A DNA stretch of 64,000 nt, taken from positions 1-64,000 of the forward strand of contig CAMVGR010000006.1 in NCBI GenBank assembly GCA_947167075.1, read 5' to 3'. This DNA comes from an uncultured Bacteroidales bacterium. GTDB lineage: Bacteria; Bacteroidota; Bacteroidia; Bacteroidales; P3. A program made the translations under genes and the position numbers. The notes beneath the pieces are model-generated. The model had not been told where the DNA came from. It ran no database searches and worked only from the letters and a program-made list of their open reading frames with translations. Position 1 is the stretch's first letter. Every line of letters starts with the position of its first letter. Below are positions 1 through 64,000 of the stretch, piece after piece.

Positions 1-208
1 CGCGGTAGTCGGTGAGGTACATGAAGATGGGAATGCGCGTGGCGAATTTCATCAGTTTTTCCTGCACCTCGCGCGGATTGGTGAACACCTCGCCGTGTTG
101 AACCACCCTCTGGCGGCTCTTATTCTGTGATTTTGTGTTTTCTTGTTGGGAAATAAAAAAAACGCGAACTTTTTGTTGAGTCCGAGGTCCTAGGAATAAC
201 CCATAATG
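1..208 (-). pseudogene. Partial leftward frame, possible restriction-modification remnant
   Basis: Read on the minus strand, the frame is open from a TAG at 211-209 to the window edge. The part nearest the edge looks like real protein: RQRVVQHGEVFTNPREV is followed by EKLMKFATRIPIFMYLTDYR. From memory, the first block resembles the start of Bacteroidota DNA methyltransferases and the second resembles restriction-type DEAD/DEAH helicases. The residues upstream (GPRTQQKVRVFFISQQ) look non-coding, and no convincing start codon precedes the conserved block. It may be a truncated or fused gene; the rest lies outside the window. Identification is tentative. Confidence 0.35.
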
Positions 209-212
209 CTAA

Positions 213-246
213 CAAGAACGCTCACGGTATCACCGCGAGCGTTCTG
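213..246 (-). other. Strong hairpin in a transcribed leader
   Basis: Arms at 216-228 and 232-244 (GAACGCTCACGGT against its complement) pair over 13 bp with one mismatch and a 3-nt loop. On the minus strand it lies about 50-80 nt downstream of a promoter-like box at 298-305 and upstream of the truncated frame. No T-run follows, so it is not a classical terminator. It could be a leader structure or part of a small RNA. Confidence 0.45.
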
Positions 247-297
247 CATTCTTGTAGTGGTGACGTCAATTGTCCAGATTTCCGTCCACTTGAAAAG

Positions 298-305
298 CAA
301 AGTTA
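298..305 (-). promoter_or_regulatory. Bacteroidota -7 box TAACTTTG facing left
   Basis: The minus strand reads TAACTTTG, matching TAnnTTTG, with TTA 19 bp upstream in the -33 position. It would drive transcription through the hairpin at 213-246 into the left-edge remnant. Confidence 0.4.
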
Positions 306-446
306 GCTTTTTAATGGAATATATTAACTCTTACTTCGTCAAATAAAGGGTGGCATATTTCAACCACCCTTCACACTTCTTTTTTCGGTTGCAGCCAGCC
401 AATAGGCTGACATTTATGTCAGTTCTTTTTCAACGCAAGACTGCTG
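306..446. other. Intergenic space downstream of korB
   Basis: No gene is seen. A small palindrome CTGACATTTATGTCAG lies near 409-424, beyond the korB stop, but it has no T-run on the korB strand. It may contribute to 3' end formation; otherwise nothing is recognised. Confidence 0.3.
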
Positions 447-1475
447 TCAGACCTCCCATGTGTCGCCACTGTTGAGCAGGTCGTCCATGCATTTGTATTT
501 GCCCTTCTCCATCTGCTCGTCCATCTGGTCTTCGTAGAGCTGGGTGTAGCTGACTTTCTTCACATTGCGGATCACACCAAGAGCCACAGGTAGATCGCCA
601 CCCATGTGGGCCAACATCATGTGGATACCTGTATCTTCGATGGTTTCGTCGTGCACCATAATATCGTCGATGGTGACTCCGTTCTCGCCGAGGGTGACCA
701 CCTCGAGCTGGCGACCGTTGAAGCGGAGGCCTTTCTCCTTGTTTTTGCCGAAGAGCATCGGTTTACCATGTTCCAACACGATAGTACGATCGTCGCGGAC
801 GGCACGATCGGTGATGGCGGCATGGGTTTTGTCGTTGAAGATGACGCAGTTTTGCAGCACCTCTACCACAGAGCATCCGTCGTGCTTGGCAGCACGGGTC
901 ATACAGTCGGTGGTGAGCTGAGGCACACAGTCGAGTGTGCGAGCAAAGAATGTGCCCTGGGCACCCATCACCAACTCGCCTGGATTGAAGGGGTAGTCGA
1001 TAGTGCCATAGGGCGAGGTCTTGGTCACCTGTCCAAACTTGGTGGTGGGGCTATATTGACCTTTGGTGAGGCCATAGATCTCGTTGTTGAAGATGGTGAT
1101 GTTGAGGTCCTGATTGCGACGCACAGCATGAATCAGGTGGTTGCCACCGATAGCCATAGAGTCGCCATCACCCATATTGACCCACACACTGAGGGCGGGG
1201 TTGGCCAGCTTCACACCTGTAGCAATGGCACATGCACGGCCATGAATGCTGTGGAAACCGTAGGTGTCCACATAGTAAGGAATGCGGCTCGAGCATCCGA
1301 TACCACTCACCATACATACATTCTCTTTCTTGTATCCGGTCTTGGGGAAGGTGGCCAAGAGTGCTGCCAGGATGGCATGGTCGCCGCAGCCGGGACACCA
1401 TTTCACCATCTGGTCGCTGGTGAAATCAGCTTTTGTATATTCTACTTCCGCTTTGGGAACAAAATGCTTTTCCAT
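447..1475 (-). CDS. korB: 2-oxoacid (2-oxoglutarate type) ferredoxin oxidoreductase, beta subunit
   Basis: This is the thiamine-diphosphate subunit of a ferredoxin-dependent 2-oxoacid oxidoreductase, which makes acyl-CoA and reduced ferredoxin from a 2-oxoacid and CoA in the cytoplasm. The CPGCG motif (Cys27, Cys30) and Cys61 are iron-sulfur ligands typical of the family. The TPP/Mg signature GDGDSMAIGGNH begins near residue 102 and continues to NNEIYGLTKGQ around 130-140. The length of 342 aa is normal. It lies 66 bp after korA on the same strand and is surely co-transcribed. The 2-oxoglutarate assignment rests on family resemblance; other 2-oxoacids are possible. An anaerobic lifestyle is implied. 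Confidence 0.93.
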   Translation of the reverse strand: MEKHFVPKAEVEYTKADFTSDQMVKWCPGCGDHAILAALLATFPKTGYKKENVCMVSGIGCSSRIPYYVDTYGFHSIHGRACAIATGVKLANPALSVWVNMGDGDSMAIGGNHLIHAVRRNQDLNITIFNNEIYGLTKGQYSPTTKFGQVTKTSPYGTIDYPFNPGELVMGAQGTFFARTLDCVPQLTTDCMTRAAKHDGCSVVEVLQNCVIFNDKTHAAITDRAVRDDRTIVLEHGKPMLFGKNKEKGLRFNGRQLEVVTLGENGVTIDDIMVHDETIEDTGIHMMLAHMGGDLPVALGVIRNVKKVSYTQLYEDQMDEQMEKGKYKCMDDLLNSGDTWEV

Positions 1476-1541
1476 TGTCTATTATTTTAGTTCAATCAGC
1501 ATTATGAGTTGTATTCATTCCGCGATTGAGGTTATTAATAC

Positions 1542-3383
1542 TTATTTTTCAAGGAGTCTGTTGAACTCGGCTTTCAATTCGCCCACCTCGAAGGGCAAGC
1601 CCATCACCTTGTTGTACTGGGTCATGGGGCATTCGGGGAATTGGGCACGCAGATAGTTGGCAAACTGGCCGTTGTTCAACTCGCACACCACAATCTTCTT
1701 GTAGCGGCGCATGATGTCGCCGGTGTTCTTCGGAAGCGGGCAGATGTAGTTGAAGTGAGTGTATGCGACTTTCTTGCCTTCATTGTTCATCTCTTCGACA
1801 GCAAGCGTCAGAGCACCAGCGGTGCCACCCCATCCAATCACAAGCAGGTCGGCATCGGGATTGCCGTGCACCTCTTGATCGGGGATGTAGTTGGCCACGC
1901 GGTTCACCTTCTCTTGGCGGTTGTGCACCATGAGGGCGTGGTTTTCGGGGTCGGTGCTCAACGGACCGTCGGGGCACTTCTCGAGACCACCCACACGATG
2001 GCTCAAACCAGCCATGCCGGGCAGTGCCCATTCGCGGGCGTATGTCTCTTCGTCGCGACGGAACGGACGATAGTTCGGGTCGTTCTCTTTTGCCAGACGA
2101 GGCTTGATCTCGGGCATATCCGCCATCTTGGGGATACGGAACAGCTGGCTGCCGTTGCCGAGATATCCATCGGTGAGCAGGATAACGGGGGTCATGTGCT
2201 CGAGGGCGATTTTGGCGGCATTGAAGGCCCAGTAGAAGCAGTTGGCACTGCTGGATGCAGCCACCACCACGAGCGGAGCCTCACCGTTGCGGCCATAGAG
2301 GGCTTGTGCCAGGTCGCTCTGCTCCGTCTTGGTAGGCAAACCCGTAGAGGGGCCACCACGCTGCACGTCGACCACCACAAGGGGCAGTTCGGTCATCACA
2401 GCCAGACCGAGGGCCTCGCTCTTCAGCGAAAGGCCGGGGCCGGATGTGGAGGTACAGGCCAATGCACCGGCATAGCTAGCTCCGATGGCCGAGCAGATAC
2501 CTGCTATCTCGTCTTCGGCTTGGAACACGCGGGCACCCAAGCTCTTGTGCTTTGCCAACTCTACCATCACATCGGTGGCAGGAGTGATAGGATAGCTACC
2601 CAGGAAGAGGCGGCGTCCGCTCTTCTCGCTGGCAGCCAGAAGGCCCCATGCAGTGGCCACATTACCGGTAATGTTGCGGTAGCGGCCCTTCTCCATCTTG
2701 TCGGCCTTGGCGATGTCTACTATCTTGGAATGGATCAGTTCCAGTTTTTCAGCATATTCGTATCCTTCGCTGAGGACAGCCTTGTTGAGTTTCACCACTT
2801 CGGGCTTCTTGGCGAATTTGCGTTCCAGGTAGGCATTGGTCTTTTCGAGGGTCTTGTTGGTGAGGAAGAATATCATGCCGAGGGCAAACATATTGCGGCT
2901 CTTGTCGGCAGTCTTCTTGTCCACCCCCTGCTCGCCACCAATACGCTCTGTGAACGATGTGATAGGGGCATGGACGATGGTGTAGGCTCGCTCCAATTCG
3001 TCTGTGAAAGGATTGTCGGCATATCCAGCCTTTTCGAGGGCCTCCTCGGTGAAGGTGTCGGCATCGACGATGACGGTGGCACCTTTCTTAGCCCACTTCA
3101 GCTGTGATTTGAACGAAGCAGGGTTCATAGCCACAAGGATGTCGCATTTGTCGCCACTGCTATAGATATGATTTCCGACGTGCACCTGATAGCCGCTCAC
3201 ACCTGCTATAGTATTGTGCGGAGCACGGATTTCGGCAGGATAGTCCGGGAAGGTGGCAATGTCATTGCCGGTCAGTGCAGAGGCATCGGAAAACAGGGTG
3301 CCGCTAAGTTGCATTCCATCGCCCGAGTCTCCAGCAAATCGGACCACAAGGTCCTCTTTATTAATTAACTGATTTTCTGACAT
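1542..3383 (-). CDS. korA: 2-oxoacid:ferredoxin oxidoreductase, fused gamma-alpha subunit
   Basis: This 613-aa protein joins the gamma domain (about residues 10-190, with the glycine-rich FAGDSGDGMQLSG start) to the pyrimidine-binding alpha domain (from about residue 235, GNVATAWGLLAA, with STSGPGLSLKSEA downstream). It partners KorB to form the complete oxidoreductase. The fused architecture is the usual one in Bacteroidota. A very good promoter lies 45-75 bp upstream of the ATG, so korA-korB forms a two-gene operon. No frame damage is seen. Confidence 0.93.
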   Translation of the reverse strand: MSENQLINKEDLVVRFAGDSGDGMQLSGTLFSDASALTGNDIATFPDYPAEIRAPHNTIAGVSGYQVHVGNHIYSSGDKCDILVAMNPASFKSQLKWAKKGATVIVDADTFTEEALEKAGYADNPFTDELERAYTIVHAPITSFTERIGGEQGVDKKTADKSRNMFALGMIFFLTNKTLEKTNAYLERKFAKKPEVVKLNKAVLSEGYEYAEKLELIHSKIVDIAKADKMEKGRYRNITGNVATAWGLLAASEKSGRRLFLGSYPITPATDVMVELAKHKSLGARVFQAEDEIAGICSAIGASYAGALACTSTSGPGLSLKSEALGLAVMTELPLVVVDVQRGGPSTGLPTKTEQSDLAQALYGRNGEAPLVVVAASSSANCFYWAFNAAKIALEHMTPVILLTDGYLGNGSQLFRIPKMADMPEIKPRLAKENDPNYRPFRRDEETYAREWALPGMAGLSHRVGGLEKCPDGPLSTDPENHALMVHNRQEKVNRVANYIPDQEVHGNPDADLLVIGWGGTAGALTLAVEEMNNEGKKVAYTHFNYICPLPKNTGDIMRRYKKIVVCELNNGQFANYLRAQFPECPMTQYNKVMGLPFEVGELKAEFNRLLEK

Positions 3384-3427
3384 GTTATATAGTTTTAATT
3401 CTTACTTTTATCTTTCGTTTGAGACTG

Positions 3428-3458
3428 CAAATATACAAAATAAAAATATAGTGACAAA
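3428..3458 (-). promoter_or_regulatory. Promoter of korAB
   Basis: The minus strand carries TTTG (3458-3455), 19 bp, then TATATTTG (3435-3428), an essentially consensus Bacteroidota housekeeping promoter. It implies a leader of about 40 nt before the korA ATG. Confidence 0.85.
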
Positions 3459-3910
3459 AATAACTTTTCCACACCGTATTGTTAGAATGTATAATAATGC
3501 GAATGGCCTTCTGTGTTATATGCCTATTAGCAGATACCAAATGCCAGGCAGAAACACGTTCGTGCGGATGATAAAAAAGGGATGTGGCGGTTTAAGTCTA
3601 TGGCCAGCGTGTCGAGACTCCCATCGGCAAGGGCTTGTCTGTCTGTATCCGCTCTGGTTTCCAGCATTTTTCTATCTACTTTTTCCTGCCGATTGCCTTA
3701 TCTTTGCCTACTTATCTCTTACTCGACTAAATGATGAGTAATGGATGGGTAGGAGATGAGTAAGAGTTGAGTAAGAGTTGGTCACTCTTCAACACTGGTT
3801 TACAGCGGGTTGAAAAATTGGCTTTTGGGGCCATTTTTGGCACTTTTTTCAGTTAGAAATTCGATGCTCTGAACCGGACTTCAGACATTCATATATATAT
3901 TTAGCAATAC
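3459..3910. other. korA-clpB divergent intergenic region
   Basis: No gene is supported. Frames open here on either strand lack coding character. The stretch contains a family-2 11-bp array (3733-3787) with conserved flanks that run to about 3850, and it ends at the clpB regulatory sites. Confidence 0.6.
3733..3787 (+). repeat. Family-2 intergenic array, 5 x 11 bp (copy A)
   Basis: Units in order are GATGAGTAATG, GATGGGTAGGA, GATGAGTAAGA, GTTGAGTAAGA and GTTGGTCACTC, all 11 bp. The array is preceded by TTACTCGACTAAAT. It is followed by about 60 bp that align with the sequence after copy B at 22291 (CTTCAA, CAGCGGGTTG, a run of T near ATTTTTGG). It lies upstream of clpB but in a position unrelated to the clpB promoter motif. 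Confidence 0.85.
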
Positions 3911-3963
3911 TGCCAAGCGACTGCCATTTTGTCATATCGGAGGGGATTGGTATGAAAATTGAA
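3911..3963 (+). promoter_or_regulatory. Candidate sigma-54 promoter and activator sites of clpB
   Basis: TGGTATG at 3948-3954, four bases, then TTGAA at 3959-3963 is close to the -24/-12 consensus TGGCAYR-N4-TTGCW. Three TGNCA direct repeats lie upstream (3911-3915, 3922-3926, 3930-3934) and could bind an enhancer protein. A start near 3973 would leave a leader of about 25 nt. No TAnnTTTG box was found between 3900 and the ATG. Inferred from sequence only. Confidence 0.5.
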
Positions 3964-3997
3964 ATGAAAGGGTAGAAAAATAAAACACCAAATAACT

Positions 3998-6607
3998 ATG
4001 ACATTAGACAAGTTCACAATCAAAGCACAGGAAGCCGTACAAAAGGCACAGGAGATAGCCCTTGGAGGCCAACACCCCGCCATCGAGACGGCCCACCTGC
4101 TGAAGGGGCTCCTCTCCGAAGATGAGAACGTAACCCCCTACCTCCTCAAAAAGATGGAGGTAAATATCCCCCGCCTGACGCAACAGGTGGATGATATTCT
4201 GGCCGGTTTTCCACGAGTCAGTGGAGGCCAAGTGTACCTTAGCAACGATGCCAACCAAGCACTGGTGGCAGCACAGCAACGTGCCACCAAGATGAACGAC
4301 GAGTTTGTCAGTGTGGAGCACCTACTGCTCGGCCTGCTGAATGGTCGGGATCGAATCAGCCAACTGCTGAAGGATGCCGGATGCAACGAGAAGGCACTGA
4401 TGGCCGCCATCGCCGATCTGCGCAAGGGCAGCAAGGTGACCAGCCAAAATCAGGAGCAGACGATGAATGCTCTGAACAAGTACGCCAAAAACCTTAACCA
4501 GCTGGCGCAAGCAGGAAAGCTGGACCCGGTCATCGGACGTGACGACGAGATACGCCGTGTGCTGCAGATTTTGAGCCGACGCACCAAAAACAACCCCATC
4601 CTGATAGGTGAGCCCGGTGTGGGTAAAACGGCTATAGCGGAAGGGTTGGCACAACGAATTGTGAGTGGCGATGTGGCCGAGAATCTGAAGAGCAAGACCA
4701 TCTATTGCCTCGACATGGGTGCCCTTATAGCAGGAGCAAAATACAAAGGCGAATTCGAGGAGAGGCTGAAAAGCGTCATCCGCGAGGTGAACGAAAGCGA
4801 CGGCGAGATCATCCTCTTTATCGACGAAATACACACCCTGGTCGGAGCCGGCGGTGGAGAGGGAGCCATGGATGCCGCCAACATCCTCAAACCCGCTTTG
4901 GCACGTGGCGAGCTGCGTGCCATCGGAGCCACCACACTGGCCGAATACCAAAAGTATTTCGAGAAAGACAAGGCTCTAGAGCGTCGTTTCCAGAGCGTCC
5001 TCATCGACGAGCCATCGGTAACGGACACCATCAGTATACTTCGTGGGCTGAAGGAACGCTACGAAGTGCACCACCGTGTGCGTATCAAAGACGAGGCAAT
5101 CATCGCCGCAGCCGAACTGAGCCACCGTTATATCAGCGACCGATTCCTACCCGATAAAGCCATCGACCTGATCGATGAAGCAGCTGCCAAACTGCGTTTG
5201 GAGATAGACTCTGTGCCAGAAGAGCTGGACGAGATCGAACGGCGCATACGGCAGTTGGAGATCGAACGCGAAGCCATCAAACGGGAGAACGACCAAGACA
5301 AGATTGCACAAATCGACAAGGAGCTGTTTGGATTGCGTGAGCAACGCGACCAGATGAAAGCCCGCTGGCAGAACGAGAAACAGATAGTCGAGGCCATCCA
5401 GTCGGAGGTGAAGAACATAGAGAACTTCAAGTTCGAAGCCGAACAAGCCGAGCGACAGGGCGACTATGGCAAGGTGGCCGAATTGCGCTATGGCCGCATC
5501 AAAGAAGCGGAGAAGAAGGTGCAAGACCTTAAACTACAGCTAAAACAGATGCAGGCATCCGGAGCCTTGATCAACGAGGAAGTGGATAGCGAGCAAATAG
5601 CCGAAGTGGTCAGCAAGTGGACCGGAATACCAGTAACCCGTATGCTGCAGAGCGAACGCGAACGCCTGCTGCATCTCGAAGACGAACTGCATAAGCGTGT
5701 GGTAGGACAGGACGAAGCAATCAGCGTCATAGCCAATGCTGTGCGACGCTCGCGTGCAGGGCTCAGCGATGGCAAGCGGCCTATCGGAAGCTTCATCTTC
5801 TTGGGTACCACCGGTGTCGGTAAAACCGAACTGGCAAAGGCACTGGCAGAAGTGCTGTTCGACGACGAGAACATGATGGTGCGTATCGATATGAGCGAAT
5901 ATCAGGAGCGCCACAGCGTCAGTAGATTGATTGGAGCACCTCCAGGGTATGTGGGATACGACGAGAGTGGCCAGCTGACCGAGGCAGTGCGTAGAAAACC
6001 CTACTCCATAGTGCTATTCGACGAAATAGAGAAAGCCCATCCCGATGTGTTCAACATCCTGCTGCAAGTGCTGGAAGATGGCAGACTTACCGACAACAAA
6101 GGACGTACCTGCGACTTTAAGAACACCATCATCATCATGACTTCCAACATGGGTAGCGACATCATCAGGGAGAAACTGGAGCATGGCGTGCCATCGCAGT
6201 ACGACCTCGACGAGACCAAGAAAGCCGTAATGGAGCTGTTGAAACAGCGCATACGTCCCGAGTTTCTGAACCGTATCGATGAAATCATCATGTTCCAACC
6301 TCTGACACAGAGCCAGATTAAGGATATTGTCCGCATACAACTGCGTGGAGTAGCCCACATGCTGGAGCAGAACGACATCACAATCAGTGCTACCGAAGAG
6401 GCAGTGAACCACCTAGCAGAAATAGGCTACGACCCTGCAATGGGAGCTCGACCCGTGAAGCGTGTTATACAGCGTGAGATACTGAACGAGATGAGCCGAC
6501 AGATGCTCGAGGGCAAGATACACAACAACGAGACCATCATCATCGATGTAATCGACGGTCAGTTTGTCTTCTACAATCCTACCCAAAAGGGCAACAACAA
6601 ACAGTAG
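3998..6607 (+). CDS. clpB: ATP-dependent disaggregase ClpB
   Basis: Hexameric AAA+ chaperone that, with DnaK, threads and rescues aggregated protein after heat stress. Its 869 aa hold an N domain (1-150), AAA1 with Walker A GEPGVGKT near residue 204 and Walker [10 protein letters not shown], a charged coiled-coil middle domain (about 410-530), and AAA2 with GTTGVGKT near 605 and [10 protein letters not shown]. The middle domain separates ClpB from ClpA and ClpC. The ATG at 3998 starts the standard N-terminus ([15 protein letters not shown]). It is a single-gene unit closed by a terminator and is probably stress-induced through the sigma-54-like site upstream. Confidence 0.97.
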
Positions 6608-6671
6608 CCACTCTCTGTTTTGCTCGAAGAGGATAACAAACTCCAAAAGCAACACTAAGGATATATATCCG

Positions 6672-6708
6672 AAAAGCAGCCTTGACAATCAGTCAGGGCT
6701 GCTTTTTT
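6672..6708 (+). terminator. Terminator of clpB
   Basis: AAAAGCAGCC and GGCTGCTTTT form a stem around an inner TGAC/GTCA pairing, followed by six T. It lies 65 bp after the clpB stop. Confidence 0.85.
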
Positions 6709-6760
6709 ATTGTCCGATAGCATCTGTAGGTATCAATCTCTTGCCACAGCAGAAGGGAGG

Positions 6761-7540
6761 TTACCTCTTTCGGTAATGAGCATCGGCGGAGATGAATAGG
6801 CCTACGATGGGGATAAAGAGGTATATGTATCCCTCTATGCACTCGATGGTAAGCATTGTGATAGCCTCAAAGACAACGAGGAAGCATAGCGCGGAGAGCA
6901 GACAACGCCAAAAGAGGTGTGTCCGTACGGTGTCAATTACTAGTTTTATCAGCACCATCAGCAGGACCACCAAATGATAGGCTATCATTATCCAAATGCC
7001 TGCAATGGGGGCAGTGTCGTCGGCAATGCCGGCAGCAGAGGCACCAAGAAGCATGGTGGCAATAATCCAATTCCACTCTCGCCAGTGCTTCTCGCTCAGC
7101 CCCATGCGGTCGCTTTGGTGGGCGATGACATGAAGCAGGATGTTGAACATATTATAAACTGTGAACGTCAGCAATAACACACCGACAATCGACCAGCCAA
7201 CACCGACCACCTGTCGCTGACAGAACCACCCCACACTAATCTCCTTACGATGAAGGTCAACATCTTCGAAGAGAGGAAGGTCGCCGGAGAAACAATAATA
7301 ATAGGTAGCAGCCACAGATACCCACCAGAGGGTATAGAGTAGAGGGTACAGGCCGCGGTGTTCTTTTCTGTAAATGAAACGGTAGATAATACGCATTGCC
7401 ACAGCAAGCACAAAGAGCAGTATCGGGATAGCGATAGGGTGCAGACCCAACGGATTGTCGTGGTACAAACCCAATAGAGCAGGAATATTACTCATCGGCG
7501 CATTGGCATTGATGTAGTCTGTCAGGTTCGAGATAAACAT
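6761..7540 (-). CDS. Polytopic membrane protein, unknown function
   Basis: A 259-aa hydrophobic protein with about seven predicted membrane segments (for example IAIPILLFVLAVAM, VVGVGWSIVGVLLLTF, IWIMIAYHLVVLLMVLI, YLFIPIVGLFI). I recognise no family. The frame is open further upstream to 7612, but a TACTTTTG promoter box at 7565-7572 falls inside that extension, so the ATG at 7540 (MFISNLTDYIN) is preferred. It converges with clpB and is transcribed alone. Confidence 0.7.
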   Translation of the reverse strand: MFISNLTDYINANAPMSNIPALLGLYHDNPLGLHPIAIPILLFVLAVAMRIIYRFIYRKEHRGLYPLLYTLWWVSVAATYYYCFSGDLPLFEDVDLHRKEISVGWFCQRQVVGVGWSIVGVLLLTFTVYNMFNILLHVIAHQSDRMGLSEKHWREWNWIIATMLLGASAAGIADDTAPIAGIWIMIAYHLVVLLMVLIKLVIDTVRTHLFWRCLLSALCFLVVFEAITMLTIECIEGYIYLFIPIVGLFISADAHYRKR

Positions 7541-7564
7541 CTTTCTTGCTTTTAAAAGTGGCTG

Positions 7565-7572
7565 CAAAAGTA
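7565..7572 (-). promoter_or_regulatory. -7 box of the 6761-7540 membrane protein gene
   Basis: TACTTTTG on the minus strand, 25 bp before the chosen ATG. This box decides the start codon. Confidence 0.65.
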
Positions 7573-7778
7573 CAACTTTTTTCCCACATAGAGAAAAAAT
7601 GCCGCATCGCATTATAGGTACACCTTTGCAGGCAGGGCAGATTGCTTCTTTATTCCAACATTGCAGGCAATACCACGGGCTTTAAATACACCCACCTAAT
7701 TACATATAAATCAAATGACAGCTAGCTGATTCTTCGCAGATGAATACAAATTTATTTTATGATACGACTAATTATTGC

Positions 7779-7786
7779 TATCTTTG
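7779..7786 (+). promoter_or_regulatory. -7 box of ltaE
   Basis: TATCTTTG matches TAnnTTTG and lies 14 bp before the ATG at 7801. It excludes the in-frame ATG at 7759, which lies upstream of the box. Confidence 0.7.
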
Positions 7787-7800
7787 CAAAAAATTTGGAT

Positions 7801-8832
7801 ATGAAAAGAGGATTTGGAAGCGACAACCATTCAGGATTCAGCCCCGAGGTGTTGGAAGCCTTGACTAAAGCCAACGACCAGCATGCTCTGGCCTATGGCG
7901 ACGACGAAGCCACTGCACGGCTGGAGATGTTGATAAGAGAGACCTTCGGCCAGCAGGCAAAAATATACTTGGTATTCAACGGTACGGGGGCCAATGTGTT
8001 GAGCATCGATGCTATGTGCCGCTCGCACGAAGCAGTGGTGTGTGCCGAAACTGCCCACATCAATGTCGATGAGTGCGGTTCCCCACAACGTGTGGTGGGT
8101 TGCCGTCTTTTAACTGTGGACACACCCGACGGCAAACTAACCCCCAACCTCGTGCGCACTCGCCTGCATGGTTTCGGTTTCGAGCACCATTCGCAACCTA
8201 AAGCCATCAGCATCAGCCAGTCCACCGAACTAGGCACCCTATACACCCCACAGGAGATACGTGCCCTGGCCGACCTCGCACACAAGCATAACATGTATCT
8301 GCACATGGACGGTGCACGCCTGGCCAATGCAGCTGTGGCACTAGGCTGTTCGTTCAAGGAGATGACCACCGACTGCGGAGTGGATGTGCTTAGCTTTGGC
8401 GGCACCAAGAACGGCCTCATCATGGGAGAGAGCTGTGTAATCCTCAACCCCGCCCTAGATGTAGACATAAAATACCGCCGCAAACAGATGACCCAGCTGG
8501 CAAGCAAGATGCGCTTCATGGCAGTACAGATGATATGCTATCTCGAGACAGGCTTATGGAGGCGCAACGCCGAACACAGCAACCGAATGGCACAACTCCT
8601 GAAGAAGGAAGTGGAGCAAGTTGACGGCGTGCATATCATGTACCCTGTACAGGTGAACAGCGTATTCGCACAGCTGCCACGCGACGTGTGGAAACGGCTA
8701 CAAGAACATTACTTCTTCTACGATTGGGACGAGGATGCAGACGTGGTGCGATGGATGTGCTCGTTCGACACCACGGAAGACGATATACATAGTTTTGTAA
8801 ACGCATTAAAGACAGAAATATGCAGAAAGTAG
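7801..8832 (+). CDS. ltaE: Low-specificity L-threonine aldolase
   Basis: PLP enzyme that splits L-threonine or allo-threonine into glycine and acetaldehyde. The start at MKRGFGSDNHSG gives 343 aa, the usual length. Visible features are the HMDGARLANA aspartate that binds the PLP nitrogen and the Schiff-base lysine in FGGTKNGL (Lys203). Its last 13 nt overlap the next gene, so the two are translationally coupled. The three-gene cluster 7801-10513 has no obvious common pathway. Confidence 0.93.
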   Translation: MKRGFGSDNHSGFSPEVLEALTKANDQHALAYGDDEATARLEMLIRETFGQQAKIYLVFNGTGANVLSIDAMCRSHEAVVCAETAHINVDECGSPQRVVGCRLLTVDTPDGKLTPNLVRTRLHGFGFEHHSQPKAISISQSTELGTLYTPQEIRALADLAHKHNMYLHMDGARLANAAVALGCSFKEMTTDCGVDVLSFGGTKNGLIMGESCVILNPALDVDIKYRRKQMTQLASKMRFMAVQMICYLETGLWRRNAEHSNRMAQLLKKEVEQVDGVHIMYPVQVNSVFAQLPRDVWKRLQEHYFFYDWDEDADVVRWMCSFDTTEDDIHSFVNALKTEICRK

Positions 8833-9833
8833 TATTAGGAAAATCAGGACTTGTTGTGCCCCGCAATGGTTTTGGGGCACTACCCATACAACGTATCAGC
8901 CAAGAGGCAGCCGTGCAACTGATACGACAGGCTCTGGACGGCGGCATGTACTATTTCGACACAGCCCGATTCTATACCGACAGCGAAGAGAAGCTGGGCA
9001 TTGCCCTCGAAGGTCGCCGCAGCGAAGTGATAATCAGCACCAAAACAGGTGCCACCACTGCCGAAGGCTTTTGGAAAGACCTGGAGACTAGCCTTCGTCT
9101 GCTACGCACCGACTATGTGGACCTTTACCAATTCCACAATTTGGCTTTCTGCCCCAAACCCGGCGACGGAAGCGGCCTCTACGAAGCTATGCTCGAAGCA
9201 CAACGTCAAGGGAAAGTACACCACATCGGCATCACCAACCACCGTCAAAAAGTGGCCATCGAAGCCATCGAAAGTGGCTTGTATGAGACTCTACAATACC
9301 CGTTCAGCTATCTTGCCACCGATGCCGACATCCACATTGTGGAACTATGCAAGGAGCACAACATGGGTTTCATCTGCATGAAAGGCCTCAGCGGAGGACT
9401 TATCACCCATTCCGCCGCCGCCTATGCATGGTTGGCACAGTACGACCACACGGCTCCCATCTGGGGTATACAGAAAAAAAGCGAACTCGACGAATGGCTT
9501 AGCTACCAGGACAACCCACCTGTGCTTGACGACGAAATGCGGGCCATCATCGAGAAAGACCGACGCGAGCTGAGCGGCAACTTCTGCCGTGGCTGCGGCT
9601 ACTGCCAGCCTTGCACCGTAGGCATCAAGATACAGGACTGCAACCGCATGAGCCTCTTCCTGCAGCGGGCACCCCACAGCGTCTACGTCACCCAAGAATG
9701 GGCCGACGAGATGGCCAAAATAGACAACTGCGTGCACTGCGACATCTGCAAGACTCGCTGTCCGTACGGCCTCGACATCCCCAACCTGTTGGTGAAGAAC
9801 AAAGAAGACTTCGATCGGGTGTGGAACCGATAG
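8820..9833 (+). CDS. Aldo/keto reductase with C-terminal 4Fe-4S domain
   Basis: The N-terminal 220 residues form an aldo/keto reductase barrel (FGALPIQRISQEAA, FDTARFYTDSEEKLG with the catalytic tyrosine, STKTG with the lysine). The C-terminal 100 residues hold two cysteine clusters, CRGCGYCQPCTVGI near 258-271 and CVHCDICKTRCPYG near 303-316, typical of Fe-S oxidoreductases of anaerobes. It probably exchanges electrons between NAD(P)H or ferredoxin and a carbonyl substrate; the substrate is unknown. The start overlaps the end of ltaE. Confidence 0.88.
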   Translation: MQKVVLGKSGLVVPRNGFGALPIQRISQEAAVQLIRQALDGGMYYFDTARFYTDSEEKLGIALEGRRSEVIISTKTGATTAEGFWKDLETSLRLLRTDYVDLYQFHNLAFCPKPGDGSGLYEAMLEAQRQGKVHHIGITNHRQKVAIEAIESGLYETLQYPFSYLATDADIHIVELCKEHNMGFICMKGLSGGLITHSAAAYAWLAQYDHTAPIWGIQKKSELDEWLSYQDNPPVLDDEMRAIIEKDRRELSGNFCRGCGYCQPCTVGIKIQDCNRMSLFLQRAPHSVYVTQEWADEMAKIDNCVHCDICKTRCPYGLDIPNLLVKNKEDFDRVWNR

Positions 9834-10513
9834 CCCACATCGAAACCCCCTACCCCTCCAAATTCGGAGTGCCCCGACAGGCCGGACTGGTCGACTGCGA
9901 GGCACGTGTGATTTTCGAGCCCACCTATCGTGTAGCCGAAGCTGTGCGAGGATTGGAAGCCTTTGAATATATTTGGCTCATCTGGCGATTCCACCTCGCC
10001 GAACGCAACAGTTGGAGCCCCACTGTGCGTCCACCCCGACTGGGCGGCAACCAGCGGATGGGAGTGTTCGCCACCCGCAGTCCATTCAGGCCCAACCCAA
10101 TAGGGCTATCGTGTGTACGTCTGCTCCGTGTAGAGATGCACACCACGGAAGGTCCGGTGCTAGTGCTGCAAGGAGCAGACCTAGTAGATGGCACCCCCAT
10201 TCTCGACATCAAGCCCTACCTACCCTACGCCGATGCACATCCCGACGCTAAAGCCGGCTTTGCACAGATTGCTCCAGTAGCAACCCTGCACATAGCCGAC
10301 CCCGACCATAGGCTCAATACCATCCCACCGGACAAACGCAAGGTGCTAAAAGACACACTCGAACAGGATCCTCGTCCGCACTACCAGCACAACCCGCAAC
10401 GAGTCTACGCACTCCCCTTCGACCAATGGGAGGTGTGCTTTTCGGTCGATGGCGACGAACTGCATCTACTGTCCATCGCTCCACGTTCCGAAGATACCCC
10501 CACTCACAGGTAG
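9821..10513 (+). CDS. trmO: tRNA (adenine37-N6)-methyltransferase, TsaA/TrmO family
   Basis: SAM-dependent enzyme that methylates N6-threonylcarbamoyladenosine at position 37 of threonine tRNAs. The family start (EPI, then TPYPSKFGVPRQ) and the conserved blocks RPPRLGG, GVFATRSPFRPNPIGLSC and DGTPILDIKPYLPYAD are all present. No ATG precedes the conserved N-terminus; GTG at 9821 is the best start, giving 230 aa and a 13-nt overlap with the preceding gene. Frame-open sequence upstream of the GTG belongs to the reductase in another frame. Confidence 0.88.
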   Translation: MEPIAHIETPYPSKFGVPRQAGLVDCEARVIFEPTYRVAEAVRGLEAFEYIWLIWRFHLAERNSWSPTVRPPRLGGNQRMGVFATRSPFRPNPIGLSCVRLLRVEMHTTEGPVLVLQGADLVDGTPILDIKPYLPYADAHPDAKAGFAQIAPVATLHIADPDHRLNTIPPDKRKVLKDTLEQDPRPHYQHNPQRVYALPFDQWEVCFSVDGDELHLLSIAPRSEDTPTHR

Positions 10514-10819
10514 TCACCGCAGCCCAAAAAGGACTCCAGGGTGGATAGAAAGTACCTGGAACGTATTGTCACGGTTCATCTACGGTGCATGTACGGTGCA
10601 TGTACGGATGAAGTACGGTGTTGATAGGGGTCAGAGGTTTCGTTGTTCACAATCATACCTATCTATATATAAAACACTCATTACAAATAATATAAAACAA
10701 ATCCATCGTATTCCCGCTCGATGTTCTATCATGACGGAATATCGACCGACTGGAACCCCAAATGTTAAAAAGAGATAACAAGACAACACAACGTACAATC
10801 GAAGTATCTATATAACTGA
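10514..10819. other. Intergenic region before the ECF sigma gene
   Basis: Contains a family-1 array (10571-10625). No TAnnTTTG box was found. AT-rich sequence near 10660-10700 and TGTTAAAAAGAGATAAC near 10763 could hold an ECF-type promoter, but I cannot support one. No gene is seen. Confidence 0.5.
10571..10625 (+). repeat. Family-1 intergenic array, 5 x 11 bp
   Basis: Units are ACGGTTCATCT, ACGGTGCATGT, ACGGTGCATGT, ACGGATGAAGT and ACGGTGTTGAT. It is preceded by TTGTC, as in the copy at 43822. It lies between trmO and the sigma gene, both on the plus strand. Confidence 0.9.
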
Positions 10820-11341
10820 ATGAGCAAGGACTATGGACAGATGGTGGAAGGGTGCCGCCGTGGTGACAGACGTGCACAGAAAGCACTGTATGAGGAATTT
10901 GCGCCGATGGCACTAGGTGTATGCATGCGTTTTGCATCCGACCGCGATGCCGCCCAAGACCTGATGCAGGACGGCTTTGTACGAGTGTATGAGAAAATCG
11001 GTTTGCTCCGCGAGACAGAACACCTAAAAGGCTGGATCTACCGAACCATGATCAACGTCTGCATCCGCGACTACCAACGACGCAAACGCCAGATAGTGCA
11101 ATGCGACGAAACAGCCGACGACAACCTGCCCCCGCTTGACCCATTCGGCACAGAGCAAGTGGTGATGGCTCTGCAGCAACTGCCACGTGCACAACGGCTA
11201 GTGTTCAACCTAACAGAAGTGGAAGGATACAGCTATGCAGAAACGGCAAAAGAGCTGAAATGCAGCGAGGTGAATGTGCGAGCCTTGCTAAGCCGCGCCA
11301 AAGCGGGACTACGCACCCTATTGACACAGAACAGACAATAA
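10820..11341 (+). CDS. ECF-type RNA polymerase sigma factor
   Basis: A 173-aa sigma-70 family protein with region 2 (DAAQDLMQDGFVRVYEKIG, about residues 43-65) and region 4 (LTEVEGYSYAETAKELKCSEVNVRALLSRAKAGL, near the C-terminus) and no regions 1 or 3. It is followed after 9 bp by a single-pass membrane protein that is the likely anti-sigma partner. Promoter targets are not visible; such pairs often activate their own operon. Confidence 0.93.
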   Translation: MSKDYGQMVEGCRRGDRRAQKALYEEFAPMALGVCMRFASDRDAAQDLMQDGFVRVYEKIGLLRETEHLKGWIYRTMINVCIRDYQRRKRQIVQCDETADDNLPPLDPFGTEQVVMALQQLPRAQRLVFNLTEVEGYSYAETAKELKCSEVNVRALLSRAKAGLRTLLTQNRQ

Positions 11342-11350
11342 CGACAGAAT

Positions 11351-12181
11351 ATGGATATAAAAGAATACAGGGTAGAACCTGACAAAGGATTGTACGAAAA
11401 GATAGAACGCCGAGTGGCACAACGCCGCATGTGGCGCTGGACAGCTACCGCACTCACCGTAGTGGCAGTAGTGGGGACCGCACTCATGCTATGGGTTGAC
11501 CACGACACTCCGGCCAGCACCCCGCAGGTGGCTACAGTTCCCTCGGTGACCACATCTCCATCACAGCAACTAGCCGCGGAACCTGCCCCAACTGTGGCAG
11601 AGAGCCAGAAGCAAACAGTGACCATGGCAGAAAAGAGTGTCGAAATAGCCAGGCCAGAGCGAGTAGAAGACCTCCCCATCCACCTTGCATCCGAGTATAC
11701 CCCCTCCATCGTGGAGCAAAATCCAACCCTAGAACCAGCCCAGGTACAGGCTGTTAGCCACGATGTGGCGGAACTCATATTAGGTAGCGAGCAGCCCGCT
11801 GTCGAAACAGAAGTAGCCTCCGTCGAGGAGAGCAATGCGGCCATGGCTCCGACATCGCAAGTAGCAACCTCGGCCAAAGGCAGCTCCACCGTCCACTACG
11901 AGAATGTCTTTACTGCCCCCAACATTATCGTTCCGCAAGGCGAAGTAGACGAGAACCGTCGGTTCAAACTCTTTGCCTCGAGCAGCGTAACCTCCTTCCA
12001 CATGGCCATCTATAACCGCGGCGGACGCCAGGTGTTCAGCACCGACAACATCAACGAAGCCTGGGACGGCACCTATAAAGGCAGACCCGCGACACAAGGC
12101 AGCTACGTGTGGGTGGCATCATTCCGAGACAGCGACGGCAAACCACGCAGCGAACGCGGCACTGTGACCGTTGTGCAATAG
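11351..12181 (+). CDS. Membrane-anchored anti-sigma-like protein with gliding-type C-terminal domain
   Basis: A 276-aa protein with a short basic cytoplasmic N-terminus, one membrane segment near residues 34-51 (TALTVVAVVGTALMLWV), a long proline/threonine/valine-rich linker, and a C-terminal 85-residue domain. The latter matches the gliding-motility-associated (CHU_C, T9SS type B) domain: APNIIVP, then IYNRGGRQVFS, WDGTYKGRPATQGSYVW, ending in GTVTVV. Its position behind an ECF sigma gene suggests an anti-sigma factor, but no classical zinc-finger anti-sigma motif is visible. A CHU_C domain on an inner-membrane-anchored protein is unusual. Confidence 0.75.
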   Translation: MDIKEYRVEPDKGLYEKIERRVAQRRMWRWTATALTVVAVVGTALMLWVDHDTPASTPQVATVPSVTTSPSQQLAAEPAPTVAESQKQTVTMAEKSVEIARPERVEDLPIHLASEYTPSIVEQNPTLEPAQVQAVSHDVAELILGSEQPAVETEVASVEESNAAMAPTSQVATSAKGSSTVHYENVFTAPNIIVPQGEVDENRRFKLFASSSVTSFHMAIYNRGGRQVFSTDNINEAWDGTYKGRPATQGSYVWVASFRDSDGKPRSERGTVTVVQ

Positions 12182-12212
12182 CACAATTAGAAAAATATAT
12201 ATAAAATAATTT

Positions 12213-12241
12213 ATCTACGGCACAATAATAGTGTCGTAGAT
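12213..12241 (+). terminator. Possible terminator after the 11351-12181 gene
   Basis: ATCTACGGCAC and GTGTCGTAGAT form an imperfect hairpin with one wobble pair, followed by a weak T stretch (TTCGTT). It separates the sigma operon from rnpB. Confidence 0.45.
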
Positions 12242-12256
12242 TCGTTATATCGCTAA

Positions 12257-12615
12257 TAAATAGCGAAGGCTATCCTATCGCCCGCCAATACAAAGGCGGG
12301 AGGAAAGTCCGGGCAGCTCGAGCCACCATGCTTCCTAACAGGAAGGCGGAGTGAAGGTAACGACACGCCGACAGCCAGCGCCACAGAAAAGAAACCGCCT
12401 AAGGGCAAGGGTGAAAACGCGGGGTAAGAGCCCACGACGCGACCCGGCGACGGGCGCGATGGCAAGCCTCATGGGCTGAAAGACCATGTATACCGGCATA
12501 TAAGGGCAGGCTCGCCCAAGCCGGGGGGTAGGTTGATTGAGACCGTCGGTGACGACGGCCCTAGATTGATGATAGGACACGACAGAACCCGGCTTATCGG
12601 CCACCGCTATTTTTT
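12257..12615 (+). ncRNA. rnpB: RNase P RNA, class A
   Basis: The catalytic RNA that matures tRNA 5' ends. The conserved GAGGAAAGTCCGGGC block (about 12299-12313) and the ACAGAACCCGGCTTATCGG block near the 3' end (about 12583-12601) are diagnostic. GAGCCCACGACGCGACCCGGCGACGGG lies in between. P1 pairs AAATAGCG (12258-12265) with CGCTATTT (12605-12612), and a T-run directly follows as terminator. End points come from P1. Confidence 0.96.
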
Positions 12616-12632
12616 TTTAAAGAAAAACTAAT

Positions 12633-13667
12633 GTGAAAAGACACATCATCATAACAATAATCGCACTGTTAGCAGTGGGTTGTGCTGGAGAATATCCAGG
12701 AATACCTAGCGCTGAAATGCTCGACTACCAGAACCATCATACCTATGGTTCACTGCACCGTTTGGCCACAGCCTACGGAAAAGCCATCAACGCAGCCATC
12801 AAAGCCGACACACTGCATCCGGGAATGTATGCCGACTATGGTGTAACACTTGCCCTTATGGGGCATCAAGGCCCTGCATGTCGTATGCTGAATGCCGAGA
12901 TGAACGCCTTTCCCGAAAGCCGTCCCATGGTGACTCGACTGAAGAAACAACTGATACCCGAGATGATGGGTGACACCCTGTGTGGACTGCGCGATACGGT
13001 AAACCTCGACCAATTGGCTTCATGGGCCTACGATTCACTCACCTCGCTGATGACATTACCCAACGTAGTATCTGTCATAGACAGTTCTGATACCGCATGG
13101 CTCCATCGGCAGACCCCTACAGATTCAACAGAACGCATCCTTCGCCTCACCGCCACACAGAAACGAGAACTGCTAGAACAGGAAGTGCTGGAGGCCGAAC
13201 GACAGAAAAAGGCACGTATAGATTCGATTGCTGCTGCCAAAGAAGCCCAAATAATAGCCCGCGAAAAGGCAAAAAAAGAGCAAGCTACCGCCCGCGAAGA
13301 GGCCAAGGCAAAACAGGCTGCCGATCGTGAACAGGAGCGTGCCAGGAAAGCTGCCGAACGTGAAGAGGCTAAGGCCAAACAAGCAGAAGAGCGTGCAAAG
13401 AAGGCTGCCGAACGTGAAGAAGCCAAAGCCAAGCAAGCAGCCGAACGTGAGCAAGAGCGTGCTAGAAAAGCAGCCGAACGTGAGGAGGCCAAGGCCCAGC
13501 AAGCAGCCGAACGTGAGCAAGAACGTGCAAAGAAGGCTGTCGAGCGCGAGGAGGCTAAAGCCCGACAAGCAGCCGAACGTGAGCAAGAGCGTGCAATGAA
13601 AGCTGCCGAGCGTGAGAAGGCTAAATCAGCTAAGGCAACAGAGGAGGAAGGAGGGGAAGAACAATGA
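12633..13667 (+). CDS. DUF4810-like lipoprotein with Glu/Arg/Ala-rich repeat tail
   Basis: A 344-aa lipoprotein with a signal peptide ending in lipobox AVGC (Cys17) and a GTG start; the ATG two bases upstream is followed at once by a stop. Residues 20-115 resemble DUF4810: HPGMYADYGVTLALMGHQG, then MNAEMNAFPESRPMVTRL. From about residue 180 it is a long charged helix of EREEAKAKQAA and EREQERARKAA blocks, probably a coiled coil. The stop overlaps the next start by ATGA. In other bacteria DUF4810 and DUF799 lipoproteins accompany a CsgG-like pore; no CsgG gene is present here. Confidence 0.75.
   Translation: MKRHIIITIIALLAVGCAGEYPGIPSAEMLDYQNHHTYGSLHRLATAYGKAINAAIKADTLHPGMYADYGVTLALMGHQGPACRMLNAEMNAFPESRPMVTRLKKQLIPEMMGDTLCGLRDTVNLDQLASWAYDSLTSLMTLPNVVSVIDSSDTAWLHRQTPTDSTERILRLTATQKRELLEQEVLEAERQKKARIDSIAAAKEAQIIAREKAKKEQATAREEAKAKQAADREQERARKAAEREEAKAKQAEERAKKAAEREEAKAKQAAEREQERARKAAEREEAKAQQAAEREQERAKKAVEREEAKARQAAEREQERAMKAAEREKAKSAKATEEEGGEEQ
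13310..13630 (+). repeat. In-frame tandem repeat encoding a charged helix
   Basis: DNA units of about 33 and 66 bp (GCCGAACGTGA, then GAGGCTAAGGCC-like blocks) encode 11- and 22-residue helical repeats of the preceding lipoprotein. Copies differ mostly at third positions and in the alternation of AREEAKAKQ with EQERARK. Repeat number may vary between strains. Confidence 0.8.
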
Positions 13668-14428
13668 AAAAGAGACTACATCTGCTGGTAATTCTGGCAA
13701 CAATCGCATTGGCATGGGGGTGTAAAGGTGAAAAAAAGCTAGTTCAATATAACGACCTTTATCGCGAACGTCCCGCCGTTATCTATATCGTCCCTATTGA
13801 AGATAAAGCCGAACACCGAGCCCAACGGGAAGTAGACGATTCGCTCTACAACCTATCACTCAATGCTGCCACCCAACATCTCTATATGACTGCCTCGGCA
13901 CCACTAGTGTACAAAGGCTACTATGTGCTAGGCCCTCTTGCAACAGCACAACTGGCAGCAACGGAGACCCGCACGCTAAAACAGCTTAGAAACGAAAGCA
14001 TCAACGACTATTATTCCGACTTAGGTATCGATGCAGTACTGTTTATCAAGGTCACAAAATGGGAAAACACCTTCAACTCATGGAGTGTTGACATAGACTA
14101 CACCCTACGGGCCGCAGAACACGGCACCGAAATCATGCACACCTTTGTCCATGCCACCAAGTCAGTCAGGACCGACTTCCGTGGCAATCCTTTGCCATTG
14201 AAAGAGGATCTTGCCTTTGCAGAGAAGTATGGATGCGATATAGAAACAGCTCAACGCTGCCGGCTGGTGGAGATAGTGAATGAATATATACTGTCTGACC
14301 TGCCTTCTGGCAAACGGTCAAGAGGAACTGTGATAGAGCCTCACGCTAAAACACATCCCGAATACTTCAGCCTCTGCATCAACCCCGATGGAAGCATAAT
14401 GCTCATTGACCCACCGACAGAACTATGA
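13664..14428 (+). CDS. DUF799 (GNA1162-like) lipoprotein
   Basis: A 254-aa lipoprotein with lipobox AWGC (Cys20). The body resembles DUF799: PAVIYIVPIEDKAEH, then SAPLVYKGYYVLGPLATAQ and YYSDLGIDAVLFIKVTKW. It would sit on the inner leaflet of the outer membrane or the outer leaflet of the inner membrane. It starts within the stop of the DUF4810-like gene and ends within the start of comB. Function is unknown; the family is found beside CsgG-type secretion proteins. Confidence 0.75.
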   Translation: MKKRLHLLVILATIALAWGCKGEKKLVQYNDLYRERPAVIYIVPIEDKAEHRAQREVDDSLYNLSLNAATQHLYMTASAPLVYKGYYVLGPLATAQLAATETRTLKQLRNESINDYYSDLGIDAVLFIKVTKWENTFNSWSVDIDYTLRAAEHGTEIMHTFVHATKSVRTDFRGNPLPLKEDLAFAEKYGCDIETAQRCRLVEIVNEYILSDLPSGKRSRGTVIEPHAKTHPEYFSLCINPDGSIMLIDPPTEL

Positions 14429-15129
14429 AGATAGAAGTATCGCTAAGCCCTGCCCTCTATCCCTATAGAACCATCAAGGGTAACCACACTACGGTAGCAA
14501 TTGACCTCCTGCGGGCCACAACAGCAGTGTGTGCCGCTTTTCAAGCAGGTTGTGAGGCCATCGTCCCACTCGATACATTGGATGGCATTGCAAAATATCG
14601 TACACAAGGCTATGCCATAGCAGCCGAACGAAACGGAAGTAAGGTCGGCGATGCAGAATACGGGAACTCCCCAACAGAGTATCTGCGGCACGATATGCAC
14701 GGCGTAAGAATGGCCTATAGCACCACTAATGGAACGATCAGCATCCTGCATGGTGCCGATGCTAACCGGACTCTGGTTGGATGTTTCGCCAACCTATCTG
14801 CACTTTGCAACTATATTCAAAAAGAAAGGCAAGACACTGTATTACTGTGTTCGGGTTGGAAACAAGACTTTTGCTTGGAAGACACCCTTGTGGCTGGAGC
14901 AATCATCGACAGGCTTTTGCCCAATGCTGAGCTACATGGCGATGCAGCTCAAATGTCGTACGACCTATGGCAGATAGCACGCAAAGACCCATACAGCTAC
15001 TGTCAGAAGGCCAGTCATGTGCATCGTTTGGAGCATCTAGGGGCTCAGCACGATATCATTTTTGCTTTTAAGCAGGATACATGTCCTGTGGTACCAACAC
15101 TTATCGATGGAATGCTAGTCAAACTATGA
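14425..15129 (+). CDS. comB: 2-phosphosulfolactate phosphatase family protein
   Basis: The ComB family hydrolyses 2-phosphosulfolactate to sulfolactate. Visible signatures are AIDLLRATTAVCAAFQAGCEAIVPL (Asp/Arg active-site region), GDAEYGNSPTEY, STTNGTISI and CSGWKQDFCLEDTLVAGAI. The length of 234 aa is normal. It is embedded between the DUF799 and PAP2 genes by ATGA overlaps. No other coenzyme M or sulfolactate genes are seen, so the substrate here may differ. Confidence 0.85.
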   Translation: MKIEVSLSPALYPYRTIKGNHTTVAIDLLRATTAVCAAFQAGCEAIVPLDTLDGIAKYRTQGYAIAAERNGSKVGDAEYGNSPTEYLRHDMHGVRMAYSTTNGTISILHGADANRTLVGCFANLSALCNYIQKERQDTVLLCSGWKQDFCLEDTLVAGAIIDRLLPNAELHGDAAQMSYDLWQIARKDPYSYCQKASHVHRLEHLGAQHDIIFAFKQDTCPVVPTLIDGMLVKL

Positions 15130-15746
15130 GGTATCTGTCTACCATAATACTCCTATTCATTGCAACCTCTTCTTTTGCTCAGTCAGACACCCTCGGTCGT
15201 CCCACTTTGACGGCACCGGCAATCGGCACCGCCTTGGTAGCATGTGGCTCCCTTTTTACCTTTCAACCCACCATGAATGCCCTGGAAGTGGGATTACGCA
15301 ATTCCATACATTCCACACCTCAACCGAGACTTTATTTCGACGACCAGCTCCAGTTCTCGGGTTTGGTCCTTGCCCCTACGCTGAATCTTTGCGGAGTAAA
15401 AAGCCGCAATTCTCTTAAAAAAATACTACTGCTGGAAGGCGGTAGCTATATACTTGGATACAGTATTGTGATGGCGACAAAGTATGGCATCCATATTTCA
15501 CGCCCCGACGAGCGAGGAATAAATAGCTTTCCTAGTGGACATACATTCACCGCTTTCGCTGGAGCAGAGGTACTGAGGCGCGAATATGGTCAGGAGTATC
15601 CCGGAATCGCCATAGCCGGATATGCCCTTGCCTCGCTGGTGGGTGCCATGAGGATATACAACAATCGGCACTGGCTAGGCGATGTGCTGGCTGGGGCTGG
15701 CATTGCAATACTCTCTGTGGGGGTTACCTATTGGTTATTTGAATAA
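15126..15746 (+). CDS. PAP2 family phosphatase, membrane protein
   Basis: The three acid-phosphatase motifs are present: KYGIHISRP (KX6RP-like), FPSGHT and RIYNNRHWLGDV (RX5HX3D). The start at ATG 15126 (MRYLSTIILLF) gives a signal-peptide-like N-terminus and an ATGA overlap with comB; the longer frame from 15081 is not credible. The protein has 206 aa and several membrane segments. It probably dephosphorylates lipid pyrophosphates or lipid A-type substrates in the periplasm; specificity is unknown. Confidence 0.87.
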   Translation: MRYLSTIILLFIATSSFAQSDTLGRPTLTAPAIGTALVACGSLFTFQPTMNALEVGLRNSIHSTPQPRLYFDDQLQFSGLVLAPTLNLCGVKSRNSLKKILLLEGGSYILGYSIVMATKYGIHISRPDERGINSFPSGHTFTAFAGAEVLRREYGQEYPGIAIAGYALASLVGAMRIYNNRHWLGDVLAGAGIAILSVGVTYWLFE

Positions 15747-15757
15747 ATATTGATATT

Positions 15758-17461
15758 ATGTCACTTCTTACAACAAAAAACATTAAAGGGGATATTTTTG
15801 GAGGCATCACTGCCGGTATCGTTGCCTTGCCTTTGGCATTAGCATTCGGAATACAAGCATTCAGCGGTATTGGCAATCCCGATGCCGCATCGATGGGGGC
15901 CTATGCCGGTCTGGTCGGAGCCACCCTCTTGGGATTCTTCGCCGCACTCTTCGGGGGCACCCATAGCCAAATCAGCGGTCCTACCGGTCCTATGACTGTG
16001 ATCACCGCCACGCTCGTGAGCGGAGCATTTGCCTCAAGTGGCGGCAGTATTTCCACCGTGCTGATCAGCATGGCACTGGCGGCCATATTCTGCGGACTGT
16101 TCCAAATACTGTTTGGAGTCATCAAATTGGGCAAATACGTGCGGTATATCCCCTACCCCGTCCTATCCGGATTCATGAGCGGCATTGGTGTAATCATCAT
16201 TCTGCAGCAGATTTATCCTCTTTTAGGGCAAAGCAAGGGAGGCTCGATGCTTGACCTACTGGCCGGCTTGCCGTCGGCCATCGGCCTCACCTCGCCTACA
16301 GCTCTCCTGCTGGGGCTAGGCACTGTCGCCATCATCTACCTTTTCCCACTCATCACCAAGAAGGTACCCTCCACACTAGTGGCACTTCTGGTCATGACCG
16401 TAGTGTCCTTATTCATCAATATGGAGGGCGTTCCCACCATTGGCAAGATTCCATCCGGTCTACCCCTGCCATTCTTTGCCAACAGCAATGTGAGCCTTGC
16501 CGGACTGGATTGGGGCACCATAATCAATGCCTCGCTCATCCCTGGTCTTACACTGGCCGGCCTTGGTAGCATCGATACCCTGCTCACCTCGGTAGTGGCC
16601 GACAACATCACCAAGACAAAACACAATAGCAATCGCGAACTGATCGGACAGGGAATCGGCAATGCCGTGGCAGGCCTCTTCTGTGGGCTTCCTGGTGCCG
16701 GTGCAACCATGCGCACAGTGGTCAATGTGAAGAGTGGCGGACGCACCCAACTCAGCGGTATGGTGCATGCATTGTTCCTTTTGGCCATCATGCTTGGACT
16801 GGGTTCACTGGTACAGTATGTGCCCCTGTCGGTTCTGGCTGGTATCCTTATCACCGTGGGATGGGGCATTATCGACTTCAAGGGATTCCGCGACCTGCCC
16901 AAGATACCACGCGCCGATGCAGTGGTTCTCATCGTGGTGTTTCTAGTCACCGTCTTCGTCGACCTACTCACCGCCGTTGGCATCGGAATGGTTATCGCAT
17001 GTGTACTGTTCATGAAGCGTGCCTCCGACCTGGTAGAAGGCGGCTATAGCAGTCAGGAAATGACCAATTTCGACAAAGAGAGCCCCTGGGACGATGAGCA
17101 CGGCATGCCCGACACCGTGGCCCACCGCATATACATACAACGACTGAATGGACCTATCTTTTTCGGCACCATCAACAAATTCAAAGAGGTGATGCAGACA
17201 GTGCCCACCGATGCCAAGATAGTCATAATCCGTATGCGACTGGTTTCGTTTATGGACCAAAGCGGACTCTATGCCATGGAGGAAGCCATCAAAGACATAC
17301 AGGCCAGAGGCACACAGGTGCTCATGACCATCATACAGCCGCAACCGATGTACATGCTTACCAAGATGAAACTCATTCCCGAAGTAATTCCAGAAGAACA
17401 CACCTTCAAGACCTTCGAGGAATGCACACAATTTCTCCGCAATCAGATAGACAATAATTAA
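15758..17461 (+). CDS. SulP family inorganic anion transporter with STAS domain
   Basis: A 567-aa SLC26/SulP protein. The transport domain (about 1-410) has the N-terminal GDIFGGITAGIVALPLALAFGI and the anion-site loop GGTHSQISGPTGPMTV. A cytoplasmic STAS domain (about 455-560) ends it, with VIIRMRLVSFMDQSGLYAMEEA. Substrate may be sulfate, bicarbonate or chloride. It starts 11 bp after the PAP2 gene and may share its transcript. Confidence 0.93.
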   Translation: MSLLTTKNIKGDIFGGITAGIVALPLALAFGIQAFSGIGNPDAASMGAYAGLVGATLLGFFAALFGGTHSQISGPTGPMTVITATLVSGAFASSGGSISTVLISMALAAIFCGLFQILFGVIKLGKYVRYIPYPVLSGFMSGIGVIIILQQIYPLLGQSKGGSMLDLLAGLPSAIGLTSPTALLLGLGTVAIIYLFPLITKKVPSTLVALLVMTVVSLFINMEGVPTIGKIPSGLPLPFFANSNVSLAGLDWGTIINASLIPGLTLAGLGSIDTLLTSVVADNITKTKHNSNRELIGQGIGNAVAGLFCGLPGAGATMRTVVNVKSGGRTQLSGMVHALFLLAIMLGLGSLVQYVPLSVLAGILITVGWGIIDFKGFRDLPKIPRADAVVLIVVFLVTVFVDLLTAVGIGMVIACVLFMKRASDLVEGGYSSQEMTNFDKESPWDDEHGMPDTVAHRIYIQRLNGPIFFGTINKFKEVMQTVPTDAKIVIIRMRLVSFMDQSGLYAMEEAIKDIQARGTQVLMTIIQPQPMYMLTKMKLIPEVIPEEHTFKTFEECTQFLRNQIDNN

Positions 17462-17492
17462 TTACCAACAACCCCTATTTAGCTTATACACT

Positions 17493-18203
17493 ATGGGAAG
17501 AGCATTTGAATACCGTAAGGCACGCAAGCTGAAACGGTGGGGTCACATGGCCCGCACATTTACCAAAATCGGCAAAGAAATCGAACTGGCAGTCCTCGCT
17601 GGCGGTCCCGACCCGTCGAGCAACCTCCGACTGCGTCTTTTGATGCAGACCGCCAAGAGCGAATCAATGCCAAAAGAAAACGTGGAACGAGCCATCAAAC
17701 GAGCCACCGAGAAAGACCGCTCCGCCTACAAAGAGGTGGTGTACGACGGCAAAGGGCCCCACGGCACCGCCTTCGTCGTAGAGACCGCCACCGACAATCC
17801 CACCCGTACCGTGGCCAATATCCGGGCAGCCTTCGTTCGTGGCAAAGGAGAACTTGGAACCATGGGTATGAACGATTTTCTCTTCGAGCGTAAATGTTCA
17901 TTCGTAGTGGCATGGAACGATAGCATCGACATGGACGAACTGGAACTGGAACTCATCGACTGCGACATCGACGAAGTGTTCCGCGACGAGGACGAGATAC
18001 TTATCTATGCCGATTTCAAAAACTACGGTCCAATATCGAAATACCTCGAGGATAAAGGTTTGGAGATAAAAAGCTTCAAATTCGAGCGTATACCCATCTC
18101 TCTGCGCGAGCTATCGCCCGAGGAGCAAGAGGATGTCAACGGCCTGGTAGAGCGCCTCGAAGCCGACGACGATGTCGTCAACGTCTACCACAATATGGCA
18201 TAG
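17493..18203 (+). CDS. YebC/PmpR family regulatory protein
   Basis: A 236-aa protein of the widespread TACO1/YebC family, linked to ribosome stalling relief or transcription control. The N-terminus MGRAFEYRKARKLKRWGHMARTF, then GGPDPSSNLRLRLLMQTAK and NVERAIKRA, is the family hallmark. It lies 31 bp downstream of the SulP gene and is followed by a terminator. Confidence 0.93.
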   Translation: MGRAFEYRKARKLKRWGHMARTFTKIGKEIELAVLAGGPDPSSNLRLRLLMQTAKSESMPKENVERAIKRATEKDRSAYKEVVYDGKGPHGTAFVVETATDNPTRTVANIRAAFVRGKGELGTMGMNDFLFERKCSFVVAWNDSIDMDELELELIDCDIDEVFRDEDEILIYADFKNYGPISKYLEDKGLEIKSFKFERIPISLRELSPEEQEDVNGLVERLEADDDVVNVYHNMA

Positions 18204-18227
18204 CGACTAACACTCACCAAAACAATG

Positions 18228-18264
18228 ATAGCCAAGGAGCCCTTGCTCCCTGGCTATTATTTTG
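18228..18264 (+). terminator. Terminator after the YebC gene
   Basis: ATAGCCAAGGAGC and GCTCCCTGGCTAT form a stem with a short loop, followed by TATTTT. It may work in both directions because ctpA converges from the other side. Confidence 0.75.
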
Positions 18265-18327
18265 CACCTGCACCCCTCCTACCGCCGAATCACATCTGTA
18301 AACACCCCCTGCCAAGTCCGTTTCGTC

Positions 18328-18382
18328 ACGGTGCATTCACGGTGCATCTACGGTGCATGTACGGATGAAGTACGGTGTTGAT
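18328..18382 (+). repeat. Family-1 intergenic array, 5 x 11 bp
   Basis: Units are ACGGTGCATTC, ACGGTGCATCT, ACGGTGCATGT, ACGGATGAAGT and ACGGTGTTGAT. It sits between the convergent ends of the YebC and ctpA genes. Confidence 0.9.
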
Positions 18383-18418
18383 GCGGTGAGAGGCTGAATT
18401 ACATGTGGTTACAATGCA

Positions 18419-20014
18419 TCAATCTAGACTAACGTTTAGCAACTGATAAGCACGCTGAAAGCCATCGTCGGCCTCCTTCATCACTTTATAATAATACTCT
18501 ATGCCGAAAAGGTCCTTAGCCACCTGTGCTTTAAGCATAAGCCACATATAGCAGTCGCTGTGGGCAGTGCGTTCCGGTTCGGAGGCCTCCTTGTCGAGGT
18601 CGCGTACCACTCCCTTTTCGAGTGCATAAGCAGTGAGCAGACTGTCGAGCCCAAACGAGTCGTAGTTTTTCAGATACAGCTCGAACGATGCCACACGAGG
18701 GTCGTTGCGATGTTGGTCGGCCCACTGCAACGGGAATGAGTTGAGCAACCCCTTGCCGCGGAGCGAAATATAGTAGTCGCTCAGTCGCATGGTATCCATC
18801 GGGACAAAGACATCGGGCATAACGCCACCACCACCATACACTGTACGACCGGCTGCAGTTTTATATTTCAGCGAGTCGGGGAAATGGATAGAGTCGAGCG
18901 ACACCATCTCGCCGTGCTTATAGCGTTCGTTGATATCATCGCGGTAGGCATCGGTTCCGTCGGTATAGGGACGCTGAATGCAACGTCCGCTGGGTGTGAA
19001 GTAGCGGGCTGTCGTCAGTCGCACCTGGCTACCATCTTTAAGCATAAACTGTCGCTGCACAAGGCCTTTTCCATAGGTGCGACGGCCCACGATGGTGCCT
19101 CGATCCCAGTCTTGAATGGCACCGCTAACTATTTCGCTTGCCGAGGCACTGCCTTCATCCACTAGTACCACAAGCCGGCCTCGACGCCATTGGCCAAAGC
19201 CATTGGCCTTGAAGTCTTGCCGCTGAGTGGCGCGTCCCTCCTGATAGACCACCAACTGGCCTCGCTCCAGAAACTCGTTCGACATACCAACAGCTATGTC
19301 GAGGTAGCCTCCCGAATTGCCCCGCAGGTCGAGCATCATGGCCTTCATACCCTGGCGCTTTAGCTCTTTGACGGCTTTCTCGAATTCGCGCACCGAGGTG
19401 CGGGCAAAGCGGATAAGGCGTATGTATCCCACCGTATCGTCTACCATAAAATAGGTGTCGATGCTATAGATGGGTATTTTGTCGCGGACTATCTCGAATG
19501 TGTATAGCGTTCCCTGGCGCATCACATCGACCACCACCGTGGTTCCCTTTTTGCCACGCAGATGATCGAACACGAACTTATTGTTGATGGTGTCGCCTGT
19601 GGCAGGCTGTCCGTCGATGCGTATCAGCTTGTCGCCAATCATGATACCCACTTTCTCGCTCGGTCCTCCGTCGATTACACTTTGCACGACAATGGTATCG
19701 CTCACTATCTGGAACGACACCCCTACCCCCTCGAAGTTACCTTGCAGGCCCTCGTTGGCACGCTCCACGTCTTTAGCTGCGATGTAGATACTGTGGGGGT
19801 CGAGGGCTTTGAGCATAGCATTGATTGCCTCGGTGCTCATTCGATCCATGTCGGGGGTCTCAGTGTAGAAATGATCAATGAGTTGCATCACCTCGCTGAC
19901 GCGCTGCTCGCCAGCGGATATCGAGTCGTGCTGGTCGGTGCGTTGGGCCGACAGAGAGAAAGGTATGGTGAGAAAAAGGAGAGATAACAGGCCTAAACAC
20001 TTACAGTGTGTCAT
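18419..20014 (-). CDS. ctpA: S41 family carboxy-terminal processing protease
   Basis: A periplasmic 531-aa Tsp/Prc-type serine protease. It has a signal peptide (MTHCKCLGLLSLLFLTIPFSLSA), a PDZ domain (GNFEGVGVSFQIVSDTIVV to DGQPATGD), and the S41 core with GNSGGYLD, the catalytic serine region VDEGSASASEIVSGAIQD and GKGLVQ (lysine of the dyad). It follows aguA by 34 bp without a visible promoter, so it is probably transcribed with aguB-aguA, although its role is unrelated. Confidence 0.92.
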   Translation of the reverse strand: MTHCKCLGLLSLLFLTIPFSLSAQRTDQHDSISAGEQRVSEVMQLIDHFYTETPDMDRMSTEAINAMLKALDPHSIYIAAKDVERANEGLQGNFEGVGVSFQIVSDTIVVQSVIDGGPSEKVGIMIGDKLIRIDGQPATGDTINNKFVFDHLRGKKGTTVVVDVMRQGTLYTFEIVRDKIPIYSIDTYFMVDDTVGYIRLIRFARTSVREFEKAVKELKRQGMKAMMLDLRGNSGGYLDIAVGMSNEFLERGQLVVYQEGRATQRQDFKANGFGQWRRGRLVVLVDEGSASASEIVSGAIQDWDRGTIVGRRTYGKGLVQRQFMLKDGSQVRLTTARYFTPSGRCIQRPYTDGTDAYRDDINERYKHGEMVSLDSIHFPDSLKYKTAAGRTVYGGGGVMPDVFVPMDTMRLSDYYISLRGKGLLNSFPLQWADQHRNDPRVASFELYLKNYDSFGLDSLLTAYALEKGVVRDLDKEASEPERTAHSDCYMWLMLKAQVAKDLFGIEYYYKVMKEADDGFQRAYQLLNVSLD

Positions 20015-20048
20015 ACGATATATTTAAATGATATTGCATTACATGAGT

Positions 20049-21095
20049 TCACTTAGCACCACATGCCGGCATTTGCTGACTGAGGCAATGGAAAGAGCCC
20101 AATCCCCATACGATGTCGGTCGAATCTATGCCGACCACCTCGCGGTCTGGGAAGCAGGCTTCGAGCAGATAGGCGGCCTCGTTGTCGGTCAGACAGCGAT
20201 AGGTCGGGAATATCACCTTACCATTGGCAAGGTAGAAATTGGCATAGCTGGCTGGTAGACGCTGATTGTCGTAGAAGACCATATCGGGCATTGGCAACTC
20301 GACGATGGTAGGCTGCTTGCCGTTGCTCAAGCGGGCATGCTCTAGCATACGCAGGTTCTTCTGCAGGGGTTCGTAGTTTTCGTCCCACATATTTTCTTCA
20401 ACAGCCGTGATGATGGTATCCTCGCTGACGAATCGAGTCAGGTCGTCGATATGTCCATCCGTATCGTCGCCGACGATGCCATTGCCGAGCCAGATGATGT
20501 TCTCGATGCCATAGTAGTCGCACAGATACTTCTCTATCTGGTCTTGGTTGAGGTGTGGGTTTCGGTTGGGGTTGAGGAGGCACGATGTGGTGGTGATGAG
20601 GTCGCCGGCACCATTGACCTCTATGCTGCCACCCTCCATCACAATGCCGGGCTCGTAGAGCTTAAGGTCGGGCATGAGCTCATGAATCCTGAGCGGGACA
20701 TCCGTGTCTAATTCGTAAGGATACTTCCCACCCCACGCATTGTGATTCCAATTGACCATGGCACGCAGGGTTGGATCGTGCCGGTTGAGCAAGAACGCAG
20801 GCCCGTGGTCGCGACACCAAGCATCGTTGCTTGGAATGATGTGCAGGCTGACGTTGTGCATATTGCAGCCGATTTTGTGCAATTCGGCACTTACATGGGC
20901 CGCCATTGCCTCGTCGTCGACATTGATGTGAACCATTTCACACTCGGCCAACGTCTTTACAAAGAGGTGGTACGAAGGATAGATGGATTCTATCTTTCCG
21001 GGCCATGAGTCAGGATTTTTAGGATAGGTGAGCCATGTAGCTTCATGTTTCACCCATTCGGCTGGCATATAGAAGCCTTGTTCCTTGGGGGTCAT
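20049..21095 (-). CDS. aguA: Agmatine deiminase
   Basis: Converts agmatine to N-carbamoylputrescine and ammonia. The guanidine-modifying-enzyme residues are visible: WCRDHGP, IVMEGGSIEVNG, DDTDGHIDD and the nucleophile Cys337 in GSFHCLSQQMP. Its 348 aa are standard. Its start overlaps the stop of aguB by 4 nt, and the two enzymes act in sequence to give putrescine. Confidence 0.96.
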   Translation of the reverse strand: MTPKEQGFYMPAEWVKHEATWLTYPKNPDSWPGKIESIYPSYHLFVKTLAECEMVHINVDDEAMAAHVSAELHKIGCNMHNVSLHIIPSNDAWCRDHGPAFLLNRHDPTLRAMVNWNHNAWGGKYPYELDTDVPLRIHELMPDLKLYEPGIVMEGGSIEVNGAGDLITTTSCLLNPNRNPHLNQDQIEKYLCDYYGIENIIWLGNGIVGDDTDGHIDDLTRFVSEDTIITAVEENMWDENYEPLQKNLRMLEHARLSNGKQPTIVELPMPDMVFYDNQRLPASYANFYLANGKVIFPTYRCLTDNEAAYLLEACFPDREVVGIDSTDIVWGLGSFHCLSQQMPACGAK

Positions 21096-21961
21096 TCGTC
21101 TATATATCTTTTAGTTATATCTCCGTATGAATCGATTCGCCGGTCGCGAAGATAGGGCCAATGCCGGCGATAGTGGTCAGATTCGTCGAGGTCGAGAGTG
21201 GTGATATGGATTGCCTCGTCGTAGTGGGGAGCTTGATAAAGCACACGTCCGAAGGCATTGGTGATGAAACTGCCACCCCAAAACTGCATGCCTCCCTCGC
21301 GACCGGTACGGTTCACACTCACAACCGGAACGCCGTTGGCCACGGCATGGCTACGCTGGATGGTCTGCCAGGCTGCATATTGCTCACGATTGTCGTGCTC
21401 TTTTTGGCGCACGTCCCAACCGATTGCCGTGGGGAAGAATAGTATTTGAGCACCTTTCAGTGCTGTGATTCTTGCAGCCTCGGGATACCATTGGTCCCAA
21501 CAGATGAGCACTCCGATGGTCGCAAAGCGGGTCTTGAACACTTTGTAGCCCAAGTCGCCCGGGGTGAAATAGAACTTCTCGTAGTATCCAGGGTCGTCGG
21601 GGATGTGCATCTTGCGGTATTTGCCCAGGTAGCTTCCGTCGGCATCGATAACAGCAGTGGTGTTGTGATAAAGGCCTTCTGCCCGCTTTTCGAACATGGA
21701 ACATATCAGCACCACGCCCAATTCTTTGGCCAGGGCCATGAAATGCTGTGTTGTCGGGCCATCCGGAATGGGTTCTGCCAGTTGGAAATTCTGGTAGCGC
21801 TCCTCATCGCAGAAATAGAGCGATGCGAACAGCTCTTGCAGACAGATGATCTGTGCTCCTCCAGCAGCCAGCTCACGGACCTTATCAGTATATCGTTCAA
21901 TGTTTTGCAACTTGTCTTCCACGCAGCTCATCTGCGCTATTCCGACCTTAACTTTATTCAT
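21092..21961 (-). CDS. aguB: N-carbamoylputrescine amidase
   Basis: A nitrilase-superfamily amidase that releases putrescine from N-carbamoylputrescine. The catalytic triad is Glu43 (LQELF), Lys117 (GKYRKMH) and Cys154 (LICWDQWYPE). The frame stays open to 22015, but that extension contains the promoter box TATTTTTG (21990-21983); ATG 21961 (MNKVKVGIAQ) gives the family N-terminus and 289 aa. It is the first gene of aguB-aguA-ctpA. Confidence 0.95.
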   Translation of the reverse strand: MNKVKVGIAQMSCVEDKLQNIERYTDKVRELAAGGAQIICLQELFASLYFCDEERYQNFQLAEPIPDGPTTQHFMALAKELGVVLICSMFEKRAEGLYHNTTAVIDADGSYLGKYRKMHIPDDPGYYEKFYFTPGDLGYKVFKTRFATIGVLICWDQWYPEAARITALKGAQILFFPTAIGWDVRQKEHDNREQYAAWQTIQRSHAVANGVPVVSVNRTGREGGMQFWGGSFITNAFGRVLYQAPHYDEAIHITTLDLDESDHYRRHWPYLRDRRIDSYGDITKRYIDE

Positions 21962-21982
21962 ATAGAGTGGGATTTGAGAATG

Positions 21983-21990
21983 CAAAAATA
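21983..21990 (-). promoter_or_regulatory. -7 box of aguB
   Basis: TATTTTTG on the minus strand, 21 bp before the aguB ATG. It settles the start codon. Confidence 0.7.
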
Positions 21991-22066
21991 CAAAAAAATA
22001 ATTATATAGTAACATATTTTAAAAGGAGCACTCTGTATCGTACTCATTCACATATGCAAAGGCGAT

Positions 22067-22133
22067 AGGCTCCATTCGGGCAAACGGGGCTGTCGCCGAC
22101 GGACATTGTAGCTCGACTAATCAAATGGAGCCT
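22067..22133. repeat. Inverted repeat in the aguB-TPR intergenic region
   Basis: AGGCTCCATT (22067-22076) pairs perfectly with AATGGAGCCT (22124-22133) across 47 nt that can fold further. No T-run follows on either strand. It could be a structured RNA element or the trace of a mobile element. The remaining 22134-22290 shows nothing recognisable. Confidence 0.5.
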
Positions 22134-22290
22134 AACGATGAAAAACGGATAGAACCATAGAGGTATCCATGCACCTCTCCTACAGGCCACAGGAAATGAC
22201 ATGGTAATTATCATTTGCACTTGATTTAATCAGTTGTTATTTTTTGCCGATAACTTTATTTTCGACTACCTATATCTTACTCGACTAAAT

Positions 22291-22345
22291 GATGATAAAA
22301 AGATGACTAGGAGATGAGTAAGAGATGAGTAAGAGTTGGTCTATC
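22291..22345 (+). repeat. Family-2 intergenic array, 5 x 11 bp (copy B)
   Basis: Units are GATGATAAAAA, GATGACTAGGA, GATGAGTAAGA, GATGAGTAAGA and GTTGGTCTATC, preceded by CTTACTCGACTAAAT exactly as in copy A. Homology to copy A extends from about 22240 to 22410 and includes CTTCAA, CAGGGAGTTG and a T-rich end. Confidence 0.88.
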
Positions 22346-22506
22346 TTCAAAGCTGTTTTTCAGGGAGTTGCAAATTGGGTTTTTGAGCTCGATTTTTGCC
22401 ATTTTTTTCTTTCTGTCACACCTCGTCTTTATCGATCACCAATCCTTTTAACTATTTGTACGAGGGCCGACACAATAAAAAGGAAAAGGATACGTTAGAG
22501 ACAGCA

Positions 22507-23619
22507 ATGAAGAAACTCGTAACATTTCTATTGGCATTTGGGATATGTGCTACTGCATCAGTGGCACAGGGGGCATTGGAGAAGGGAATTAATGCTGAAA
22601 AGAAAGGGCTCGACGACTTGGCTGAGCAATACTATAAGGAGGCTGCAGACACCAATGCCGAAGCCCGCCTACACCTGGGGTTGATAGCAGAAAAGAGGGA
22701 GCACATCGGTGAAGCCGCAAAATGGTTTTCTTCTGTCGATAGCAATGCTGTCGCAAAAGCACATCTATCCTATTGTTTCACCGAACTTCAGCAATGGCCC
22801 GAAGCCAAGCAAGCTGCCGAGAAGTCGATCGAACTCGCCGACAGTGCAGATGGGACCACACGGGCTATCGCCATGGGGACGCTGGCATTGGTCAATTGCC
22901 AGAAGGAGAACTATACGAACGCACTCCATTGGGCCCATCAAGCTGCCAAAGAAGACCCCTCGTCGGCACGCATTCAAAACGTAATAGGTGTAATCTACTA
23001 TCGACGTGGCAACGACAACGAAGCCATGGCTGCATTCCGCGAAGCACTGAAAAAAGACCCTAACAACGTGGATGCCCATTTCAATCTCGGATCCATGTAT
23101 TGTTTTCGTGGAAACTACGACATGGCCGTCACCACCATTCGCCGCGGACTGAAAGAGAACCGACGCTCGGCAAAACTGTTCTACATCTTCGGGTGGGCAT
23201 ACCTTCTGAAAGGGGACAAAGACCGCGCAATCGAATGTCTGCAGAATGTACTGCAAATAGACTCCGGCTATGTGAACGCCTACAACCGGCTTGGAGACAT
23301 ATATCACGAACGAGCCGACTATAACCACGCCATCGAACAGTATCGCCACGCCGTGCAGATAGCTCCGCACCTGCCGGAAGCATATCGATTGATGGGCCGT
23401 ACCTATGCCGAACAAGGCGACTTTGCAAAATCGATACGTAACTATCAGAAAGCCGTGGAGAAAAACCCTAACGACGGGGAGACCTACTGCCGGATAGCCG
23501 AATTGTACGGCCAACAAAACAAGCCTAAACAAGAACAGGCCAACTACAAACGAGCGGCTCGCCTCGGCAACGAGAAAGCCCGCCAATGGTGCACACGCCA
23601 TGGTATCACCTATCAATGA
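22507..23619 (+). CDS. Periplasmic tetratricopeptide repeat protein
   Basis: A 370-aa exported protein. It has a signal peptide (MKKLVTFLLAFGICATASVAQ) followed by consecutive TPR units, for example IGVIYYRRGNDNEAMAAFREALKKDPNNVDAHF, LGDIYHERADYNHAIEQYRHAV and MGRTYAEQGDFAKSIRNYQKAVE. The ATG at 22507 is chosen because a signal peptide begins there; the frame upstream is open but is repeat-derived intergenic sequence. Such proteins usually scaffold envelope complexes; the partner is unknown. Confidence 0.85.
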   Translation: MKKLVTFLLAFGICATASVAQGALEKGINAEKKGLDDLAEQYYKEAADTNAEARLHLGLIAEKREHIGEAAKWFSSVDSNAVAKAHLSYCFTELQQWPEAKQAAEKSIELADSADGTTRAIAMGTLALVNCQKENYTNALHWAHQAAKEDPSSARIQNVIGVIYYRRGNDNEAMAAFREALKKDPNNVDAHFNLGSMYCFRGNYDMAVTTIRRGLKENRRSAKLFYIFGWAYLLKGDKDRAIECLQNVLQIDSGYVNAYNRLGDIYHERADYNHAIEQYRHAVQIAPHLPEAYRLMGRTYAEQGDFAKSIRNYQKAVEKNPNDGETYCRIAELYGQQNKPKQEQANYKRAARLGNEKARQWCTRHGITYQ

Positions 23620-23653
23620 GTAAAACATAGCAGACATTAAGCCTAAAGATATA

Positions 23654-24637
23654 ATGAAAACAATAAAAGACCTGCTTTCAGAAGTAGAACATATCTTCAA
23701 AGAAGAACAGTTCGTATTCGAACCCAAAGAGCTCTACGAGCCCATCGACTATACACTACGCTTAGGAGGAAAAAAAATACGCCCCACCCTGCTACTGGCT
23801 GCAAACCAGCTTTTCGATGGCGACCCCGACCTGGTACGCGATGCCGCACTGGGAATAGAGACATTTCATAACTTCACACTGCTGCACGACGATTTGATGG
23901 ATCGCTCGCCTATACGTCGTGGACAACCCACCGTGTATTGCAAATGGAACGAAAACACCGCCATACTGAGCGGCGACACCATGTTTGCCCTTGCGTGGCG
24001 ATACTTTCTTAGAAAACCAACACCCAACCTGCATCAGATACTCCAGTGCTTCGACCAGACAGCAATCGAGGTGTGCGAAGGTCAACAATACGACATGAAC
24101 TTCGAAAAGAAAGCACTCAACGATGTCTCACTGTCGGAATACATGGAGATGATCCGACAGAAGACGGCGGTACTCCTGGCAGCAGCGTTAAAAATAGGAG
24201 CGCTTTATGCCAACGCATCGGAAGAAGATGTAGATAAAATATATAACTTTGGCATACACCTAGGCTTGGCATTCCAAATACAGGACGACCTTCTAGATGG
24301 CTACGGCGACACAGCTGTATTTGGAAAAAAGACAGGGCAGGATATTCGCGACAACAAAAAATCATATCTCCCGCTATGTGCACTAAAGATATGCAACCAA
24401 ATCCAAGCACAAAAACTATGTACTCTATTTGACTACAACAATAGAATAGACGAAGAAGAGAAAGTGGCTTGCACACTTTCCCTATACGAGGAAATAGGGC
24501 TGCGTCGGCATGTAGAGGAGGCCATAAAACAACAGTTTATACAAGCACAACAAGAGCTGGATAATATTGAGGCAAATCCCACGTCGAAAAAACCCTTCCA
24601 GGAACTAATGGAAATGCTTTTCGAAAGAAAAAAATAA
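23654..24637 (+). CDS. Polyprenyl (geranylgeranyl/farnesyl-type) diphosphate synthase
   Basis: An all-helical trans-prenyltransferase that condenses isopentenyl diphosphate with allylic diphosphates. It shows GGKKIRP, the first aspartate-rich motif LLHDDLMD, GQQYDMNFE and the second motif FQIQDDLLDGYGD. Its 327 aa are normal. Product length cannot be read from sequence; quinone or undecaprenyl precursor synthesis is likely. It starts 34 bp after the TPR gene. Confidence 0.92.
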   Translation: MKTIKDLLSEVEHIFKEEQFVFEPKELYEPIDYTLRLGGKKIRPTLLLAANQLFDGDPDLVRDAALGIETFHNFTLLHDDLMDRSPIRRGQPTVYCKWNENTAILSGDTMFALAWRYFLRKPTPNLHQILQCFDQTAIEVCEGQQYDMNFEKKALNDVSLSEYMEMIRQKTAVLLAAALKIGALYANASEEDVDKIYNFGIHLGLAFQIQDDLLDGYGDTAVFGKKTGQDIRDNKKSYLPLCALKICNQIQAQKLCTLFDYNNRIDEEEKVACTLSLYEEIGLRRHVEEAIKQQFIQAQQELDNIEANPTSKKPFQELMEMLFERKK

Positions 24638-24642
24638 CTTTT

Positions 24643-24674
24643 TTTGTCCACATTAATTTTAATGTGTATATTTG
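24643..24674 (+). promoter_or_regulatory. Promoter of the exbB-exbD operon
   Basis: TTTG (24643-24646), 20 bp, TATATTTG (24667-24674). The leader is about 60 nt. Confidence 0.8.
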
Positions 24675-24737
24675 CAAATTGAACAAAAAGAATAGAAACA
24701 CAAATAATAAATTAATAATCAACACACTAAAAACATC

Positions 24738-25550
24738 ATGAAAAAAGTTTTTGCTTTGATGTCAATAGTAGGACTGTTGACATTTGCCAACTTCAATGAC
24801 GTGAAGGCACAGGATCAACCCGCTGCCGAAGCCACAGAACAGGTCGCCGAAACCGCTGACCAGGCAGTCGCCGAAGAGCCTGCTCCCGTTGAGGAAGCTG
24901 TTGCACCCGCCGATGACACCAAGTCATTCCATCAAGTACTGAAAGAGAAGTACATCCAGGGTGGTGCCGGTTGGATGACCCCCGTGCTCCTCTGCCTTAT
25001 TTTCGGTATGGCACTTGTGATTGAGCGTATCCTCTATCTGAACATGGCCACTACCAACGTCAAAAAACTCCTTGATGGCATTGAGGACAACGTAAAGGGC
25101 GGCAACTATGAGGGCGCCAAAGAGCTCTGCCGCAACACCCGTGGCCCCGTGGCCAGCATCTTCTACCAGGGTCTCGACCGCGTCGACCAGGGCTTGGAGA
25201 ATGTCGAGAAAGCTGTCACCAGCTACGGTGGTGTGCAAATGGCTCGTTTGGAAAACAACCTGACATGGATCGGCCTATTCATCGCTTTGGCTCCTTCGTT
25301 CGGATTCCTTGGCACTGTGGTAGGTATGGTTCAGGCCTTCGACGACATTGAGGTAGCCGGTGATATCAGCCCAACCGTTGTGGCTGGTGGTATGAAAGTG
25401 GCTCTGTTGACCACCATCTTCGGACTTATTGTCGCTATCATTCTTCAGATTTTCTACAACTACATCCTCACAAAGATCGAGAGCCTTGTTGACCAAATGG
25501 AAGACGGTTCGATCAGCTTTATGGATATCCTTGTAAAATACCATAAATAA
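24738..25550 (+). CDS. exbB: MotA/TolQ/ExbB proton channel family protein
   Basis: Inner-membrane proton channel that with ExbD energises TonB-dependent outer-membrane transport. The 270-aa protein starts with a signal-peptide-like segment ending near KAQ (residue 29). A 40-residue acidic Ala/Glu/Pro stretch follows, then the channel domain: TPVLLCLIFGMALVIERILYL, GLFIALAPSFGFLGTVVGMVQAFDDIEV and TVVAGGMKVALLTTIFGLIVAIILQIFY. The extra N-terminal segment is typical of Bacteroidota versions. Confidence 0.94.
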   Translation: MKKVFALMSIVGLLTFANFNDVKAQDQPAAEATEQVAETADQAVAEEPAPVEEAVAPADDTKSFHQVLKEKYIQGGAGWMTPVLLCLIFGMALVIERILYLNMATTNVKKLLDGIEDNVKGGNYEGAKELCRNTRGPVASIFYQGLDRVDQGLENVEKAVTSYGGVQMARLENNLTWIGLFIALAPSFGFLGTVVGMVQAFDDIEVAGDISPTVVAGGMKVALLTTIFGLIVAIILQIFYNYILTKIESLVDQMEDGSISFMDILVKYHK

Positions 25551-25623
25551 TGGTTTTATGGGTGATTGTCCCATAATCGTTTAAAGATAAAACTAACAAC
25601 TTATCAACGTAAAAAAAACCATT

Positions 25624-26094
25624 ATGAAAGAGAAAACCGATAAACTAATCACCCTGTTGGGTTTAGGCATTGCTGTGGTCTGCACTATTTTGGCCATTGT
25701 ATTTGCCATGAACAACGGCGGAGTGAAAGAGCTGTCGGCAGTTCAAGCCAATGGGTTGTTCGATGCAACCTACTGGATCTTGGTCTGCTTCATAGCTCTG
25801 GCTCTTGTCGCTATATTATTCTTCCTCGTTGTAAAGCTGGCTGCTAATTTCAAAGAGCAACCTGGCTATTGGAAGAAGTTCCTACTCCTTGTCGGAATTG
25901 TTATCGTAGTATGTGTAGTCAGCTACGTACTTTCTAAAGGCAACGACGTGCCTTTAGCCCTCATGGAGAAGAACAATGTCTCGGAAAGCACTTCGAAACT
26001 GATTGGTGCAGCCTGCTGGATTGTTTACATCCTTGTAATCGGAGCAGCTGCTTCAATTCTTTACACTGAAATTGCCAAACTATTTAAAAAGTAA
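25624..26094 (+). CDS. Small four-segment membrane protein of the exb operon
   Basis: A 156-aa protein with four hydrophobic segments (about 9-30, 46-68, 81-99, 124-144) and short loops. I know no named domain. It sits 73 bp after exbB and 6 bp before the first exbD, so it is probably an accessory part of the energising complex. That role is inferred only from position. Confidence 0.75.
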   Translation: MKEKTDKLITLLGLGIAVVCTILAIVFAMNNGGVKELSAVQANGLFDATYWILVCFIALALVAILFFLVVKLAANFKEQPGYWKKFLLLVGIVIVVCVVSYVLSKGNDVPLALMEKNNVSESTSKLIGAACWIVYILVIGAAASILYTEIAKLFKK

Positions 26095-26100
26095 AAAACT

Positions 26101-26670
26101 ATGGCAAGAAAAACTCCCGGACTTAACACAAGCTCAATGTCCGACATATCGTTCCTGTTGTTGGCCTTCTTCTTGATGGTCTCCAACATCAATTCGGATA
26201 TGGGCATAGCACGTCGTCTGCCACCTCCGTTGCCAGACAACGTGGAGCCGCCTGAAGTTCGTGAGCGCAATATCTTTGTCGTGATGGTCAACAAGGACGA
26301 CAACCTGCTTTACAACAATGAGTGGGGTCGTATTGAGGATCTTAAGGATCGTGCCAAGGAATTCCTCGGCAATCCCAACAATCTCTCCAACCTGCCCGAG
26401 AAAGTACCTACAGAAATACCCGGTCTTGGCATGTACGATGTTTCTAAAGGAGTTATCTCTCTTCGAAACGACCGTGGTACATCCTATAATATGTACTTAC
26501 AAGTGCAGAACGAATTGGCCGCAGCAATCAATGAAATGCGCGACGAACTATCCACGACTCGATTTGGAAAACACTATTCCGACCTCAATGAAGATCAACG
26601 TAAAGCCATCGAGACAGCCATTCCTGTGCCAATCTCGGAGGCAGAACCAACAAAAATAGGAGGAAAATAA
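26101..26670 (+). CDS. exbD: ExbD/TolR family protein (first copy)
   Basis: A 189-aa single-pass protein with the membrane segment and essential aspartate in NTSSMSDISFLLLAFFLMVSN (about residues 13-33) and a periplasmic ExbD domain. It is longer than the second copy. The periplasmic part contains ERNIFVVMVNKDDNLLYNNEW. It works with ExbB as part of the proton-driven motor. Confidence 0.92.
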   Translation: MARKTPGLNTSSMSDISFLLLAFFLMVSNINSDMGIARRLPPPLPDNVEPPEVRERNIFVVMVNKDDNLLYNNEWGRIEDLKDRAKEFLGNPNNLSNLPEKVPTEIPGLGMYDVSKGVISLRNDRGTSYNMYLQVQNELAAAINEMRDELSTTRFGKHYSDLNEDQRKAIETAIPVPISEAEPTKIGGK

Positions 26671-26673
26671 GCT

Positions 26674-27153
26674 ATGGCACGTTTCACTGGTAAAAAAGCT
26701 AAAGAGACGCCCGCCCTCAATATGGGCTCCATGAGCGATATTATCTTCATGCTCCTGTTCTTCTTCATGGTGATCACCACCATGCGCGAGAGCTCTTTGT
26801 ATGTGAAGATAATTCCTCCTCAAGGATCTGAGGTATCCAAACTAGAGAAAAAGAGTCTTGTAAGCTATATCAATGTAGGTGTACCTCTGCCAGACCAGCA
26901 GAAAAAATACGGTACAGAACCTCGTGTACAGCTCAATGACCAAATCTCGGAAGTCAGCGACATCATCACCTTTGTCGAAATCGAACGCAACCAACGTGTC
27001 GAGGCCGACCGTCCGTACATTACCACTGCCATCAAAGCAGATAAAGAAGTGCGTATGGGTATGATAAGCGACATCAAACAAGAGCTCCGTAAGGCTGGTG
27101 CTCTGAAGATATTCTACAACGCTAGCAAAGGCGCAAAGAAAAGCAAACGTTAG
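26674..27153 (+). CDS. exbD: ExbD/TolR family protein (second copy)
   Basis: A 159-aa ExbD with the segment NMGSMSDIIFMLLFFFMVITT, whose aspartate aligns with that of the first copy. The C-terminus is strongly basic (ASKGAKKSKR). The two ExbDs share the operon and are spaced by 3 bp; they may form a heterodimer. A strong terminator follows. Confidence 0.92.
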   Translation: MARFTGKKAKETPALNMGSMSDIIFMLLFFFMVITTMRESSLYVKIIPPQGSEVSKLEKKSLVSYINVGVPLPDQQKKYGTEPRVQLNDQISEVSDIITFVEIERNQRVEADRPYITTAIKADKEVRMGMISDIKQELRKAGALKIFYNASKGAKKSKR

Positions 27154-27184
27154 TTTTTCTCTCACTGCGCATCACTCTACATCG

Positions 27185-27217
27185 AAAAGACCGCAATCTA
27201 ATGATTGCGGTCTTTTT
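27185..27217 (+). terminator. Terminator of the exb operon
   Basis: AAAAGACCGCAATC and GATTGCGGTCTTTTT form a perfect stem with loop TAAT and a T-run. Confidence 0.93.
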
Positions 27218-27294
27218 AATATATTGCGACCATCGTAAGTGTAGACAAAAGATAATGGAGATATCCAATAAGAATATAGGGTATTATCTACATT

Positions 27295-27867
27295 CTATAA
27301 TAGATGCTCCATAAGAATCTTCACACCGAGGCCAATAAGGACCACGCCGGCAATGATGGTGGCAACCCGCTCTGGGACAGGAATATTGCGCTTGCCAAGA
27401 AAGATACCCAGTAAAGCTGTTAGCAGGGTAACAAGGCCAATGATTGCGACAACCCATAATACTGTAGACATCGGATGCCCAAGGCCAAGTCCAATGCCAA
27501 CAGCCAGGCCATCGATGCTGGTGGCAATACCCAGCATACTATAGTTAAGTAGCAGGTAGCGGGATGTAATGGCATTCCTCTGTTTTTCCTCCTTTTCGTT
27601 TTTTACACCGTCGATAATCATCTTGCCACCTATGAGGGCCAGCAAACCAAAGGCCACCCAATGGTCGACTGCCTCGATAAACGAACGCGCTACATCGCCA
27701 ATAAGTGCACCTAAAAGTGGAAAAGCGAATTGAAAGAAACCGAGAATAACAGCCAGTAGAAGTCCACGGTTCCACGACATCTTCTCGCGGAACGCCGTAG
27801 TGGTAGAGACCACAAGAGTGTCTACGCACAACGCCAAAGCCAATAATAATGCTTCCCAAAAACTCAT
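27295..27867 (-). CDS. mntP: Manganese efflux pump MntP family
   Basis: A 190-aa protein with six membrane segments in two related halves. Conserved aspartates lie in LALCVDTLVVS and SIDGLAVGIGLGLG. The family exports Mn(II). The frame also contains a GTG two codons upstream (27873); ATG 27867 (MSFWEALLLALALCVD) fits the family better. It follows the ATP-grasp-like gene by a few bases and is probably co-transcribed. No mntP riboswitch is visible. Confidence 0.88.
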   Translation of the reverse strand: MSFWEALLLALALCVDTLVVSTTTAFREKMSWNRGLLLAVILGFFQFAFPLLGALIGDVARSFIEAVDHWVAFGLLALIGGKMIIDGVKNEKEEKQRNAITSRYLLLNYSMLGIATSIDGLAVGIGLGLGHPMSTVLWVVAIIGLVTLLTALLGIFLGKRNIPVPERVATIIAGVVLIGLGVKILMEHLL

Positions 27868-27889
27868 AAGCACAGATTTTCTATAACCT

Positions 27890-28759
27890 TTATCCTACAA
27901 CCCTTAACCTCTCATGTGCCACCATGCCCATAGTGTGGCGGACATTCATTTCTGCAACGTGTACGGAGCCATCAGCACATACCATGAGGTCGACACCTAA
28001 TGGACCTTGGTAGTGTGGCCACACACGGTCTGCAAGCCATTGCTCTACATGTTCCTTTTGTGCCTGCAAGTCGGTGTGGCTGAAATGGCTTGCAATCATT
28101 TCGTCTGTCCACATCACGTTCTCTTTATACACACCGTTGCCTGTCTTGAAGAGAGAATAGCCAAAGAAAGACCCACTCATATATTCCAATGCTACATTGT
28201 ACTCCACATCACGTCGCGGTTCAGCTATTACGCATCGTTGCTCCCTAACGGTCTTCACTATCCAATTCCGGTCGATAGTGCTAAGGCCGCCGTGCACCCA
28301 GCGCAATCCCCTACCCGCTCCACTCCACGGTGCCTTCATCACCCAATGCTCTCTGCTGTGAAACAACTTCTCCATATCCTCAACACAATAAATCTCCTGA
28401 CAATCACTTTGTATTGACAGCACTGTAGAACGGTGCTGCAATTCTCGTATGCTGTCCACATTAGCATCAGAAGGAAGAAGAACTTCCGGACACCCGCACT
28501 TCAATAGCCTATGCTTAACGACAGAATCCCAACCCCAGGCGATGACAGCAGACGTATGTACCTGCCCCTTCGACATGGACGACAACACCGACGGCAACTG
28601 TGGGTCGTAGGCACTCATGCAAACAGCATCGGGATAGAGCACCTGCATCAAGCTTGCATCGCGAAGTGCAAACTCCACTGCCGAACGAGGGGGGACATAA
28701 TTCCACCGTCCTTTGGCCAGGCAGAGGTCATGTTCGGGGTTGAATATACAAAGCTTCAT
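27890..28759 (-). CDS. ATP-grasp-like protein, unknown substrate
   Basis: A 289-aa protein found in many Bacteroidota. The central block WVMKAPWSGAGRGLRWV looks like the ATP-grasp nucleotide-binding loop. PLGVDLMVCADGSVHVAEMNVRHTMGMVAH looks like the metal-binding Asp/Glu-x-Asn region. A carboxylate-amine or thiol ligation is therefore plausible, but substrate and product are unknown. It starts 10 bp after a strong hairpin that separates it from serA. Confidence 0.72.
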   Translation of the reverse strand: MKLCIFNPEHDLCLAKGRWNYVPPRSAVEFALRDASLMQVLYPDAVCMSAYDPQLPSVLSSMSKGQVHTSAVIAWGWDSVVKHRLLKCGCPEVLLPSDANVDSIRELQHRSTVLSIQSDCQEIYCVEDMEKLFHSREHWVMKAPWSGAGRGLRWVHGGLSTIDRNWIVKTVREQRCVIAEPRRDVEYNVALEYMSGSFFGYSLFKTGNGVYKENVMWTDEMIASHFSHTDLQAQKEHVEQWLADRVWPHYQGPLGVDLMVCADGSVHVAEMNVRHTMGMVAHERLRVVG

Positions 28760-28768
28760 AAATAAAGC

Positions 28769-28814
28769 AAGGAGTCAAGACAATACTGCATTTGCACCTT
28801 TGTCTTAACTCCTT
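28769..28814 (-). terminator. Hairpin between serA and the ATP-grasp-like gene
   Basis: Arms 28769-28783 and 28800-28814 (AAGGAGTCAAGACAA against its complement) pair over 15 bp with one wobble. On the minus strand a T-rich stretch GCTTTATTT follows. It may terminate serC-serA or attenuate the next gene, whose ATG is 10 bp away. Confidence 0.65.
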
Positions 28815-28843
28815 ATCTACTTTATCACCTTATTATCTAAGGA

Positions 28844-29764
28844 TTATTTGTTCACCTGGAACTTCTTATTGCCAGTTTTGAAGAAGTCGGCAATCTGGTT
28901 GGCAGCGGCAAGGCCAGCATTGATGTTAGCCTCTTCAGTCTGTGCACCCATCTTTTTGGGAGTGGCAAAGTAGCGACCCTCGAATGCTTTGAAGTCGGCA
29001 TCGGCATCAGGCATGATGTCGGTGATATACTTCAGGTCGGTACGCTCGGCCATCAGTTTGAGCAGTTCGGGCTCATTGATGACTTCCTTGCGGGCACTGT
29101 TGATAAGGATACCACCCTTGTGCATCTTGTTCACCAAGGCATAGTTGATGCTCTGCTTGGTCTCAGCGGTGGCGGGGATATGCAGGCTGACGATGTCGCA
29201 GGTCTCGAACAGGGCCTCCTGGTTGGCAACGGCGGTAGCCATGCCGGTGGCATTGATCTGTTCGGCACTCATAAAGGCATCGTAGGCATAAACTTCCATG
29301 CCAAAGCCCTTGGCGATGCGGGCCACATTGCGTCCCACGTTGCCGAAGGCGAGGATACCCAGCTTCTTGCCCTTCAACTCGCTGCCGCTCTTGCCGTTGT
29401 AGAAGTTACGTACGGTGTATACGAGCAAACCCATGACGAGCTCGGCCACAGCGTTGCTGTTCTGACCGGGAGTATTCATGGCGACAATCTTACGGGCTGT
29501 GCAGGCCTCGAGGTCGAGGTTGTCGAAACCGGCGCCGGCACGGACAACGATCTTTAGGTTTTTGGCGTGATCGATGACCTCTTTGGTCACTTTGTCGGAG
29601 CGGACGATGAGGGCATCAGCATCCTCGACGGCCTTGTACAGGTCGTTCACGTCGGTATATTTCTCCAGGAGGGCAAACTGGTAGCCATTCTCCTCGACAA
29701 TCTTCTTGATTCCATCAACAGCAACCTTTGCGAAAGGTTTTTCAGTTGCTACGAGAACTTTCAT
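28844..29764 (-). CDS. serA: D-3-phosphoglycerate dehydrogenase, lysine type
   Basis: First enzyme of serine synthesis: 3-phosphoglycerate to 3-phosphohydroxypyruvate with NAD. The 306-aa protein has NAD-binding GILAFGNVGRNVA and the substrate-side RSDKVT, with MNTPGQNSNAVAELVMG. The region that normally reads PHxG is TPKKMGAQTEEANINAG: lysine stands where the catalytic histidine usually is, as known for the short Bacteroidota/Entamoeba class. No ACT regulatory domain is present. ATG 29764 (MKVLVATEKPF) is chosen; the frame runs on to 29860 without family similarity. Confidence 0.92.
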   Translation of the reverse strand: MKVLVATEKPFAKVAVDGIKKIVEENGYQFALLEKYTDVNDLYKAVEDADALIVRSDKVTKEVIDHAKNLKIVVRAGAGFDNLDLEACTARKIVAMNTPGQNSNAVAELVMGLLVYTVRNFYNGKSGSELKGKKLGILAFGNVGRNVARIAKGFGMEVYAYDAFMSAEQINATGMATAVANQEALFETCDIVSLHIPATAETKQSINYALVNKMHKGGILINSARKEVINEPELLKLMAERTDLKYITDIMPDADADFKAFEGRYFATPKKMGAQTEEANINAGLAAANQIADFFKTGNKKFQVNK

Positions 29765-29920
29765 CTTATTGTATATTTTTATTTCGTCAGAGAATACACA
29801 GGTAGGCTCCTTGCGAAGTTTCTTCTCGAAACCATGCCTTACGTCGTCTCTGATTTCCATGTTTTACTTATTTTAACGGCTAATTTAACTATTTATACGA
29901 AGCTACGTAGGTCAAATATT

Positions 29921-29967
29921 GGCTAATTACTCGAAATTGTATCTCTCGATAATTCGAGTAATTAGCC
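29921..29967. repeat. Perfect palindrome between serC and serA
   Basis: GGCTAATTACTCGAA (29921-29935) is complementary to 29953-29967, giving a 15-bp stem with a 17-nt loop. No T-run follows on the minus strand. It could stabilise or process the serC-serA transcript, or be a REP-like element. Confidence 0.7.
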
Positions 29968-30014
29968 TTTAGTTTCATCGCAGACAAATTCGCATAATTC
30001 GCCGTTGGATTAAT

Positions 30015-31130
30015 TTACTTGTTGGCTTTCTCGAAGTCCTGCATGCACTGGACGAGGGCTTCGACTGCCTCGACGGGGCAAGCGTTGTAGAGGCTGGCGC
30101 GGAAGCCACCCACCGAGCGGTGACCCTTGATGCCGACCATGCCGCGCTCCTTGGCAAAGGCCATGAAGGCATCCTGCAGGTTCTCGCGGCCTTCGGCCAT
30201 CACCCAGCAGTGGTTCATGATGGAGCGGTCTTCCTTCACGGCGGTACCGCGGAACATGCTGTTGCGGTCGATCTCCTCGTAGAGCATCTTGCTCTTCTTG
30301 AGGTTGATCTTCTCCATTTCCTTCACACCGCCGATGGTGTTCTTAACCCACTTCAGGGTCTCGTGCATGACGAAGATGGCGCTCACCGGGGGCGTGTTGA
30401 ACATGGAGATGTTCTTGGCCTCTTCGGCAGCGTGGGTGCGGAAGTCCACCATGGTGGGCAGGGGGTTCATGTACTGGCGGTCGGTGATCTTGCCGAGGAT
30501 GTCTTTGCGGACGATGTAGAAGGTGACACCGGCAGGGCCGACGTTCTTCTGGGCACCACCGTAGATGAGACCGTACTTCTTCACGTCGACGGGGCGGCTC
30601 ATGATATCGGAGCTCATATCGGCGACAAGCATCACATTGTTGATCTCGTTGGCGGCGAAGTCCTTGCGGATCTCGGTACCGTAGATGGTGTTATTGGTGG
30701 TGATGTGGAAGTAGTCGGCATCGGCGGGGACGGTCCAACCCTTCGGGATGTAGCTGTAGGTCTTATCCTCGCTGCTGGCCACGATCACGGTCTCGCCGAA
30801 GTTCTTAGCTTCTTTGGCAGCTTTCTTGGCCCACACGCCGGTCTGCAGATAGGCAGCCTTCTTGTTAAGCAGGTTGGCAGGCACATCCATAAAGCCGGTG
30901 CTGGCGCCGCCACCGAGGAAGAGAATCTCATACTCGGCAGGAATACCGAGCAGGTCGCGCCACAGCTGGCGGGTTTCTTCCATGGTACGTTCCCAACCGG
31001 GGGTACGGTGAGAGATTTCGAGCAGTCCGATACCGGTATTGTCGAAGTCGCGAATGGCATTGATGGTCGATTCAATGGCCTCTTTTGGCAGGACGCAAGG
31101 ACCTGCGTTGAAATTATAAGCGGTTTTCAT
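30015..31130 (-). CDS. serC: Phosphoserine aminotransferase
   Basis: PLP enzyme that makes phosphoserine from 3-phosphohydroxypyruvate and glutamate. It has 371 aa, NFNAGPCVLP at the start, GGGASTGFMD, and the Schiff-base Lys195 in YGGAQKNVGPAGV. Codon use is strongly biased towards a few codons, which suggests high expression. It is first in serC-serA, with a clear promoter about 70 bp upstream. Confidence 0.96.
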   Translation of the reverse strand: MKTAYNFNAGPCVLPKEAIESTINAIRDFDNTGIGLLEISHRTPGWERTMEETRQLWRDLLGIPAEYEILFLGGGASTGFMDVPANLLNKKAAYLQTGVWAKKAAKEAKNFGETVIVASSEDKTYSYIPKGWTVPADADYFHITTNNTIYGTEIRKDFAANEINNVMLVADMSSDIMSRPVDVKKYGLIYGGAQKNVGPAGVTFYIVRKDILGKITDRQYMNPLPTMVDFRTHAAEEAKNISMFNTPPVSAIFVMHETLKWVKNTIGGVKEMEKINLKKSKMLYEEIDRNSMFRGTAVKEDRSIMNHCWVMAEGRENLQDAFMAFAKERGMVGIKGHRSVGGFRASLYNACPVEAVEALVQCMQDFEKANK

Positions 31131-31199
31131 TGCTTGTTTTTGTTTTAAAGTGTTTATATTTAATAATTTATTTACTTCGTCACTTCTTTATTGACGAGG

Positions 31200-31207
31200 C
31201 AAATATA
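31200..31207 (-). promoter_or_regulatory. -7 box of serC
   Basis: TATATTTG on the minus strand with an AT-rich upstream region. It predicts a leader of about 65 nt. Confidence 0.7.
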
Positions 31208-31539
31208 ATAAAAAAAACTAACATGGTAAAAAATCTTTGTATCAGTCTCTCGAAAAGGATGTGATAAATCGTTTATTTTCACTCGTTTTAAGTACAGTCC
31301 CTCGCAGCATAGCAATCGTAGCCTCTCAATCCCATGCTATTACGCATCAACACCGTACTTCATCCGTACATGCACCGTACATGCACCGTACCATCCTCGC
31401 ATTTTAACAATGCATTCACCTTTCATCCACGCCCATGTCTCCTATCGATGTCGCAGATATTAAATCCCAAGCCTGGCAATACTAAAATAGGATATTCGAC
31501 GTTACTGTAGCGTAATATTTTTTAAGACACAATACCATC
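31208..31539. other. serC / lipoprotein divergent intergenic region
   Basis: Contains a family-1 array (31346-31389) and no gene. I could not find a consensus promoter for the rightward operon; GCGTAATATTTTTTAAG near 31511-31527 is only AT-rich. Confidence 0.5.
31346..31389 (-). repeat. Family-1 intergenic array, 4 x 11 bp
   Basis: Read on the minus strand the units are ACGGTGCATGT, ACGGTGCATGT, ACGGATGAAGT and ACGGTGTTGAT. The sequence before them (TTGTTAAAATGCGAGGATGGT) is nearly the same as that before the copy at 49073. It sits between divergent genes. Confidence 0.9.
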
Positions 31540-32271
31540 ATGAGAATCAGTCGGACACTACTCATATTCGCTGTAGCCATGCTGACAGCAGGGTGCAGTA
31601 TCTATCACCCACAGGCTGTGGACATTCCATTGCTGCAGGAGAAGGGAGAGACGCGCATCGATGGCAGTATCGACCTGTCGGTGGTGCCATTCATCAGCGG
31701 GCCACACATCAATGGCACTGTGAGCCACGCTTTCACCGACCATTTTGCCGCCCAAGGCCACGCCAACATAGGACCCGCATCGGGCTACCTACAGGCGGCA
31801 GCCGGTGGCTATCTACCTGTAGGGGAACGCTTTGTGGTGGAAGGATTTGGTGGATTGGGGTTCGGCGGCACCTTGGAAACCGGCGACTATAACAAAACCC
31901 TCGATGGGAATCCCATCGCCTACGGAGGACGTTTCCTGATGCCCTATTTGCAAATCGACGCTGGCTGGCGGCATTTGTGGATATTCGAAGTGGGCGTGGG
32001 TCTGAAAGGGGGTCTCATGCTCCCGTCGTTCTACTACAACGAATTGGACCCCAAAGACAACAGCATCGTGCTCACCCACTTCGACTACGCCTCGCCCAAC
32101 TGGGTGCTCGAGCCTGCACTGCAACTGCGTGTAGGCAGTCGCAATGTGATGTTCACAGTGCGTTTAGGCACCACCTACCTCAGTCATCTATACAATGCAC
32201 CTTCCGAGCAGAAAGGTAACCTCACCTTCGACTTCTTCACCATCAGCACAGGATTAAACTTCACATTATGA
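31540..32271 (+). CDS. Lipoprotein with predicted outer-membrane beta-barrel
   Basis: A 243-aa protein with a lipobox (TAGC, Cys19) and alternating amphipathic strands ending in an aromatic C-terminus (FFTISTGLNFTL), typical of outer-membrane barrels of Bacteroidota. No named domain is recognised. Its stop overlaps the start of the esterase gene by ATGA, starting a five-gene overlapping operon. Confidence 0.72.
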   Translation: MRISRTLLIFAVAMLTAGCSIYHPQAVDIPLLQEKGETRIDGSIDLSVVPFISGPHINGTVSHAFTDHFAAQGHANIGPASGYLQAAAGGYLPVGERFVVEGFGGLGFGGTLETGDYNKTLDGNPIAYGGRFLMPYLQIDAGWRHLWIFEVGVGLKGGLMLPSFYYNELDPKDNSIVLTHFDYASPNWVLEPALQLRVGSRNVMFTVRLGTTYLSHLYNAPSEQKGNLTFDFFTISTGLNFTL

Positions 32272-33191
32272 AAATAAAACACCTCATCATTTACGCATTG
32301 GCACTAGTTCCACTGCTGACCATTGCACAGCAGAAGCACACATACGTGTATGCCGAACGCGACTCGGCACTACGCCTCGATGTATGGACACCCGATGTGC
32401 CCCGTAGCGACAGGGCATGTGTGGTAGCACTATTCGGAGGCGGTTTTTTCACTGGCGAACGCGACAACGAATACCAGGTCCAAGTGGCAAAAATGCTCAC
32501 TGCACGAGGCTACACTGTGGTGAGTCCCGACTACCGACTCGGTATGCGCGACACAGCCAAAATGCGTCAATTCAAAGGTCTGACAGGAGTGCAGAAGCTA
32601 TTCCAATGGGTCATCGACATTGCCACCGAAGACTGTGCAGCAGCGCTCTCCTACGTAGTCAGTCATGCCGGCGAGCTGAATATCAACCCCGAACGGATAG
32701 TGCTTACCGGTTCGTCAGCAGGAGCCATCACAGTGTTGCAACTAGACTATTGCCGAGCCAATGCCCTACCCGAAGCCAACGCCCTGCCAAAAGGGTGGAA
32801 ACCGGCAGCCGTGGTGCCCTATTCTGGAGGAATCATGAGCAAGGGAAAACCCCACTACATCACCCCTCCGGCACCCACCATGTTTATGCATGGCACCAAA
32901 GACAAGATAGTTACCTACAAGAAATTCCCCTCCGTCATGAACCATGCCCTTCGCGGTGCCAACTCTCTGTTTAAGAGCATGACCCGACAGGGCTTTCCCA
33001 CATGGATAGTGCGATTCGAAGGCATTGGCCACGAAGTGGCATCATTCCTGCCGAGCAGTGTAGACCTATTCTGTGGATTTGTAGAGCAGGTATTCAATGG
33101 CCGGCGCACCACCCTCGATGCAACCATGCACGACGAGAAACTGGTGCCCACCGAATGGACCAAAATGACTGTAATAGACCTTTATAAATGA
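32268..33191 (+). CDS. Secreted alpha/beta hydrolase (esterase/lipase-like)
   Basis: A 307-aa exported protein with a signal peptide (MKIKHLIIYALALVPLLTIAQ). The fold signatures are VVALFGGGFFTGERDNE (oxyanion hole) and LTGSSAGAI with nucleophile Ser150. MHGTKDKIV holds the acid and GIGHEVASF the histidine. It resembles BD-FAE/carboxylesterase-type enzymes acting on acyl esters of glycans or lipids; the substrate is not known. Confidence 0.85.
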   Translation: MKIKHLIIYALALVPLLTIAQQKHTYVYAERDSALRLDVWTPDVPRSDRACVVALFGGGFFTGERDNEYQVQVAKMLTARGYTVVSPDYRLGMRDTAKMRQFKGLTGVQKLFQWVIDIATEDCAAALSYVVSHAGELNINPERIVLTGSSAGAITVLQLDYCRANALPEANALPKGWKPAAVVPYSGGIMSKGKPHYITPPAPTMFMHGTKDKIVTYKKFPSVMNHALRGANSLFKSMTRQGFPTWIVRFEGIGHEVASFLPSSVDLFCGFVEQVFNGRRTTLDATMHDEKLVPTEWTKMTVIDLYK

Positions 33192-34438
33192 GCAATCATA
33201 TCGAAATCATGGCCCCATGCGGCTCGTGGGAAAGCCTACAGGCCGCCCTGCAGGGTGGGGCCAATGCCGTCTACTTCGGTGTCGGCAAACTAAACATGCG
33301 CTCGCGTTCGGCTGCCAACTTCACACAAGACGACCTGCCCCTCATCGTCCAGATGTGCCGCGACAAAGGCGTACGCACCTATCTGACCGTAAATACTGTC
33401 ATCTACGATAATGAACTGGACGAGATGCACAGCCTCCTCCAAGCTGCCCTCCATGCCGGCATCAGTGCCATCATCGCCTCCGACCTGGCGGTCATCACAG
33501 CGGCTCACCGTATGGGGTTGGAAGTACACATCTCCACACAATGCAATGTCAGCAATACCGAAGCCGTACGGTTCTATTCGCAGTGGGCCGATGTCATTGT
33601 CACAGCACGCGAACTGTCGCTTGCTCAGGTGGCCCATATCACACGTTTCATACGCGAAAACGACATCAGAGGCCCCCACGGACAACTGATACAGATCGAA
33701 ATATTTGCCCATGGTGCACTCTGCATGAGTATCAGTGGCAAATGCTACCTTTCGCTAGACAACTACGGCCAATCCGCCAATCGCGGTGCCTGCTTGCAAC
33801 TGTGTCGGAGGGGATACATCGTGAAAGACAAAGAAAGCGACCTCGAACTGGAAATAGACAACGAATACATCATGTCCCCAAAGGACTTATGCACCATCGA
33901 CTTCCTCGACAAGATAGTCGCAGCCGGTGTACAGGTACTCAAAATCGAAGGTCGTGGTCGCCCTGCCGACTATGTCAGAACCACCGTAGAATGCTATCGC
34001 GAGGCAGTGCAATCCATCGCCAATGGCGACTACACCCCTCAACGTATCGCAGAATGGAAAAGCCGACTGACTACCGTCTTCAATCGTGGGTTTTGGGATG
34101 GCTACTATCTTGGTCGGCGACTTGGGGAATGGAGCAATCAATATGGCAGTCAGGCCACCGAGCAGAAGGTATACCTCGGGCTAGTTCGCAACTTTTTCTC
34201 ACGCATCCAAGTGGCAGAGGTTCAACTACAAACCGCTCAAACCCTGCATGTAGGCGACACCATTGTCGTCATAGGCCAAACCACCGGAGTCTATCGCACC
34301 ACCATCAAAGAGCTACGTCTCGACCGTGATCCGGTTCCCGAAGTGCATCAAGGCGACCGCTTCAGCTTCCCGACCGATACCCCGCTGCATCGGGGCGACA
34401 AAATATACCGAATCGATACACTGACCAATGACTTCTGA
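33188..34438 (+). CDS. Peptidase U32 family protein (TrhP/YegQ-like)
   Basis: A 416-aa member of the U32 family. Signatures are MAPCGSWESLQAALQGGANAVYFG, then EIFAHGALCMSISGKCYLS and the cysteine block NRGACLQLCRR. Members that have been studied act in prephenate-dependent tRNA uridine hydroxylation; others are collagenase-like. The length fits the TrhP group. It overlaps both neighbours. Confidence 0.88.
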   Translation: MSNHIEIMAPCGSWESLQAALQGGANAVYFGVGKLNMRSRSAANFTQDDLPLIVQMCRDKGVRTYLTVNTVIYDNELDEMHSLLQAALHAGISAIIASDLAVITAAHRMGLEVHISTQCNVSNTEAVRFYSQWADVIVTARELSLAQVAHITRFIRENDIRGPHGQLIQIEIFAHGALCMSISGKCYLSLDNYGQSANRGACLQLCRRGYIVKDKESDLELEIDNEYIMSPKDLCTIDFLDKIVAAGVQVLKIEGRGRPADYVRTTVECYREAVQSIANGDYTPQRIAEWKSRLTTVFNRGFWDGYYLGRRLGEWSNQYGSQATEQKVYLGLVRNFFSRIQVAEVQLQTAQTLHVGDTIVVIGQTTGVYRTTIKELRLDRDPVPEVHQGDRFSFPTDTPLHRGDKIYRIDTLTNDF

Positions 34439-35681
34439 ACAAGAGCAAGCCCTTCAGCTCGCCACCCAAGCAGGCCATATTATGCTCCAAAACGGGGCCG
34501 AAATCAGCCGTGTGGAAGAGACTATGAAGCGCATCGCAAACGCCTATGGGGTGGAGGACGAAAACTTCTTCATTCTAAGTAATGGCATTATCACAACAGG
34601 CCAACACTACGCACGAGCTGAATTCATCCCCATTAAAGGCACACAACTGACACCCATTGTACAGATCAACCAGCTTAGTCGCGAGCTAAGCCAACAGTCC
34701 ACCCCGATGCCAATTCAGGAGCTATCCTCACGCATCGAGGCAATCCGGACGCAAAAAGGCACTCCTATATGGGAACTGATACTGGGGATCGCTCTAGGCG
34801 TCTCCTCGTTCTGTATCCTGTTCGGGGGTAGCCTACTCGACGCTCTTGTCACTTTTATATGTGGACTGATACTAGGTGCTTTTATGGCATTTGCTGGGCC
34901 ACACATGGCTCGCATCTCTAACAATCTGCTTGGGGGCCTTGTGGGAGGTGGACTATGTATCCTTTCCTATCGATTACTGACCCAAGGAGGTCATTCTATG
35001 CTCCATCTTCCCAATATGATCATTGGCACCATTATAGCACTTGTGCCGGGTGTTCCCTTCACAAACGGCATACGGGATGTCGCCAACGAGGACTATATTG
35101 CCGGAGGCACACGCCTTGCCGACGCTTTTCTAGCATTTCTATGTATAGCACTGGGAGTGGCTTTGGCATTCATTGTGGACGGTTTGCTGGATAGCGGAAT
35201 CATGCAACTGGAGCAACCTGTACAAGATGCTGTGGCATCACACTGGGGAATACAGCTACTTGCCGCATTCGTCGGCACGGTAGGCTTTTCTGCTCTTTTC
35301 GGTGCCCCTCGCCGACACTATATCGAATGTGGCATTGCGGGAATGCTTGGTTGGGCGATCTATTTACTATTCATTCGGGAGGTGGGTTTCAGCCCTGTCG
35401 GAGCAGCCTTCTTTGGAGCACTGGCTGTGGCAGTAGCAAGTGCTTTGCTCGCCATTGTTCGACGCTGCCCAACCACCGTGTTCCTCATTTGCGGCATCAT
35501 TCCGCTGGTGCCCGGTGGCGGCATCTTTTGGACAGCCTATCACCTTGTCAACAACCAACTTCGCATGGCGGCCACCACCGGGTTTGTAGCCTTGAAGGTC
35601 ACCATCGCCATCGCTGGTGGTATCATTCTGGCTGGCATCGCGGCAAAACACCTGTTCAAAAAAAGGAATCATCAACAATGA
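34428..35681 (+). CDS. Threonine/serine exporter, ThrE family (fused)
   Basis: A 417-aa protein with an N-terminal cytoplasmic part (AGHIMLQNGAEISRVEETMKRI) and about ten membrane segments. It combines the ThrE N- and C-terminal modules, which are separate genes in some bacteria. FIPIKGT and PGVPFTNGIRDVANEDYIAG are family motifs. It probably exports small neutral amino acids. It overlaps the U32 gene by 11 nt and hflX by 4 nt. Confidence 0.9.
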   Translation: MTSEQEQALQLATQAGHIMLQNGAEISRVEETMKRIANAYGVEDENFFILSNGIITTGQHYARAEFIPIKGTQLTPIVQINQLSRELSQQSTPMPIQELSSRIEAIRTQKGTPIWELILGIALGVSSFCILFGGSLLDALVTFICGLILGAFMAFAGPHMARISNNLLGGLVGGGLCILSYRLLTQGGHSMLHLPNMIIGTIIALVPGVPFTNGIRDVANEDYIAGGTRLADAFLAFLCIALGVALAFIVDGLLDSGIMQLEQPVQDAVASHWGIQLLAAFVGTVGFSALFGAPRRHYIECGIAGMLGWAIYLLFIREVGFSPVGAAFFGALAVAVASALLAIVRRCPTTVFLICGIIPLVPGGGIFWTAYHLVNNQLRMAATTGFVALKVTIAIAGGIILAGIAAKHLFKKRNHQQ

Positions 35682-36964
35682 ACAATTGGAAACCCGACAA
35701 GGGGAAATATAGAAACAGTCGTGGCGAAGAGGTAACCAAGAGGCCCACCCCACAAGAACGCAATATGATAAGCACCGAAGTAGTGCCCGAAAAGGCCCTG
35801 CTGATGAGTGTGTGCCCCAGTGGACAATCGGCAGAACGAACAAAAGAGTATCTTGACGAGCTGGCTTTCCTGCTGGAGACAGCTGGAGGCGTGTGTATGA
35901 AACGTGTAGTGCAACGGCTCGAACGGCCCGACTCGAGAACCTATGTGGGGAGTGGCAAGCTGGAGGAAATCAAAGAATACCTCCAGGCTCTCGACATCGA
36001 CATTGTGGTGGTCGACGACGAACTAACGCCAGCCCAACTACGCAATCTAGAGAAAGAGCTTAACTGTCGCATACTAGACCGCACAACCCTCATCCTAGAC
36101 ATATTTGCAAAAAGAGCCCGAACATCGACAGCAAAAACCCAAGTGGAGCTGGCACAACTGCAGTATATGTTGCCACGACTGACAAGACTGTGGACACACC
36201 TGGAACGACAGCGTGGTGGAATCGGTATGAGGGGGCCTGGTGAGACACAGATCGAGACCGACCGACGCCTCATCAAGGAGAAAATCAGCCTACTGAAGCA
36301 GCAATTGGAATCTATCGACAAGCAGAAGACCCTACAACGTAAAAACAGGGAAAGTCTGGTGCGTGTGGCCCTGGTGGGATACACCAACGTGGGCAAGTCG
36401 ACCCTGATGAACCTTCTGGCCAAGAGCGATGTGTTTGCAGAAAACAAACTGTTTGCCACCCTCGACACCACTGTCCGTAAAGTCGTAATCGACAATCTGC
36501 CTTTTCTGCTGTCGGACACCGTAGGATTTATCCGGAAACTACCCACCCAGCTGGTGGAAAGTTTCAAGAGCACCCTAGACGAGGTAAGCGAGGCCGACCT
36601 GCTTATCCATGTGGTAGACATCTCCCACCCCGACTACGAGGAGCAAATCGCCGCCGTGGGGCGCACTCTCGAAGAGATTGGTGCCAACGAGAAGCCCACC
36701 ATTATGGTATTCAACAAAGTGGATGCTTATCGCCCTGCCGAACTCATCGAGGTGGACGAAAACCAAGAGGCTACTCTTGGCGAGGACGAAACAGCCCACG
36801 ACCCTCTGCAGATGCTACAGAACAGCTGGCTATCGAAAAACGAGAAATGTATCTTTATCAGTGCCAAGGAAAAGACAAACATCGATGCACTCCGGGCAAT
36901 GATGTATACAGAAGTGAAACAGATACACGCTATTCGCTATCCATACAACAACTTCTTGTACTGA
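35678..36964 (+). CDS. hflX: Ribosome-associated GTPase HflX
   Basis: A 428-aa GTPase that splits stalled or hibernating ribosomes. The N-terminal HflX domain contains RTYVGSGKLEEI, and GPGETQIETDRR leads into the G domain: GYTNVGKST (G1), DTVGFIRKLP (G3), NKVD (G4) and SAKE (G5). ATG 35678 overlaps the stop of the exporter; the open frame upstream of it is a shadow of that gene. The strong terminator at 37026 ends the operon. Confidence 0.95.
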   Translation: MNNWKPDKGKYRNSRGEEVTKRPTPQERNMISTEVVPEKALLMSVCPSGQSAERTKEYLDELAFLLETAGGVCMKRVVQRLERPDSRTYVGSGKLEEIKEYLQALDIDIVVVDDELTPAQLRNLEKELNCRILDRTTLILDIFAKRARTSTAKTQVELAQLQYMLPRLTRLWTHLERQRGGIGMRGPGETQIETDRRLIKEKISLLKQQLESIDKQKTLQRKNRESLVRVALVGYTNVGKSTLMNLLAKSDVFAENKLFATLDTTVRKVVIDNLPFLLSDTVGFIRKLPTQLVESFKSTLDEVSEADLLIHVVDISHPDYEEQIAAVGRTLEEIGANEKPTIMVFNKVDAYRPAELIEVDENQEATLGEDETAHDPLQMLQNSWLSKNEKCIFISAKEKTNIDALRAMMYTEVKQIHAIRYPYNNFLY

Positions 36965-37025
36965 GAAACGGACCGGCAACAGTCAGTCTTGTTCCTACGA
37001 GGATGTAACTGTATCCCTATTTATA

Positions 37026-37051
37026 GAAGGCCCATCGGCCTTCCTTTTTTT
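37026..37051 (+). terminator. Terminator after hflX
   Basis: GAAGGCC and GGCCTTC pair perfectly around CATC, followed by CTTTTTTT. Confidence 0.92.
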
Positions 37052-37076
37052 GCACTTCCGCTAGCACAGGGGTATG

Positions 37077-37856
37077 CTATTTTGGTATGTGTGCATCCCC
37101 TCCACGAGTTGTGCCTGCAGGCTCTGCATTGCTTTCTGCAGCCATTGTAGGCCTATCTACTGTATGGCCTGCCATGGGTTCATCCAAATCTTCATCCTCG
37201 TTGGATACGACCGCACCGTCGGCCACCGTTAGGCAGCCGCCATACGTGGTCTCCGAGCAGCGCCCCTTCTGGTCGCTGACGTAGAGGTAGGTATGCACCT
37301 CGGTGCCTTCAAACTGGTCCGGCAGCAACACACTGACTTTCTTTTGCCTACGGTAGACCGGTGCCGCCAAGTATCCTTGCCCCAACGAAGGCGAGTAGAC
37401 GTAGAGGTGCACCGCATCGTAGGCATCGCACTGCTGGTGCAGTGGATTGCGCTCGAAGTCCACCTCCAGCCGCGAGCCACCCGTGGCCACCACCTGGCTG
37501 GCCTGCACCGGTGCCACAGGCCCTAGGCTGAGCACAAGGCTCTGGTAATCCACCTTTAGTTCTCCGCCTACAGTACTGAAAGCGTGCTGGTTGAGACTGA
37601 CGAAGAGGTTGTATGCCGTCATGCCTGCAGCGCGGGCCGGCTCGGTCATCGACTGCAGCAGCACCCACCTCATTCGTGCCGCCAAACGCACCTGCTCGCG
37701 GAAGGCCGCCCGATGCTCCTGTTGCGCCTCGGTGCGTGGATTGCTAACCTGTGCTGGCCGGCTACGCAAGCACCATTTTCCATTCCACATATACCCGATA
37801 GCCGACCCCAGCTTGCCGCTGAAGCCACCCATATATCCATTCTCAAACTTTGCCAT
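37077..37856 (-). CDS. DUF6266-type protein (copy 1)
   Basis: A 259-aa protein of unknown function found, often in several copies, in Bacteroidota. The N-terminus MAKFENGYMGGFSGKLGSA, then GYMWNGKWCLRSRP and NPRTEAQQEHRAAF, is characteristic. The middle looks like a beta-rich domain (DAVHLYVYSPSLGQGYL, VHTYLYVSDQKGRCSE) and the tail is acidic and variable. No signal peptide or membrane segment is seen. A second copy at 63260 is nearly identical, including about 115 bp of 5' flank. It converges with hflX. Confidence 0.82.
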   Translation of the reverse strand: MAKFENGYMGGFSGKLGSAIGYMWNGKWCLRSRPAQVSNPRTEAQQEHRAAFREQVRLAARMRWVLLQSMTEPARAAGMTAYNLFVSLNQHAFSTVGGELKVDYQSLVLSLGPVAPVQASQVVATGGSRLEVDFERNPLHQQCDAYDAVHLYVYSPSLGQGYLAAPVYRRQKKVSVLLPDQFEGTEVHTYLYVSDQKGRCSETTYGGCLTVADGAVVSNEDEDLDEPMAGHTVDRPTMAAESNAEPAGTTRGGDAHIPK

Positions 37857-38106
37857 AATAAACTATCATTTTTTTACCATAACGTACTTTTCTCCTACTT
37901 ATTGCTTACTCAACTAAAAGATGATAAATAGATGATAAAGGGAAGAGTAGGAGATGAGTAAGAGATGGTCTAACTTGAAGGCTGTATTACAAGGGATTGC
38001 ATTCATGTTTATGGAGGCTATTTCTAAAGCCACATTGCGGAAAAATATAAAGCCGTGGGGTGATGCCCACGGCCTTGTACAAGTCCGAAACTCCACATGA
38101 GGGGAG
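37857..38106. other. Upstream region of DUF6266 copy 1
   Basis: The first 115 bp are shared almost base for base with the flank of the other DUF6266 gene and include the family-2 array. A second hairpin (GCCGTGGG, loop, CCCACGGC, 38051-38072) lies downstream of the 38165 gene. Frames open here are not credible genes. Confidence 0.6.
37920..37974 (+). repeat. Family-2 intergenic array, 5 x 11 bp (copy C)
   Basis: Units are GATGATAAATA, GATGATAAAGG, GAAGAGTAGGA, GATGAGTAAGA and GATGGTCTAAC, preceded by CTTACTCAACTAAAA. It lies 64-118 bp upstream of the DUF6266 start, pointing away from that gene. Confidence 0.9.
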
Positions 38107-38149
38107 AAAAAAAGATGGGAGCAATCAAAGCATGACTACTCCCATCTTA
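38107..38149 (-). terminator. Terminator of the 38165-40318 gene
   Basis: On the minus strand AGATGGGAG and CTCCCATCT form a stem with a 19-nt loop and are followed by TTTTTTT. It lies just after the stop of the deiminase gene. Confidence 0.87.
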
Positions 38150-38164
38150 GCTAATCGGAATGTT

Positions 38165-40318
38165 TTATTTCACGATAAGCTTGCGGACAATACGGGTGTC
38201 GTTGTTTTGGAATACGACAAGGTAGGATCCGGAAGCCAGGTAAGACGTGTTGATAGTGTAGAGAATATTACCTGCTGCATTCAGGTGGCTGGTGTGGACA
38301 GTGCGACCGGAGAGGTCGACAATGGCAACAGAGTAGTTTGCACCATCAGCCAAGTCGATTTGCAGGTTGGCCTGCGAGGTGGCAGGATTGGGATAGAACT
38401 GACCGAATGCTTGCTCGGCATCGGCCTGGGCGATGGAGACGGCAGGTGCATGATCCTCCGAGGTCCAGCTTGTGCTGAACTTGAAGGTGATGTCCTCTTT
38501 GTCGACAGCCGTTGTGTCGAAGTCGAACTGTACGCTGTCGACAGTGCCACCCTTGGTGTAGACGAAGGAGTAGTAGCCACCCTGGTTGGCCGTCATAGGC
38601 TTGGTGATGGTCTTGCCGTTGTTGGAAGTAGCACTGATATAGTACTCATAGCTATACTCTGTGACATCAGCGTCGCTGAGGGGCAGTGCTCCATAGAAAC
38701 GGTTTTCGTTGGCCTGCAGCTCGATAGTGTCCCACACGGTGCTGCCTTTTTCGCGATAGATAGCCTCTGCATGGGCAATGCCACTACGGTTGGTGATGAC
38801 AGCACTGACGGGGATGGCCTCGAGGTCGCCAATAGCCAGCGTGTCGTGCAGGTTCTTATGAAGAATACGGACGGGGTTGTCGGCAGGAATCTGCTTTGTG
38901 ATGCAGTGGATGGCTCCACCGGTGCCGTCGAACTCGCTGACATTCACCGGATAGATGGTGTATCCAGGATAAGCAGACTTGAGGGCCTCTATGTTCTCGC
39001 GATCCCATGCGGCACTGGGTTGTCCGTTGACCACATCGGAGAAACAGGGCTGGATGATGAGGTTGTTGACGAAGGTATGGTTGGAGTAGGTACGAGTATA
39101 TTGCTGGTTGTATTGCACCTGGCTCGTATAGTCGGCACCACCATTAGCACTCGGGAAGGGGATGTCGCCCATGATATAGTATTCGCGATCGAAGAAACTC
39201 TTGTAGGAGCAAAGGCTGTCGATGTTTTTGGCACCCGTCTTATAGTCGGTCCAGGAGCTATATTTGTCGGGCATGACGGAGAAGACAAAGCCGTTTTCGT
39301 CCCACATGTCGGCATAGAGATCCACGTGTCCTGTGCCGCCATCGTAGCGATAGGCCGGGAGGATATAGGTGGCACGCTGGCCCAATAGGTCGTGCAGGGC
39401 ATTGCGTGTTTGGGCCTTGGTGAGCGGGTTTTTATAGGTATATTGGATGGAATTGTAGTCCACGCCATCCCATGTGATCTGGCCATACTGGTCGGTGTTG
39501 TTTCCATAGAGGGCATCGCTCGACATCACCATACCCACGCCGTCCACTACACAGTTGCCACCTTCCCACTCAATAGGAGTGTGATAGTTGGGGATATTCA
39601 TCTGCTGATGGATAATGGTGGGCAGCGAATCGTCGAGGGCACGACCGGGGTAGTAGCCAAAGTCGAGCATAGCCACGCTGTCTTGGTCGCCATAATAGAA
39701 GCAAATAGGACCGCAGTCGCGATACCAGAACGAGTTGCCGGGTCCACAGATGAACTTCACATTCTCTGTGCGCAGATTCATTCTCTTAAGCTTACGAAGC
39801 ACCTTGTTCGAATCGGCCCACACCTCCACACGGACCCATGCCTCTGCACCACCCTGCTGGATGGCATCCATCAGGTAGAAGCTCACGTCGCCAAAGGTGC
39901 TGGTGGTGTCCATTACCGGACGATAGGGGCCCACGCCATAGTCTTGCCAACCTGTGTTTGTATACTTCATGATGCTTGCCCATCCGCTAACGAGAGGGTC
40001 GGCAATAAAGTACCCATAACCGTAGTCGAGGGTGGGAATGTAGCTATAATAAGGGGTCACCACGATAGCTCTCACCTCTTCCCACTCGCCGGGGAACCAG
40101 ACTCTGTCTTCCGGCAGTGCTGTCGGCATGTCTCCCTTGGTGCTCATTGCTGGCTTATTTGCCAAGGGGATATTGCTCTCGAGGTGACGCTGCGAGATGT
40201 CGCGTTTCTGAATACTGGTACGGAACTCTTTTTTCATGGCTTCAGTGGGCTCCATCGTTTGAGCCATTACACTAAAGCCCATGGTGCATAGCACCACTAA
40301 TGTTACTACTTTTTTCAT
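38165..40318 (-). CDS. Secreted peptidylarginine/agmatine deiminase-like protein with T9SS C-terminal domain
   Basis: A 717-aa secreted protein: signal peptide (about 1-19), a guanidine-modifying catalytic domain (about 70-485), an Ig-like linker, and a type-A T9SS sorting domain from about residue 640 (FYPNPATSQANLQ, ending in RIVRKLIVK). Candidate catalytic residues are Asp201 (WYRDCGP), His331 (GTGHVDLYAD) and Cys472 (GAIHCITKQIP). The domain order resembles the Porphyromonas peptidylarginine deiminase, which citrullinates C-terminal arginines, but free arginine derivatives or agmatine are also possible substrates. It lies 13 bp after kce on the same strand. Confidence 0.87.
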   Translation of the reverse strand: MKKVVTLVVLCTMGFSVMAQTMEPTEAMKKEFRTSIQKRDISQRHLESNIPLANKPAMSTKGDMPTALPEDRVWFPGEWEEVRAIVVTPYYSYIPTLDYGYGYFIADPLVSGWASIMKYTNTGWQDYGVGPYRPVMDTTSTFGDVSFYLMDAIQQGGAEAWVRVEVWADSNKVLRKLKRMNLRTENVKFICGPGNSFWYRDCGPICFYYGDQDSVAMLDFGYYPGRALDDSLPTIIHQQMNIPNYHTPIEWEGGNCVVDGVGMVMSSDALYGNNTDQYGQITWDGVDYNSIQYTYKNPLTKAQTRNALHDLLGQRATYILPAYRYDGGTGHVDLYADMWDENGFVFSVMPDKYSSWTDYKTGAKNIDSLCSYKSFFDREYYIMGDIPFPSANGGADYTSQVQYNQQYTRTYSNHTFVNNLIIQPCFSDVVNGQPSAAWDRENIEALKSAYPGYTIYPVNVSEFDGTGGAIHCITKQIPADNPVRILHKNLHDTLAIGDLEAIPVSAVITNRSGIAHAEAIYREKGSTVWDTIELQANENRFYGALPLSDADVTEYSYEYYISATSNNGKTITKPMTANQGGYYSFVYTKGGTVDSVQFDFDTTAVDKEDITFKFSTSWTSEDHAPAVSIAQADAEQAFGQFYPNPATSQANLQIDLADGANYSVAIVDLSGRTVHTSHLNAAGNILYTINTSYLASGSYLVVFQNNDTRIVRKLIVK

Positions 40319-40331
40319 ATAAAGACTGTTG

Positions 40332-41162
40332 TTATTTCTTTCTTAAGCTGAGTATTTCGCGGGCCTCGTCGCTGGTAGCCACCTGGCGTCCCAGGAGCTT
40401 AGCCATGCGGACCACCTTGTCCACCAACTCGCCGTTGCTGCGTGCCAGCACACCACGCTCTAGATAGAGATTGTCCTCGAATCCTACCCTGACGTTGCCA
40501 CCCATCACAATGGCCGGTGCAGCCAGTGTGAAGGCGTGACGACCGATGCCTGTGGCAGTCCATGTGCTGCCTGCAGGGATTTTGTTCACTAGCCAACAGA
40601 GATTGTCGACAGTGGCAGGAGTGCATCCCGGCACGCCCAACACGAAGTTGAACTGCATAGGAGCGCCTGGCACCTCACCTTTGCGAGCCATGGTAAGGAT
40701 AGTGTCGAGGTGGCCCATCTCGAAGCATTCATACTCGGGTTTTATCCCTTTCTCGATCATACGTTTGCCGAAAGCACGCATTGTGGGCATCGTATTGTCA
40801 AATATATCGTCGCCGAAATTGCAGGTGCCACAGTCAAGAGTGGCCATTTCGGGCACTGGAGTGGTATTAGTGGAGTCCAAACGTTCGTCGGGAGTCATGC
40901 CGACAGCACCACCAGTGCTAGGTATCAGTATCACATTCGGGCACTCTTTCAGAATGGCTTCGGTGCACTCTTGGAAGCGGACATGGCTCTGTGTGGGGGT
41001 TCCATCGTCCTCACGCACATGCAGGTGAACAATGGCAGCACCGGCATCGACAGCGCTTTTGGCCTCACGTACTATTTCCTCTACGGTGTAAGGGACATTA
41101 GGATTTTGCTCTTTTGTTACTTCGGCGCCGCATATTGCAGCAGTTATAATCAGTTTATCCAT
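40332..41162 (-). CDS. kce: 3-keto-5-aminohexanoate cleavage enzyme family (BKACE)
   Basis: A 276-aa TIM-barrel enzyme that cleaves a beta-keto acid with acetyl-CoA. The zinc ligands lie in IVHLHVRED, and STGGAVGMTPDERL, GHLDTILTM and GIGRHAFTLAAPAIVMGGNVRVGFEDN follow as in the family. Kce works in lysine fermentation, but no other gene of that route is in the window, and BKACE members use many beta-keto acids. It has its own promoter and is followed closely by the deiminase gene. Confidence 0.85.
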   Translation of the reverse strand: MDKLIITAAICGAEVTKEQNPNVPYTVEEIVREAKSAVDAGAAIVHLHVREDDGTPTQSHVRFQECTEAILKECPNVILIPSTGGAVGMTPDERLDSTNTTPVPEMATLDCGTCNFGDDIFDNTMPTMRAFGKRMIEKGIKPEYECFEMGHLDTILTMARKGEVPGAPMQFNFVLGVPGCTPATVDNLCWLVNKIPAGSTWTATGIGRHAFTLAAPAIVMGGNVRVGFEDNLYLERGVLARSNGELVDKVVRMAKLLGRQVATSDEAREILSLRKK

Positions 41163-41200
41163 AATATATTATATTTAATTCACATTGCATTACGAAACTG

Positions 41201-41208
41201 CAAAGATA
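41201..41208 (-). promoter_or_regulatory. -7 box of kce
   Basis: TATCTTTG on the minus strand with TTG 18 bp upstream and a T-tract between. The leader is about 35 nt. It probably serves kce and the deiminase gene. Confidence 0.75.
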
Positions 41209-41233
41209 GCAAAAAAAAACCACATACAATATG

Positions 41234-41264
41234 AAAAAAAGGGCCCGCCGAATACTCGCGGGCC
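41234..41264 (-). terminator. Terminator after the HMA gene
   Basis: GGCCCGC and GCGGGCC pair with a 9-nt loop, followed on the minus strand by CTTTTTTT. Confidence 0.88.
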
Positions 41265-41270
41265 TAGTCG

Positions 41271-41588
41271 TCATTTCTTCGATTTGGGAGATTTGGTTTC
41301 CAACTTCTTATCACTCACCACTGTGGTTTCACGACCTATCTTTTTCATAGCGGCTTGGAGGTTTTCCACATTGGTTTTGGACGCATCGTAGGTGATGGTA
41401 ACGGTCTGCTTTTCGCGGTCGGTCTCTATCTTCACCACGCCCTTCTCAAAGCGCATATTGCCTTTGATTTTGGTTTCGCAGTTTTCGCAATGCATGATGG
41501 GGTCGGGTGTGAACACTACGACGCGGAGGTCTTTGCCGCCAACCATAATCAGCAACGATGTCACTAAAGCTAACAAAATGTGTTTCAT
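41271..41588 (-). CDS. Exported heavy-metal-associated (HMA) domain protein
   Basis: A 105-aa protein with a signal-like N-terminus (MKHILLALVTSLLIMVGG) and one HMA ferredoxin-like fold. The metal site in DPIMHCENCETKIKG is CxxC. The fold continues with VTITYDASKTNVENLQAAMKKIG, and the C-terminus is lysine-rich. It probably binds copper or a similar soft metal in the periplasm. It is 17 bp downstream of the TonB receptor gene, suggesting a metal uptake pair. Confidence 0.88.
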   Translation of the reverse strand: MKHILLALVTSLLIMVGGKDLRVVVFTPDPIMHCENCETKIKGNMRFEKGVVKIETDREKQTVTITYDASKTNVENLQAAMKKIGRETTVVSDKKLETKSPKSKK

Positions 41589-41605
41589 ATCTGTTTTCGT
41601 TTAAT

Positions 41606-43618
41606 TTACAGTCTCCAGAAGTTCAGTCTGACACCGGCATACACCATCACCCCGTGCACCGGCCCCCAAAGCATGGTGGGGTCGAATGTAGAGGTCCAGG
41701 GGTTTGCAGCATCGATCACCGTCACTGGCTGGTGATAGCCGGTTAGGTTTTCGCCTCCGATATATACCGAACAGTGGCGAAAATCGCGAGTCACCTGCAG
41801 GTTGATCTGTGGGTAGGCCGGGAAGCGCTCGTCCCACGCGGGGTTGCCCGAGGCATCCACACGCGGTGTAGGCATACGCCCAGGTCCATTGAGCTGTACG
41901 GTGAGATCGACATGCCAAAGGGCCATCATGGGTTCCCACCCCACGGTGAGGAGGGCCTTGTATTTCGATTGTAGAGGCTTCTCCATCAGCACTCCACCAT
42001 AGGTGCATCGCACGTCGTTCAGCCTGAAGGCAGCCATCAGTTGCCATTCGTCGCTGGGTTCGTAGGAGGCATCTATCTGGAAAGTATGCGAGTAGGAGCG
42101 TCCGTCGAGGGCCGTGAAGTGCAGCAAGGTTGGGTCGCTGTCGTAGTCGAGCACCACTTGCTGCTGGAAATCGGTGTAGAAATACTCGGCGCTGACATTC
42201 ACCGTGCGTCCGCCCGCCGGAATGTAGAACACCGCACTGATGCCGCTATTCCATGCCTCTTCCATCGGAAGGTCGCTGTCGATCACTATCGTGCGGCCAG
42301 ACGCTGCCAGGTAGTGGTGCTCGGCCAAAGGATGTGTGGTTCGGAATGCCTTACCCACCGACCCACGTAGGCTCACCCAGTCGGTAGCCACCCATTTGAG
42401 GTGCAGTCGCGGAGTGGCATAGAAGCGGTCGTGGAGCGTGCTGTAGTCGCCTCGCAGTCCGGCCATGGCCGTGAACCGGTAGTCGGGTTTGAAGGTATAC
42501 TGTGCGTAGATGCCCGGATTGATGTCCTCGGCAAGGGCGGTGGCCGTGGCCGACATGCCAGAATAAAACTGGCCACTTAGGGGCTCCTCTACCCGCTCGC
42601 TCCTTAGGCTGATGCCAGTAGACAACTGATGGGCACTGGTGAACTCGTGTTCCAACATCATCTGTGCGTAGATATTGTTCTGGTTGGCTACATAGGCAGT
42701 GGGGCCGATTCGTCCACCCAGACGCTGGATGCTGGTGTTGCCCATAAAGGCCAGGTTGGTGTTGTGTTCGGCATCTAGGAGGAGGGCATGCTTCATGTAG
42801 GCCTCCACTCCGCGGGCATGCAGGTTGATGTCCGGATTGTGAGCCTCATGAGCGGCCATAGTGCCCCCGTGTCGCACCTCGTCGAAGAGGGTATAACCAT
42901 AATGGCCTATGTATTTTCCGCGACGATACTTCCAACGATTGCTGAGGTTATATTGCTCGACGGTGGGTATATCTATCCATCCGTCGCCGTTCTCGTCGTG
43001 GTGCATCCAGTCTTTCTCGATATGGGCAAGCACTTCGGTGCTAAGATGCGGGGTGATGTGGTAGTTGGCCTCCAGGTTGCCTTCGGTCTTAAGCTCGCTG
43101 TTTGTGAATAGGTTCAGCAGCACCCCCTGCTCCTCGTCGGGCTTTAGGTATTCCACATCGATTTGTCCGGTGATACCCTGCGGACCGTTTTTCACACTCG
43201 AAGCCCCCTTGCTGACACTGATGCTACGCATCCATGTGCCGGGCACACGACCCAGCAGGTAGGGCTGTGCTGCAGCCACCGGCATGGGCAGTCCCTCGCA
43301 GAGCATCTGCACATAGCGTCCATCTAAGCCCAGCAGACGTATCTGTTTTGCACCCACCGCAGCGTCGTTGTAGTTCACATCTACCGATGGATTGGTGACA
43401 AAACTCTCGCCCAAGTTGCAGCAGGCGGCACGAAAGAGCTCGTCCTGCCCTATCTCCGTGCCATTCACTGCTCCCGACATACGGGTCACACCTTCGCGTC
43501 CGGCACTGACGCTTACTTCCTCGAGCACCTCGCGCTGCATGGTATCGACAGTCTGAGCCCACCCACCGAGGGTAGCCATCAGACTAAGCGACATCATCAT
43601 TAATGTTTTTATTCTCAT
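41606..43618 (-). CDS. TonB-dependent receptor, probable metal uptake
   Basis: A 670-aa outer-membrane receptor with a signal peptide (to WAQ, residue 22). There is no carboxypeptidase-like N-domain, so it is shorter than SusC types. The plug domain holds QIRLLGLDGRYVQMLCEGLPM and SVSKGASSVKNGPQGITGQIDVEY; the barrel has about 22 strands and ends in VYAGVRLNFWRL. A histidine-rich loop KDWMHHDENGDGW may contact metal. The downstream HMA gene suggests copper or another transition metal. Confidence 0.9.
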   Translation of the reverse strand: MRIKTLMMMSLSLMATLGGWAQTVDTMQREVLEEVSVSAGREGVTRMSGAVNGTEIGQDELFRAACCNLGESFVTNPSVDVNYNDAAVGAKQIRLLGLDGRYVQMLCEGLPMPVAAAQPYLLGRVPGTWMRSISVSKGASSVKNGPQGITGQIDVEYLKPDEEQGVLLNLFTNSELKTEGNLEANYHITPHLSTEVLAHIEKDWMHHDENGDGWIDIPTVEQYNLSNRWKYRRGKYIGHYGYTLFDEVRHGGTMAAHEAHNPDINLHARGVEAYMKHALLLDAEHNTNLAFMGNTSIQRLGGRIGPTAYVANQNNIYAQMMLEHEFTSAHQLSTGISLRSERVEEPLSGQFYSGMSATATALAEDINPGIYAQYTFKPDYRFTAMAGLRGDYSTLHDRFYATPRLHLKWVATDWVSLRGSVGKAFRTTHPLAEHHYLAASGRTIVIDSDLPMEEAWNSGISAVFYIPAGGRTVNVSAEYFYTDFQQQVVLDYDSDPTLLHFTALDGRSYSHTFQIDASYEPSDEWQLMAAFRLNDVRCTYGGVLMEKPLQSKYKALLTVGWEPMMALWHVDLTVQLNGPGRMPTPRVDASGNPAWDERFPAYPQINLQVTRDFRHCSVYIGGENLTGYHQPVTVIDAANPWTSTFDPTMLWGPVHGVMVYAGVRLNFWRL

Positions 43619-43709
43619 CTATTATCGTACATACTATTCTGTCTTCGACGCTCTTCCATATCAATACCACAAGCAATTACACCCACCCGAAAGCGGTCGA
43701 ATGCAGATG

Positions 43710-43717
43710 CAAAAGTA
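43710..43717 (-). promoter_or_regulatory. -7 box of the TonB receptor gene
   Basis: TACTTTTG on the minus strand, giving a leader of about 90 nt. No Fur- or CsoR-like operator was recognised. Confidence 0.65.
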
Positions 43718-43821
43718 CACAAAAAACAGCAAACACGAAAAAAAATATCCCACACCTCATAAACGGTATGGACCACCCCCGAGCATTGTCCGTATTTCGT
43801 GCGTCGAAACATGGTGTTGTC

Positions 43822-43876
43822 ACGGTGCATCTACGGTGCATGTACGGTGCATGTACGGATGAAGTACGGTTCAGAC
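43822..43876 (+). repeat. Family-1 intergenic array, 5 x 11 bp
   Basis: Units are ACGGTGCATCT, ACGGTGCATGT, ACGGTGCATGT, ACGGATGAAGT and a diverged ACGGTTCAGAC. It is preceded by TTGTC. Confidence 0.9.
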
Positions 43877-44047
43877 ACGGGGAATGGCTGATTCTTAACC
43901 ATTTATAACACACAAAGTCCATTATACTATTCGATGTCAATCAGTTGCACACACAATAAAATGTAATACTATATGTCACAAATAGTTATGGTAATAAGTT
44001 GCAAGCACATCCAACCGATATATCAAACAGAGCTGCTCAAGGCATAC

Positions 44048-44082
44048 AAAAAAAGCGGAAATGGATTGACCATTTCCGCTTA
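44048..44082 (-). terminator. Terminator of the 46765-44103 sigma operon
   Basis: AAGCGGAAATGG and CCATTTCCGCTT pair perfectly around ATTGA; the minus strand continues with a T-run. Confidence 0.92.
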
Positions 44083-44102
44083 TGTATGCTCTAATGTTTT
44101 GG

Positions 44103-45476
44103 CTATAGGATGATGCCGAACTTGACGGGGAAGAGTTCTTGGCAACCGTCCCTGAACGCACTGAGGGTAGACACCTGAATGTATACACCTATCCAGTCGT
44201 ACTTTACCGCCAGGCGCAAATCGAGCTTGTAGGGGTTCAAGTGTTGGTTCACCGAGAAGTCTTTCGCGTTCACATCACCGTCGGCCATTGCAAACTGGTA
44301 GCGCATTCCTGTGTTCTTGCCTGTCCAACCCAGGCCGGGGAGCGCTGTAAGGCTGACATGCCAACCGTCGACATTGCCAAAGTCGAGCTTGATGGGCAGC
44401 ACCACATAGCGTGTTTTCAAGCGCGTACGAGAGGAGCCAGTGGTGGGGGTGCCGGAGACAAAGCTCATGGGGTCGGTGGTCTCGTCGAAGGTCACATAGG
44501 GGATAGCGAATTTATACTTGTCCCACTCTAGACCGAGGCCCAGTTTCAGCGCGAATCCCCGCACATTGACCACCGGGATGTTGACTGCCAGCTGCCAGTT
44601 GTTGAGCGACGTATTGACGGCTGCACCACTACTCAGCGGCATGCCGGCCAAGCCGTTGCCAATGGCATCGCCCCAGTTGTGCCAACCAAAGGCCAGATCG
44701 AGTTCGGTATCCCAAGGATGTATATTGCGTTTCTTTTCTTTAATGCCCAGCGTGCGACCCACGTCTGCAATGCCGTCGGTCAGGGTGTTAAGAAAATAAT
44801 GCCCCTCATCGACGGAACTTACGTTGTAGTAGTCTTCCGATTTCAGGACTCCGTCGATGGTGTAACGGCCAAGACTGATGACACCAAGGTCGCTGTTCAT
44901 ATACGATTGCGTGCAGTCGGTCTGACCGTTTTTTGCAAGTACACTGTCGCAAGCTGTGGCTTGCATTTTGATTGCACTTTGATCTGTGGCGCGGATGTCG
45001 AAATCGTAGTATTGCACGGGTATTTCCCCTATGATACGTGTGAAGTCTTCGGCATGTAGCCGCAGTGCGTGGCTGCGCAGTGTGTCGCCTTCGTTGCCCT
45101 CGATAGTGACCTTGCCATAGTCCTCGGTGTGGATGGTGAGGTCGTCGAAGGGTTGGAAGTTACCCGAGAAGATGATCGAGGAGAAGTCTTGCGAATTGAA
45201 GGCTATGATCCGTTCGGGCGCGACATATAGCGTCAGGCCTCTGACCTGGTCTTTGATGGTAAGCCGGCTGCCACTCACTTTGCCGACATTGACGCTATGC
45301 TTGGCATCGGGCACCTCCAGACGGGTGGTATCGCCCGGGCAGACCTTGAGGCGAGCATACCCTTCAAGGCGTATCTCCTTCACCTCGGGGGGCAGAATCT
45401 GGGTGAACTGTGCGGTGGCCGACAGGGGCAGAAGCGCCATCACCATCGCAGCTACTAATATACTGTTTGTTTTCAT
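44103..45476 (-). CDS. Outer-membrane barrel protein with N-terminal adhesin-like (DUF2807-type) domain
   Basis: A 457-aa exported protein (signal to ATAQ, residue 23). Residues 30-190 form a repetitive beta domain (IRLEGYARLKVCPGDTTRL, LTIHTEDYGKVTIEGNE, LRLHAEDFTRI) like the putative autotransporter-adhesin head DUF2807. From about 245 it becomes an outer-membrane barrel (TELDLAFGWHNWGDAI to LFPVKFGIIL) like small Bacteroidota porin-type proteins. It is third in the sigma, anti-sigma, barrel operon and may be the surface sensor or target. Confidence 0.75.
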   Translation of the reverse strand: MKTNSILVAAMVMALLPLSATAQFTQILPPEVKEIRLEGYARLKVCPGDTTRLEVPDAKHSVNVGKVSGSRLTIKDQVRGLTLYVAPERIIAFNSQDFSSIIFSGNFQPFDDLTIHTEDYGKVTIEGNEGDTLRSHALRLHAEDFTRIIGEIPVQYYDFDIRATDQSAIKMQATACDSVLAKNGQTDCTQSYMNSDLGVISLGRYTIDGVLKSEDYYNVSSVDEGHYFLNTLTDGIADVGRTLGIKEKKRNIHPWDTELDLAFGWHNWGDAIGNGLAGMPLSSGAAVNTSLNNWQLAVNIPVVNVRGFALKLGLGLEWDKYKFAIPYVTFDETTDPMSFVSGTPTTGSSRTRLKTRYVVLPIKLDFGNVDGWHVSLTALPGLGWTGKNTGMRYQFAMADGDVNAKDFSVNQHLNPYKLDLRLAVKYDWIGVYIQVSTLSAFRDGCQELFPVKFGIIL

Positions 45477-45498
45477 CTTATATTATTTTATGGGTTAA

Positions 45499-46287
45499 CT
45501 ATTCATTCATACTGGCATGGGTACTAATCATGTCGCCGATATAGTGCAGCGGATAGGGCATACGACTGCGCACATTGCGTACCGAGGCCACCACCTCCTC
45601 GTCGGAAGGTAGCTGACGCGACATGCGGCGTCCGAGGTAGCCTTTGTCCAAACTACGTCGCACCTCATCGTTGAGGGCTACCAGTTGTTGTTCCATCGTC
45701 GTGAGGGTGTCTTGAAAAAGGAGATTGTCCACATATACGAGTTGGGGATGGTCGGCGGGCACACTGTCCTCGACCTTAGCAAGGAGCGGTTCGTCCTCGA
45801 AGAGGGGGATGGCACTGTTGAATGGCTCCTGAAGCGAGGGCTGTGCCGACACCACGGCATCACTAATCACAACGGGTCTGTCTGCAGGCAAGGCGGAGGG
45901 GGTTGCTGGGTCGGGCATGGGTTCTTCGTCGGAGGGTGCGACGGTTGGGGTCTCTGCTTGGGCAATCATTGGCGAAGTCTGACTAATCGTCGTATCGCCC
46001 TCACGTAGCACCAATGGCAGGACCACGGCAGCCACAACTGCGGCAACGGCAGTCCACCGCAGAGCCACCGGCCATATATGGCGTGTCTGCTTCGGTATCG
46101 GGCGACTGTAGACAAGTGGGGTGTCGTCTATTAGGCGTGGTGCCTCGGTGTATAGTGCCAACTCTGCAGCCTCTTTGGGGTGGGTAGCAAGCCATTGCTC
46201 CACCTCGCGACGATCGGTGTCGTCGAGTTCTCCCTCCGCATATCGGAGCAAGTATAGCTCGTAGTTGTGGCTGTCAATTGCTATCAT
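45499..46287 (-). CDS. Single-pass anti-sigma-like protein
   Basis: A 262-aa protein. The cytoplasmic N-terminus (NYELYLLRYAEGELDDTDRREVEQWLATHPKEAAEL) is typical of anti-sigma domains without a zinc finger. One membrane segment lies near 78-95 (WTAVAAVVAAVVLPLVL). The periplasmic part is Pro/Thr-rich and ends in a helix (DTLTTMEQQLVALNDEVRRSL). It overlaps the sigma gene by 14 nt, supporting an anti-sigma role. Confidence 0.82.
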   Translation of the reverse strand: MIAIDSHNYELYLLRYAEGELDDTDRREVEQWLATHPKEAAELALYTEAPRLIDDTPLVYSRPIPKQTRHIWPVALRWTAVAAVVAAVVLPLVLREGDTTISQTSPMIAQAETPTVAPSDEEPMPDPATPSALPADRPVVISDAVVSAQPSLQEPFNSAIPLFEDEPLLAKVEDSVPADHPQLVYVDNLLFQDTLTTMEQQLVALNDEVRRSLDKGYLGRRMSRQLPSDEEVVASVRNVRSRMPYPLHYIGDMISTHASMNE

Positions 46288-46765
46288 ATCCTTCTGCTTT
46301 TAGTTGTTTCCTCATATTCACTCTTGCTCTGAAAAGGGTCACCTGCACAGTGTCCTCGCTAATCTTCAGTATCTCTGCCACCTCGCGGTAGGTATACCCT
46401 TCAATATCGCGCAGCTGAAGAACGGCTCGTTGCTGGGGTGTCAGGCTAGTTAAGGCCCTGTTGATGGCATCCTGCAGATCGAACTGGAGATTGGCTTGCT
46501 GCCTATCTTCGGTCATCAGGGCTGGTGCATGGGCACGTTCTGTCTGTATGCGTCGGAATGTCATCATCAGCTGGCGGTAGGTGGCACTCATCAAGTAGCC
46601 TTTCCCTCGCGACACATCTACCTCGCCACAGTGCTGCCAAAGGGTCAGCAGGGCCTCCTGCACAGCATCCTCACTGTCTGCCTTCGACCCACATATACGC
46701 ATTGCAAAGCGTATTGCGTCGTTGGCCCAAGTTGGCACAGAGCGAGTATATTCTGATTTTGTCAT
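46274..46765 (-). CDS. ECF-type RNA polymerase sigma factor
   Basis: A 163-aa sigma factor with region 2 (SKADSEDAVQEALLTLWQHCG) and region 4 (LTPQQRAVLQLRDIEGYTYREVAEILKISEDTVQVTLFRARVNMRK). It begins the three-gene operon with an anti-sigma factor and an outer-membrane protein. Region 2.3 and 4.2 are complete. Confidence 0.93.
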   Translation of the reverse strand: MTKSEYTRSVPTWANDAIRFAMRICGSKADSEDAVQEALLTLWQHCGEVDVSRGKGYLMSATYRQLMMTFRRIQTERAHAPALMTEDRQQANLQFDLQDAINRALTSLTPQQRAVLQLRDIEGYTYREVAEILKISEDTVQVTLFRARVNMRKQLKAEGYDSN

Positions 46766-46810
46766 TCACTATATAGTTGCACAAGGCACCCCTTTTCTTA
46801 CATCAAGATG

Positions 46811-46852
46811 AAAAAAAAAGAGAGAGTCGGTTGCAGAAGAACATCCTCTCTC
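46811..46852 (-). terminator. Terminator of the nitroreductase gene
   Basis: GAGAGAG and CTCTCTC form a 7-bp stem with a long loop, followed on the minus strand by nine T. Confidence 0.72.
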
Positions 46853-46883
46853 ATTGTTTCATAACCACATAGCAGCCTTCAGG

Positions 46884-47426
46884 TCACTCTACCCACCTGA
46901 CATAGTCTGACTTGCGGGGCAAGGCCTGCGGCAGAGGCTTTGCCGGATAGCCTAGGATGACGTGGTCGATACCCACATAGTTGCCTTCAATGCCTAGGTC
47001 CTGTAGCAGTTGCTTACCCTCGGGGCTGTCGAATTCCTGGCGGGCACGGTGTATCCAACACGAAGCGAGGCCGCAGGCATGGGCGGCATTGAGCAGTGTG
47101 GTGACGACCGAGCACCCATCCTCGAAGTGTGTAGTGACATCGGCATCGGCCAACACCACCAGCACCACTGGCGCACCATAGAATGGATCGAAGCCATCGG
47201 CAGGGTGGTTGGGAGAGAGCGAGCTCCATATCTGTGCGTTCATACGGCTCAGTCGGTCGCGTATCTCACGATTGGTGACAGCAAGAATGATCGGGCTCTG
47301 CTTGCCATGCCCTGTGGGAGCATAGGTTGCTGCGGCACACACTCGTTCTATCAGTTCGCGCGGAGGCATCTGGTCTGTGTAGGCACGGCACGAACGACGG
47401 GTGGTAATGCATTCGATAGCATCCAT
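46884..47426 (-). CDS. Nitroreductase family protein
   Basis: A 180-aa FMN-dependent oxidoreductase. RRSCRAYTDQMPPRELIERV and AATYAPTGHGKQSPI are the family N-terminal FMN-binding blocks; GLASCWIHRARQEF and GYPAKPLPQALPRKSDYVRW form the C-terminal part. It uses NAD(P)H to reduce nitro, quinone or flavin substrates; the natural one is unknown. It stands 15 bp after the small lipoprotein gene and may be co-transcribed. Confidence 0.92.
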   Translation of the reverse strand: MDAIECITTRRSCRAYTDQMPPRELIERVCAAATYAPTGHGKQSPIILAVTNREIRDRLSRMNAQIWSSLSPNHPADGFDPFYGAPVVLVVLADADVTTHFEDGCSVVTTLLNAAHACGLASCWIHRARQEFDSPEGKQLLQDLGIEGNYVGIDHVILGYPAKPLPQALPRKSDYVRWVE

Positions 47427-47441
47427 AATCGAAAGGTGGTT

Positions 47442-47882
47442 TTATTTAAGTACGCCTAACAATTGAATGATGGCCGACGCTGTGGCTGCCGACTTCTGTA
47501 TCTTTTCCGCATTCAGTCCCGACAGGGCCGACATGCTAAGCAGCTTGTCGATGAATGTGGATGCATTGGACGATGTGATGAGGCCAGCCGAGGATGCAAT
47601 AAGGCCCGTGGTGAATGCACGACGATAGGCGGCGTTGCCTTTGTTCTGTTGGAGGGTGCTGTAGGCTGTGGCAAGGGCAAGGGCATTGTTGAGGTTGCTG
47701 CCACTCATTAGGTCGAGTTTGCCCGTCTGCTTGTAGCTGCTGTATAATCCCTGCACGGCCACACCACAGGTCTGACCCGAGATTTGGGCTGCAGAGTCGG
47801 CTGCCGCTCCGCCAAGCATTGAGCACGAGGTGGCCATTCCTAGAGTAGCCACACACATTAGAAGCATTGCTAAACGTTTCAT
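47442..47882 (-). CDS. Small lipoprotein, unknown function
   Basis: A 146-aa lipoprotein with a lipobox (ATSC, Cys20) and an Ala/Ser/Leu-rich helical body. Examples are GQTCGVAVQGLYSSYKQTGKLDLMSG, then SNLNNALALATAYSTLQ. ATG 47882 is chosen because a promoter box (47926-47933) and a signal peptide flank it; the frame open to 48110 crosses the corA promoter. I recognise no domain with certainty. Confidence 0.75.
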   Translation of the reverse strand: MKRLAMLLMCVATLGMATSCSMLGGAAADSAAQISGQTCGVAVQGLYSSYKQTGKLDLMSGSNLNNALALATAYSTLQQNKGNAAYRRAFTTGLIASSAGLITSSNASTFIDKLLSMSALSGLNAEKIQKSAATASAIIQLLGVLK

Positions 47883-47925
47883 AATAAATATTTTTTTACG
47901 TATTAAGAAAGTGATTTTCGGGCTG

Positions 47926-47933
47926 CAAATGTA
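47926..47933 (-). promoter_or_regulatory. -7 box of the small lipoprotein gene
   Basis: TACATTTG on the minus strand, with TTA 19 bp upstream. It lies back to back with the corA promoter. Confidence 0.7.
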
Positions 47934-47964
47934 CGAATATTTTCGCCATATATAAAAAAAATTG

Positions 47965-47972
47965 TATTTTTG
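47965..47972 (+). promoter_or_regulatory. -7 box of corA
   Basis: TATTTTTG on the plus strand, 32 bp from the divergent box. It predicts a leader of about 85 nt. Confidence 0.65.
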
Positions 47973-48045
47973 CAGGCAAATTAGAAGTGCCGAAAATAAT
48001 GTAGACAACAGTACCACAAGCCATTGCAAACACAGTGGCCACCAA

Positions 48046-48060
48046 AAAAGGAGGTGAAAA
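48046..48060 (+). promoter_or_regulatory. Strong Shine-Dalgarno sequence of corA
   Basis: AAGGAGGTGA, a perfect complement of the 16S rRNA 3' end, lies just before the ATG. This is unusual here: neighbouring genes start from A-rich leaders without such a site. Confidence 0.8.
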
Positions 48061-48987
48061 ATGATAGAAAAAATCGAGCACAAGTCTCTACAATGGTTGG
48101 ATATAACCAATCCTAGCGAGGACGACTACCGTATGCTTTTGGAAGACTATCACTTCCACCCCCTCGATATAGAAGACTGCCGAGGCACTACGCAGCGCCC
48201 AAAACTGGACGAATACGACGACTACTATTTCCTCATCCTCCATTTCCCCTATTTCGACCGCGACAACAAGACGGTTCGCATCCGCGAGGTGAAACTCTTC
48301 TGGGGCCGCGACTACATCATCACCGTGGGCAAGGCCCATTGGGTGGTGAAAAAACTGTTCGACGAAATGAAGGAAGACCTTGCCGAAGGCGACGAGGAGA
48401 CCCAAATGATGATGTCGACCAGCGACCAGCTGCTCTACCACATCCTGAACCGACTGATGCTCGAAACCAACACCCTCGTGCAGCGCATCGGTGCCGACGT
48501 GGACTTGATCAACTACGACATCTTCAACCGCCGAGCCCGTTCGATTATCGAACAGATCTCTGTCACTCGGCGCAACATCATCCTGCTCAACACCACGTTC
48601 CGCCCCCAACTGCGAGTGCTGCACATGTTCGAAAGCGGCGGAGTGAAAGGATTTGTCGACCCCGAAGTGCTCGAGATGGACGACTACTGGGGAAACATAC
48701 TCGACCAATATCAGAAGATGTTCGACTCGATCGAGGATTTCGGCGAATTGATCGAGGGCCTTTCGCACACATTCGATTCGTTGCTGACCAACCGCACCAA
48801 CGAAATCATGCGCGTGCTGACCTACTTCTCCACCATTATGCTCCCCCTGACGGTGGTGACGGGATTCTTCGGAATGAATGTAGACTTCCCCTTCCCGATG
48901 GGGCACTTCACCTTCTGGGTCATATTGGCATCGCTGGCCATTCTAACAGCAGCACTAATCGTCTTCTTCCACAACCGGACCAAATAG
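48061..48987 (+). CDS. corA: CorA family magnesium/divalent cation transporter
   Basis: A 308-aa homopentameric channel. It has a long cytoplasmic N-domain with acidic helices and two C-terminal membrane segments separated by the signature loop GMNVDFP (about residue 278). The C-terminus is basic (FFHNRTK). It imports Mg(II) and perhaps Co or Ni. The leader of about 85 nt contains a near-ideal ribosome binding site. It is transcribed alone, divergently from the lipoprotein gene. Confidence 0.93.
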   Translation: MIEKIEHKSLQWLDITNPSEDDYRMLLEDYHFHPLDIEDCRGTTQRPKLDEYDDYYFLILHFPYFDRDNKTVRIREVKLFWGRDYIITVGKAHWVVKKLFDEMKEDLAEGDEETQMMMSTSDQLLYHILNRLMLETNTLVQRIGADVDLINYDIFNRRARSIIEQISVTRRNIILLNTTFRPQLRVLHMFESGGVKGFVDPEVLEMDDYWGNILDQYQKMFDSIEDFGELIEGLSHTFDSLLTNRTNEIMRVLTYFSTIMLPLTVVTGFFGMNVDFPFPMGHFTFWVILASLAILTAALIVFFHNRTK

Positions 48988-49072
48988 GCCCTGTTGCTCC
49001 CATTGCTCCATACTTCACCCCTACCCCCACCTTACATACACGGTAGATATATTGTTAAAGAGCGAGGATGGT

Positions 49073-49127
49073 ACGGTGCATGTACGGTGCATGTACGGTT
49101 GAAGTACGGTTGAAGTACGGTGTTGAT
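49073..49127 (+). repeat. Family-1 intergenic array, 5 x 11 bp
   Basis: Units are ACGGTGCATGT, ACGGTGCATGT, ACGGTTGAAGT, ACGGTTGAAGT and ACGGTGTTGAT. The 5' flank (ATTGTTAAAGAGCGAGGATGGT) matches that of the copy at 31346. It lies between corA and the glycosyltransferase gene. Confidence 0.9.
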
Positions 49128-49237
49128 ACTGTCTGTCAGCGACTTGGCGAGCATCGTCCGTGTGGTAAGCAGGTGGGGTGTTGATAGATTGTTGATATTT
49201 AATGTTTGTAATGGTCTAAAATGTGGGCTTTAATGTG

Positions 49238-49245
49238 TACTTTTG
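49238..49245 (+). promoter_or_regulatory. -7 box of the glycosyltransferase gene
   Basis: TACTTTTG lies 20 bp before the ATG at 49266. An out-of-frame ATG at 49256 may overlap as a decoy. Confidence 0.65.
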
Positions 49246-49265
49246 TATTCCTAAAATGACACACT

Positions 49266-50420
49266 ATGACATTCGATTTTAATAGCTTTCTATCTGATAC
49301 ATACTCGATTGTACTGGCATGCATACTGCTGGTATCGACCATCTATTTATACCTCTACTACGGACTCTACCAAATGAGGGTGGGACGCTACAGACCCCGT
49401 CGGCAGTCCGGCGAAGACTCCACTACCCTTCCCCCTGTCAGTGTGGTGCTCACAGCCCGCAACGACGCTGCATGGCTGAAAGAGAACCTGGTGTACCTGC
49501 TCGAGCAGGACTATCCCGACTTCGAAGTGGTGGTGGTAGACTATCTGTCGACCGACGACACCGAGTTTGTACTGAAACTGCTACACGACTACTACCCCCA
49601 CCTAAAGGTGGTGCCGTTCAAAGAAGATGTCAATCTGTTTCAGGGTAAAAAATATCCCCTATCGATTGGCATAAAAAGTGCCAAAAACGACATTCTGATG
49701 CTTGCCGACCCCGACTGCACACCGAAGAACCTGCATTGGCTGCGCGGCATGGTGCACGGCTACCGCGAGGGGACCCAGCTAGTGTTGGGATACTGCGGTG
49801 TGAAACGGTCCAAAAACCTGCTTGGCTGGCTGCAACAATACGATGCATTGGCCTATGGTGCACAATATCTAGGCAGCGTCTTGATGGGACACCCCTACAC
49901 CGGTTCGGGCCGCAACCTCAGCTATCGCCGCTCATTCTTCTTCAAACAGGGAGCCTTCATCCGCCACTACGACGTGGCCGACGGCTCGGACGACCTCTTT
50001 GTCTATCAGAATGCTACACGACGCAACACAACCATCTGCATCGACGACGATGCTTGCCTCATGGCAGAACCCAAGCACCACTTCTACCAGTGGCACGACG
50101 ACCGGCGCCACAGAGTGGCCACTCGCAACCGCCACAGCCTTATCGACCGCATCCGCGAAAGCCTGCCTACGTGGGCCAGCGTGCTATTCTATCTAACAGC
50201 CATACTGCTGATACTGTCCAACACCACACTATGGCCCATCGTGGCAGCATGGGTGGTTGTAAAATGGGCTTGGCAAATCGTCTGCTTTGCACAGCTGGCA
50301 CGTCGATTCGACGGAGGCCATGTATACTGGACGGCCCCTCTCTACGAACTATACTTCATCTTCGCCAACACCATCCTCATACTGCTACCTACTCAGGGCA
50401 ACCGCAAATTCAAAAAGTAG
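49266..50420 (+). CDS. Membrane glycosyltransferase, family 2
   Basis: A 384-aa GT-A enzyme. One N-terminal membrane segment (about 12-33) is followed by a catalytic domain with PVSVVLTARNDAAWLKENL, VVDYLSTDDTE, the metal-binding ADPDCTPKN, and an acceptor region with GSGRNLSYRR. C-terminal membrane segments begin near 300. It likely builds a polysaccharide or glycolipid at the inner membrane; donor and acceptor are unknown. It is transcribed alone ahead of a sigma gene. Confidence 0.9.
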   Translation: MTFDFNSFLSDTYSIVLACILLVSTIYLYLYYGLYQMRVGRYRPRRQSGEDSTTLPPVSVVLTARNDAAWLKENLVYLLEQDYPDFEVVVVDYLSTDDTEFVLKLLHDYYPHLKVVPFKEDVNLFQGKKYPLSIGIKSAKNDILMLADPDCTPKNLHWLRGMVHGYREGTQLVLGYCGVKRSKNLLGWLQQYDALAYGAQYLGSVLMGHPYTGSGRNLSYRRSFFFKQGAFIRHYDVADGSDDLFVYQNATRRNTTICIDDDACLMAEPKHHFYQWHDDRRHRVATRNRHSLIDRIRESLPTWASVLFYLTAILLILSNTTLWPIVAAWVVVKWAWQIVCFAQLARRFDGGHVYWTAPLYELYFIFANTILILLPTQGNRKFKK

Positions 50421-50504
50421 TACTCTACATTATTTTTTTTCATACACATAATATTTAATAAAGACGTTCGTTAATAGAGCAAAAATAAAGAATAAAGCCA
50501 AGAC

Positions 50505-51122
50505 GTGGATACAACCGTAGCACAAAAGGCAGCAAGCGAACGAATGCAACGCGACTATCAGTTGGTGTGCGACGCACGCGACCATGGTAGCCGCAAGGCT
50601 TTTGCTGCCCTTATGTCGCTCTATCGCGAACCGCTACGGATGCTGCTGCTACGGATGACACGCAACACCGACACAGCCGACGACCTAACGATGGAGACAT
50701 TCGGCAAAGCATTCATGCAGCTGCATCGCTACGCACCCACCTCCACATTCAGCGCTTGGCTCTACTCCATCGGTGTCCACCTGTACATCGACCATCTTCG
50801 TCGCAATCGCCTAGTCACCCTGCCTTTGAGCAGCCTAGAGCAGACCACTGACGGCGACTATATCGAGTATCCCATTCCCTCGCCTCAACCCAATCCGGAA
50901 GAGACATACATGCGTATAGAACGCGACGAATCGCTTCGGCAAATCGTCGAACAACTACGCGACCCCTACCGGAAAATCGTGCAACTGCGATACTTCGAAG
51001 AGATGAGCTACGAAGAGATTGCCGAAAAACTGAACATTCCGCTTGGAACAGTTAAGATACGTTTGGCTCGAGCCAAAACACTACTACATTCCATCATCAG
51101 CAAAAAAGGAGGGCTGGTATGA
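50505..51122 (+). CDS. ECF-type RNA polymerase sigma factor
   Basis: A 205-aa sigma factor with region 2 (TDTADDLTMETFGKAFMQLHRYAPTSTFSAWLYSI) and region 4 (RYFEEMSYEEIAEKLNIPLGTVKIRLARAK). GTG 50505 is the first possible start; ATG 50544 (MQRDYQL) is an equally good alternative. Its end overlaps the next gene by ATGA. No anti-sigma gene is adjacent. Confidence 0.9.
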   Translation: MDTTVAQKAASERMQRDYQLVCDARDHGSRKAFAALMSLYREPLRMLLLRMTRNTDTADDLTMETFGKAFMQLHRYAPTSTFSAWLYSIGVHLYIDHLRRNRLVTLPLSSLEQTTDGDYIEYPIPSPQPNPEETYMRIERDESLRQIVEQLRDPYRKIVQLRYFEEMSYEEIAEKLNIPLGTVKIRLARAKTLLHSIISKKGGLV

Positions 51123-51982
51123 GACGTGCGCTCCTTGTAATTGCATCACTACTGCTTGCTGTGTCAGCCTCCGCCGACGACAGCAAGCCTCCCAGTACCG
51201 GGCTATACTTTTTTGCCAACGCGGGTGCATTTTGGGCAAGTAGCAACACCGCCGACTTCTATTCGGGCAAACCCACCAATACCAACACAATCAACCGCGT
51301 GTTGTACTCCAACACTTATGGCATTGCCATCTGGAACAGCCTCGTCGAGCAGCACCTAATCTCCCCCTCCACCATTGGAAGCTACAATCAACTGCAAGTT
51401 GTAGAATATCCCACCATGCACTATCGCACCTCGCTGCAGATAGGGCTGGGGCTGCGATACGAGTACAAGTCGGGGTTCGGATGGCTGCTAAGGTTCGATG
51501 TCGACCAGCTGGAAGCCATCGGTGCATTCAACCTCAGCTCTACCAACGGCACCGGTATACTGGGCTCGGACCAATATATTAGGTGTGGTATGCTAGGAAA
51601 AGAGAATCGATACAGTATCGACCTAGCCATCACACGCCAACTGCAGATAAGCAACACTGTGGGAATCGAACTGGACTTGGGAGCCTCGCTAGTGAACACC
51701 GAAGTGAAGGAGAACATGATGGAAATAGGTGGACTGACCTACAACATTCTCGACCTGTGGGGAGGCCATACACCCAACCACGGGGTGGGAGAATACGAAT
51801 ACATCAATCAAGGCGGAATAGGCTACGGTGTGTTCATCAGCCTGCTGACAGGATGGAACACTCCGCTAGGCAACATCAAAGCCTCATACACCTGCTACCA
51901 GACACGCATCGTGTTGGAGAACCACACAGCATGGGGGTGGCAGCATTCGTTAGGACTAAGAATAGAAATGAATAACTTTTAG
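51119..51982 (+). CDS. Putative outer-membrane protein, unknown
   Basis: A 287-aa exported protein with a signal peptide (MRRALLVIASLLLAVSASA) and alternating beta strands (LQIGLGLRYEYKSGFGWLLRFDV, VGIELDLGASLVNT, HSLGLRIEMNNF). It is probably an outer-membrane barrel. No named family is recognised. Translational coupling to the ECF sigma gene suggests a functional link. Confidence 0.7.
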   Translation: MRRALLVIASLLLAVSASADDSKPPSTGLYFFANAGAFWASSNTADFYSGKPTNTNTINRVLYSNTYGIAIWNSLVEQHLISPSTIGSYNQLQVVEYPTMHYRTSLQIGLGLRYEYKSGFGWLLRFDVDQLEAIGAFNLSSTNGTGILGSDQYIRCGMLGKENRYSIDLAITRQLQISNTVGIELDLGASLVNTEVKENMMEIGGLTYNILDLWGGHTPNHGVGEYEYINQGGIGYGVFISLLTGWNTPLGNIKASYTCYQTRIVLENHTAWGWQHSLGLRIEMNNF

Positions 51983-51991
51983 CAAAACAAT

Positions 51992-52516
51992 ATGATCACC
52001 TTTAACAATCTGGTTGACAGCGACCATTCGCACTTTGCACAAGAGCTGTTCGAAGAGGCGTTTCCCGAACAGGAGCGCCCTCCTTTCAGTAGTATCCGGC
52101 ATCGTGATGCCGGCAAATTCCATTTCCTGGTAGCCGAGAATGGTGACGACCCCGTAGGAATACTCAGCTACTGGACCTTCGAAGAGTTTGTATATGTAGA
52201 ACACTTTGCCATCGCCGAAGAACTACGCGGACAAGGACTAGGCAAAGCAGTGTTCCTCAACTTCCTTTCACAACAAAAAGAGCAAATCGTTCTCGAGGTA
52301 GAACTCCCTACCACAGAAGAAGCCGATCATCGCCTAGAGTTCTATGCCTCAATGGGACTGTTCCGCAACACACAAGAGTACATACAACCACCATATCGTG
52401 CTGGAGGACAAGAGATTCCAATGATAATCATGTCCAAATACGAACTCAGCGATGACGAATTCGACGAAATTCGCGATATTTTGTACAAAGAAGTATACAA
52501 CATAAGCAAGAAATAG
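51992..52516 (+). CDS. GNAT family N-acetyltransferase
   Basis: A 174-aa acetyl-CoA-dependent acyltransferase. The acetyl-CoA loop reads IAEELRGQGLGKAVFLNFL, preceded by YVEHFA and followed by EADHRLEFYASMGLF. The substrate amine is unknown. The C-terminal 25 residues are acidic. It starts 9 bp after the outer-membrane protein gene. Confidence 0.88.
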   Translation: MITFNNLVDSDHSHFAQELFEEAFPEQERPPFSSIRHRDAGKFHFLVAENGDDPVGILSYWTFEEFVYVEHFAIAEELRGQGLGKAVFLNFLSQQKEQIVLEVELPTTEEADHRLEFYASMGLFRNTQEYIQPPYRAGGQEIPMIIMSKYELSDDEFDEIRDILYKEVYNISKK

Positions 52517-52602
52517 GCACTCAGAATACACTTTTTTTCAATCAATACAAATCTGAAATTCAGCTATTTTCGGGTGTATCAAAAAGAAAAAACAAAAAAA
52601 AA

Positions 52603-52634
52603 TTTGGCCGAATAAGAAAAAGAGCGTATCTTTG
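52603..52634 (+). promoter_or_regulatory. Promoter of tRNA-Arg
   Basis: TTTG (52603-52606), 20 bp, TATCTTTG (52627-52634). The tRNA begins about 38 bp downstream. Confidence 0.78.
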
Positions 52635-52672
52635 CACTCGCTTTCAGGGAAAGAAAAGCCCAACAAGCGAAT

Positions 52673-52749
52673 GGCTCCTTAGCTCAACTGAATAGAGCAT
52701 CTGACTACGGATCAGAAGGTTGCAGGTTTGAATCCTGCAGGAGTCACCA
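52673..52749 (+). tRNA. tRNA-Arg (anticodon ACG)
   Basis: A complete cloverleaf. The acceptor stem pairs GGCTCCT with AGGAGTC, the anticodon stem TCTGA/TCAGA encloses CTACGGA with ACG at 52707-52709, and the T arm reads GCAGGTTTGAATCCTGC. CCA is encoded. A34 should be deaminated to inosine to read CGU, CGC and CGA. Confidence 0.97.
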
Positions 52750-52782
52750 ACGAGGATGAATAGAATCATCCTCGTTTCTTTA
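52750..52782 (+). terminator. Terminator of tRNA-Arg
   Basis: ACGAGGATGA and TCATCCTCGT pair perfectly, followed by TTCTT. Confidence 0.82.
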
Positions 52783-52784
52783 TA

Positions 52785-52819
52785 TATACAAATCCCCGCC
52801 CTTGACCAGGGCGGGGATT
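52785..52819 (-). terminator. Terminator of the SPFH gene
   Basis: A 12-bp perfect stem (AATCCCCGCCCT, loop, AGGGCGGGGATT) lies 26 bp after the stop on the minus strand. The tail is AT-rich, not a pure T-run. Confidence 0.75.
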
Positions 52820-52845
52820 GATTCATGATTCTGTTGGAGAAACTA

Positions 52846-53634
52846 CTACTTGAGATTGATGAATGGGACAGCATCGCCCATCATGTATTGTGGCATCTTG
52901 CCATCCCACTTTTGAACAGCCTCGTAGCTCACTAGTTTAGGATTACGCTCAAGAGCGTTGGCCTTTATACGCATAGCTTCTGCTTCAGCCTCGGCAGCTA
53001 TTTTGGTTTGCTTGGCTTGCTCCTCTACCTGAATGGTCACATTCTTGGCTCGCAAGGCGTTTTGTTCGGCCACCTGCTTCTCCTTAATAGCATTCTCAAA
53101 CTGGTCGTCAAAGTCAATATCTACCAGCTGGAATTGGATGTTGGTAAAATAGTTGCTATCCAGGGTGTTTCTTAGAGTGGCTTCTATCTCTTTTCTCACC
53201 TCATTTCTATTCTCAACTATCTCTGTTGCCGCAAAATTACCAAAGCTCTCTTTCATGGCCGAACGGATGAATGGAACCACAATTCGGTTGTGATAGTCCA
53301 TTCCCACATTGCGATACAGCTTGTTTACATTTTTCCGAACAAGGTCGTAGTTGATAGTATAGTCGACCTCCGATGTCTGCACATCGCGGGTGTAGGTGTT
53401 TTCATGGCCGTCGAACTTCTTCTGTTGGATATTGATCTTCTTTACACTCTGTATGAAAGGTATCTTCATGTGCAGACCATCTTCTATCGTATTCTCGGAA
53501 ATGCGCCCGAATGTACTTAGAATACCTCGTTCTGTTGATTTGATAGTGTAAAATGACGATGCGGCCAAGATAATAACCAGCACAGCCAAAATAATGGTTG
53601 TCGTCGTTTTCTTTGTGTTGTCAAAAAAGTTCAT
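52846..53634 (-). CDS. SPFH/band 7 (prohibitin, HflC-like) membrane protein
   Basis: A 262-aa protein with one N-terminal membrane anchor (about residues 12-30, TIILAVLVIILAASSFYTI), the SPFH domain (STERGILSTFGRISENTIEDGLHMKIPF to VDIDFDDQFENAI) and a C-terminal Glu/Ala-rich coiled coil (KQTKIAAEAEAEAMRIKANALE). Such proteins form large rings that organise membrane proteases or lipids. The partner is not known. Confidence 0.9.
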   Translation of the reverse strand: MNFFDNTKKTTTTIILAVLVIILAASSFYTIKSTERGILSTFGRISENTIEDGLHMKIPFIQSVKKINIQQKKFDGHENTYTRDVQTSEVDYTINYDLVRKNVNKLYRNVGMDYHNRIVVPFIRSAMKESFGNFAATEIVENRNEVRKEIEATLRNTLDSNYFTNIQFQLVDIDFDDQFENAIKEKQVAEQNALRAKNVTIQVEEQAKQTKIAAEAEAEAMRIKANALERNPKLVSYEAVQKWDGKMPQYMMGDAVPFINLK

Positions 53635-53661
53635 AGTGCTATTATTTTATTGTTAATTTAT

Positions 53662-54438
53662 TCAATCACAGAGTATGTACAGGTCGTCTCTCGGATTAAG
53701 GAACAAAATAGGGGTATGCGAGGAATGACCCATGAGGCGATATTCCGGCAATACTGAGAATAGATCAAACAGCGTTCTTTCTCGAGTGTCGGTGGCTCTA
53801 GCTACCAGCATATCGGGGGCAACCTGTTCAAGCACTTGCTCATCCTCCCTAGTGCTTGAGCCTAGAATGTATTCAGAGTAGTCTATTTTCAGCGGAGAAT
53901 ACATCTTCTCAACAAACTTCATGTTGTTTTTCAGGCGGCGTTGTAGCCCTTCGTCGCGATAGTTCGGATGGGCAATAGTCAGATGTGCACCCATAAACCT
54001 AGCGAGATACGATGCCCATACTAGCTTCTCCTTTCCCTCTCGTTTGTGAGTTAGGGTCAATGCCACCGAGGGAGTACTCTGCCATACAATGCTTTCTGGG
54101 TGAATGCACACATACGCTATCTTACACTTGCTGAACTGTCGATGCAGTGTGTGCGGATTGGCTAGCGACTGTCGAGGGGCTTGGGGGTCGCATAAAGTAA
54201 TGGCCAAGATACCTTCAAGCATCGTAGGCAAGCCCTCGATGGCGGTTTTCCAATCCCCTTTTAGACCAATATATGGTATTCCCACCTCCTTCAGCCACGA
54301 CGGGCTACCATCCTTACTCACATTGAGGGCCACCAGTCTCTTGTTGCGCAGTCTGCCAGCTAACAGTTTCGCCCACGCCAATAGTAGCGGTGCGTCTGCT
54401 GCTTTTTCTATACAAACTATGACTGATTGGTCCTTCAT
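53662..54438 (-). CDS. Universal-stress-protein-like cytoplasmic protein
   Basis: A 258-aa protein with two Usp-like halves: VIVCIEKAADAPLLLAWAKLLAGRL at the start and VALTLTHKREGKEKLVWASYLARFMGAHLTI in the middle. The classical Usp ATP loop is not clear, so nucleotide binding is doubtful. It lies 27 bp upstream of the SPFH gene and 9 bp downstream of the large T9SS protein gene, so all three may be on one transcript. Confidence 0.6.
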   Translation of the reverse strand: MKDQSVIVCIEKAADAPLLLAWAKLLAGRLRNKRLVALNVSKDGSPSWLKEVGIPYIGLKGDWKTAIEGLPTMLEGILAITLCDPQAPRQSLANPHTLHRQFSKCKIAYVCIHPESIVWQSTPSVALTLTHKREGKEKLVWASYLARFMGAHLTIAHPNYRDEGLQRRLKNNMKFVEKMYSPLKIDYSEYILGSSTREDEQVLEQVAPDMLVARATDTRERTLFDLFSVLPEYRLMGHSSHTPILFLNPRDDLYILCD

Positions 54439-54447
54439 CTCGTATTG

Positions 54448-57400
54448 CTATCTTATTAAGGTAATATCCCCTTTAATATCGCTTTCCAATCCACCCCGGC
54501 AACGTATGTGACAACTGTAGGTATACACCCCAGCGAGACACTTCTCGTTGCGGAATGTTCCATCCCAACAGGAGCCTATTTCGTCACTCTCATACACCAT
54601 TTGTCCCCACCTGTTGAATATCGCAATGTGGAACTCTGTAAGCAGAGGGCCTCGGAAACAGACCTTATCATTATATCCATCGTCGTTCGGAGTGAATGCA
54701 TTGGGGATGAACAACTGCTCCTCGCCACAGTTCACCTCGAAACAACGAATACACACCGAGTCCGATGCTTTGCATCCCGACTGGCTGGTGGCGGTCACCG
54801 TGTAGCACGTAAGCGTGTCGTCGGGGGTGACAACAGCATCACGGGCTGTGGGATTCTCCACCGTAGCCGACGGTGTCCAAATGTATGTAGCAGGCATGGT
54901 CACACCCACGGCATGCACCGTAGTGCTCTCGCCCATCGCCACTATCGACTGGTCGGCCACTGCCTTGAGGCTATCGAGCGAATGGTCGCGCGAGACAATC
55001 GTAGTATCCGATAGCGGACAGCCAAGCGAGATTAGGTTGGTGACATATACACCCTCGCACAGCCCCGTAATCAGCGTATCGAGTGGCTGAACCTCCGGAA
55101 TAGCACTCATATTATAGCGAATATGTATACGTCCGGTACAGCTATCCGAGCACAACACTGCATCAGTCTCTTTCTCATAATACGGCAACGGTGGGTTTTC
55201 TAGCTTCACATCTGTAGTGTATTCGCATCCGTATCCGGAAACGGTGAGGTGATACACCACATTTGCCGACAGATTATCTAGCGAGAAAAACCAACGGTCG
55301 CCCACCTTGACCGGTGCACTCACCGTACACGAAGGTACAACATAGACACTGACCGAATCTGGATCCATCTCTGTACCCAGTCGGAAGAGGGCTTTCCCGT
55401 CTGACGAATCGTGGCACGATATGGCGGTGATACCTTGCTGATCCACCAGTGTATATCCTTTCACATGGAATGTATCCGTCTGCGTGCACCCACCACTCAC
55501 CGTGCTCTGCAGCACATAGTTGCCCGTCTTGCTCACCCAGGGGTTAGCCACATTCGGGTCGCTCACCGAATCGCCCGTCCAATGGTAGGTCACTCCCAAA
55601 GCGGGCTGAGGACCGATCTGTATCATGGAGCCGTTGCATGCTATTTCAGGCGTGTGGGTGAAGGATTCCGACCCAAGCACCTGCACCAGATGAGTGATGG
55701 TGTCCGAGGTCTTGCAACCTCCCTCCATTTTGGCCACGAGGGTGACTGTGTAGTTACCAGCAGAGGTATATGTATGCTGCGGCGAGGTTTCGGTCGAGGT
55801 GCTATCGTCGCCAAAATCCCATTCGAACGAGGTACCACGCCCTGTGTTCTCAAATGTGACAGTATATGGAGCACACCCGCCCATCGGCATAGTGAAATCG
55901 GCCACCGGATAGCCGTCGTGGACATTGAACCGGAAAAGCCCGTTGTTGCAGTTTGTCGATTTGTTTTGACTGCTCCAGGCGCTGTCGGTGATTGGGAAGC
56001 CATTGTCGCCGCCGCATGAGGCGCACACGCTTTGGTAGAGCGTGCTCTGGCGGTCGAAGCGCGATGTGCCACCATCCACATGGTCGCTCCCGCGCGATGT
56101 ACCGCTACCGCCATGCAACTCGCCAAAGAAGGATGCGAACTCCAATGTCGAGGCATCGCTTGCGAGGCTCATGATATAGAAGTCCTGCCCGTCGGTAGTA
56201 TCCTGATAGGCATCCGAAGTGGTCTCCATGCCGCTGGTACCTTTAGTATACCATGTCACCCCGTTGTATCCCACAAAATCGCGACCCCACCCTGCCGCAT
56301 ACACGCGGTCGCAGATGTCCACGCCGAATGCCGTAGGAGAAAGATTGATACGCCCCGGAGTGCCAAACACCGTGCTCCACCTCAGCGTGTCGAAGGTTGG
56401 CGACATTCGCACCAGCAGCATGCCGCTATTGTTCACACTGTAGGCAGCGTTGTATATCATCGTGCTGCCATTGGGATGGGTCTGTCCGAACAAAAACACA
56501 TCGTCTTTGGGCCCCGAGCGGACAAAATACAGCTGGTCGTAGTATTGTGCACCATAGTAGCCCGAAGCCATCAGCTTGTCACCATAGTACGATATTTTGC
56601 TCACAAAACCGTCGGCACTGCCACCTCCATAGTAGGATTGATACACCCCCTCGGTGACTGGGAAATCGCTACTCGAAGTGCCACCACACACCAGCAGGTT
56701 GTAGTCGTGATCCACATCGACACTGTACACAGCATCGTCTTTCGACCCACCTAGATAGGTACTCCACAAGAGGGTGTGAAGGTTGTGGTCTATCTTGAAC
56801 ACCACTCCGTCCTGTTTGCCGCCGTTGGTGGTTTGCACAGCTCCCTCCGATACCGGAAAATCAGTACTGAATGTGGTCGATCCGATATATATATTGTTCA
56901 ACTGGTCGGTGATGATTTCGCCCCTGGCCCCGTCGCCATAGTTTCTGTAGAGCGAATCGTTGCCATCCATAATGGTTTGGTAGGAGTTATTAAAGTGCTG
57001 CTTGTAGTTGAGGCCGTCGTTGCCGCTGCCTCCTACATAGGTCGAGGCCTTCAGCTCGTCGCCCGACGACGAAAGGCGGCTCACAAAGATGTCGCTTCCA
57101 TCCTCGAACGACATGCTGGGAGAGAGGTAGTTGATCAGCGGGCCGCCGCCGAACGAGCTTTGATAGGCCGCTGCTGTAACAGGGAAATCGCTCGATCCGG
57201 TAGTGCCAAATATCACAAGCTCGTCGAACGAGTTCACAATCATGCTGTGGGGCATATCCACCGACGAGCCTCCCAGATAGGTAGCGTAGCAACGTTGCGA
57301 CCCTGTCGAGTCGAACTTGAAGATACCCACATCGATGGCTCCGCCAAACACCGTCTGGTATGCTCCCAGCGAGACGGGATAGTTCAGCCCGAACACCAGG

Positions 57401-58221
57401 CCAGCTGTATACACATTCTTCTGGGCATCGTAGGTAGCTGTGGTGCCCCAATTGTCCGCCACCGACCCAGTATAGGTGGAGAAGATCAGCGTAGGGTCAA
57501 TCACCAGGTCTCTGTCGTGGTCGTAGGCATCCACTTCGATGGTGGCGCAGTAGCGACCTTCGCCCATACGATGCACACGCCATCGGCTGAGCACCTCCAC
57601 CTTCCCTCCCCTATACTCTTGATATACGTATGGTTTCAACTCCACCACATCGCGCACCGTGGTACGGATACGCAGCTCGCCATCTCGCCCTACCTCCACT
57701 CCGTCGGTACCTTCATAGACTATCTTGATATGGGTAGGATTCCCGTCTGGATGTACCACAAAATTATACTTCAGGGCCCTTTTGTCGCCTGTCAACTCAA
57801 GATCCACCCCCTCGTAAAGCCCATCGTAGACCACCTTTGCATAGCTTGCCACAGCGGTCCGCCAGCGGGCAGGATTGTTACCGAGGAAATAGTTGCTGGT
57901 CTCCTTGTCGGCCATATTGCCGAAGGGCGACGACGCATTGCTGCCGGCGAAAGTCATCCGGTAGGCATGATACGACACCTGGCTGAGGTCCTTCGCCGGA
58001 TGGATCGCACGCGACCTCAGCGCCACAGTCACCGAACTGTCTTCCAAGAAGAGGGCTGCGTCGTGTAGCTGCGCCTGAAAATAGTAGTCGCCATCCCACT
58101 GACCTTTGTTTTCCACAAAACGGACCTCAGTACCAGCACCGAGGGTATCCCGTTCGGAACGCCCTATTACACTGAAAGACAGCGTCAGACAGCAAATCAT
58201 CAAACACAAATAGTGCTTCAT
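54448..58221 (-). CDS. Large secreted T9SS type-B protein with SBBP repeats and PKD domain
   Basis: A 1257-aa surface or secreted protein. A signal peptide is followed by a DUF7948-like N-domain (FVENKGQWDGDYYF to SNYFLGNNPARWRT). A repeat propeller (about 270-700) carries repeated SSDFPVTxxAYQ blocks (SBBP). A PKD domain (GTSFEWDFGDDSTSTETSPQHTYTSAGNYTVT) and further beta domains follow. The C-terminus is a gliding-type sorting domain (FIPNAFTPNDDGYNDKVCF, IFNRWGQMVYES, GVYTYSCHIR). Probably an adhesin or matrix protein. ATG 58221 is preferred over ATG 58227. Confidence 0.85.
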   Translation of the reverse strand: MKHYLCLMICCLTLSFSVIGRSERDTLGAGTEVRFVENKGQWDGDYYFQAQLHDAALFLEDSSVTVALRSRAIHPAKDLSQVSYHAYRMTFAGSNASSPFGNMADKETSNYFLGNNPARWRTAVASYAKVVYDGLYEGVDLELTGDKRALKYNFVVHPDGNPTHIKIVYEGTDGVEVGRDGELRIRTTVRDVVELKPYVYQEYRGGKVEVLSRWRVHRMGEGRYCATIEVDAYDHDRDLVIDPTLIFSTYTGSVADNWGTTATYDAQKNVYTAGLVFGLNYPVSLGAYQTVFGGAIDVGIFKFDSTGSQRCYATYLGGSSVDMPHSMIVNSFDELVIFGTTGSSDFPVTAAAYQSSFGGGPLINYLSPSMSFEDGSDIFVSRLSSSGDELKASTYVGGSGNDGLNYKQHFNNSYQTIMDGNDSLYRNYGDGARGEIITDQLNNIYIGSTTFSTDFPVSEGAVQTTNGGKQDGVVFKIDHNLHTLLWSTYLGGSKDDAVYSVDVDHDYNLLVCGGTSSSDFPVTEGVYQSYYGGGSADGFVSKISYYGDKLMASGYYGAQYYDQLYFVRSGPKDDVFLFGQTHPNGSTMIYNAAYSVNNSGMLLVRMSPTFDTLRWSTVFGTPGRINLSPTAFGVDICDRVYAAGWGRDFVGYNGVTWYTKGTSGMETTSDAYQDTTDGQDFYIMSLASDASTLEFASFFGELHGGSGTSRGSDHVDGGTSRFDRQSTLYQSVCASCGGDNGFPITDSAWSSQNKSTNCNNGLFRFNVHDGYPVADFTMPMGGCAPYTVTFENTGRGTSFEWDFGDDSTSTETSPQHTYTSAGNYTVTLVAKMEGGCKTSDTITHLVQVLGSESFTHTPEIACNGSMIQIGPQPALGVTYHWTGDSVSDPNVANPWVSKTGNYVLQSTVSGGCTQTDTFHVKGYTLVDQQGITAISCHDSSDGKALFRLGTEMDPDSVSVYVVPSCTVSAPVKVGDRWFFSLDNLSANVVYHLTVSGYGCEYTTDVKLENPPLPYYEKETDAVLCSDSCTGRIHIRYNMSAIPEVQPLDTLITGLCEGVYVTNLISLGCPLSDTTIVSRDHSLDSLKAVADQSIVAMGESTTVHAVGVTMPATYIWTPSATVENPTARDAVVTPDDTLTCYTVTATSQSGCKASDSVCIRCFEVNCGEEQLFIPNAFTPNDDGYNDKVCFRGPLLTEFHIAIFNRWGQMVYESDEIGSCWDGTFRNEKCLAGVYTYSCHIRCRGGLESDIKGDITLIR

Positions 58222-58231
58222 ATCCATGCTG

Positions 58232-58239
58232 CAAAGATA
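58232..58239 (-). promoter_or_regulatory. -7 box of the large T9SS protein gene
   Basis: TATCTTTG on the minus strand ends only 10 bp before the ATG at 58221. The transcript would start at or within a few bases of the start codon, that is, almost leaderless. Confidence 0.65.
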
Positions 58240-58242
58240 CAC

Positions 58243-58711
58243 ATTTTAGTTCAATCTCCCCAAAAAAATTCAACAATAATTAAAAAAACACACCATTTCG
58301 ATACACCCATCGTGCCTTTTCTCCGTACATACCACTCCGTCAGCCACATTGGTTAGCACTACATAAAATATAACAATAACCAATTCGCATTCAATTATAT
58401 ACACAGGAAAGACAATCATAAACCATTGTCTTTCAACCACTGGGAGGTACCAACACCGTACTTCCTCCGTACATGCACCGTAGATGAACCGTAGATGCAC
58501 CGTGAATACAATGTAGCCACACGACCCAACTACGGAGCACTATCGCCGCAATCGCACAGAGCACATCGCGGATGGACTCCCCTCCCCTTTGGCAGAGGTC
58601 ACCATTGTGGTGTAACCATTCGGCGACATAGGCACAATAATATATGAATAAGCAGGCAGCATCGAGTAGCTTTAGGAAAGATTTTTTTTCGTGCATATAA
58701 AATAAAATGTA
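58243..58711. other. Divergent intergenic region upstream of the DUF349 gene
   Basis: Contains a perfect inverted repeat GAAAGACAAT (58407-58416 with 58425-58434) directly before a family-1 array, and otherwise AT-rich sequence. Frames open here on the minus strand overlap the array and look non-coding. Confidence 0.5.
58449..58503 (-). repeat. Family-1 intergenic array, 5 x 11 bp
   Basis: On the minus strand the units are ACGGTGCATCT, ACGGTTCATCT, ACGGTGCATGT, ACGGAGGAAGT and ACGGTGTTGGT. It is the most diverged copy but keeps the unit order. It lies between divergent genes. Confidence 0.88.
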
Positions 58712-58719
58712 TATATTTG
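58712..58719 (+). promoter_or_regulatory. -7 box of the DUF349 operon
   Basis: TATATTTG, about 110 bp before the ATG. The leader would be unusually long (about 105 nt) with no structure recognised. Confidence 0.65.
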
Positions 58720-58829
58720 CACGTTATTCCGGACAGATGGAATAAACAGCAAAATCCTGTAATTAAGTAGCATGCAACAAATATAGCACGAACCTACAGT
58801 AATTCTAAAAACAAAAAACATCCACTAAA

Positions 58830-60701
58830 ATGGAAGAAACCACCCCTCAGCAGCCTACCTCCGACGAGGAACTGCAAACCCCAGTCGCCGAAGTGTCGGC
58901 ACAACCGACCGAGGCACCACAACCCACAGACGACAAGACAGTTGAGCCTGCCGAAACAGAGGCTGAGATCGACTACAGCACAATGGACAGAGAGGCTCTG
59001 TTGGCTGCACTCGAAGCCTTGATGGGCGAGGAAATACAACACATAAAAGGCCGCGCCCAAGCCATCCGTTCCCGTTTCACCGAACTGAATCAGGCGCTCC
59101 AGCACGAGGCATTAGAGAAATTCGTAGCCGAAGGAGGAGACAAAGACGACTTCCACGCCGAAAACGACAGCGTGGCCGACCGCTTCTTCTCCTTGTATGA
59201 CCAATACCGTGTGCGACGCCAAAAATACCTCGACGAAATAGAGGCACAGAAACGTAAGAACCTGGAGGCCAAGCAAGCACTCATCGAAGAGCTGAAAGTG
59301 CTGGTGGCAGGAGAAGAGGATCAGGTGCGCACCACCATGGATCGTTTCAACGAAATACAGGAACGCTGGAAACAAATAGGCGACGTGCCTCGCGAAAACA
59401 TGAACGACCTGTGGCAAAGCTACCATTTCCAGATAGAACAGTTCTTTGCCAAACTCAAAATGAATCGCGAGCTTCGTGCACTCGACCAGAAACGCAATCT
59501 AGAACAGAAAATAGCCCTGTGCGAAAAGGCCGAAGAGCTGATAGTGGAGCCCTCGGTGACCAAAGCCTTCAAGGGACTGCAAGAGTTGCGTACTCAATGG
59601 AAGGAAATCGGCCCCGTGCCACAAGAGCAAAACGAGGAGATTTGGCAACGATTCCAAAGTGCAGCCAATCGCATCGACGAGCGCCGCAAAGAATTCTACG
59701 AGCAGCGTAAAGCCGAACAAGACAGCAACCTGCTGGCAAAACAAGCTCTGTTGGAAAAAGCCACCGAACTTACTGCCGAAAAACCACAGAACGTCCGCCA
59801 GTGGAACGAGGTCACTGCCGCACTCGACGAGCTCCTGAAGGTGTGGAAAACTATAGGACCCGTGCCTCGCGAGATGAACGAAGATATCTGGACCAAGTTC
59901 AAAGGCATGATAGATCGCCACTATGCCGACAAGAAAGAGTACTTTGCTGGCGTCCGCGACGAACAGGAACACAACTACCAGCGCAAGGTAGAGTTGTGCA
60001 TCAAGGCTGAGGCCATCGCCCAACGCGACGATTGGAAGAACGCCACCGACGAGCTATTGGCCCTCCAAAAGGAGTGGAAAGAGATCGGCACAGTGAACCG
60101 CAAAGTGAGCGACAAGATATGGCAACGCTTCCGCGCAGCTTGCGACGAGTTCTTCGCTAGAAAAGGTGAATACTTCAAAGAGCGCCGCTCTTCAGAGAGT
60201 GAGAACCTTGCTAAGAAGCAGGCAATAGTGGAAGAACTGAAAAACTACCAGTTTGGTAGCGACCGCGACGAGAACCTCAATGCCATCAAGGACTTCCAAC
60301 GTCGCTGGGCAGAGGTAGGACATGTGCCCATAAGCGAGAAGGAAAACCTGCAGAAGGAATACCACAAGGTGATCGATAGCATATTCGAACAGCTAAAGAT
60401 CAACGCCCGCGAAGCCGAGTCGATGGCCTATCGCGAACGCTTGCGCAATATGACAGGCGACACTGTACGTATCCTTCGCGACGAACGTCAGCAACTGAAC
60501 GACCAGATTGAGAAGCTGAGAGGCGACCTTCAACTGTGGGAGAACAACCTAGGCTTTTTGGCTTCGAGCAAGCAAGCCGACCTGCTGAAGCAGGAATTCG
60601 AAAAGAAAATGCAAGGTGCACGCCAACAACTGGCTCTGCTTCAAGCCAAACTACGCATCCTGAACGAGACAGAGAAGGCAGAAAAAGGAAATGCAGAATA
60701 A
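58830..60701 (+). CDS. DUF349 domain-containing protein, five repeats
   Basis: A 623-aa helical cytoplasmic protein. After an acidic, Thr/Pro-rich N-terminus come five DUF349 units, each marked by a W, IG/VG, VP, then a W or L pattern: RWKQIGDVPRENMNDLW, QWKEIGPVPQEQNEEIW, VWKTIGPVPREMNEDIW, EWKEIGTVNRKVSDKIW and RWAEVGHVPISEKENL. The function of the family is not established. It overlaps the GldB-like gene by 11 nt. Confidence 0.9.
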   Translation: MEETTPQQPTSDEELQTPVAEVSAQPTEAPQPTDDKTVEPAETEAEIDYSTMDREALLAALEALMGEEIQHIKGRAQAIRSRFTELNQALQHEALEKFVAEGGDKDDFHAENDSVADRFFSLYDQYRVRRQKYLDEIEAQKRKNLEAKQALIEELKVLVAGEEDQVRTTMDRFNEIQERWKQIGDVPRENMNDLWQSYHFQIEQFFAKLKMNRELRALDQKRNLEQKIALCEKAEELIVEPSVTKAFKGLQELRTQWKEIGPVPQEQNEEIWQRFQSAANRIDERRKEFYEQRKAEQDSNLLAKQALLEKATELTAEKPQNVRQWNEVTAALDELLKVWKTIGPVPREMNEDIWTKFKGMIDRHYADKKEYFAGVRDEQEHNYQRKVELCIKAEAIAQRDDWKNATDELLALQKEWKEIGTVNRKVSDKIWQRFRAACDEFFARKGEYFKERRSSESENLAKKQAIVEELKNYQFGSDRDENLNAIKDFQRRWAEVGHVPISEKENLQKEYHKVIDSIFEQLKINAREAESMAYRERLRNMTGDTVRILRDERQQLNDQIEKLRGDLQLWENNLGFLASSKQADLLKQEFEKKMQGARQQLALLQAKLRILNETEKAEKGNAE

Positions 60702-61698
60702 GTATATCCTCAACCTCAAAGAGATACAGAGACACTTATCGTGGTGTCTCTGTATCGTTGTTGCACTGCTGGCAACAGGATGTGACAAGGGAGAAAAAGT
60801 GCCATTCCACCGCTTGGAGCAGCTCCTTTTCGAAACACCTGTCGACCAACTAACATCTGAACTGAACAAGCACCACGCCGAGTACGACTCGGAACTGTTG
60901 CGACTGGCACCTGGCAATGCTGGCTTCGACAGCATGCTGAGGGGCTATGTGTGCGACCCAACAATAAGGATGATCTATCAAACAACCGACAGCCTCTACC
61001 ACGACATGTCGGTCGAAGAGCACCAGCTGGGCAAAGCGCTAGCGAAAGCATACAAGCTGTTGCCATCCATGCAGAGGGTGGAACGGGTGTGTACGATGGT
61101 GACAGCAGACTATGACAACTACGACTTCCGCACCATCAGCAACAAGTCCGACCTGTGTATTGCCATCGACAACTATGCCCTTGAAGCAGGTGGACTAGGG
61201 CAGCGTTTCGGCGTTCCGCAATACATCGTCCGCACTTGCACCCGCGAACAGATTGTACCGGACTGCATGCGAACCCTTGCCAAACAATACATTGCCTGGC
61301 CAGAACAACGGCAGACACTACTCGACTATGCCATAGCCGAGGGAAAGGTGATATACTTCGTCGAACAAACCATGCCCAAACTGGCCGACAGCACCCTGCT
61401 ACGATACACCGGCGAGCAACTGCAATGGATGCGACAGAACGAGCAGAACGTATGGGGATGGATACTCCAGAACAAACTATTATACTCAACAGACATTGGC
61501 CAAACCAGAAACCTGATTGTCGATGCCCCACACACCAACAACTTCGGCAACGAATCGGCTCCACGCACTGCCACCTACATTGGCTGGCAGATCGTAAAAG
61601 CATATATGCACAAGAGTGGTGCCACCATGCAGGAGTTGTTTGAAGAACTCGACAGTCAGCAGATACTACGCACCTCTGGTTGGCGCCCGTCCACTTAA
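60691..61698 (+). CDS. GldB-like gliding motility lipoprotein
   Basis: A 335-aa lipoprotein (lipobox ATGC, Cys31) of the GldB family. FHRLEQLLFETP is the family start, YDNYDFRTISNKSDLCIAIDNYALEAGG the middle, and SAPRTATYIGWQIVKAYMHKSGATMQELFEE the conserved end. GldB is needed for gliding in Flavobacterium and is widespread in Bacteroidota, including non-gliding species with T9SS. The N-terminal coding region contains a perfect 13-bp hairpin (60723-60756). Confidence 0.8.
   Translation: MQNKYILNLKEIQRHLSWCLCIVVALLATGCDKGEKVPFHRLEQLLFETPVDQLTSELNKHHAEYDSELLRLAPGNAGFDSMLRGYVCDPTIRMIYQTTDSLYHDMSVEEHQLGKALAKAYKLLPSMQRVERVCTMVTADYDNYDFRTISNKSDLCIAIDNYALEAGGLGQRFGVPQYIVRTCTREQIVPDCMRTLAKQYIAWPEQRQTLLDYAIAEGKVIYFVEQTMPKLADSTLLRYTGEQLQWMRQNEQNVWGWILQNKLLYSTDIGQTRNLIVDAPHTNNFGNESAPRTATYIGWQIVKAYMHKSGATMQELFEELDSQQILRTSGWRPST
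60723..60756 (+). repeat. Perfect hairpin at the 5' end of the GldB-like gene
   Basis: GATACAGAGACAC (60723-60735) and its complement (60744-60756) enclose 8 nt. It lies inside the coding sequence, 22 bp after the DUF349 stop. It could reduce or time translation of the downstream gene or mark an mRNA processing site. Confidence 0.75.
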
Positions 61699-61704
61699 TA
61701 TACA

Positions 61705-62625
61705 ATGAGAAAGAAGACCCTATTCATAGTTAATCCGATTTCCGGCATAGGAAGACAGAAAAGAATCGAACAGCTGCTAGAACACAATCTGGACAAAGAC
61801 ATCTTCGACTACACTGTCAGCTACACGGAATATATCCACCACGGAAGCGAATTGGCCAGGAAAGCAGCCGAACAGGGCTACGACTGTGTGGTGGCCGTGG
61901 GTGGCGATGGCTCAGTGAACGATGTGGTACAGGGGCTTAAAGGCACCGACCTACACCTGGGCATCATCCCCGCAGGCTCTGGTAACGGGTTGGCCAACAG
62001 CCTCCACATCCCTCTCCAGCCATGGCTTGCCATACGCGCCCTCAACCACCTCTACGAGCAAACGATCGATTCCATCGTCATCAACGACCAATATATCTGC
62101 GTCAATGCAGCCGGTGTGGGTTTCGATGCCTATATATCCAGAATGATGCAGAGTGCCAAAACCCGTGGTCTACCAGCCTATACCAACATGGTGCTGCATG
62201 CCTACAACAGCTATCAGAGCTCGACATATACCATCACCATCAATGGGCATACCTTCTCACGCAACGCCTGGCTCATTGCCATACAGAACAGTAGCCGCAT
62301 CGGTTTCAATATGCCTGTGTCCAACAAAGCACGCATCGACGATGGTATTCTCGACATCAGTATCATCGACAAAGTGCCTCTCGACCATGTAGCCATCACC
62401 ATGCCTCTGGCAATAGGCGGCCACCTAGAACTGTCGCAACATGTGGAGATGTTCCGATCGCCGGAGGTGCTCATCGAAGGTAACGAGAATAAATGGGTAG
62501 ACATCGACGGCGAAGGCATCAACCTGGGACGTACTGTACACTGTGTCAATAATCCACACAGCATCAAGGTGTATACTCGCGACCTGAAACGTCCCCTCAT
62601 TATCCGAACCCCAACCCAATTATGA
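61705..62625 (+). CDS. Diacylglycerol kinase family lipid kinase
   Basis: A 306-aa YegS/BmrU-type kinase. It has VNPISGIGRQKR, the nucleotide loop VAVGGDGSVNDVVQGL, IPAGSGNGLANSL and GVGFDAYIS. It phosphorylates a lipid such as diacylglycerol or sphingosine-like bases, both known in Bacteroidota. It is 6 bp from the GldB-like gene and overlaps the SUI1 gene by 4 nt. Confidence 0.92.
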   Translation: MRKKTLFIVNPISGIGRQKRIEQLLEHNLDKDIFDYTVSYTEYIHHGSELARKAAEQGYDCVVAVGGDGSVNDVVQGLKGTDLHLGIIPAGSGNGLANSLHIPLQPWLAIRALNHLYEQTIDSIVINDQYICVNAAGVGFDAYISRMMQSAKTRGLPAYTNMVLHAYNSYQSSTYTITINGHTFSRNAWLIAIQNSSRIGFNMPVSNKARIDDGILDISIIDKVPLDHVAITMPLAIGGHLELSQHVEMFRSPEVLIEGNENKWVDIDGEGINLGRTVHCVNNPHSIKVYTRDLKRPLIIRTPTQL

Positions 62626-62945
62626 GCAAGAAAAACCCCATTGGGGTGGTGTACAGCACCAATCCCGACTACCAATACCAGTACGACAACGAACCCGAAG
62701 CCGACACACTGCCCCCACAGCAGCAACGGCTCAAGGTGAGCCTTGAAAAGCACCACCGTGGCGGCAAGACCGTCACACTCGTGCGGGGATTCGTGGGCAC
62801 CGACGACGACCTGCAGGCTCTAGCCCGTAGTCTGAAGACCCGATGCGGCGTGGGCGGCAGTGCCAAAGACGGTGAGATAGTTATTCAGGGCGACATGCAG
62901 CAGAAAGTACGCCAGCTGCTGGCCGCCGACGGCTACCGCATATAG
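62622..62945 (+). CDS. SUI1/YciH family (eIF1-like) translation factor
   Basis: A 107-aa protein. The C-terminal 75 residues form the SUI1 fold (RGGKTVTLVRGFVGTDDDLQALARSLKTRCGVGGSAKDGEIVIQG), closely matching bacterial YciH and eukaryotic eIF1. It probably checks start-codon selection. The N-terminal 30 residues are polar and variable. Last gene of the DUF349, GldB-like, kinase, SUI1 operon. Confidence 0.92.
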   Translation: MSKKNPIGVVYSTNPDYQYQYDNEPEADTLPPQQQRLKVSLEKHHRGGKTVTLVRGFVGTDDDLQALARSLKTRCGVGGSAKDGEIVIQGDMQQKVRQLLAADGYRI

Positions 62946-62989
62946 CCCCTCTCCCCATTCTTACTCCCTCCATTTCGACATACTGCTAC

Positions 62990-63037
62990 AGACACCACTT
63001 GCGGACACTCCGATTTCAGAGCACCCAAGTGGTGTCT
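62990..63037. repeat. Perfect inverted repeat after the SUI1 gene
   Basis: AGACACCACTTG (62990-63001) is complementary to 63026-63037. The stem is 12 bp and the loop 24 nt. Without a T-run it is only a possible terminator of the SUI1 operon. Confidence 0.6.
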
Positions 63038-63141
63038 ATCAGCATTGGTGTCCGGCCTATCTTTTGCATTATTTGAATGCGAGTAGAGGCTATTTCTGCC
63101 CTTACATATGCCTGCACAAACGGTTGTAAATTAGCATTTAG

Positions 63142-63196
63142 GACAGACCATCTCTTACTCGTCTCCTACTCTTCCCTTTATCATCTGTTTATCATC
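63142..63196 (-). repeat. Family-2 intergenic array, 5 x 11 bp (copy D)
   Basis: Read on the minus strand the units are GATGATAAACA, GATGATAAAGG, GAAGAGTAGGA, GACGAGTAAGA and GATGGTCTGTC. It has the same distance and orientation to the DUF6266 start as copy C, with only a few substitutions. Confidence 0.9.
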
Positions 63197-63259
63197 TTTT
63201 AGTTGAGTAAGCAATAAGTAGGCGAAAAGTACGTTATGGTAAAAAAATGATAGTTTATT

Positions 63260-64000
63260 ATGGCAAAGTTTGAGAATGGATACATGGGTGGCTTCAGTGG
63301 CAAGCTGGGGTCGGCCATTGGATATATGTGGAATGGAAAATGGTGCCTCCGCTCGCGGCCTGCACAGGTGCACAATCCACGCACCGAGGCGCAGCAGGAG
63401 CATCGGGCGGCCTTCCGCGAGCAGGTGCGCCTGGCGGCACGTATGAGGTGGGTGCTGCTGCAGTCGATGACCGAGGCGGCCCGCGCCGCAGGCATGACGG
63501 CATACAACCTCTTTGTTAGCCTCAACCAGCACGCTTTCAGCACCGAAGGTGGAGAACTAAAGGTGGATTACCAGAGCCTTGTGCTCAGCCTAGGGCCGGT
63601 GGCACCGGTGCAGGCCAAGCAGGTGGTGGCCACAGGTGGCTCGCGGCTGGAGGTGGACTTCGAGCGCAACCCGCTGCACCAGCAGTGCGATGCGTATGAT
63701 GCAGTGCACCTCTACGTCTACTCGCCCTCGTTGGGGCAGGGATACTTGGCGGCACCCGTCTACCGTAGGCAAAAGAAAGTCAGCGTGTTGCTGCCGGAGC
63801 AGTTTGAAGGCGCCAAGGTGCATATCTACCTCTACGTCAGCGACCAGCAGGGGCGCTGCTCGGAGACCGCCTACGGCGGCTGCCTCACGGTGGCCGACGG
63901 TGCGATAGTATCCAACGAGAAGGAAGATTTGGTTGAAGAAGATGCAAATCAGACCATTACATCGCCCGCAATGGCTAACGGAAGCAATGCAGAAGCGGTG
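63260..64000 (+). CDS. DUF6266-type protein (copy 2), 3' end outside the window
   Basis: 247 codons are visible without a stop. The first 220 residues differ from copy 1 at only about a dozen positions (for example VHNPRT for VSNPRT, EAARA for EPARA, EQFEGAKVHIY for DQFEGTEVHTY). The acidic tail is unrelated. The 115 bp before the ATG are also nearly identical, so a gene with its upstream element was duplicated recently or is kept alike by gene conversion. Function unknown. Confidence 0.82.
   Translation, partial: MAKFENGYMGGFSGKLGSAIGYMWNGKWCLRSRPAQVHNPRTEAQQEHRAAFREQVRLAARMRWVLLQSMTEAARAAGMTAYNLFVSLNQHAFSTEGGELKVDYQSLVLSLGPVAPVQAKQVVATGGSRLEVDFERNPLHQQCDAYDAVHLYVYSPSLGQGYLAAPVYRRQKKVSVLLPEQFEGAKVHIYLYVSDQQGRCSETAYGGCLTVADGAIVSNEKEDLVEEDANQTITSPAMANGSNAEAV

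What the first reader, a model, noticed from the sequence alone, without database searches (positions are those of the whole stretch)
10571..58503. Six dispersed intergenic arrays of 11-bp units (family 1)
Arrays of four or five direct units related to ACGGTGCATGT occur at 10571, 18328, 31346, 43822, 49073 and 58449. All are intergenic, on both strands, between co-directional, convergent and divergent gene pairs alike. The unit is exactly 11 bp at every site, near one helical turn, so a bound protein would meet the same face of DNA each time. They have no spacers and no long terminal repeats.
Basis: seen in the sequence. Interest (0 to 1): 0.82.

Follow-up and report, generated by a model that had tools for sequence, protein, structure and literature searches.

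The report
Evenly spaced intergenic 11-bp arrays
This bacterium carries short tandem 11-letter DNA tags between its genes, one kind of them found only in its own species, evenly spaced at about one per nine thousand letters, which suggests an unknown chromosome-marking system or an unusual mobile element rather than random repeats.

Summary
Confirmed and extended. All six arrays are real. In 864 kb of this genome (38%) I counted 55 family-1 arrays; none was found in the 119 other held genomes of the genus, allowing 2 mismatches in a 22-mer.

Each array is the core of a polarised element: a degenerate inverted 5' arm, 4-5 units in near-fixed order, an end (ACGGTGTTGAT) and a weak tail. In nine copies with a matching head, 1 of 28 freely scored core sites varies, against 24 of 72 in the head and 28 of 44 in the tail. 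No decayed copies were seen.

Relatives carry 11-bp arrays with other units ("dialects"), mostly at other positions. The main new result is even spacing. Family 1 and family 2, unlike in unit sequence, share one lattice: 84 arrays, mean 9.35 kb, CV 0.555, 2 spacings under 4 kb against 24 expected. It recurs in G071 and G029, more weakly in G009.

Best reading: tandem sites for an unidentified, dialect-specific DNA-binding factor, kept at intervals. A mobile element with target immunity is the main rival. Binder and function are not shown.

The parts
10571..10625 (+). family-1 array, 5 units (ACGGTTCATCT, ACGGTGCATGT x2, ACGGATGAAGT, ACGGTGTTGAT)
18328..18382 (+). family-1 array, 5 units; tail-like GCTGAATTACATGTGGTTACAAT just downstream (about 18393-18415)
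31346..31389 (-). family-1 array, 4 units, preceded by the variant lead GCGAGGATGGT
43822..43876 (+). family-1 array, 5 units, the last one variant (ACGGTTCAGAC)
49073..49127 (+). family-1 array, 5 units, preceded by the variant lead GCGAGGATGGT
58449..58503 (-). family-1 array, 5 units, the last one ACGGTGTTGGT
3733..3785 (+). family-2 array (GATGAGTAAGA units, 11-bp period) with tail ACTGGTTTACAGCGGGTTGAAA; shares the spacing lattice with family 1
22283..22345 (+). family-2 array with tail GCTGTTTTTCAGGGAGTTGCAAA
37915..37967 (+). family-2 array with tail GCTGTATTACAAGGGATTGCAT
63148..63201 (-). family-2 array

Best explanation
The arrays are the recognised core of a dispersed, non-coding chromosomal element. 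SHOWN: 55 family-1 copies in 38% of the genome; 11-bp units in near-fixed order; mostly intergenic; unique to this species among those held; core nearly invariant while its flanks diverge; gained in this lineage at the sites compared; family 1 and family 2, unlike in unit sequence, share one evenly spaced lattice. INFERRED: a sequence-specific, probably DNA-binding factor encoded in the genome reads the array cooperatively, one subunit per unit and helical turn. Its specificity changes between species, hence the dialects. Selection keeps roughly one array per 9-13 kb, while individual copies are gained and lost, probably by a copying or transposition process that uses the palindrome and tail. 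The role proposed is marking the chromosome at intervals (compaction, topological domains, segregation or repair).
For: Constraint, nine copies with a matching head: core 1 of 44 variable sites, head 24 of 72, tail 28 of 44. 16 of the 44 core sites (ACGG) were fixed by my search pattern; on the other 28, 1 varies, head against core p = 0.0016. In a scan that does not fix ACGG, all 55 arrays in 864 kb lie within 11 mismatches of a 55-bp consensus, none at 12-16, and all 28 matches at 17-20 are the opposite strand of the same arrays. Spacing: family 1 has 0 spacings under 4 kb against 8.0-10.8 expected from random intergenic slots (0 of 5000 draws). Families 1 and 2: CV 0.555 against 0.962, 2 under 4 kb against 24.1. 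0 of 29 family-2 arrays lie within 3 kb of a family-1 array against 8.7-9.7 expected, family-1 slots excluded. G071: CV 0.40 against about 0.90. G029: CV 0.48, P 0.0003-0.0027; all 23 detected arrays CV 0.33. Dialects. Exact unit: 102 near arrays, 0 elsewhere. No strand link to gene-strand majority or GC skew.
Against: No binding protein or phenotype was found. Array positions are mostly not shared: 5 of 6 own array intervals have no array in G071, and 13 of 13 alignable relatives lack the one at L039:4651, which suits a mobile element. G009 alone is marginal (12 arrays, P 0.047-0.073 for CV). With ten 11-bp arrays not assigned by my patterns, own spacing is less regular (CV 0.711, 4 of 89 under 4 kb). 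Family 2 alone is not significantly even (CV P = 0.20). The slot test rests on simple ORF calls, not curated genes.
Confidence: 0.48

Rival explanations
1. A selfish, non-autonomous mobile repeat (MITE/REP-like) whose enzyme reads the array and/or tail and shows target immunity, so new copies avoid the neighbourhood of old ones; species-specific bursts give the dialects.
For: Lineage-specific gain: own is 210-294 bp longer at L039:4651 than 13 of 13 alignable relatives, none with an array. In five intervals where own has an array and G071 none, own is longer by 164-334 bp. A family-2 site is empty in 3 of 3 relatives with both flanks aligned. Another dialect has high copy number in few species: 129, 67, 29 and 15 hits. 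Families 1 and 2 share a weak tail.
Against: No decayed copies although heads and tails have diverged strongly. Two families unlike in unit sequence exclude each other, which needs a shared immunity signal. Of 20 Y1 transposase loci examined 1 has an array within 400 bp. G008 and G009 have arrays but no Y1 match. No terminal inverted repeats or target duplications could be defined by eye; weak evidence, because flanks are too diverged.
Confidence: 0.28
2. A self-recognition (DNA-uptake-type) sequence: arrays let competent cells prefer DNA of their own species, and even spacing puts a tag on most long fragments.
For: Species dialects and even spacing are both features reported for uptake sequences: a passage of PMC1939737 reports significant even spacing, attributed to Karlin et al.; passages of PMC7811141 give about 1 kb spacing in H. 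influenzae and cite a paper titled on dialects. Orientation shows little bias.
Against: The exact unit was not found singly outside arrays and spacing is about ten times wider. [quoted passage not shown] Competence genes were not examined.
Confidence: 0.12
3. An RNA-level element: a transcribed hairpin acting as terminator, mRNA stabiliser or RNA-binding site.
For: 15 of 55 family-1 5' flanks pair with the array at z < -2 against 3 of 55 control flanks (p = 3.6e-7). Dialects of relatives form long palindromes. 11 bp is about one turn of A-form RNA (established knowledge).
Against: Divergent gene pairs are common (20 of 54 family-1 arrays) and array strand does not follow gene strand (family 2 agrees with the upstream gene in 7 of 28, p = 0.01, one of eight tests). 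For family 2 the pairing is weak: 3 of 29 flanks at z < -2 against 1 of 29 controls. Folding z of nine elements ran from +1.58 to -3.01, three below -2.
Confidence: 0.08
4. Neutral minisatellites produced by replication slippage.
For: Copy number per array varies (3 to 5 units before the end unit).
Against: Near-fixed unit order in dispersed copies, invariant core, even spacing and almost sole use of period 11 in the own sample (53 arrays against 0-3 for other periods from 7 to 30 except 22).
Confidence: 0.02

Closest known systems
BrickBuilt MITE/minisatellite of Porphyromonas gingivalis (PMC4596501; abstract, section 5 and passages seen)
   Same: Leader, tandem units, tail; described as always intergenic; 'species-specific repeat' is a keyword.
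   Different: 23-nt units, up to 22.8 repeats, 19 copies in one strain, short terminal inverted repeats. Here 11-nt units in near-fixed order, 55 family-1 copies in 38% of the genome, no inverted ends found, even lattice shared by two unit families.
DNA uptake sequences (USS/DUS) of Pasteurellaceae and Neisseriaceae (passages of PMC7811141 and PMC1939737 seen)
   Same: Many copies, species dialects (title of a cited reference only), significant even spacing reported.
   Different: Short motif about every 1 kb in H. influenzae. Here multi-unit arrays only, mostly intergenic, about every 9-13 kb.
REP elements and RAYT transposases (passages of PMC3733652 seen)
   Same: Palindromic, mostly intergenic, high copy, some families species-specific; one Y1_Tnp match in this genome.
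   Different: REPs are 20-40 bp and tagged GTAG or CGTC; RAYT genes are flanked by them or by other inverted repeats. Here Y1 genes are as a rule not flanked and the unit is tandem.
parC centromere of plasmid R1 (ParR iterons; recalled, not looked up)
   Same: Unspaced direct repeats of 11 bp bound cooperatively by a small DNA-binding protein.
   Different: One plasmid locus with two groups of repeats. Here dozens of chromosomal loci with palindrome arms and dialects; no ParR search was made.
BOX elements of Streptococcus pneumoniae (recalled, not looked up)
   Same: Modular boxA-boxB(n)-boxC architecture, intergenic, many copies.
   Different: Larger modules, other phylum, no lattice known to me.

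Membership tests
MITE | terminal inverted repeats | tested here: inconclusive
   No matching ends seen by eye in the 31 family-1 and 22 family-2 rows printed; no dedicated scan was run
MITE | target-site duplication | tested here: inconclusive
   Empty sites found, but flanks too diverged to define the junction
MITE | lineage-specific insertion | tested here: met
   13 of 13 alignable relatives (14 fetched) empty at one site; 5 of 6 own array intervals without an array in G071
REP with RAYT | Y1 transposase gene flanked by the repeat | tested here: not met
   1 of 20 Y1 loci examined has an 11-bp array within 400 bp; at the own locus the nearest is 2.6 kb away
DNA uptake sequence | even spacing and species dialect | tested here: met
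DNA uptake sequence | preferential uptake of tagged DNA | not testable with these tools
   needs transformation assays
BrickBuilt | 23-nt unit | tested here: not met
   period 11; 0 arrays of period 23 in the 464-kb sample
CRISPR array | unique spacers between repeats | tested here: not met
   units contiguous
ParR/parC-type centromere | cognate ParR/ParM-like genes | not tested
   no search made for them
Rfam RNA family | covariance-model match at curated score | tested here: not met
   in the window only RNase P and one tRNA; in L044, L045 and L199 seven matches up to E 0.1, all microRNA precursors below their curated scores, six of them in L199

The most novel reading that the evidence does not exclude
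A new class of bacterial chromosome-marking system: a genus-wide lattice of intergenic 11-bp-unit arrays, one per about 9-13 kb, each species using its own unit dialects, with different dialects in one genome filling the same lattice. They would be read by a fast-evolving DNA-binding factor that organises, segregates or identifies the chromosome.
Probability: 0.38. Interest if true: 0.95.

Novelty: new variant of a known kind. Interest (0 to 1): 0.84.

Why it matters
Evenly spaced, sequence-coded chromosomal tags whose spelling changes between related species would link chromosome organisation, mobile DNA and species identity in an uncultured Bacteroidales group. The lattice makes a testable prediction: a factor that binds one dialect and not a related species' dialect. 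If the rival holds, these genomes give a natural record of target immunity acting over about 4 kb.

Tried and rejected
RAYT link: of the listed Y1_Tnp matches (own genome 1) I examined 20 loci; 1 has an array within 400 bp and 3 within 1.2 kb. Reverse transcriptase (RVT_1): one match in the own genome, matches in 5 of the 15 other genus members searched, not pursued. Positional conservation with switched dialect: a first hint on a small set (3 of 6 against 0 of 13, p = 0.02; p = 0.18 at gaps of 100 bp or more) did not hold against G071 (1 of 6 against 2 of 24, p = 0.50). Viral contigs: exact family-1 and family-2 patterns, 0 matches. Plasmids: one family-1 element, no match. Terminator role: orientation and divergent pairs argue against it. 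The first spacing test on 28 family-1 spacings was not significant (P = 0.06); it became so with 864 kb. My first family-2-to-family-1 test let random slots fall on family-1 sites and overstated the expectation (11.2 within 2 kb); the corrected one is. The core-against-head test (p = 3.8e-5) counted sites fixed by my pattern; the corrected one is (p = 0.0016). The reversed-pattern control was not empty: 21 hits in G132, 8 in G061, 1 each in G143 and G072, which I did not examine. Literature: searches returned no paper, three papers each whose titles are unrelated, one P. gingivalis repeat paper not opened; led to BrickBuilt. Subscription papers and preprints are not held, so absence from print is not shown.
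Full report
OBSERVATION. The six arrays exist as described, with 5, 5, 4, 5, 5 and 5 contiguous 11-bp units. All 10 exact ACGGTGCATGT in the window lie in them. The genome (2.27 Mb, 37 contigs) has 155 + 171 matches to a 19-mer of two units and none to its reversed control. In 464 kb, 53 arrays have period 11; other periods from 7 to 30 give 0-3, apart from 28 at 22, twice 11.

ORGANISM. Two of ten window proteins scanned carry type IX secretion sorting domains. Relatives found with a neighbouring peptidase are mostly Bacteroidales or Bacteroidetes MAGs; six of 36 titles name a rumen, and many bear RUG codes, which I recall as rumen genomes. 120 genomes of its genus are held, own included.

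ANATOMY. Arrays are ordered. The commonest form among the first 31 is ACGGTTCATCT - ACGGTGCATGT - ACGGTGCATGT - ACGGATGAAGT (11 of 31), then ACGGTGTTGAT or a variant. The upstream flank tends to be a degenerate inverted copy of the array: 15 of 55 flanks pair with it at z < -2 against 3 of 55 control flanks; for family 2 the figure is 3 of 29 against 1 of 29. Downstream lies a weak tail close to CTGAwTTACAG..GTTACAA, also found after family 2 (GATGAGTAAGA units). Using CTNAGTATCAGNCAGTTACAA, a form chosen after seeing relatives, a match with 6 or fewer of 19 mismatches lies by an array in 15 of 92 (own), 10 of 28 (G071), 8 of 23 (G029) and 8 of 12 (G009) cases, against 2, 1, 1 and 0 in control windows. 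In relatives the palindrome is often near-perfect.

CONSTRAINT. Nine family-1 copies share a recognisable head. Variable sites are 24 of 72 in the head, 1 of 44 in the core, 28 of 44 in the tail and 41 of 44 beyond. My pattern fixed 16 of the 44 core sites; on the other 28, 1 varies (p = 0.0016 against the head). Scanning 864 kb with a 55-bp consensus, which does not fix ACGG, gives 55 arrays at 11 or fewer mismatches and nothing at 12-16; all 28 matches at 17-20 are the opposite strand of those arrays. So no decaying relics were seen although flanks have diverged. 208 of 216 units fall into 10 recurrent types, ACGG fixed by the pattern.

SPECIES DIALECTS. Family 1 is found in 1 of 120 genus genomes, the own one (22-mer, up to 2 mismatches). 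Family 2 is wider: 27 of 119 genomes, own included with 94 hits. A different unit, ACGGAGGTGAG, gives 129, 67, 29, 15, 1 and 1 hits in six genomes and none in the other 114; the reversed control gave 21, 8, 1 and 1 hits in four others, not examined. Genus relatives have 24 period-11 arrays in 400 kb and 27 in 433 kb of closely related named contigs; 261 kb from other families of the order has none apart from two all-N contigs, and 240 kb of more distant named contigs has one. Relatives also have period-7 arrays, absent from the own 464-kb sample.

GAIN AND LOSS. At L039:4651 the own genome has 358-423 bp between conserved blocks where 13 relatives have 67-162 bp without an array; a 14th could not be aligned on both sides. 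At a family-2 site 3 of 4 relatives had both flanks aligned, and all three lack an array (82-120 bp against about 700). Against G071, 30 syntenic intervals were found; of 6 with an own array, 5 have none in G071 and one carries an array of another dialect in the same orientation; of 24 without, 2 have one in G071. Two further orthologous gaps show a different 11-bp array in one relative and none in two. Positions therefore turn over.

EVEN SPACING. Family 1 (55 arrays, 50 spacings) has mean 14.5 kb and minimum about 4.1 kb; random choice among intergenic slots gives 8.0-10.8 spacings under 4 kb, observed 0 (0 of 5000 draws; CV 0.66 against 0.90-0.94, P 0.001-0.007). Family 2 alone is not significantly even by CV (P = 0.20). 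Families 1 and 2 together: 84 arrays, mean 9.35 kb, CV 0.555 against 0.962, 2 under 4 kb against 24.1. None of 29 family-2 arrays lies within 3 kb of a family-1 array, against 8.7-9.7 expected when family-1 slots are excluded (0 of 5000). Adding 10 arrays not assigned by my patterns, two of which look like family 2: 94 arrays, 4 of 89 spacings under 4 kb against 26-31, CV 0.711. In G071: 33 detected, 27 used after merging neighbours within 400 bp and dropping three masked runs; two of the 27 are masked runs judged by their edges; CV 0.40 against about 0.90, 0 of 4000 draws. In G029: 20 of 23 detected arrays used after dropping three inside ORF calls of 200 aa or more, CV 0.48, P 0.0003-0.0027; all 23 give CV 0.33 and none under 4 kb. 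In G009: 12 arrays, CV 0.60, P 0.047-0.073. Because families unlike in unit sequence exclude each other, recombination between like repeats does not explain the lattice. Slots come from simple ORF calls, which is the main weakness.

CONTEXT. 43 of 55 family-1 and 26 of 29 family-2 arrays lie outside called ORFs. Family-1 arrays sit between divergent (20), co-directional (13) and convergent (9) genes, with 12 in ORF calls, 54 counted; all intergenic intervals of 250 bp or more number 42, 69 and 17. Strand shows no link to gene-strand majority or GC skew; one of eight tests (family 2 against upstream gene, 7 of 28) gave p = 0.01.

MECHANISM. The invariant core next to diverging flanks, the absence of isolated units (102 against 0) and the dialects point to recognition in trans of the whole array, most simply by a protein binding unit after unit. 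The lattice points either to selection for spacing or to insertion that avoids existing copies. I favour selection for spacing because relics were not seen and two families share the lattice, and put mobile-element immunity second. Both could be true: a mobile element that became useful.

KNOWN SYSTEMS. BrickBuilt shares architecture but not unit, copy number or ends. Uptake sequences share dialects and even spacing (passages) but not array form. REP/RAYT shares palindromes and intergenic dispersal (passages), but of 20 Y1 loci examined 1 has an array within 400 bp. Plasmid R1 parC (recalled) is the nearest precedent for cooperative binding to unspaced 11-bp repeats.

CHANGES AFTER CHECKING.

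Noticed in passing
window 3733-3785, 22283-22345, 37915-37967, 63148-63201: A second 11-bp family (GATGAGTAAGA) with the same kind of tail, shared with other species of the genus and interleaved with family 1.
   Followed up: yes
L063-L118, for example L081:2603-2767, L090:18016-18205: Relatives carry many period-7 arrays (AGTTNNN-like heptads), 42 in 400 kb; the own sample of 464 kb has none.
   Followed up: partly
L042:10714-10773; L043:6118-6208; own C2 about 125112: Further rare 11-bp families in the own genome (GAGCGGAGTTA, TATATGCATTC) and an array that mixes GCGAGGATGGT units with ACGG units.
   Followed up: partly
G000:C2:174109-174450 and G000:C9:39642-40226: Single matches in this genome to Y1_Tnp and to a reverse transcriptase domain.
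   Followed up: partly
window about 3870-3997: Upstream of clpB an inverted repeat like CTGCCAnnTTGGCAG is kept in many of the 11 relatives shown; the own copy looks imperfect. Possibly a heat-shock promoter or operator.
   Followed up: no
G071 contigs C1 and C9, as fetched: Masked (N) runs whose edges look like 11-bp arrays.
   Followed up: no
L094:2580-2769: A long 11-bp array (GGCATCATCTA units, about 190 bp) in the gap orthologous to the family-2 site at window 22283.
   Followed up: partly
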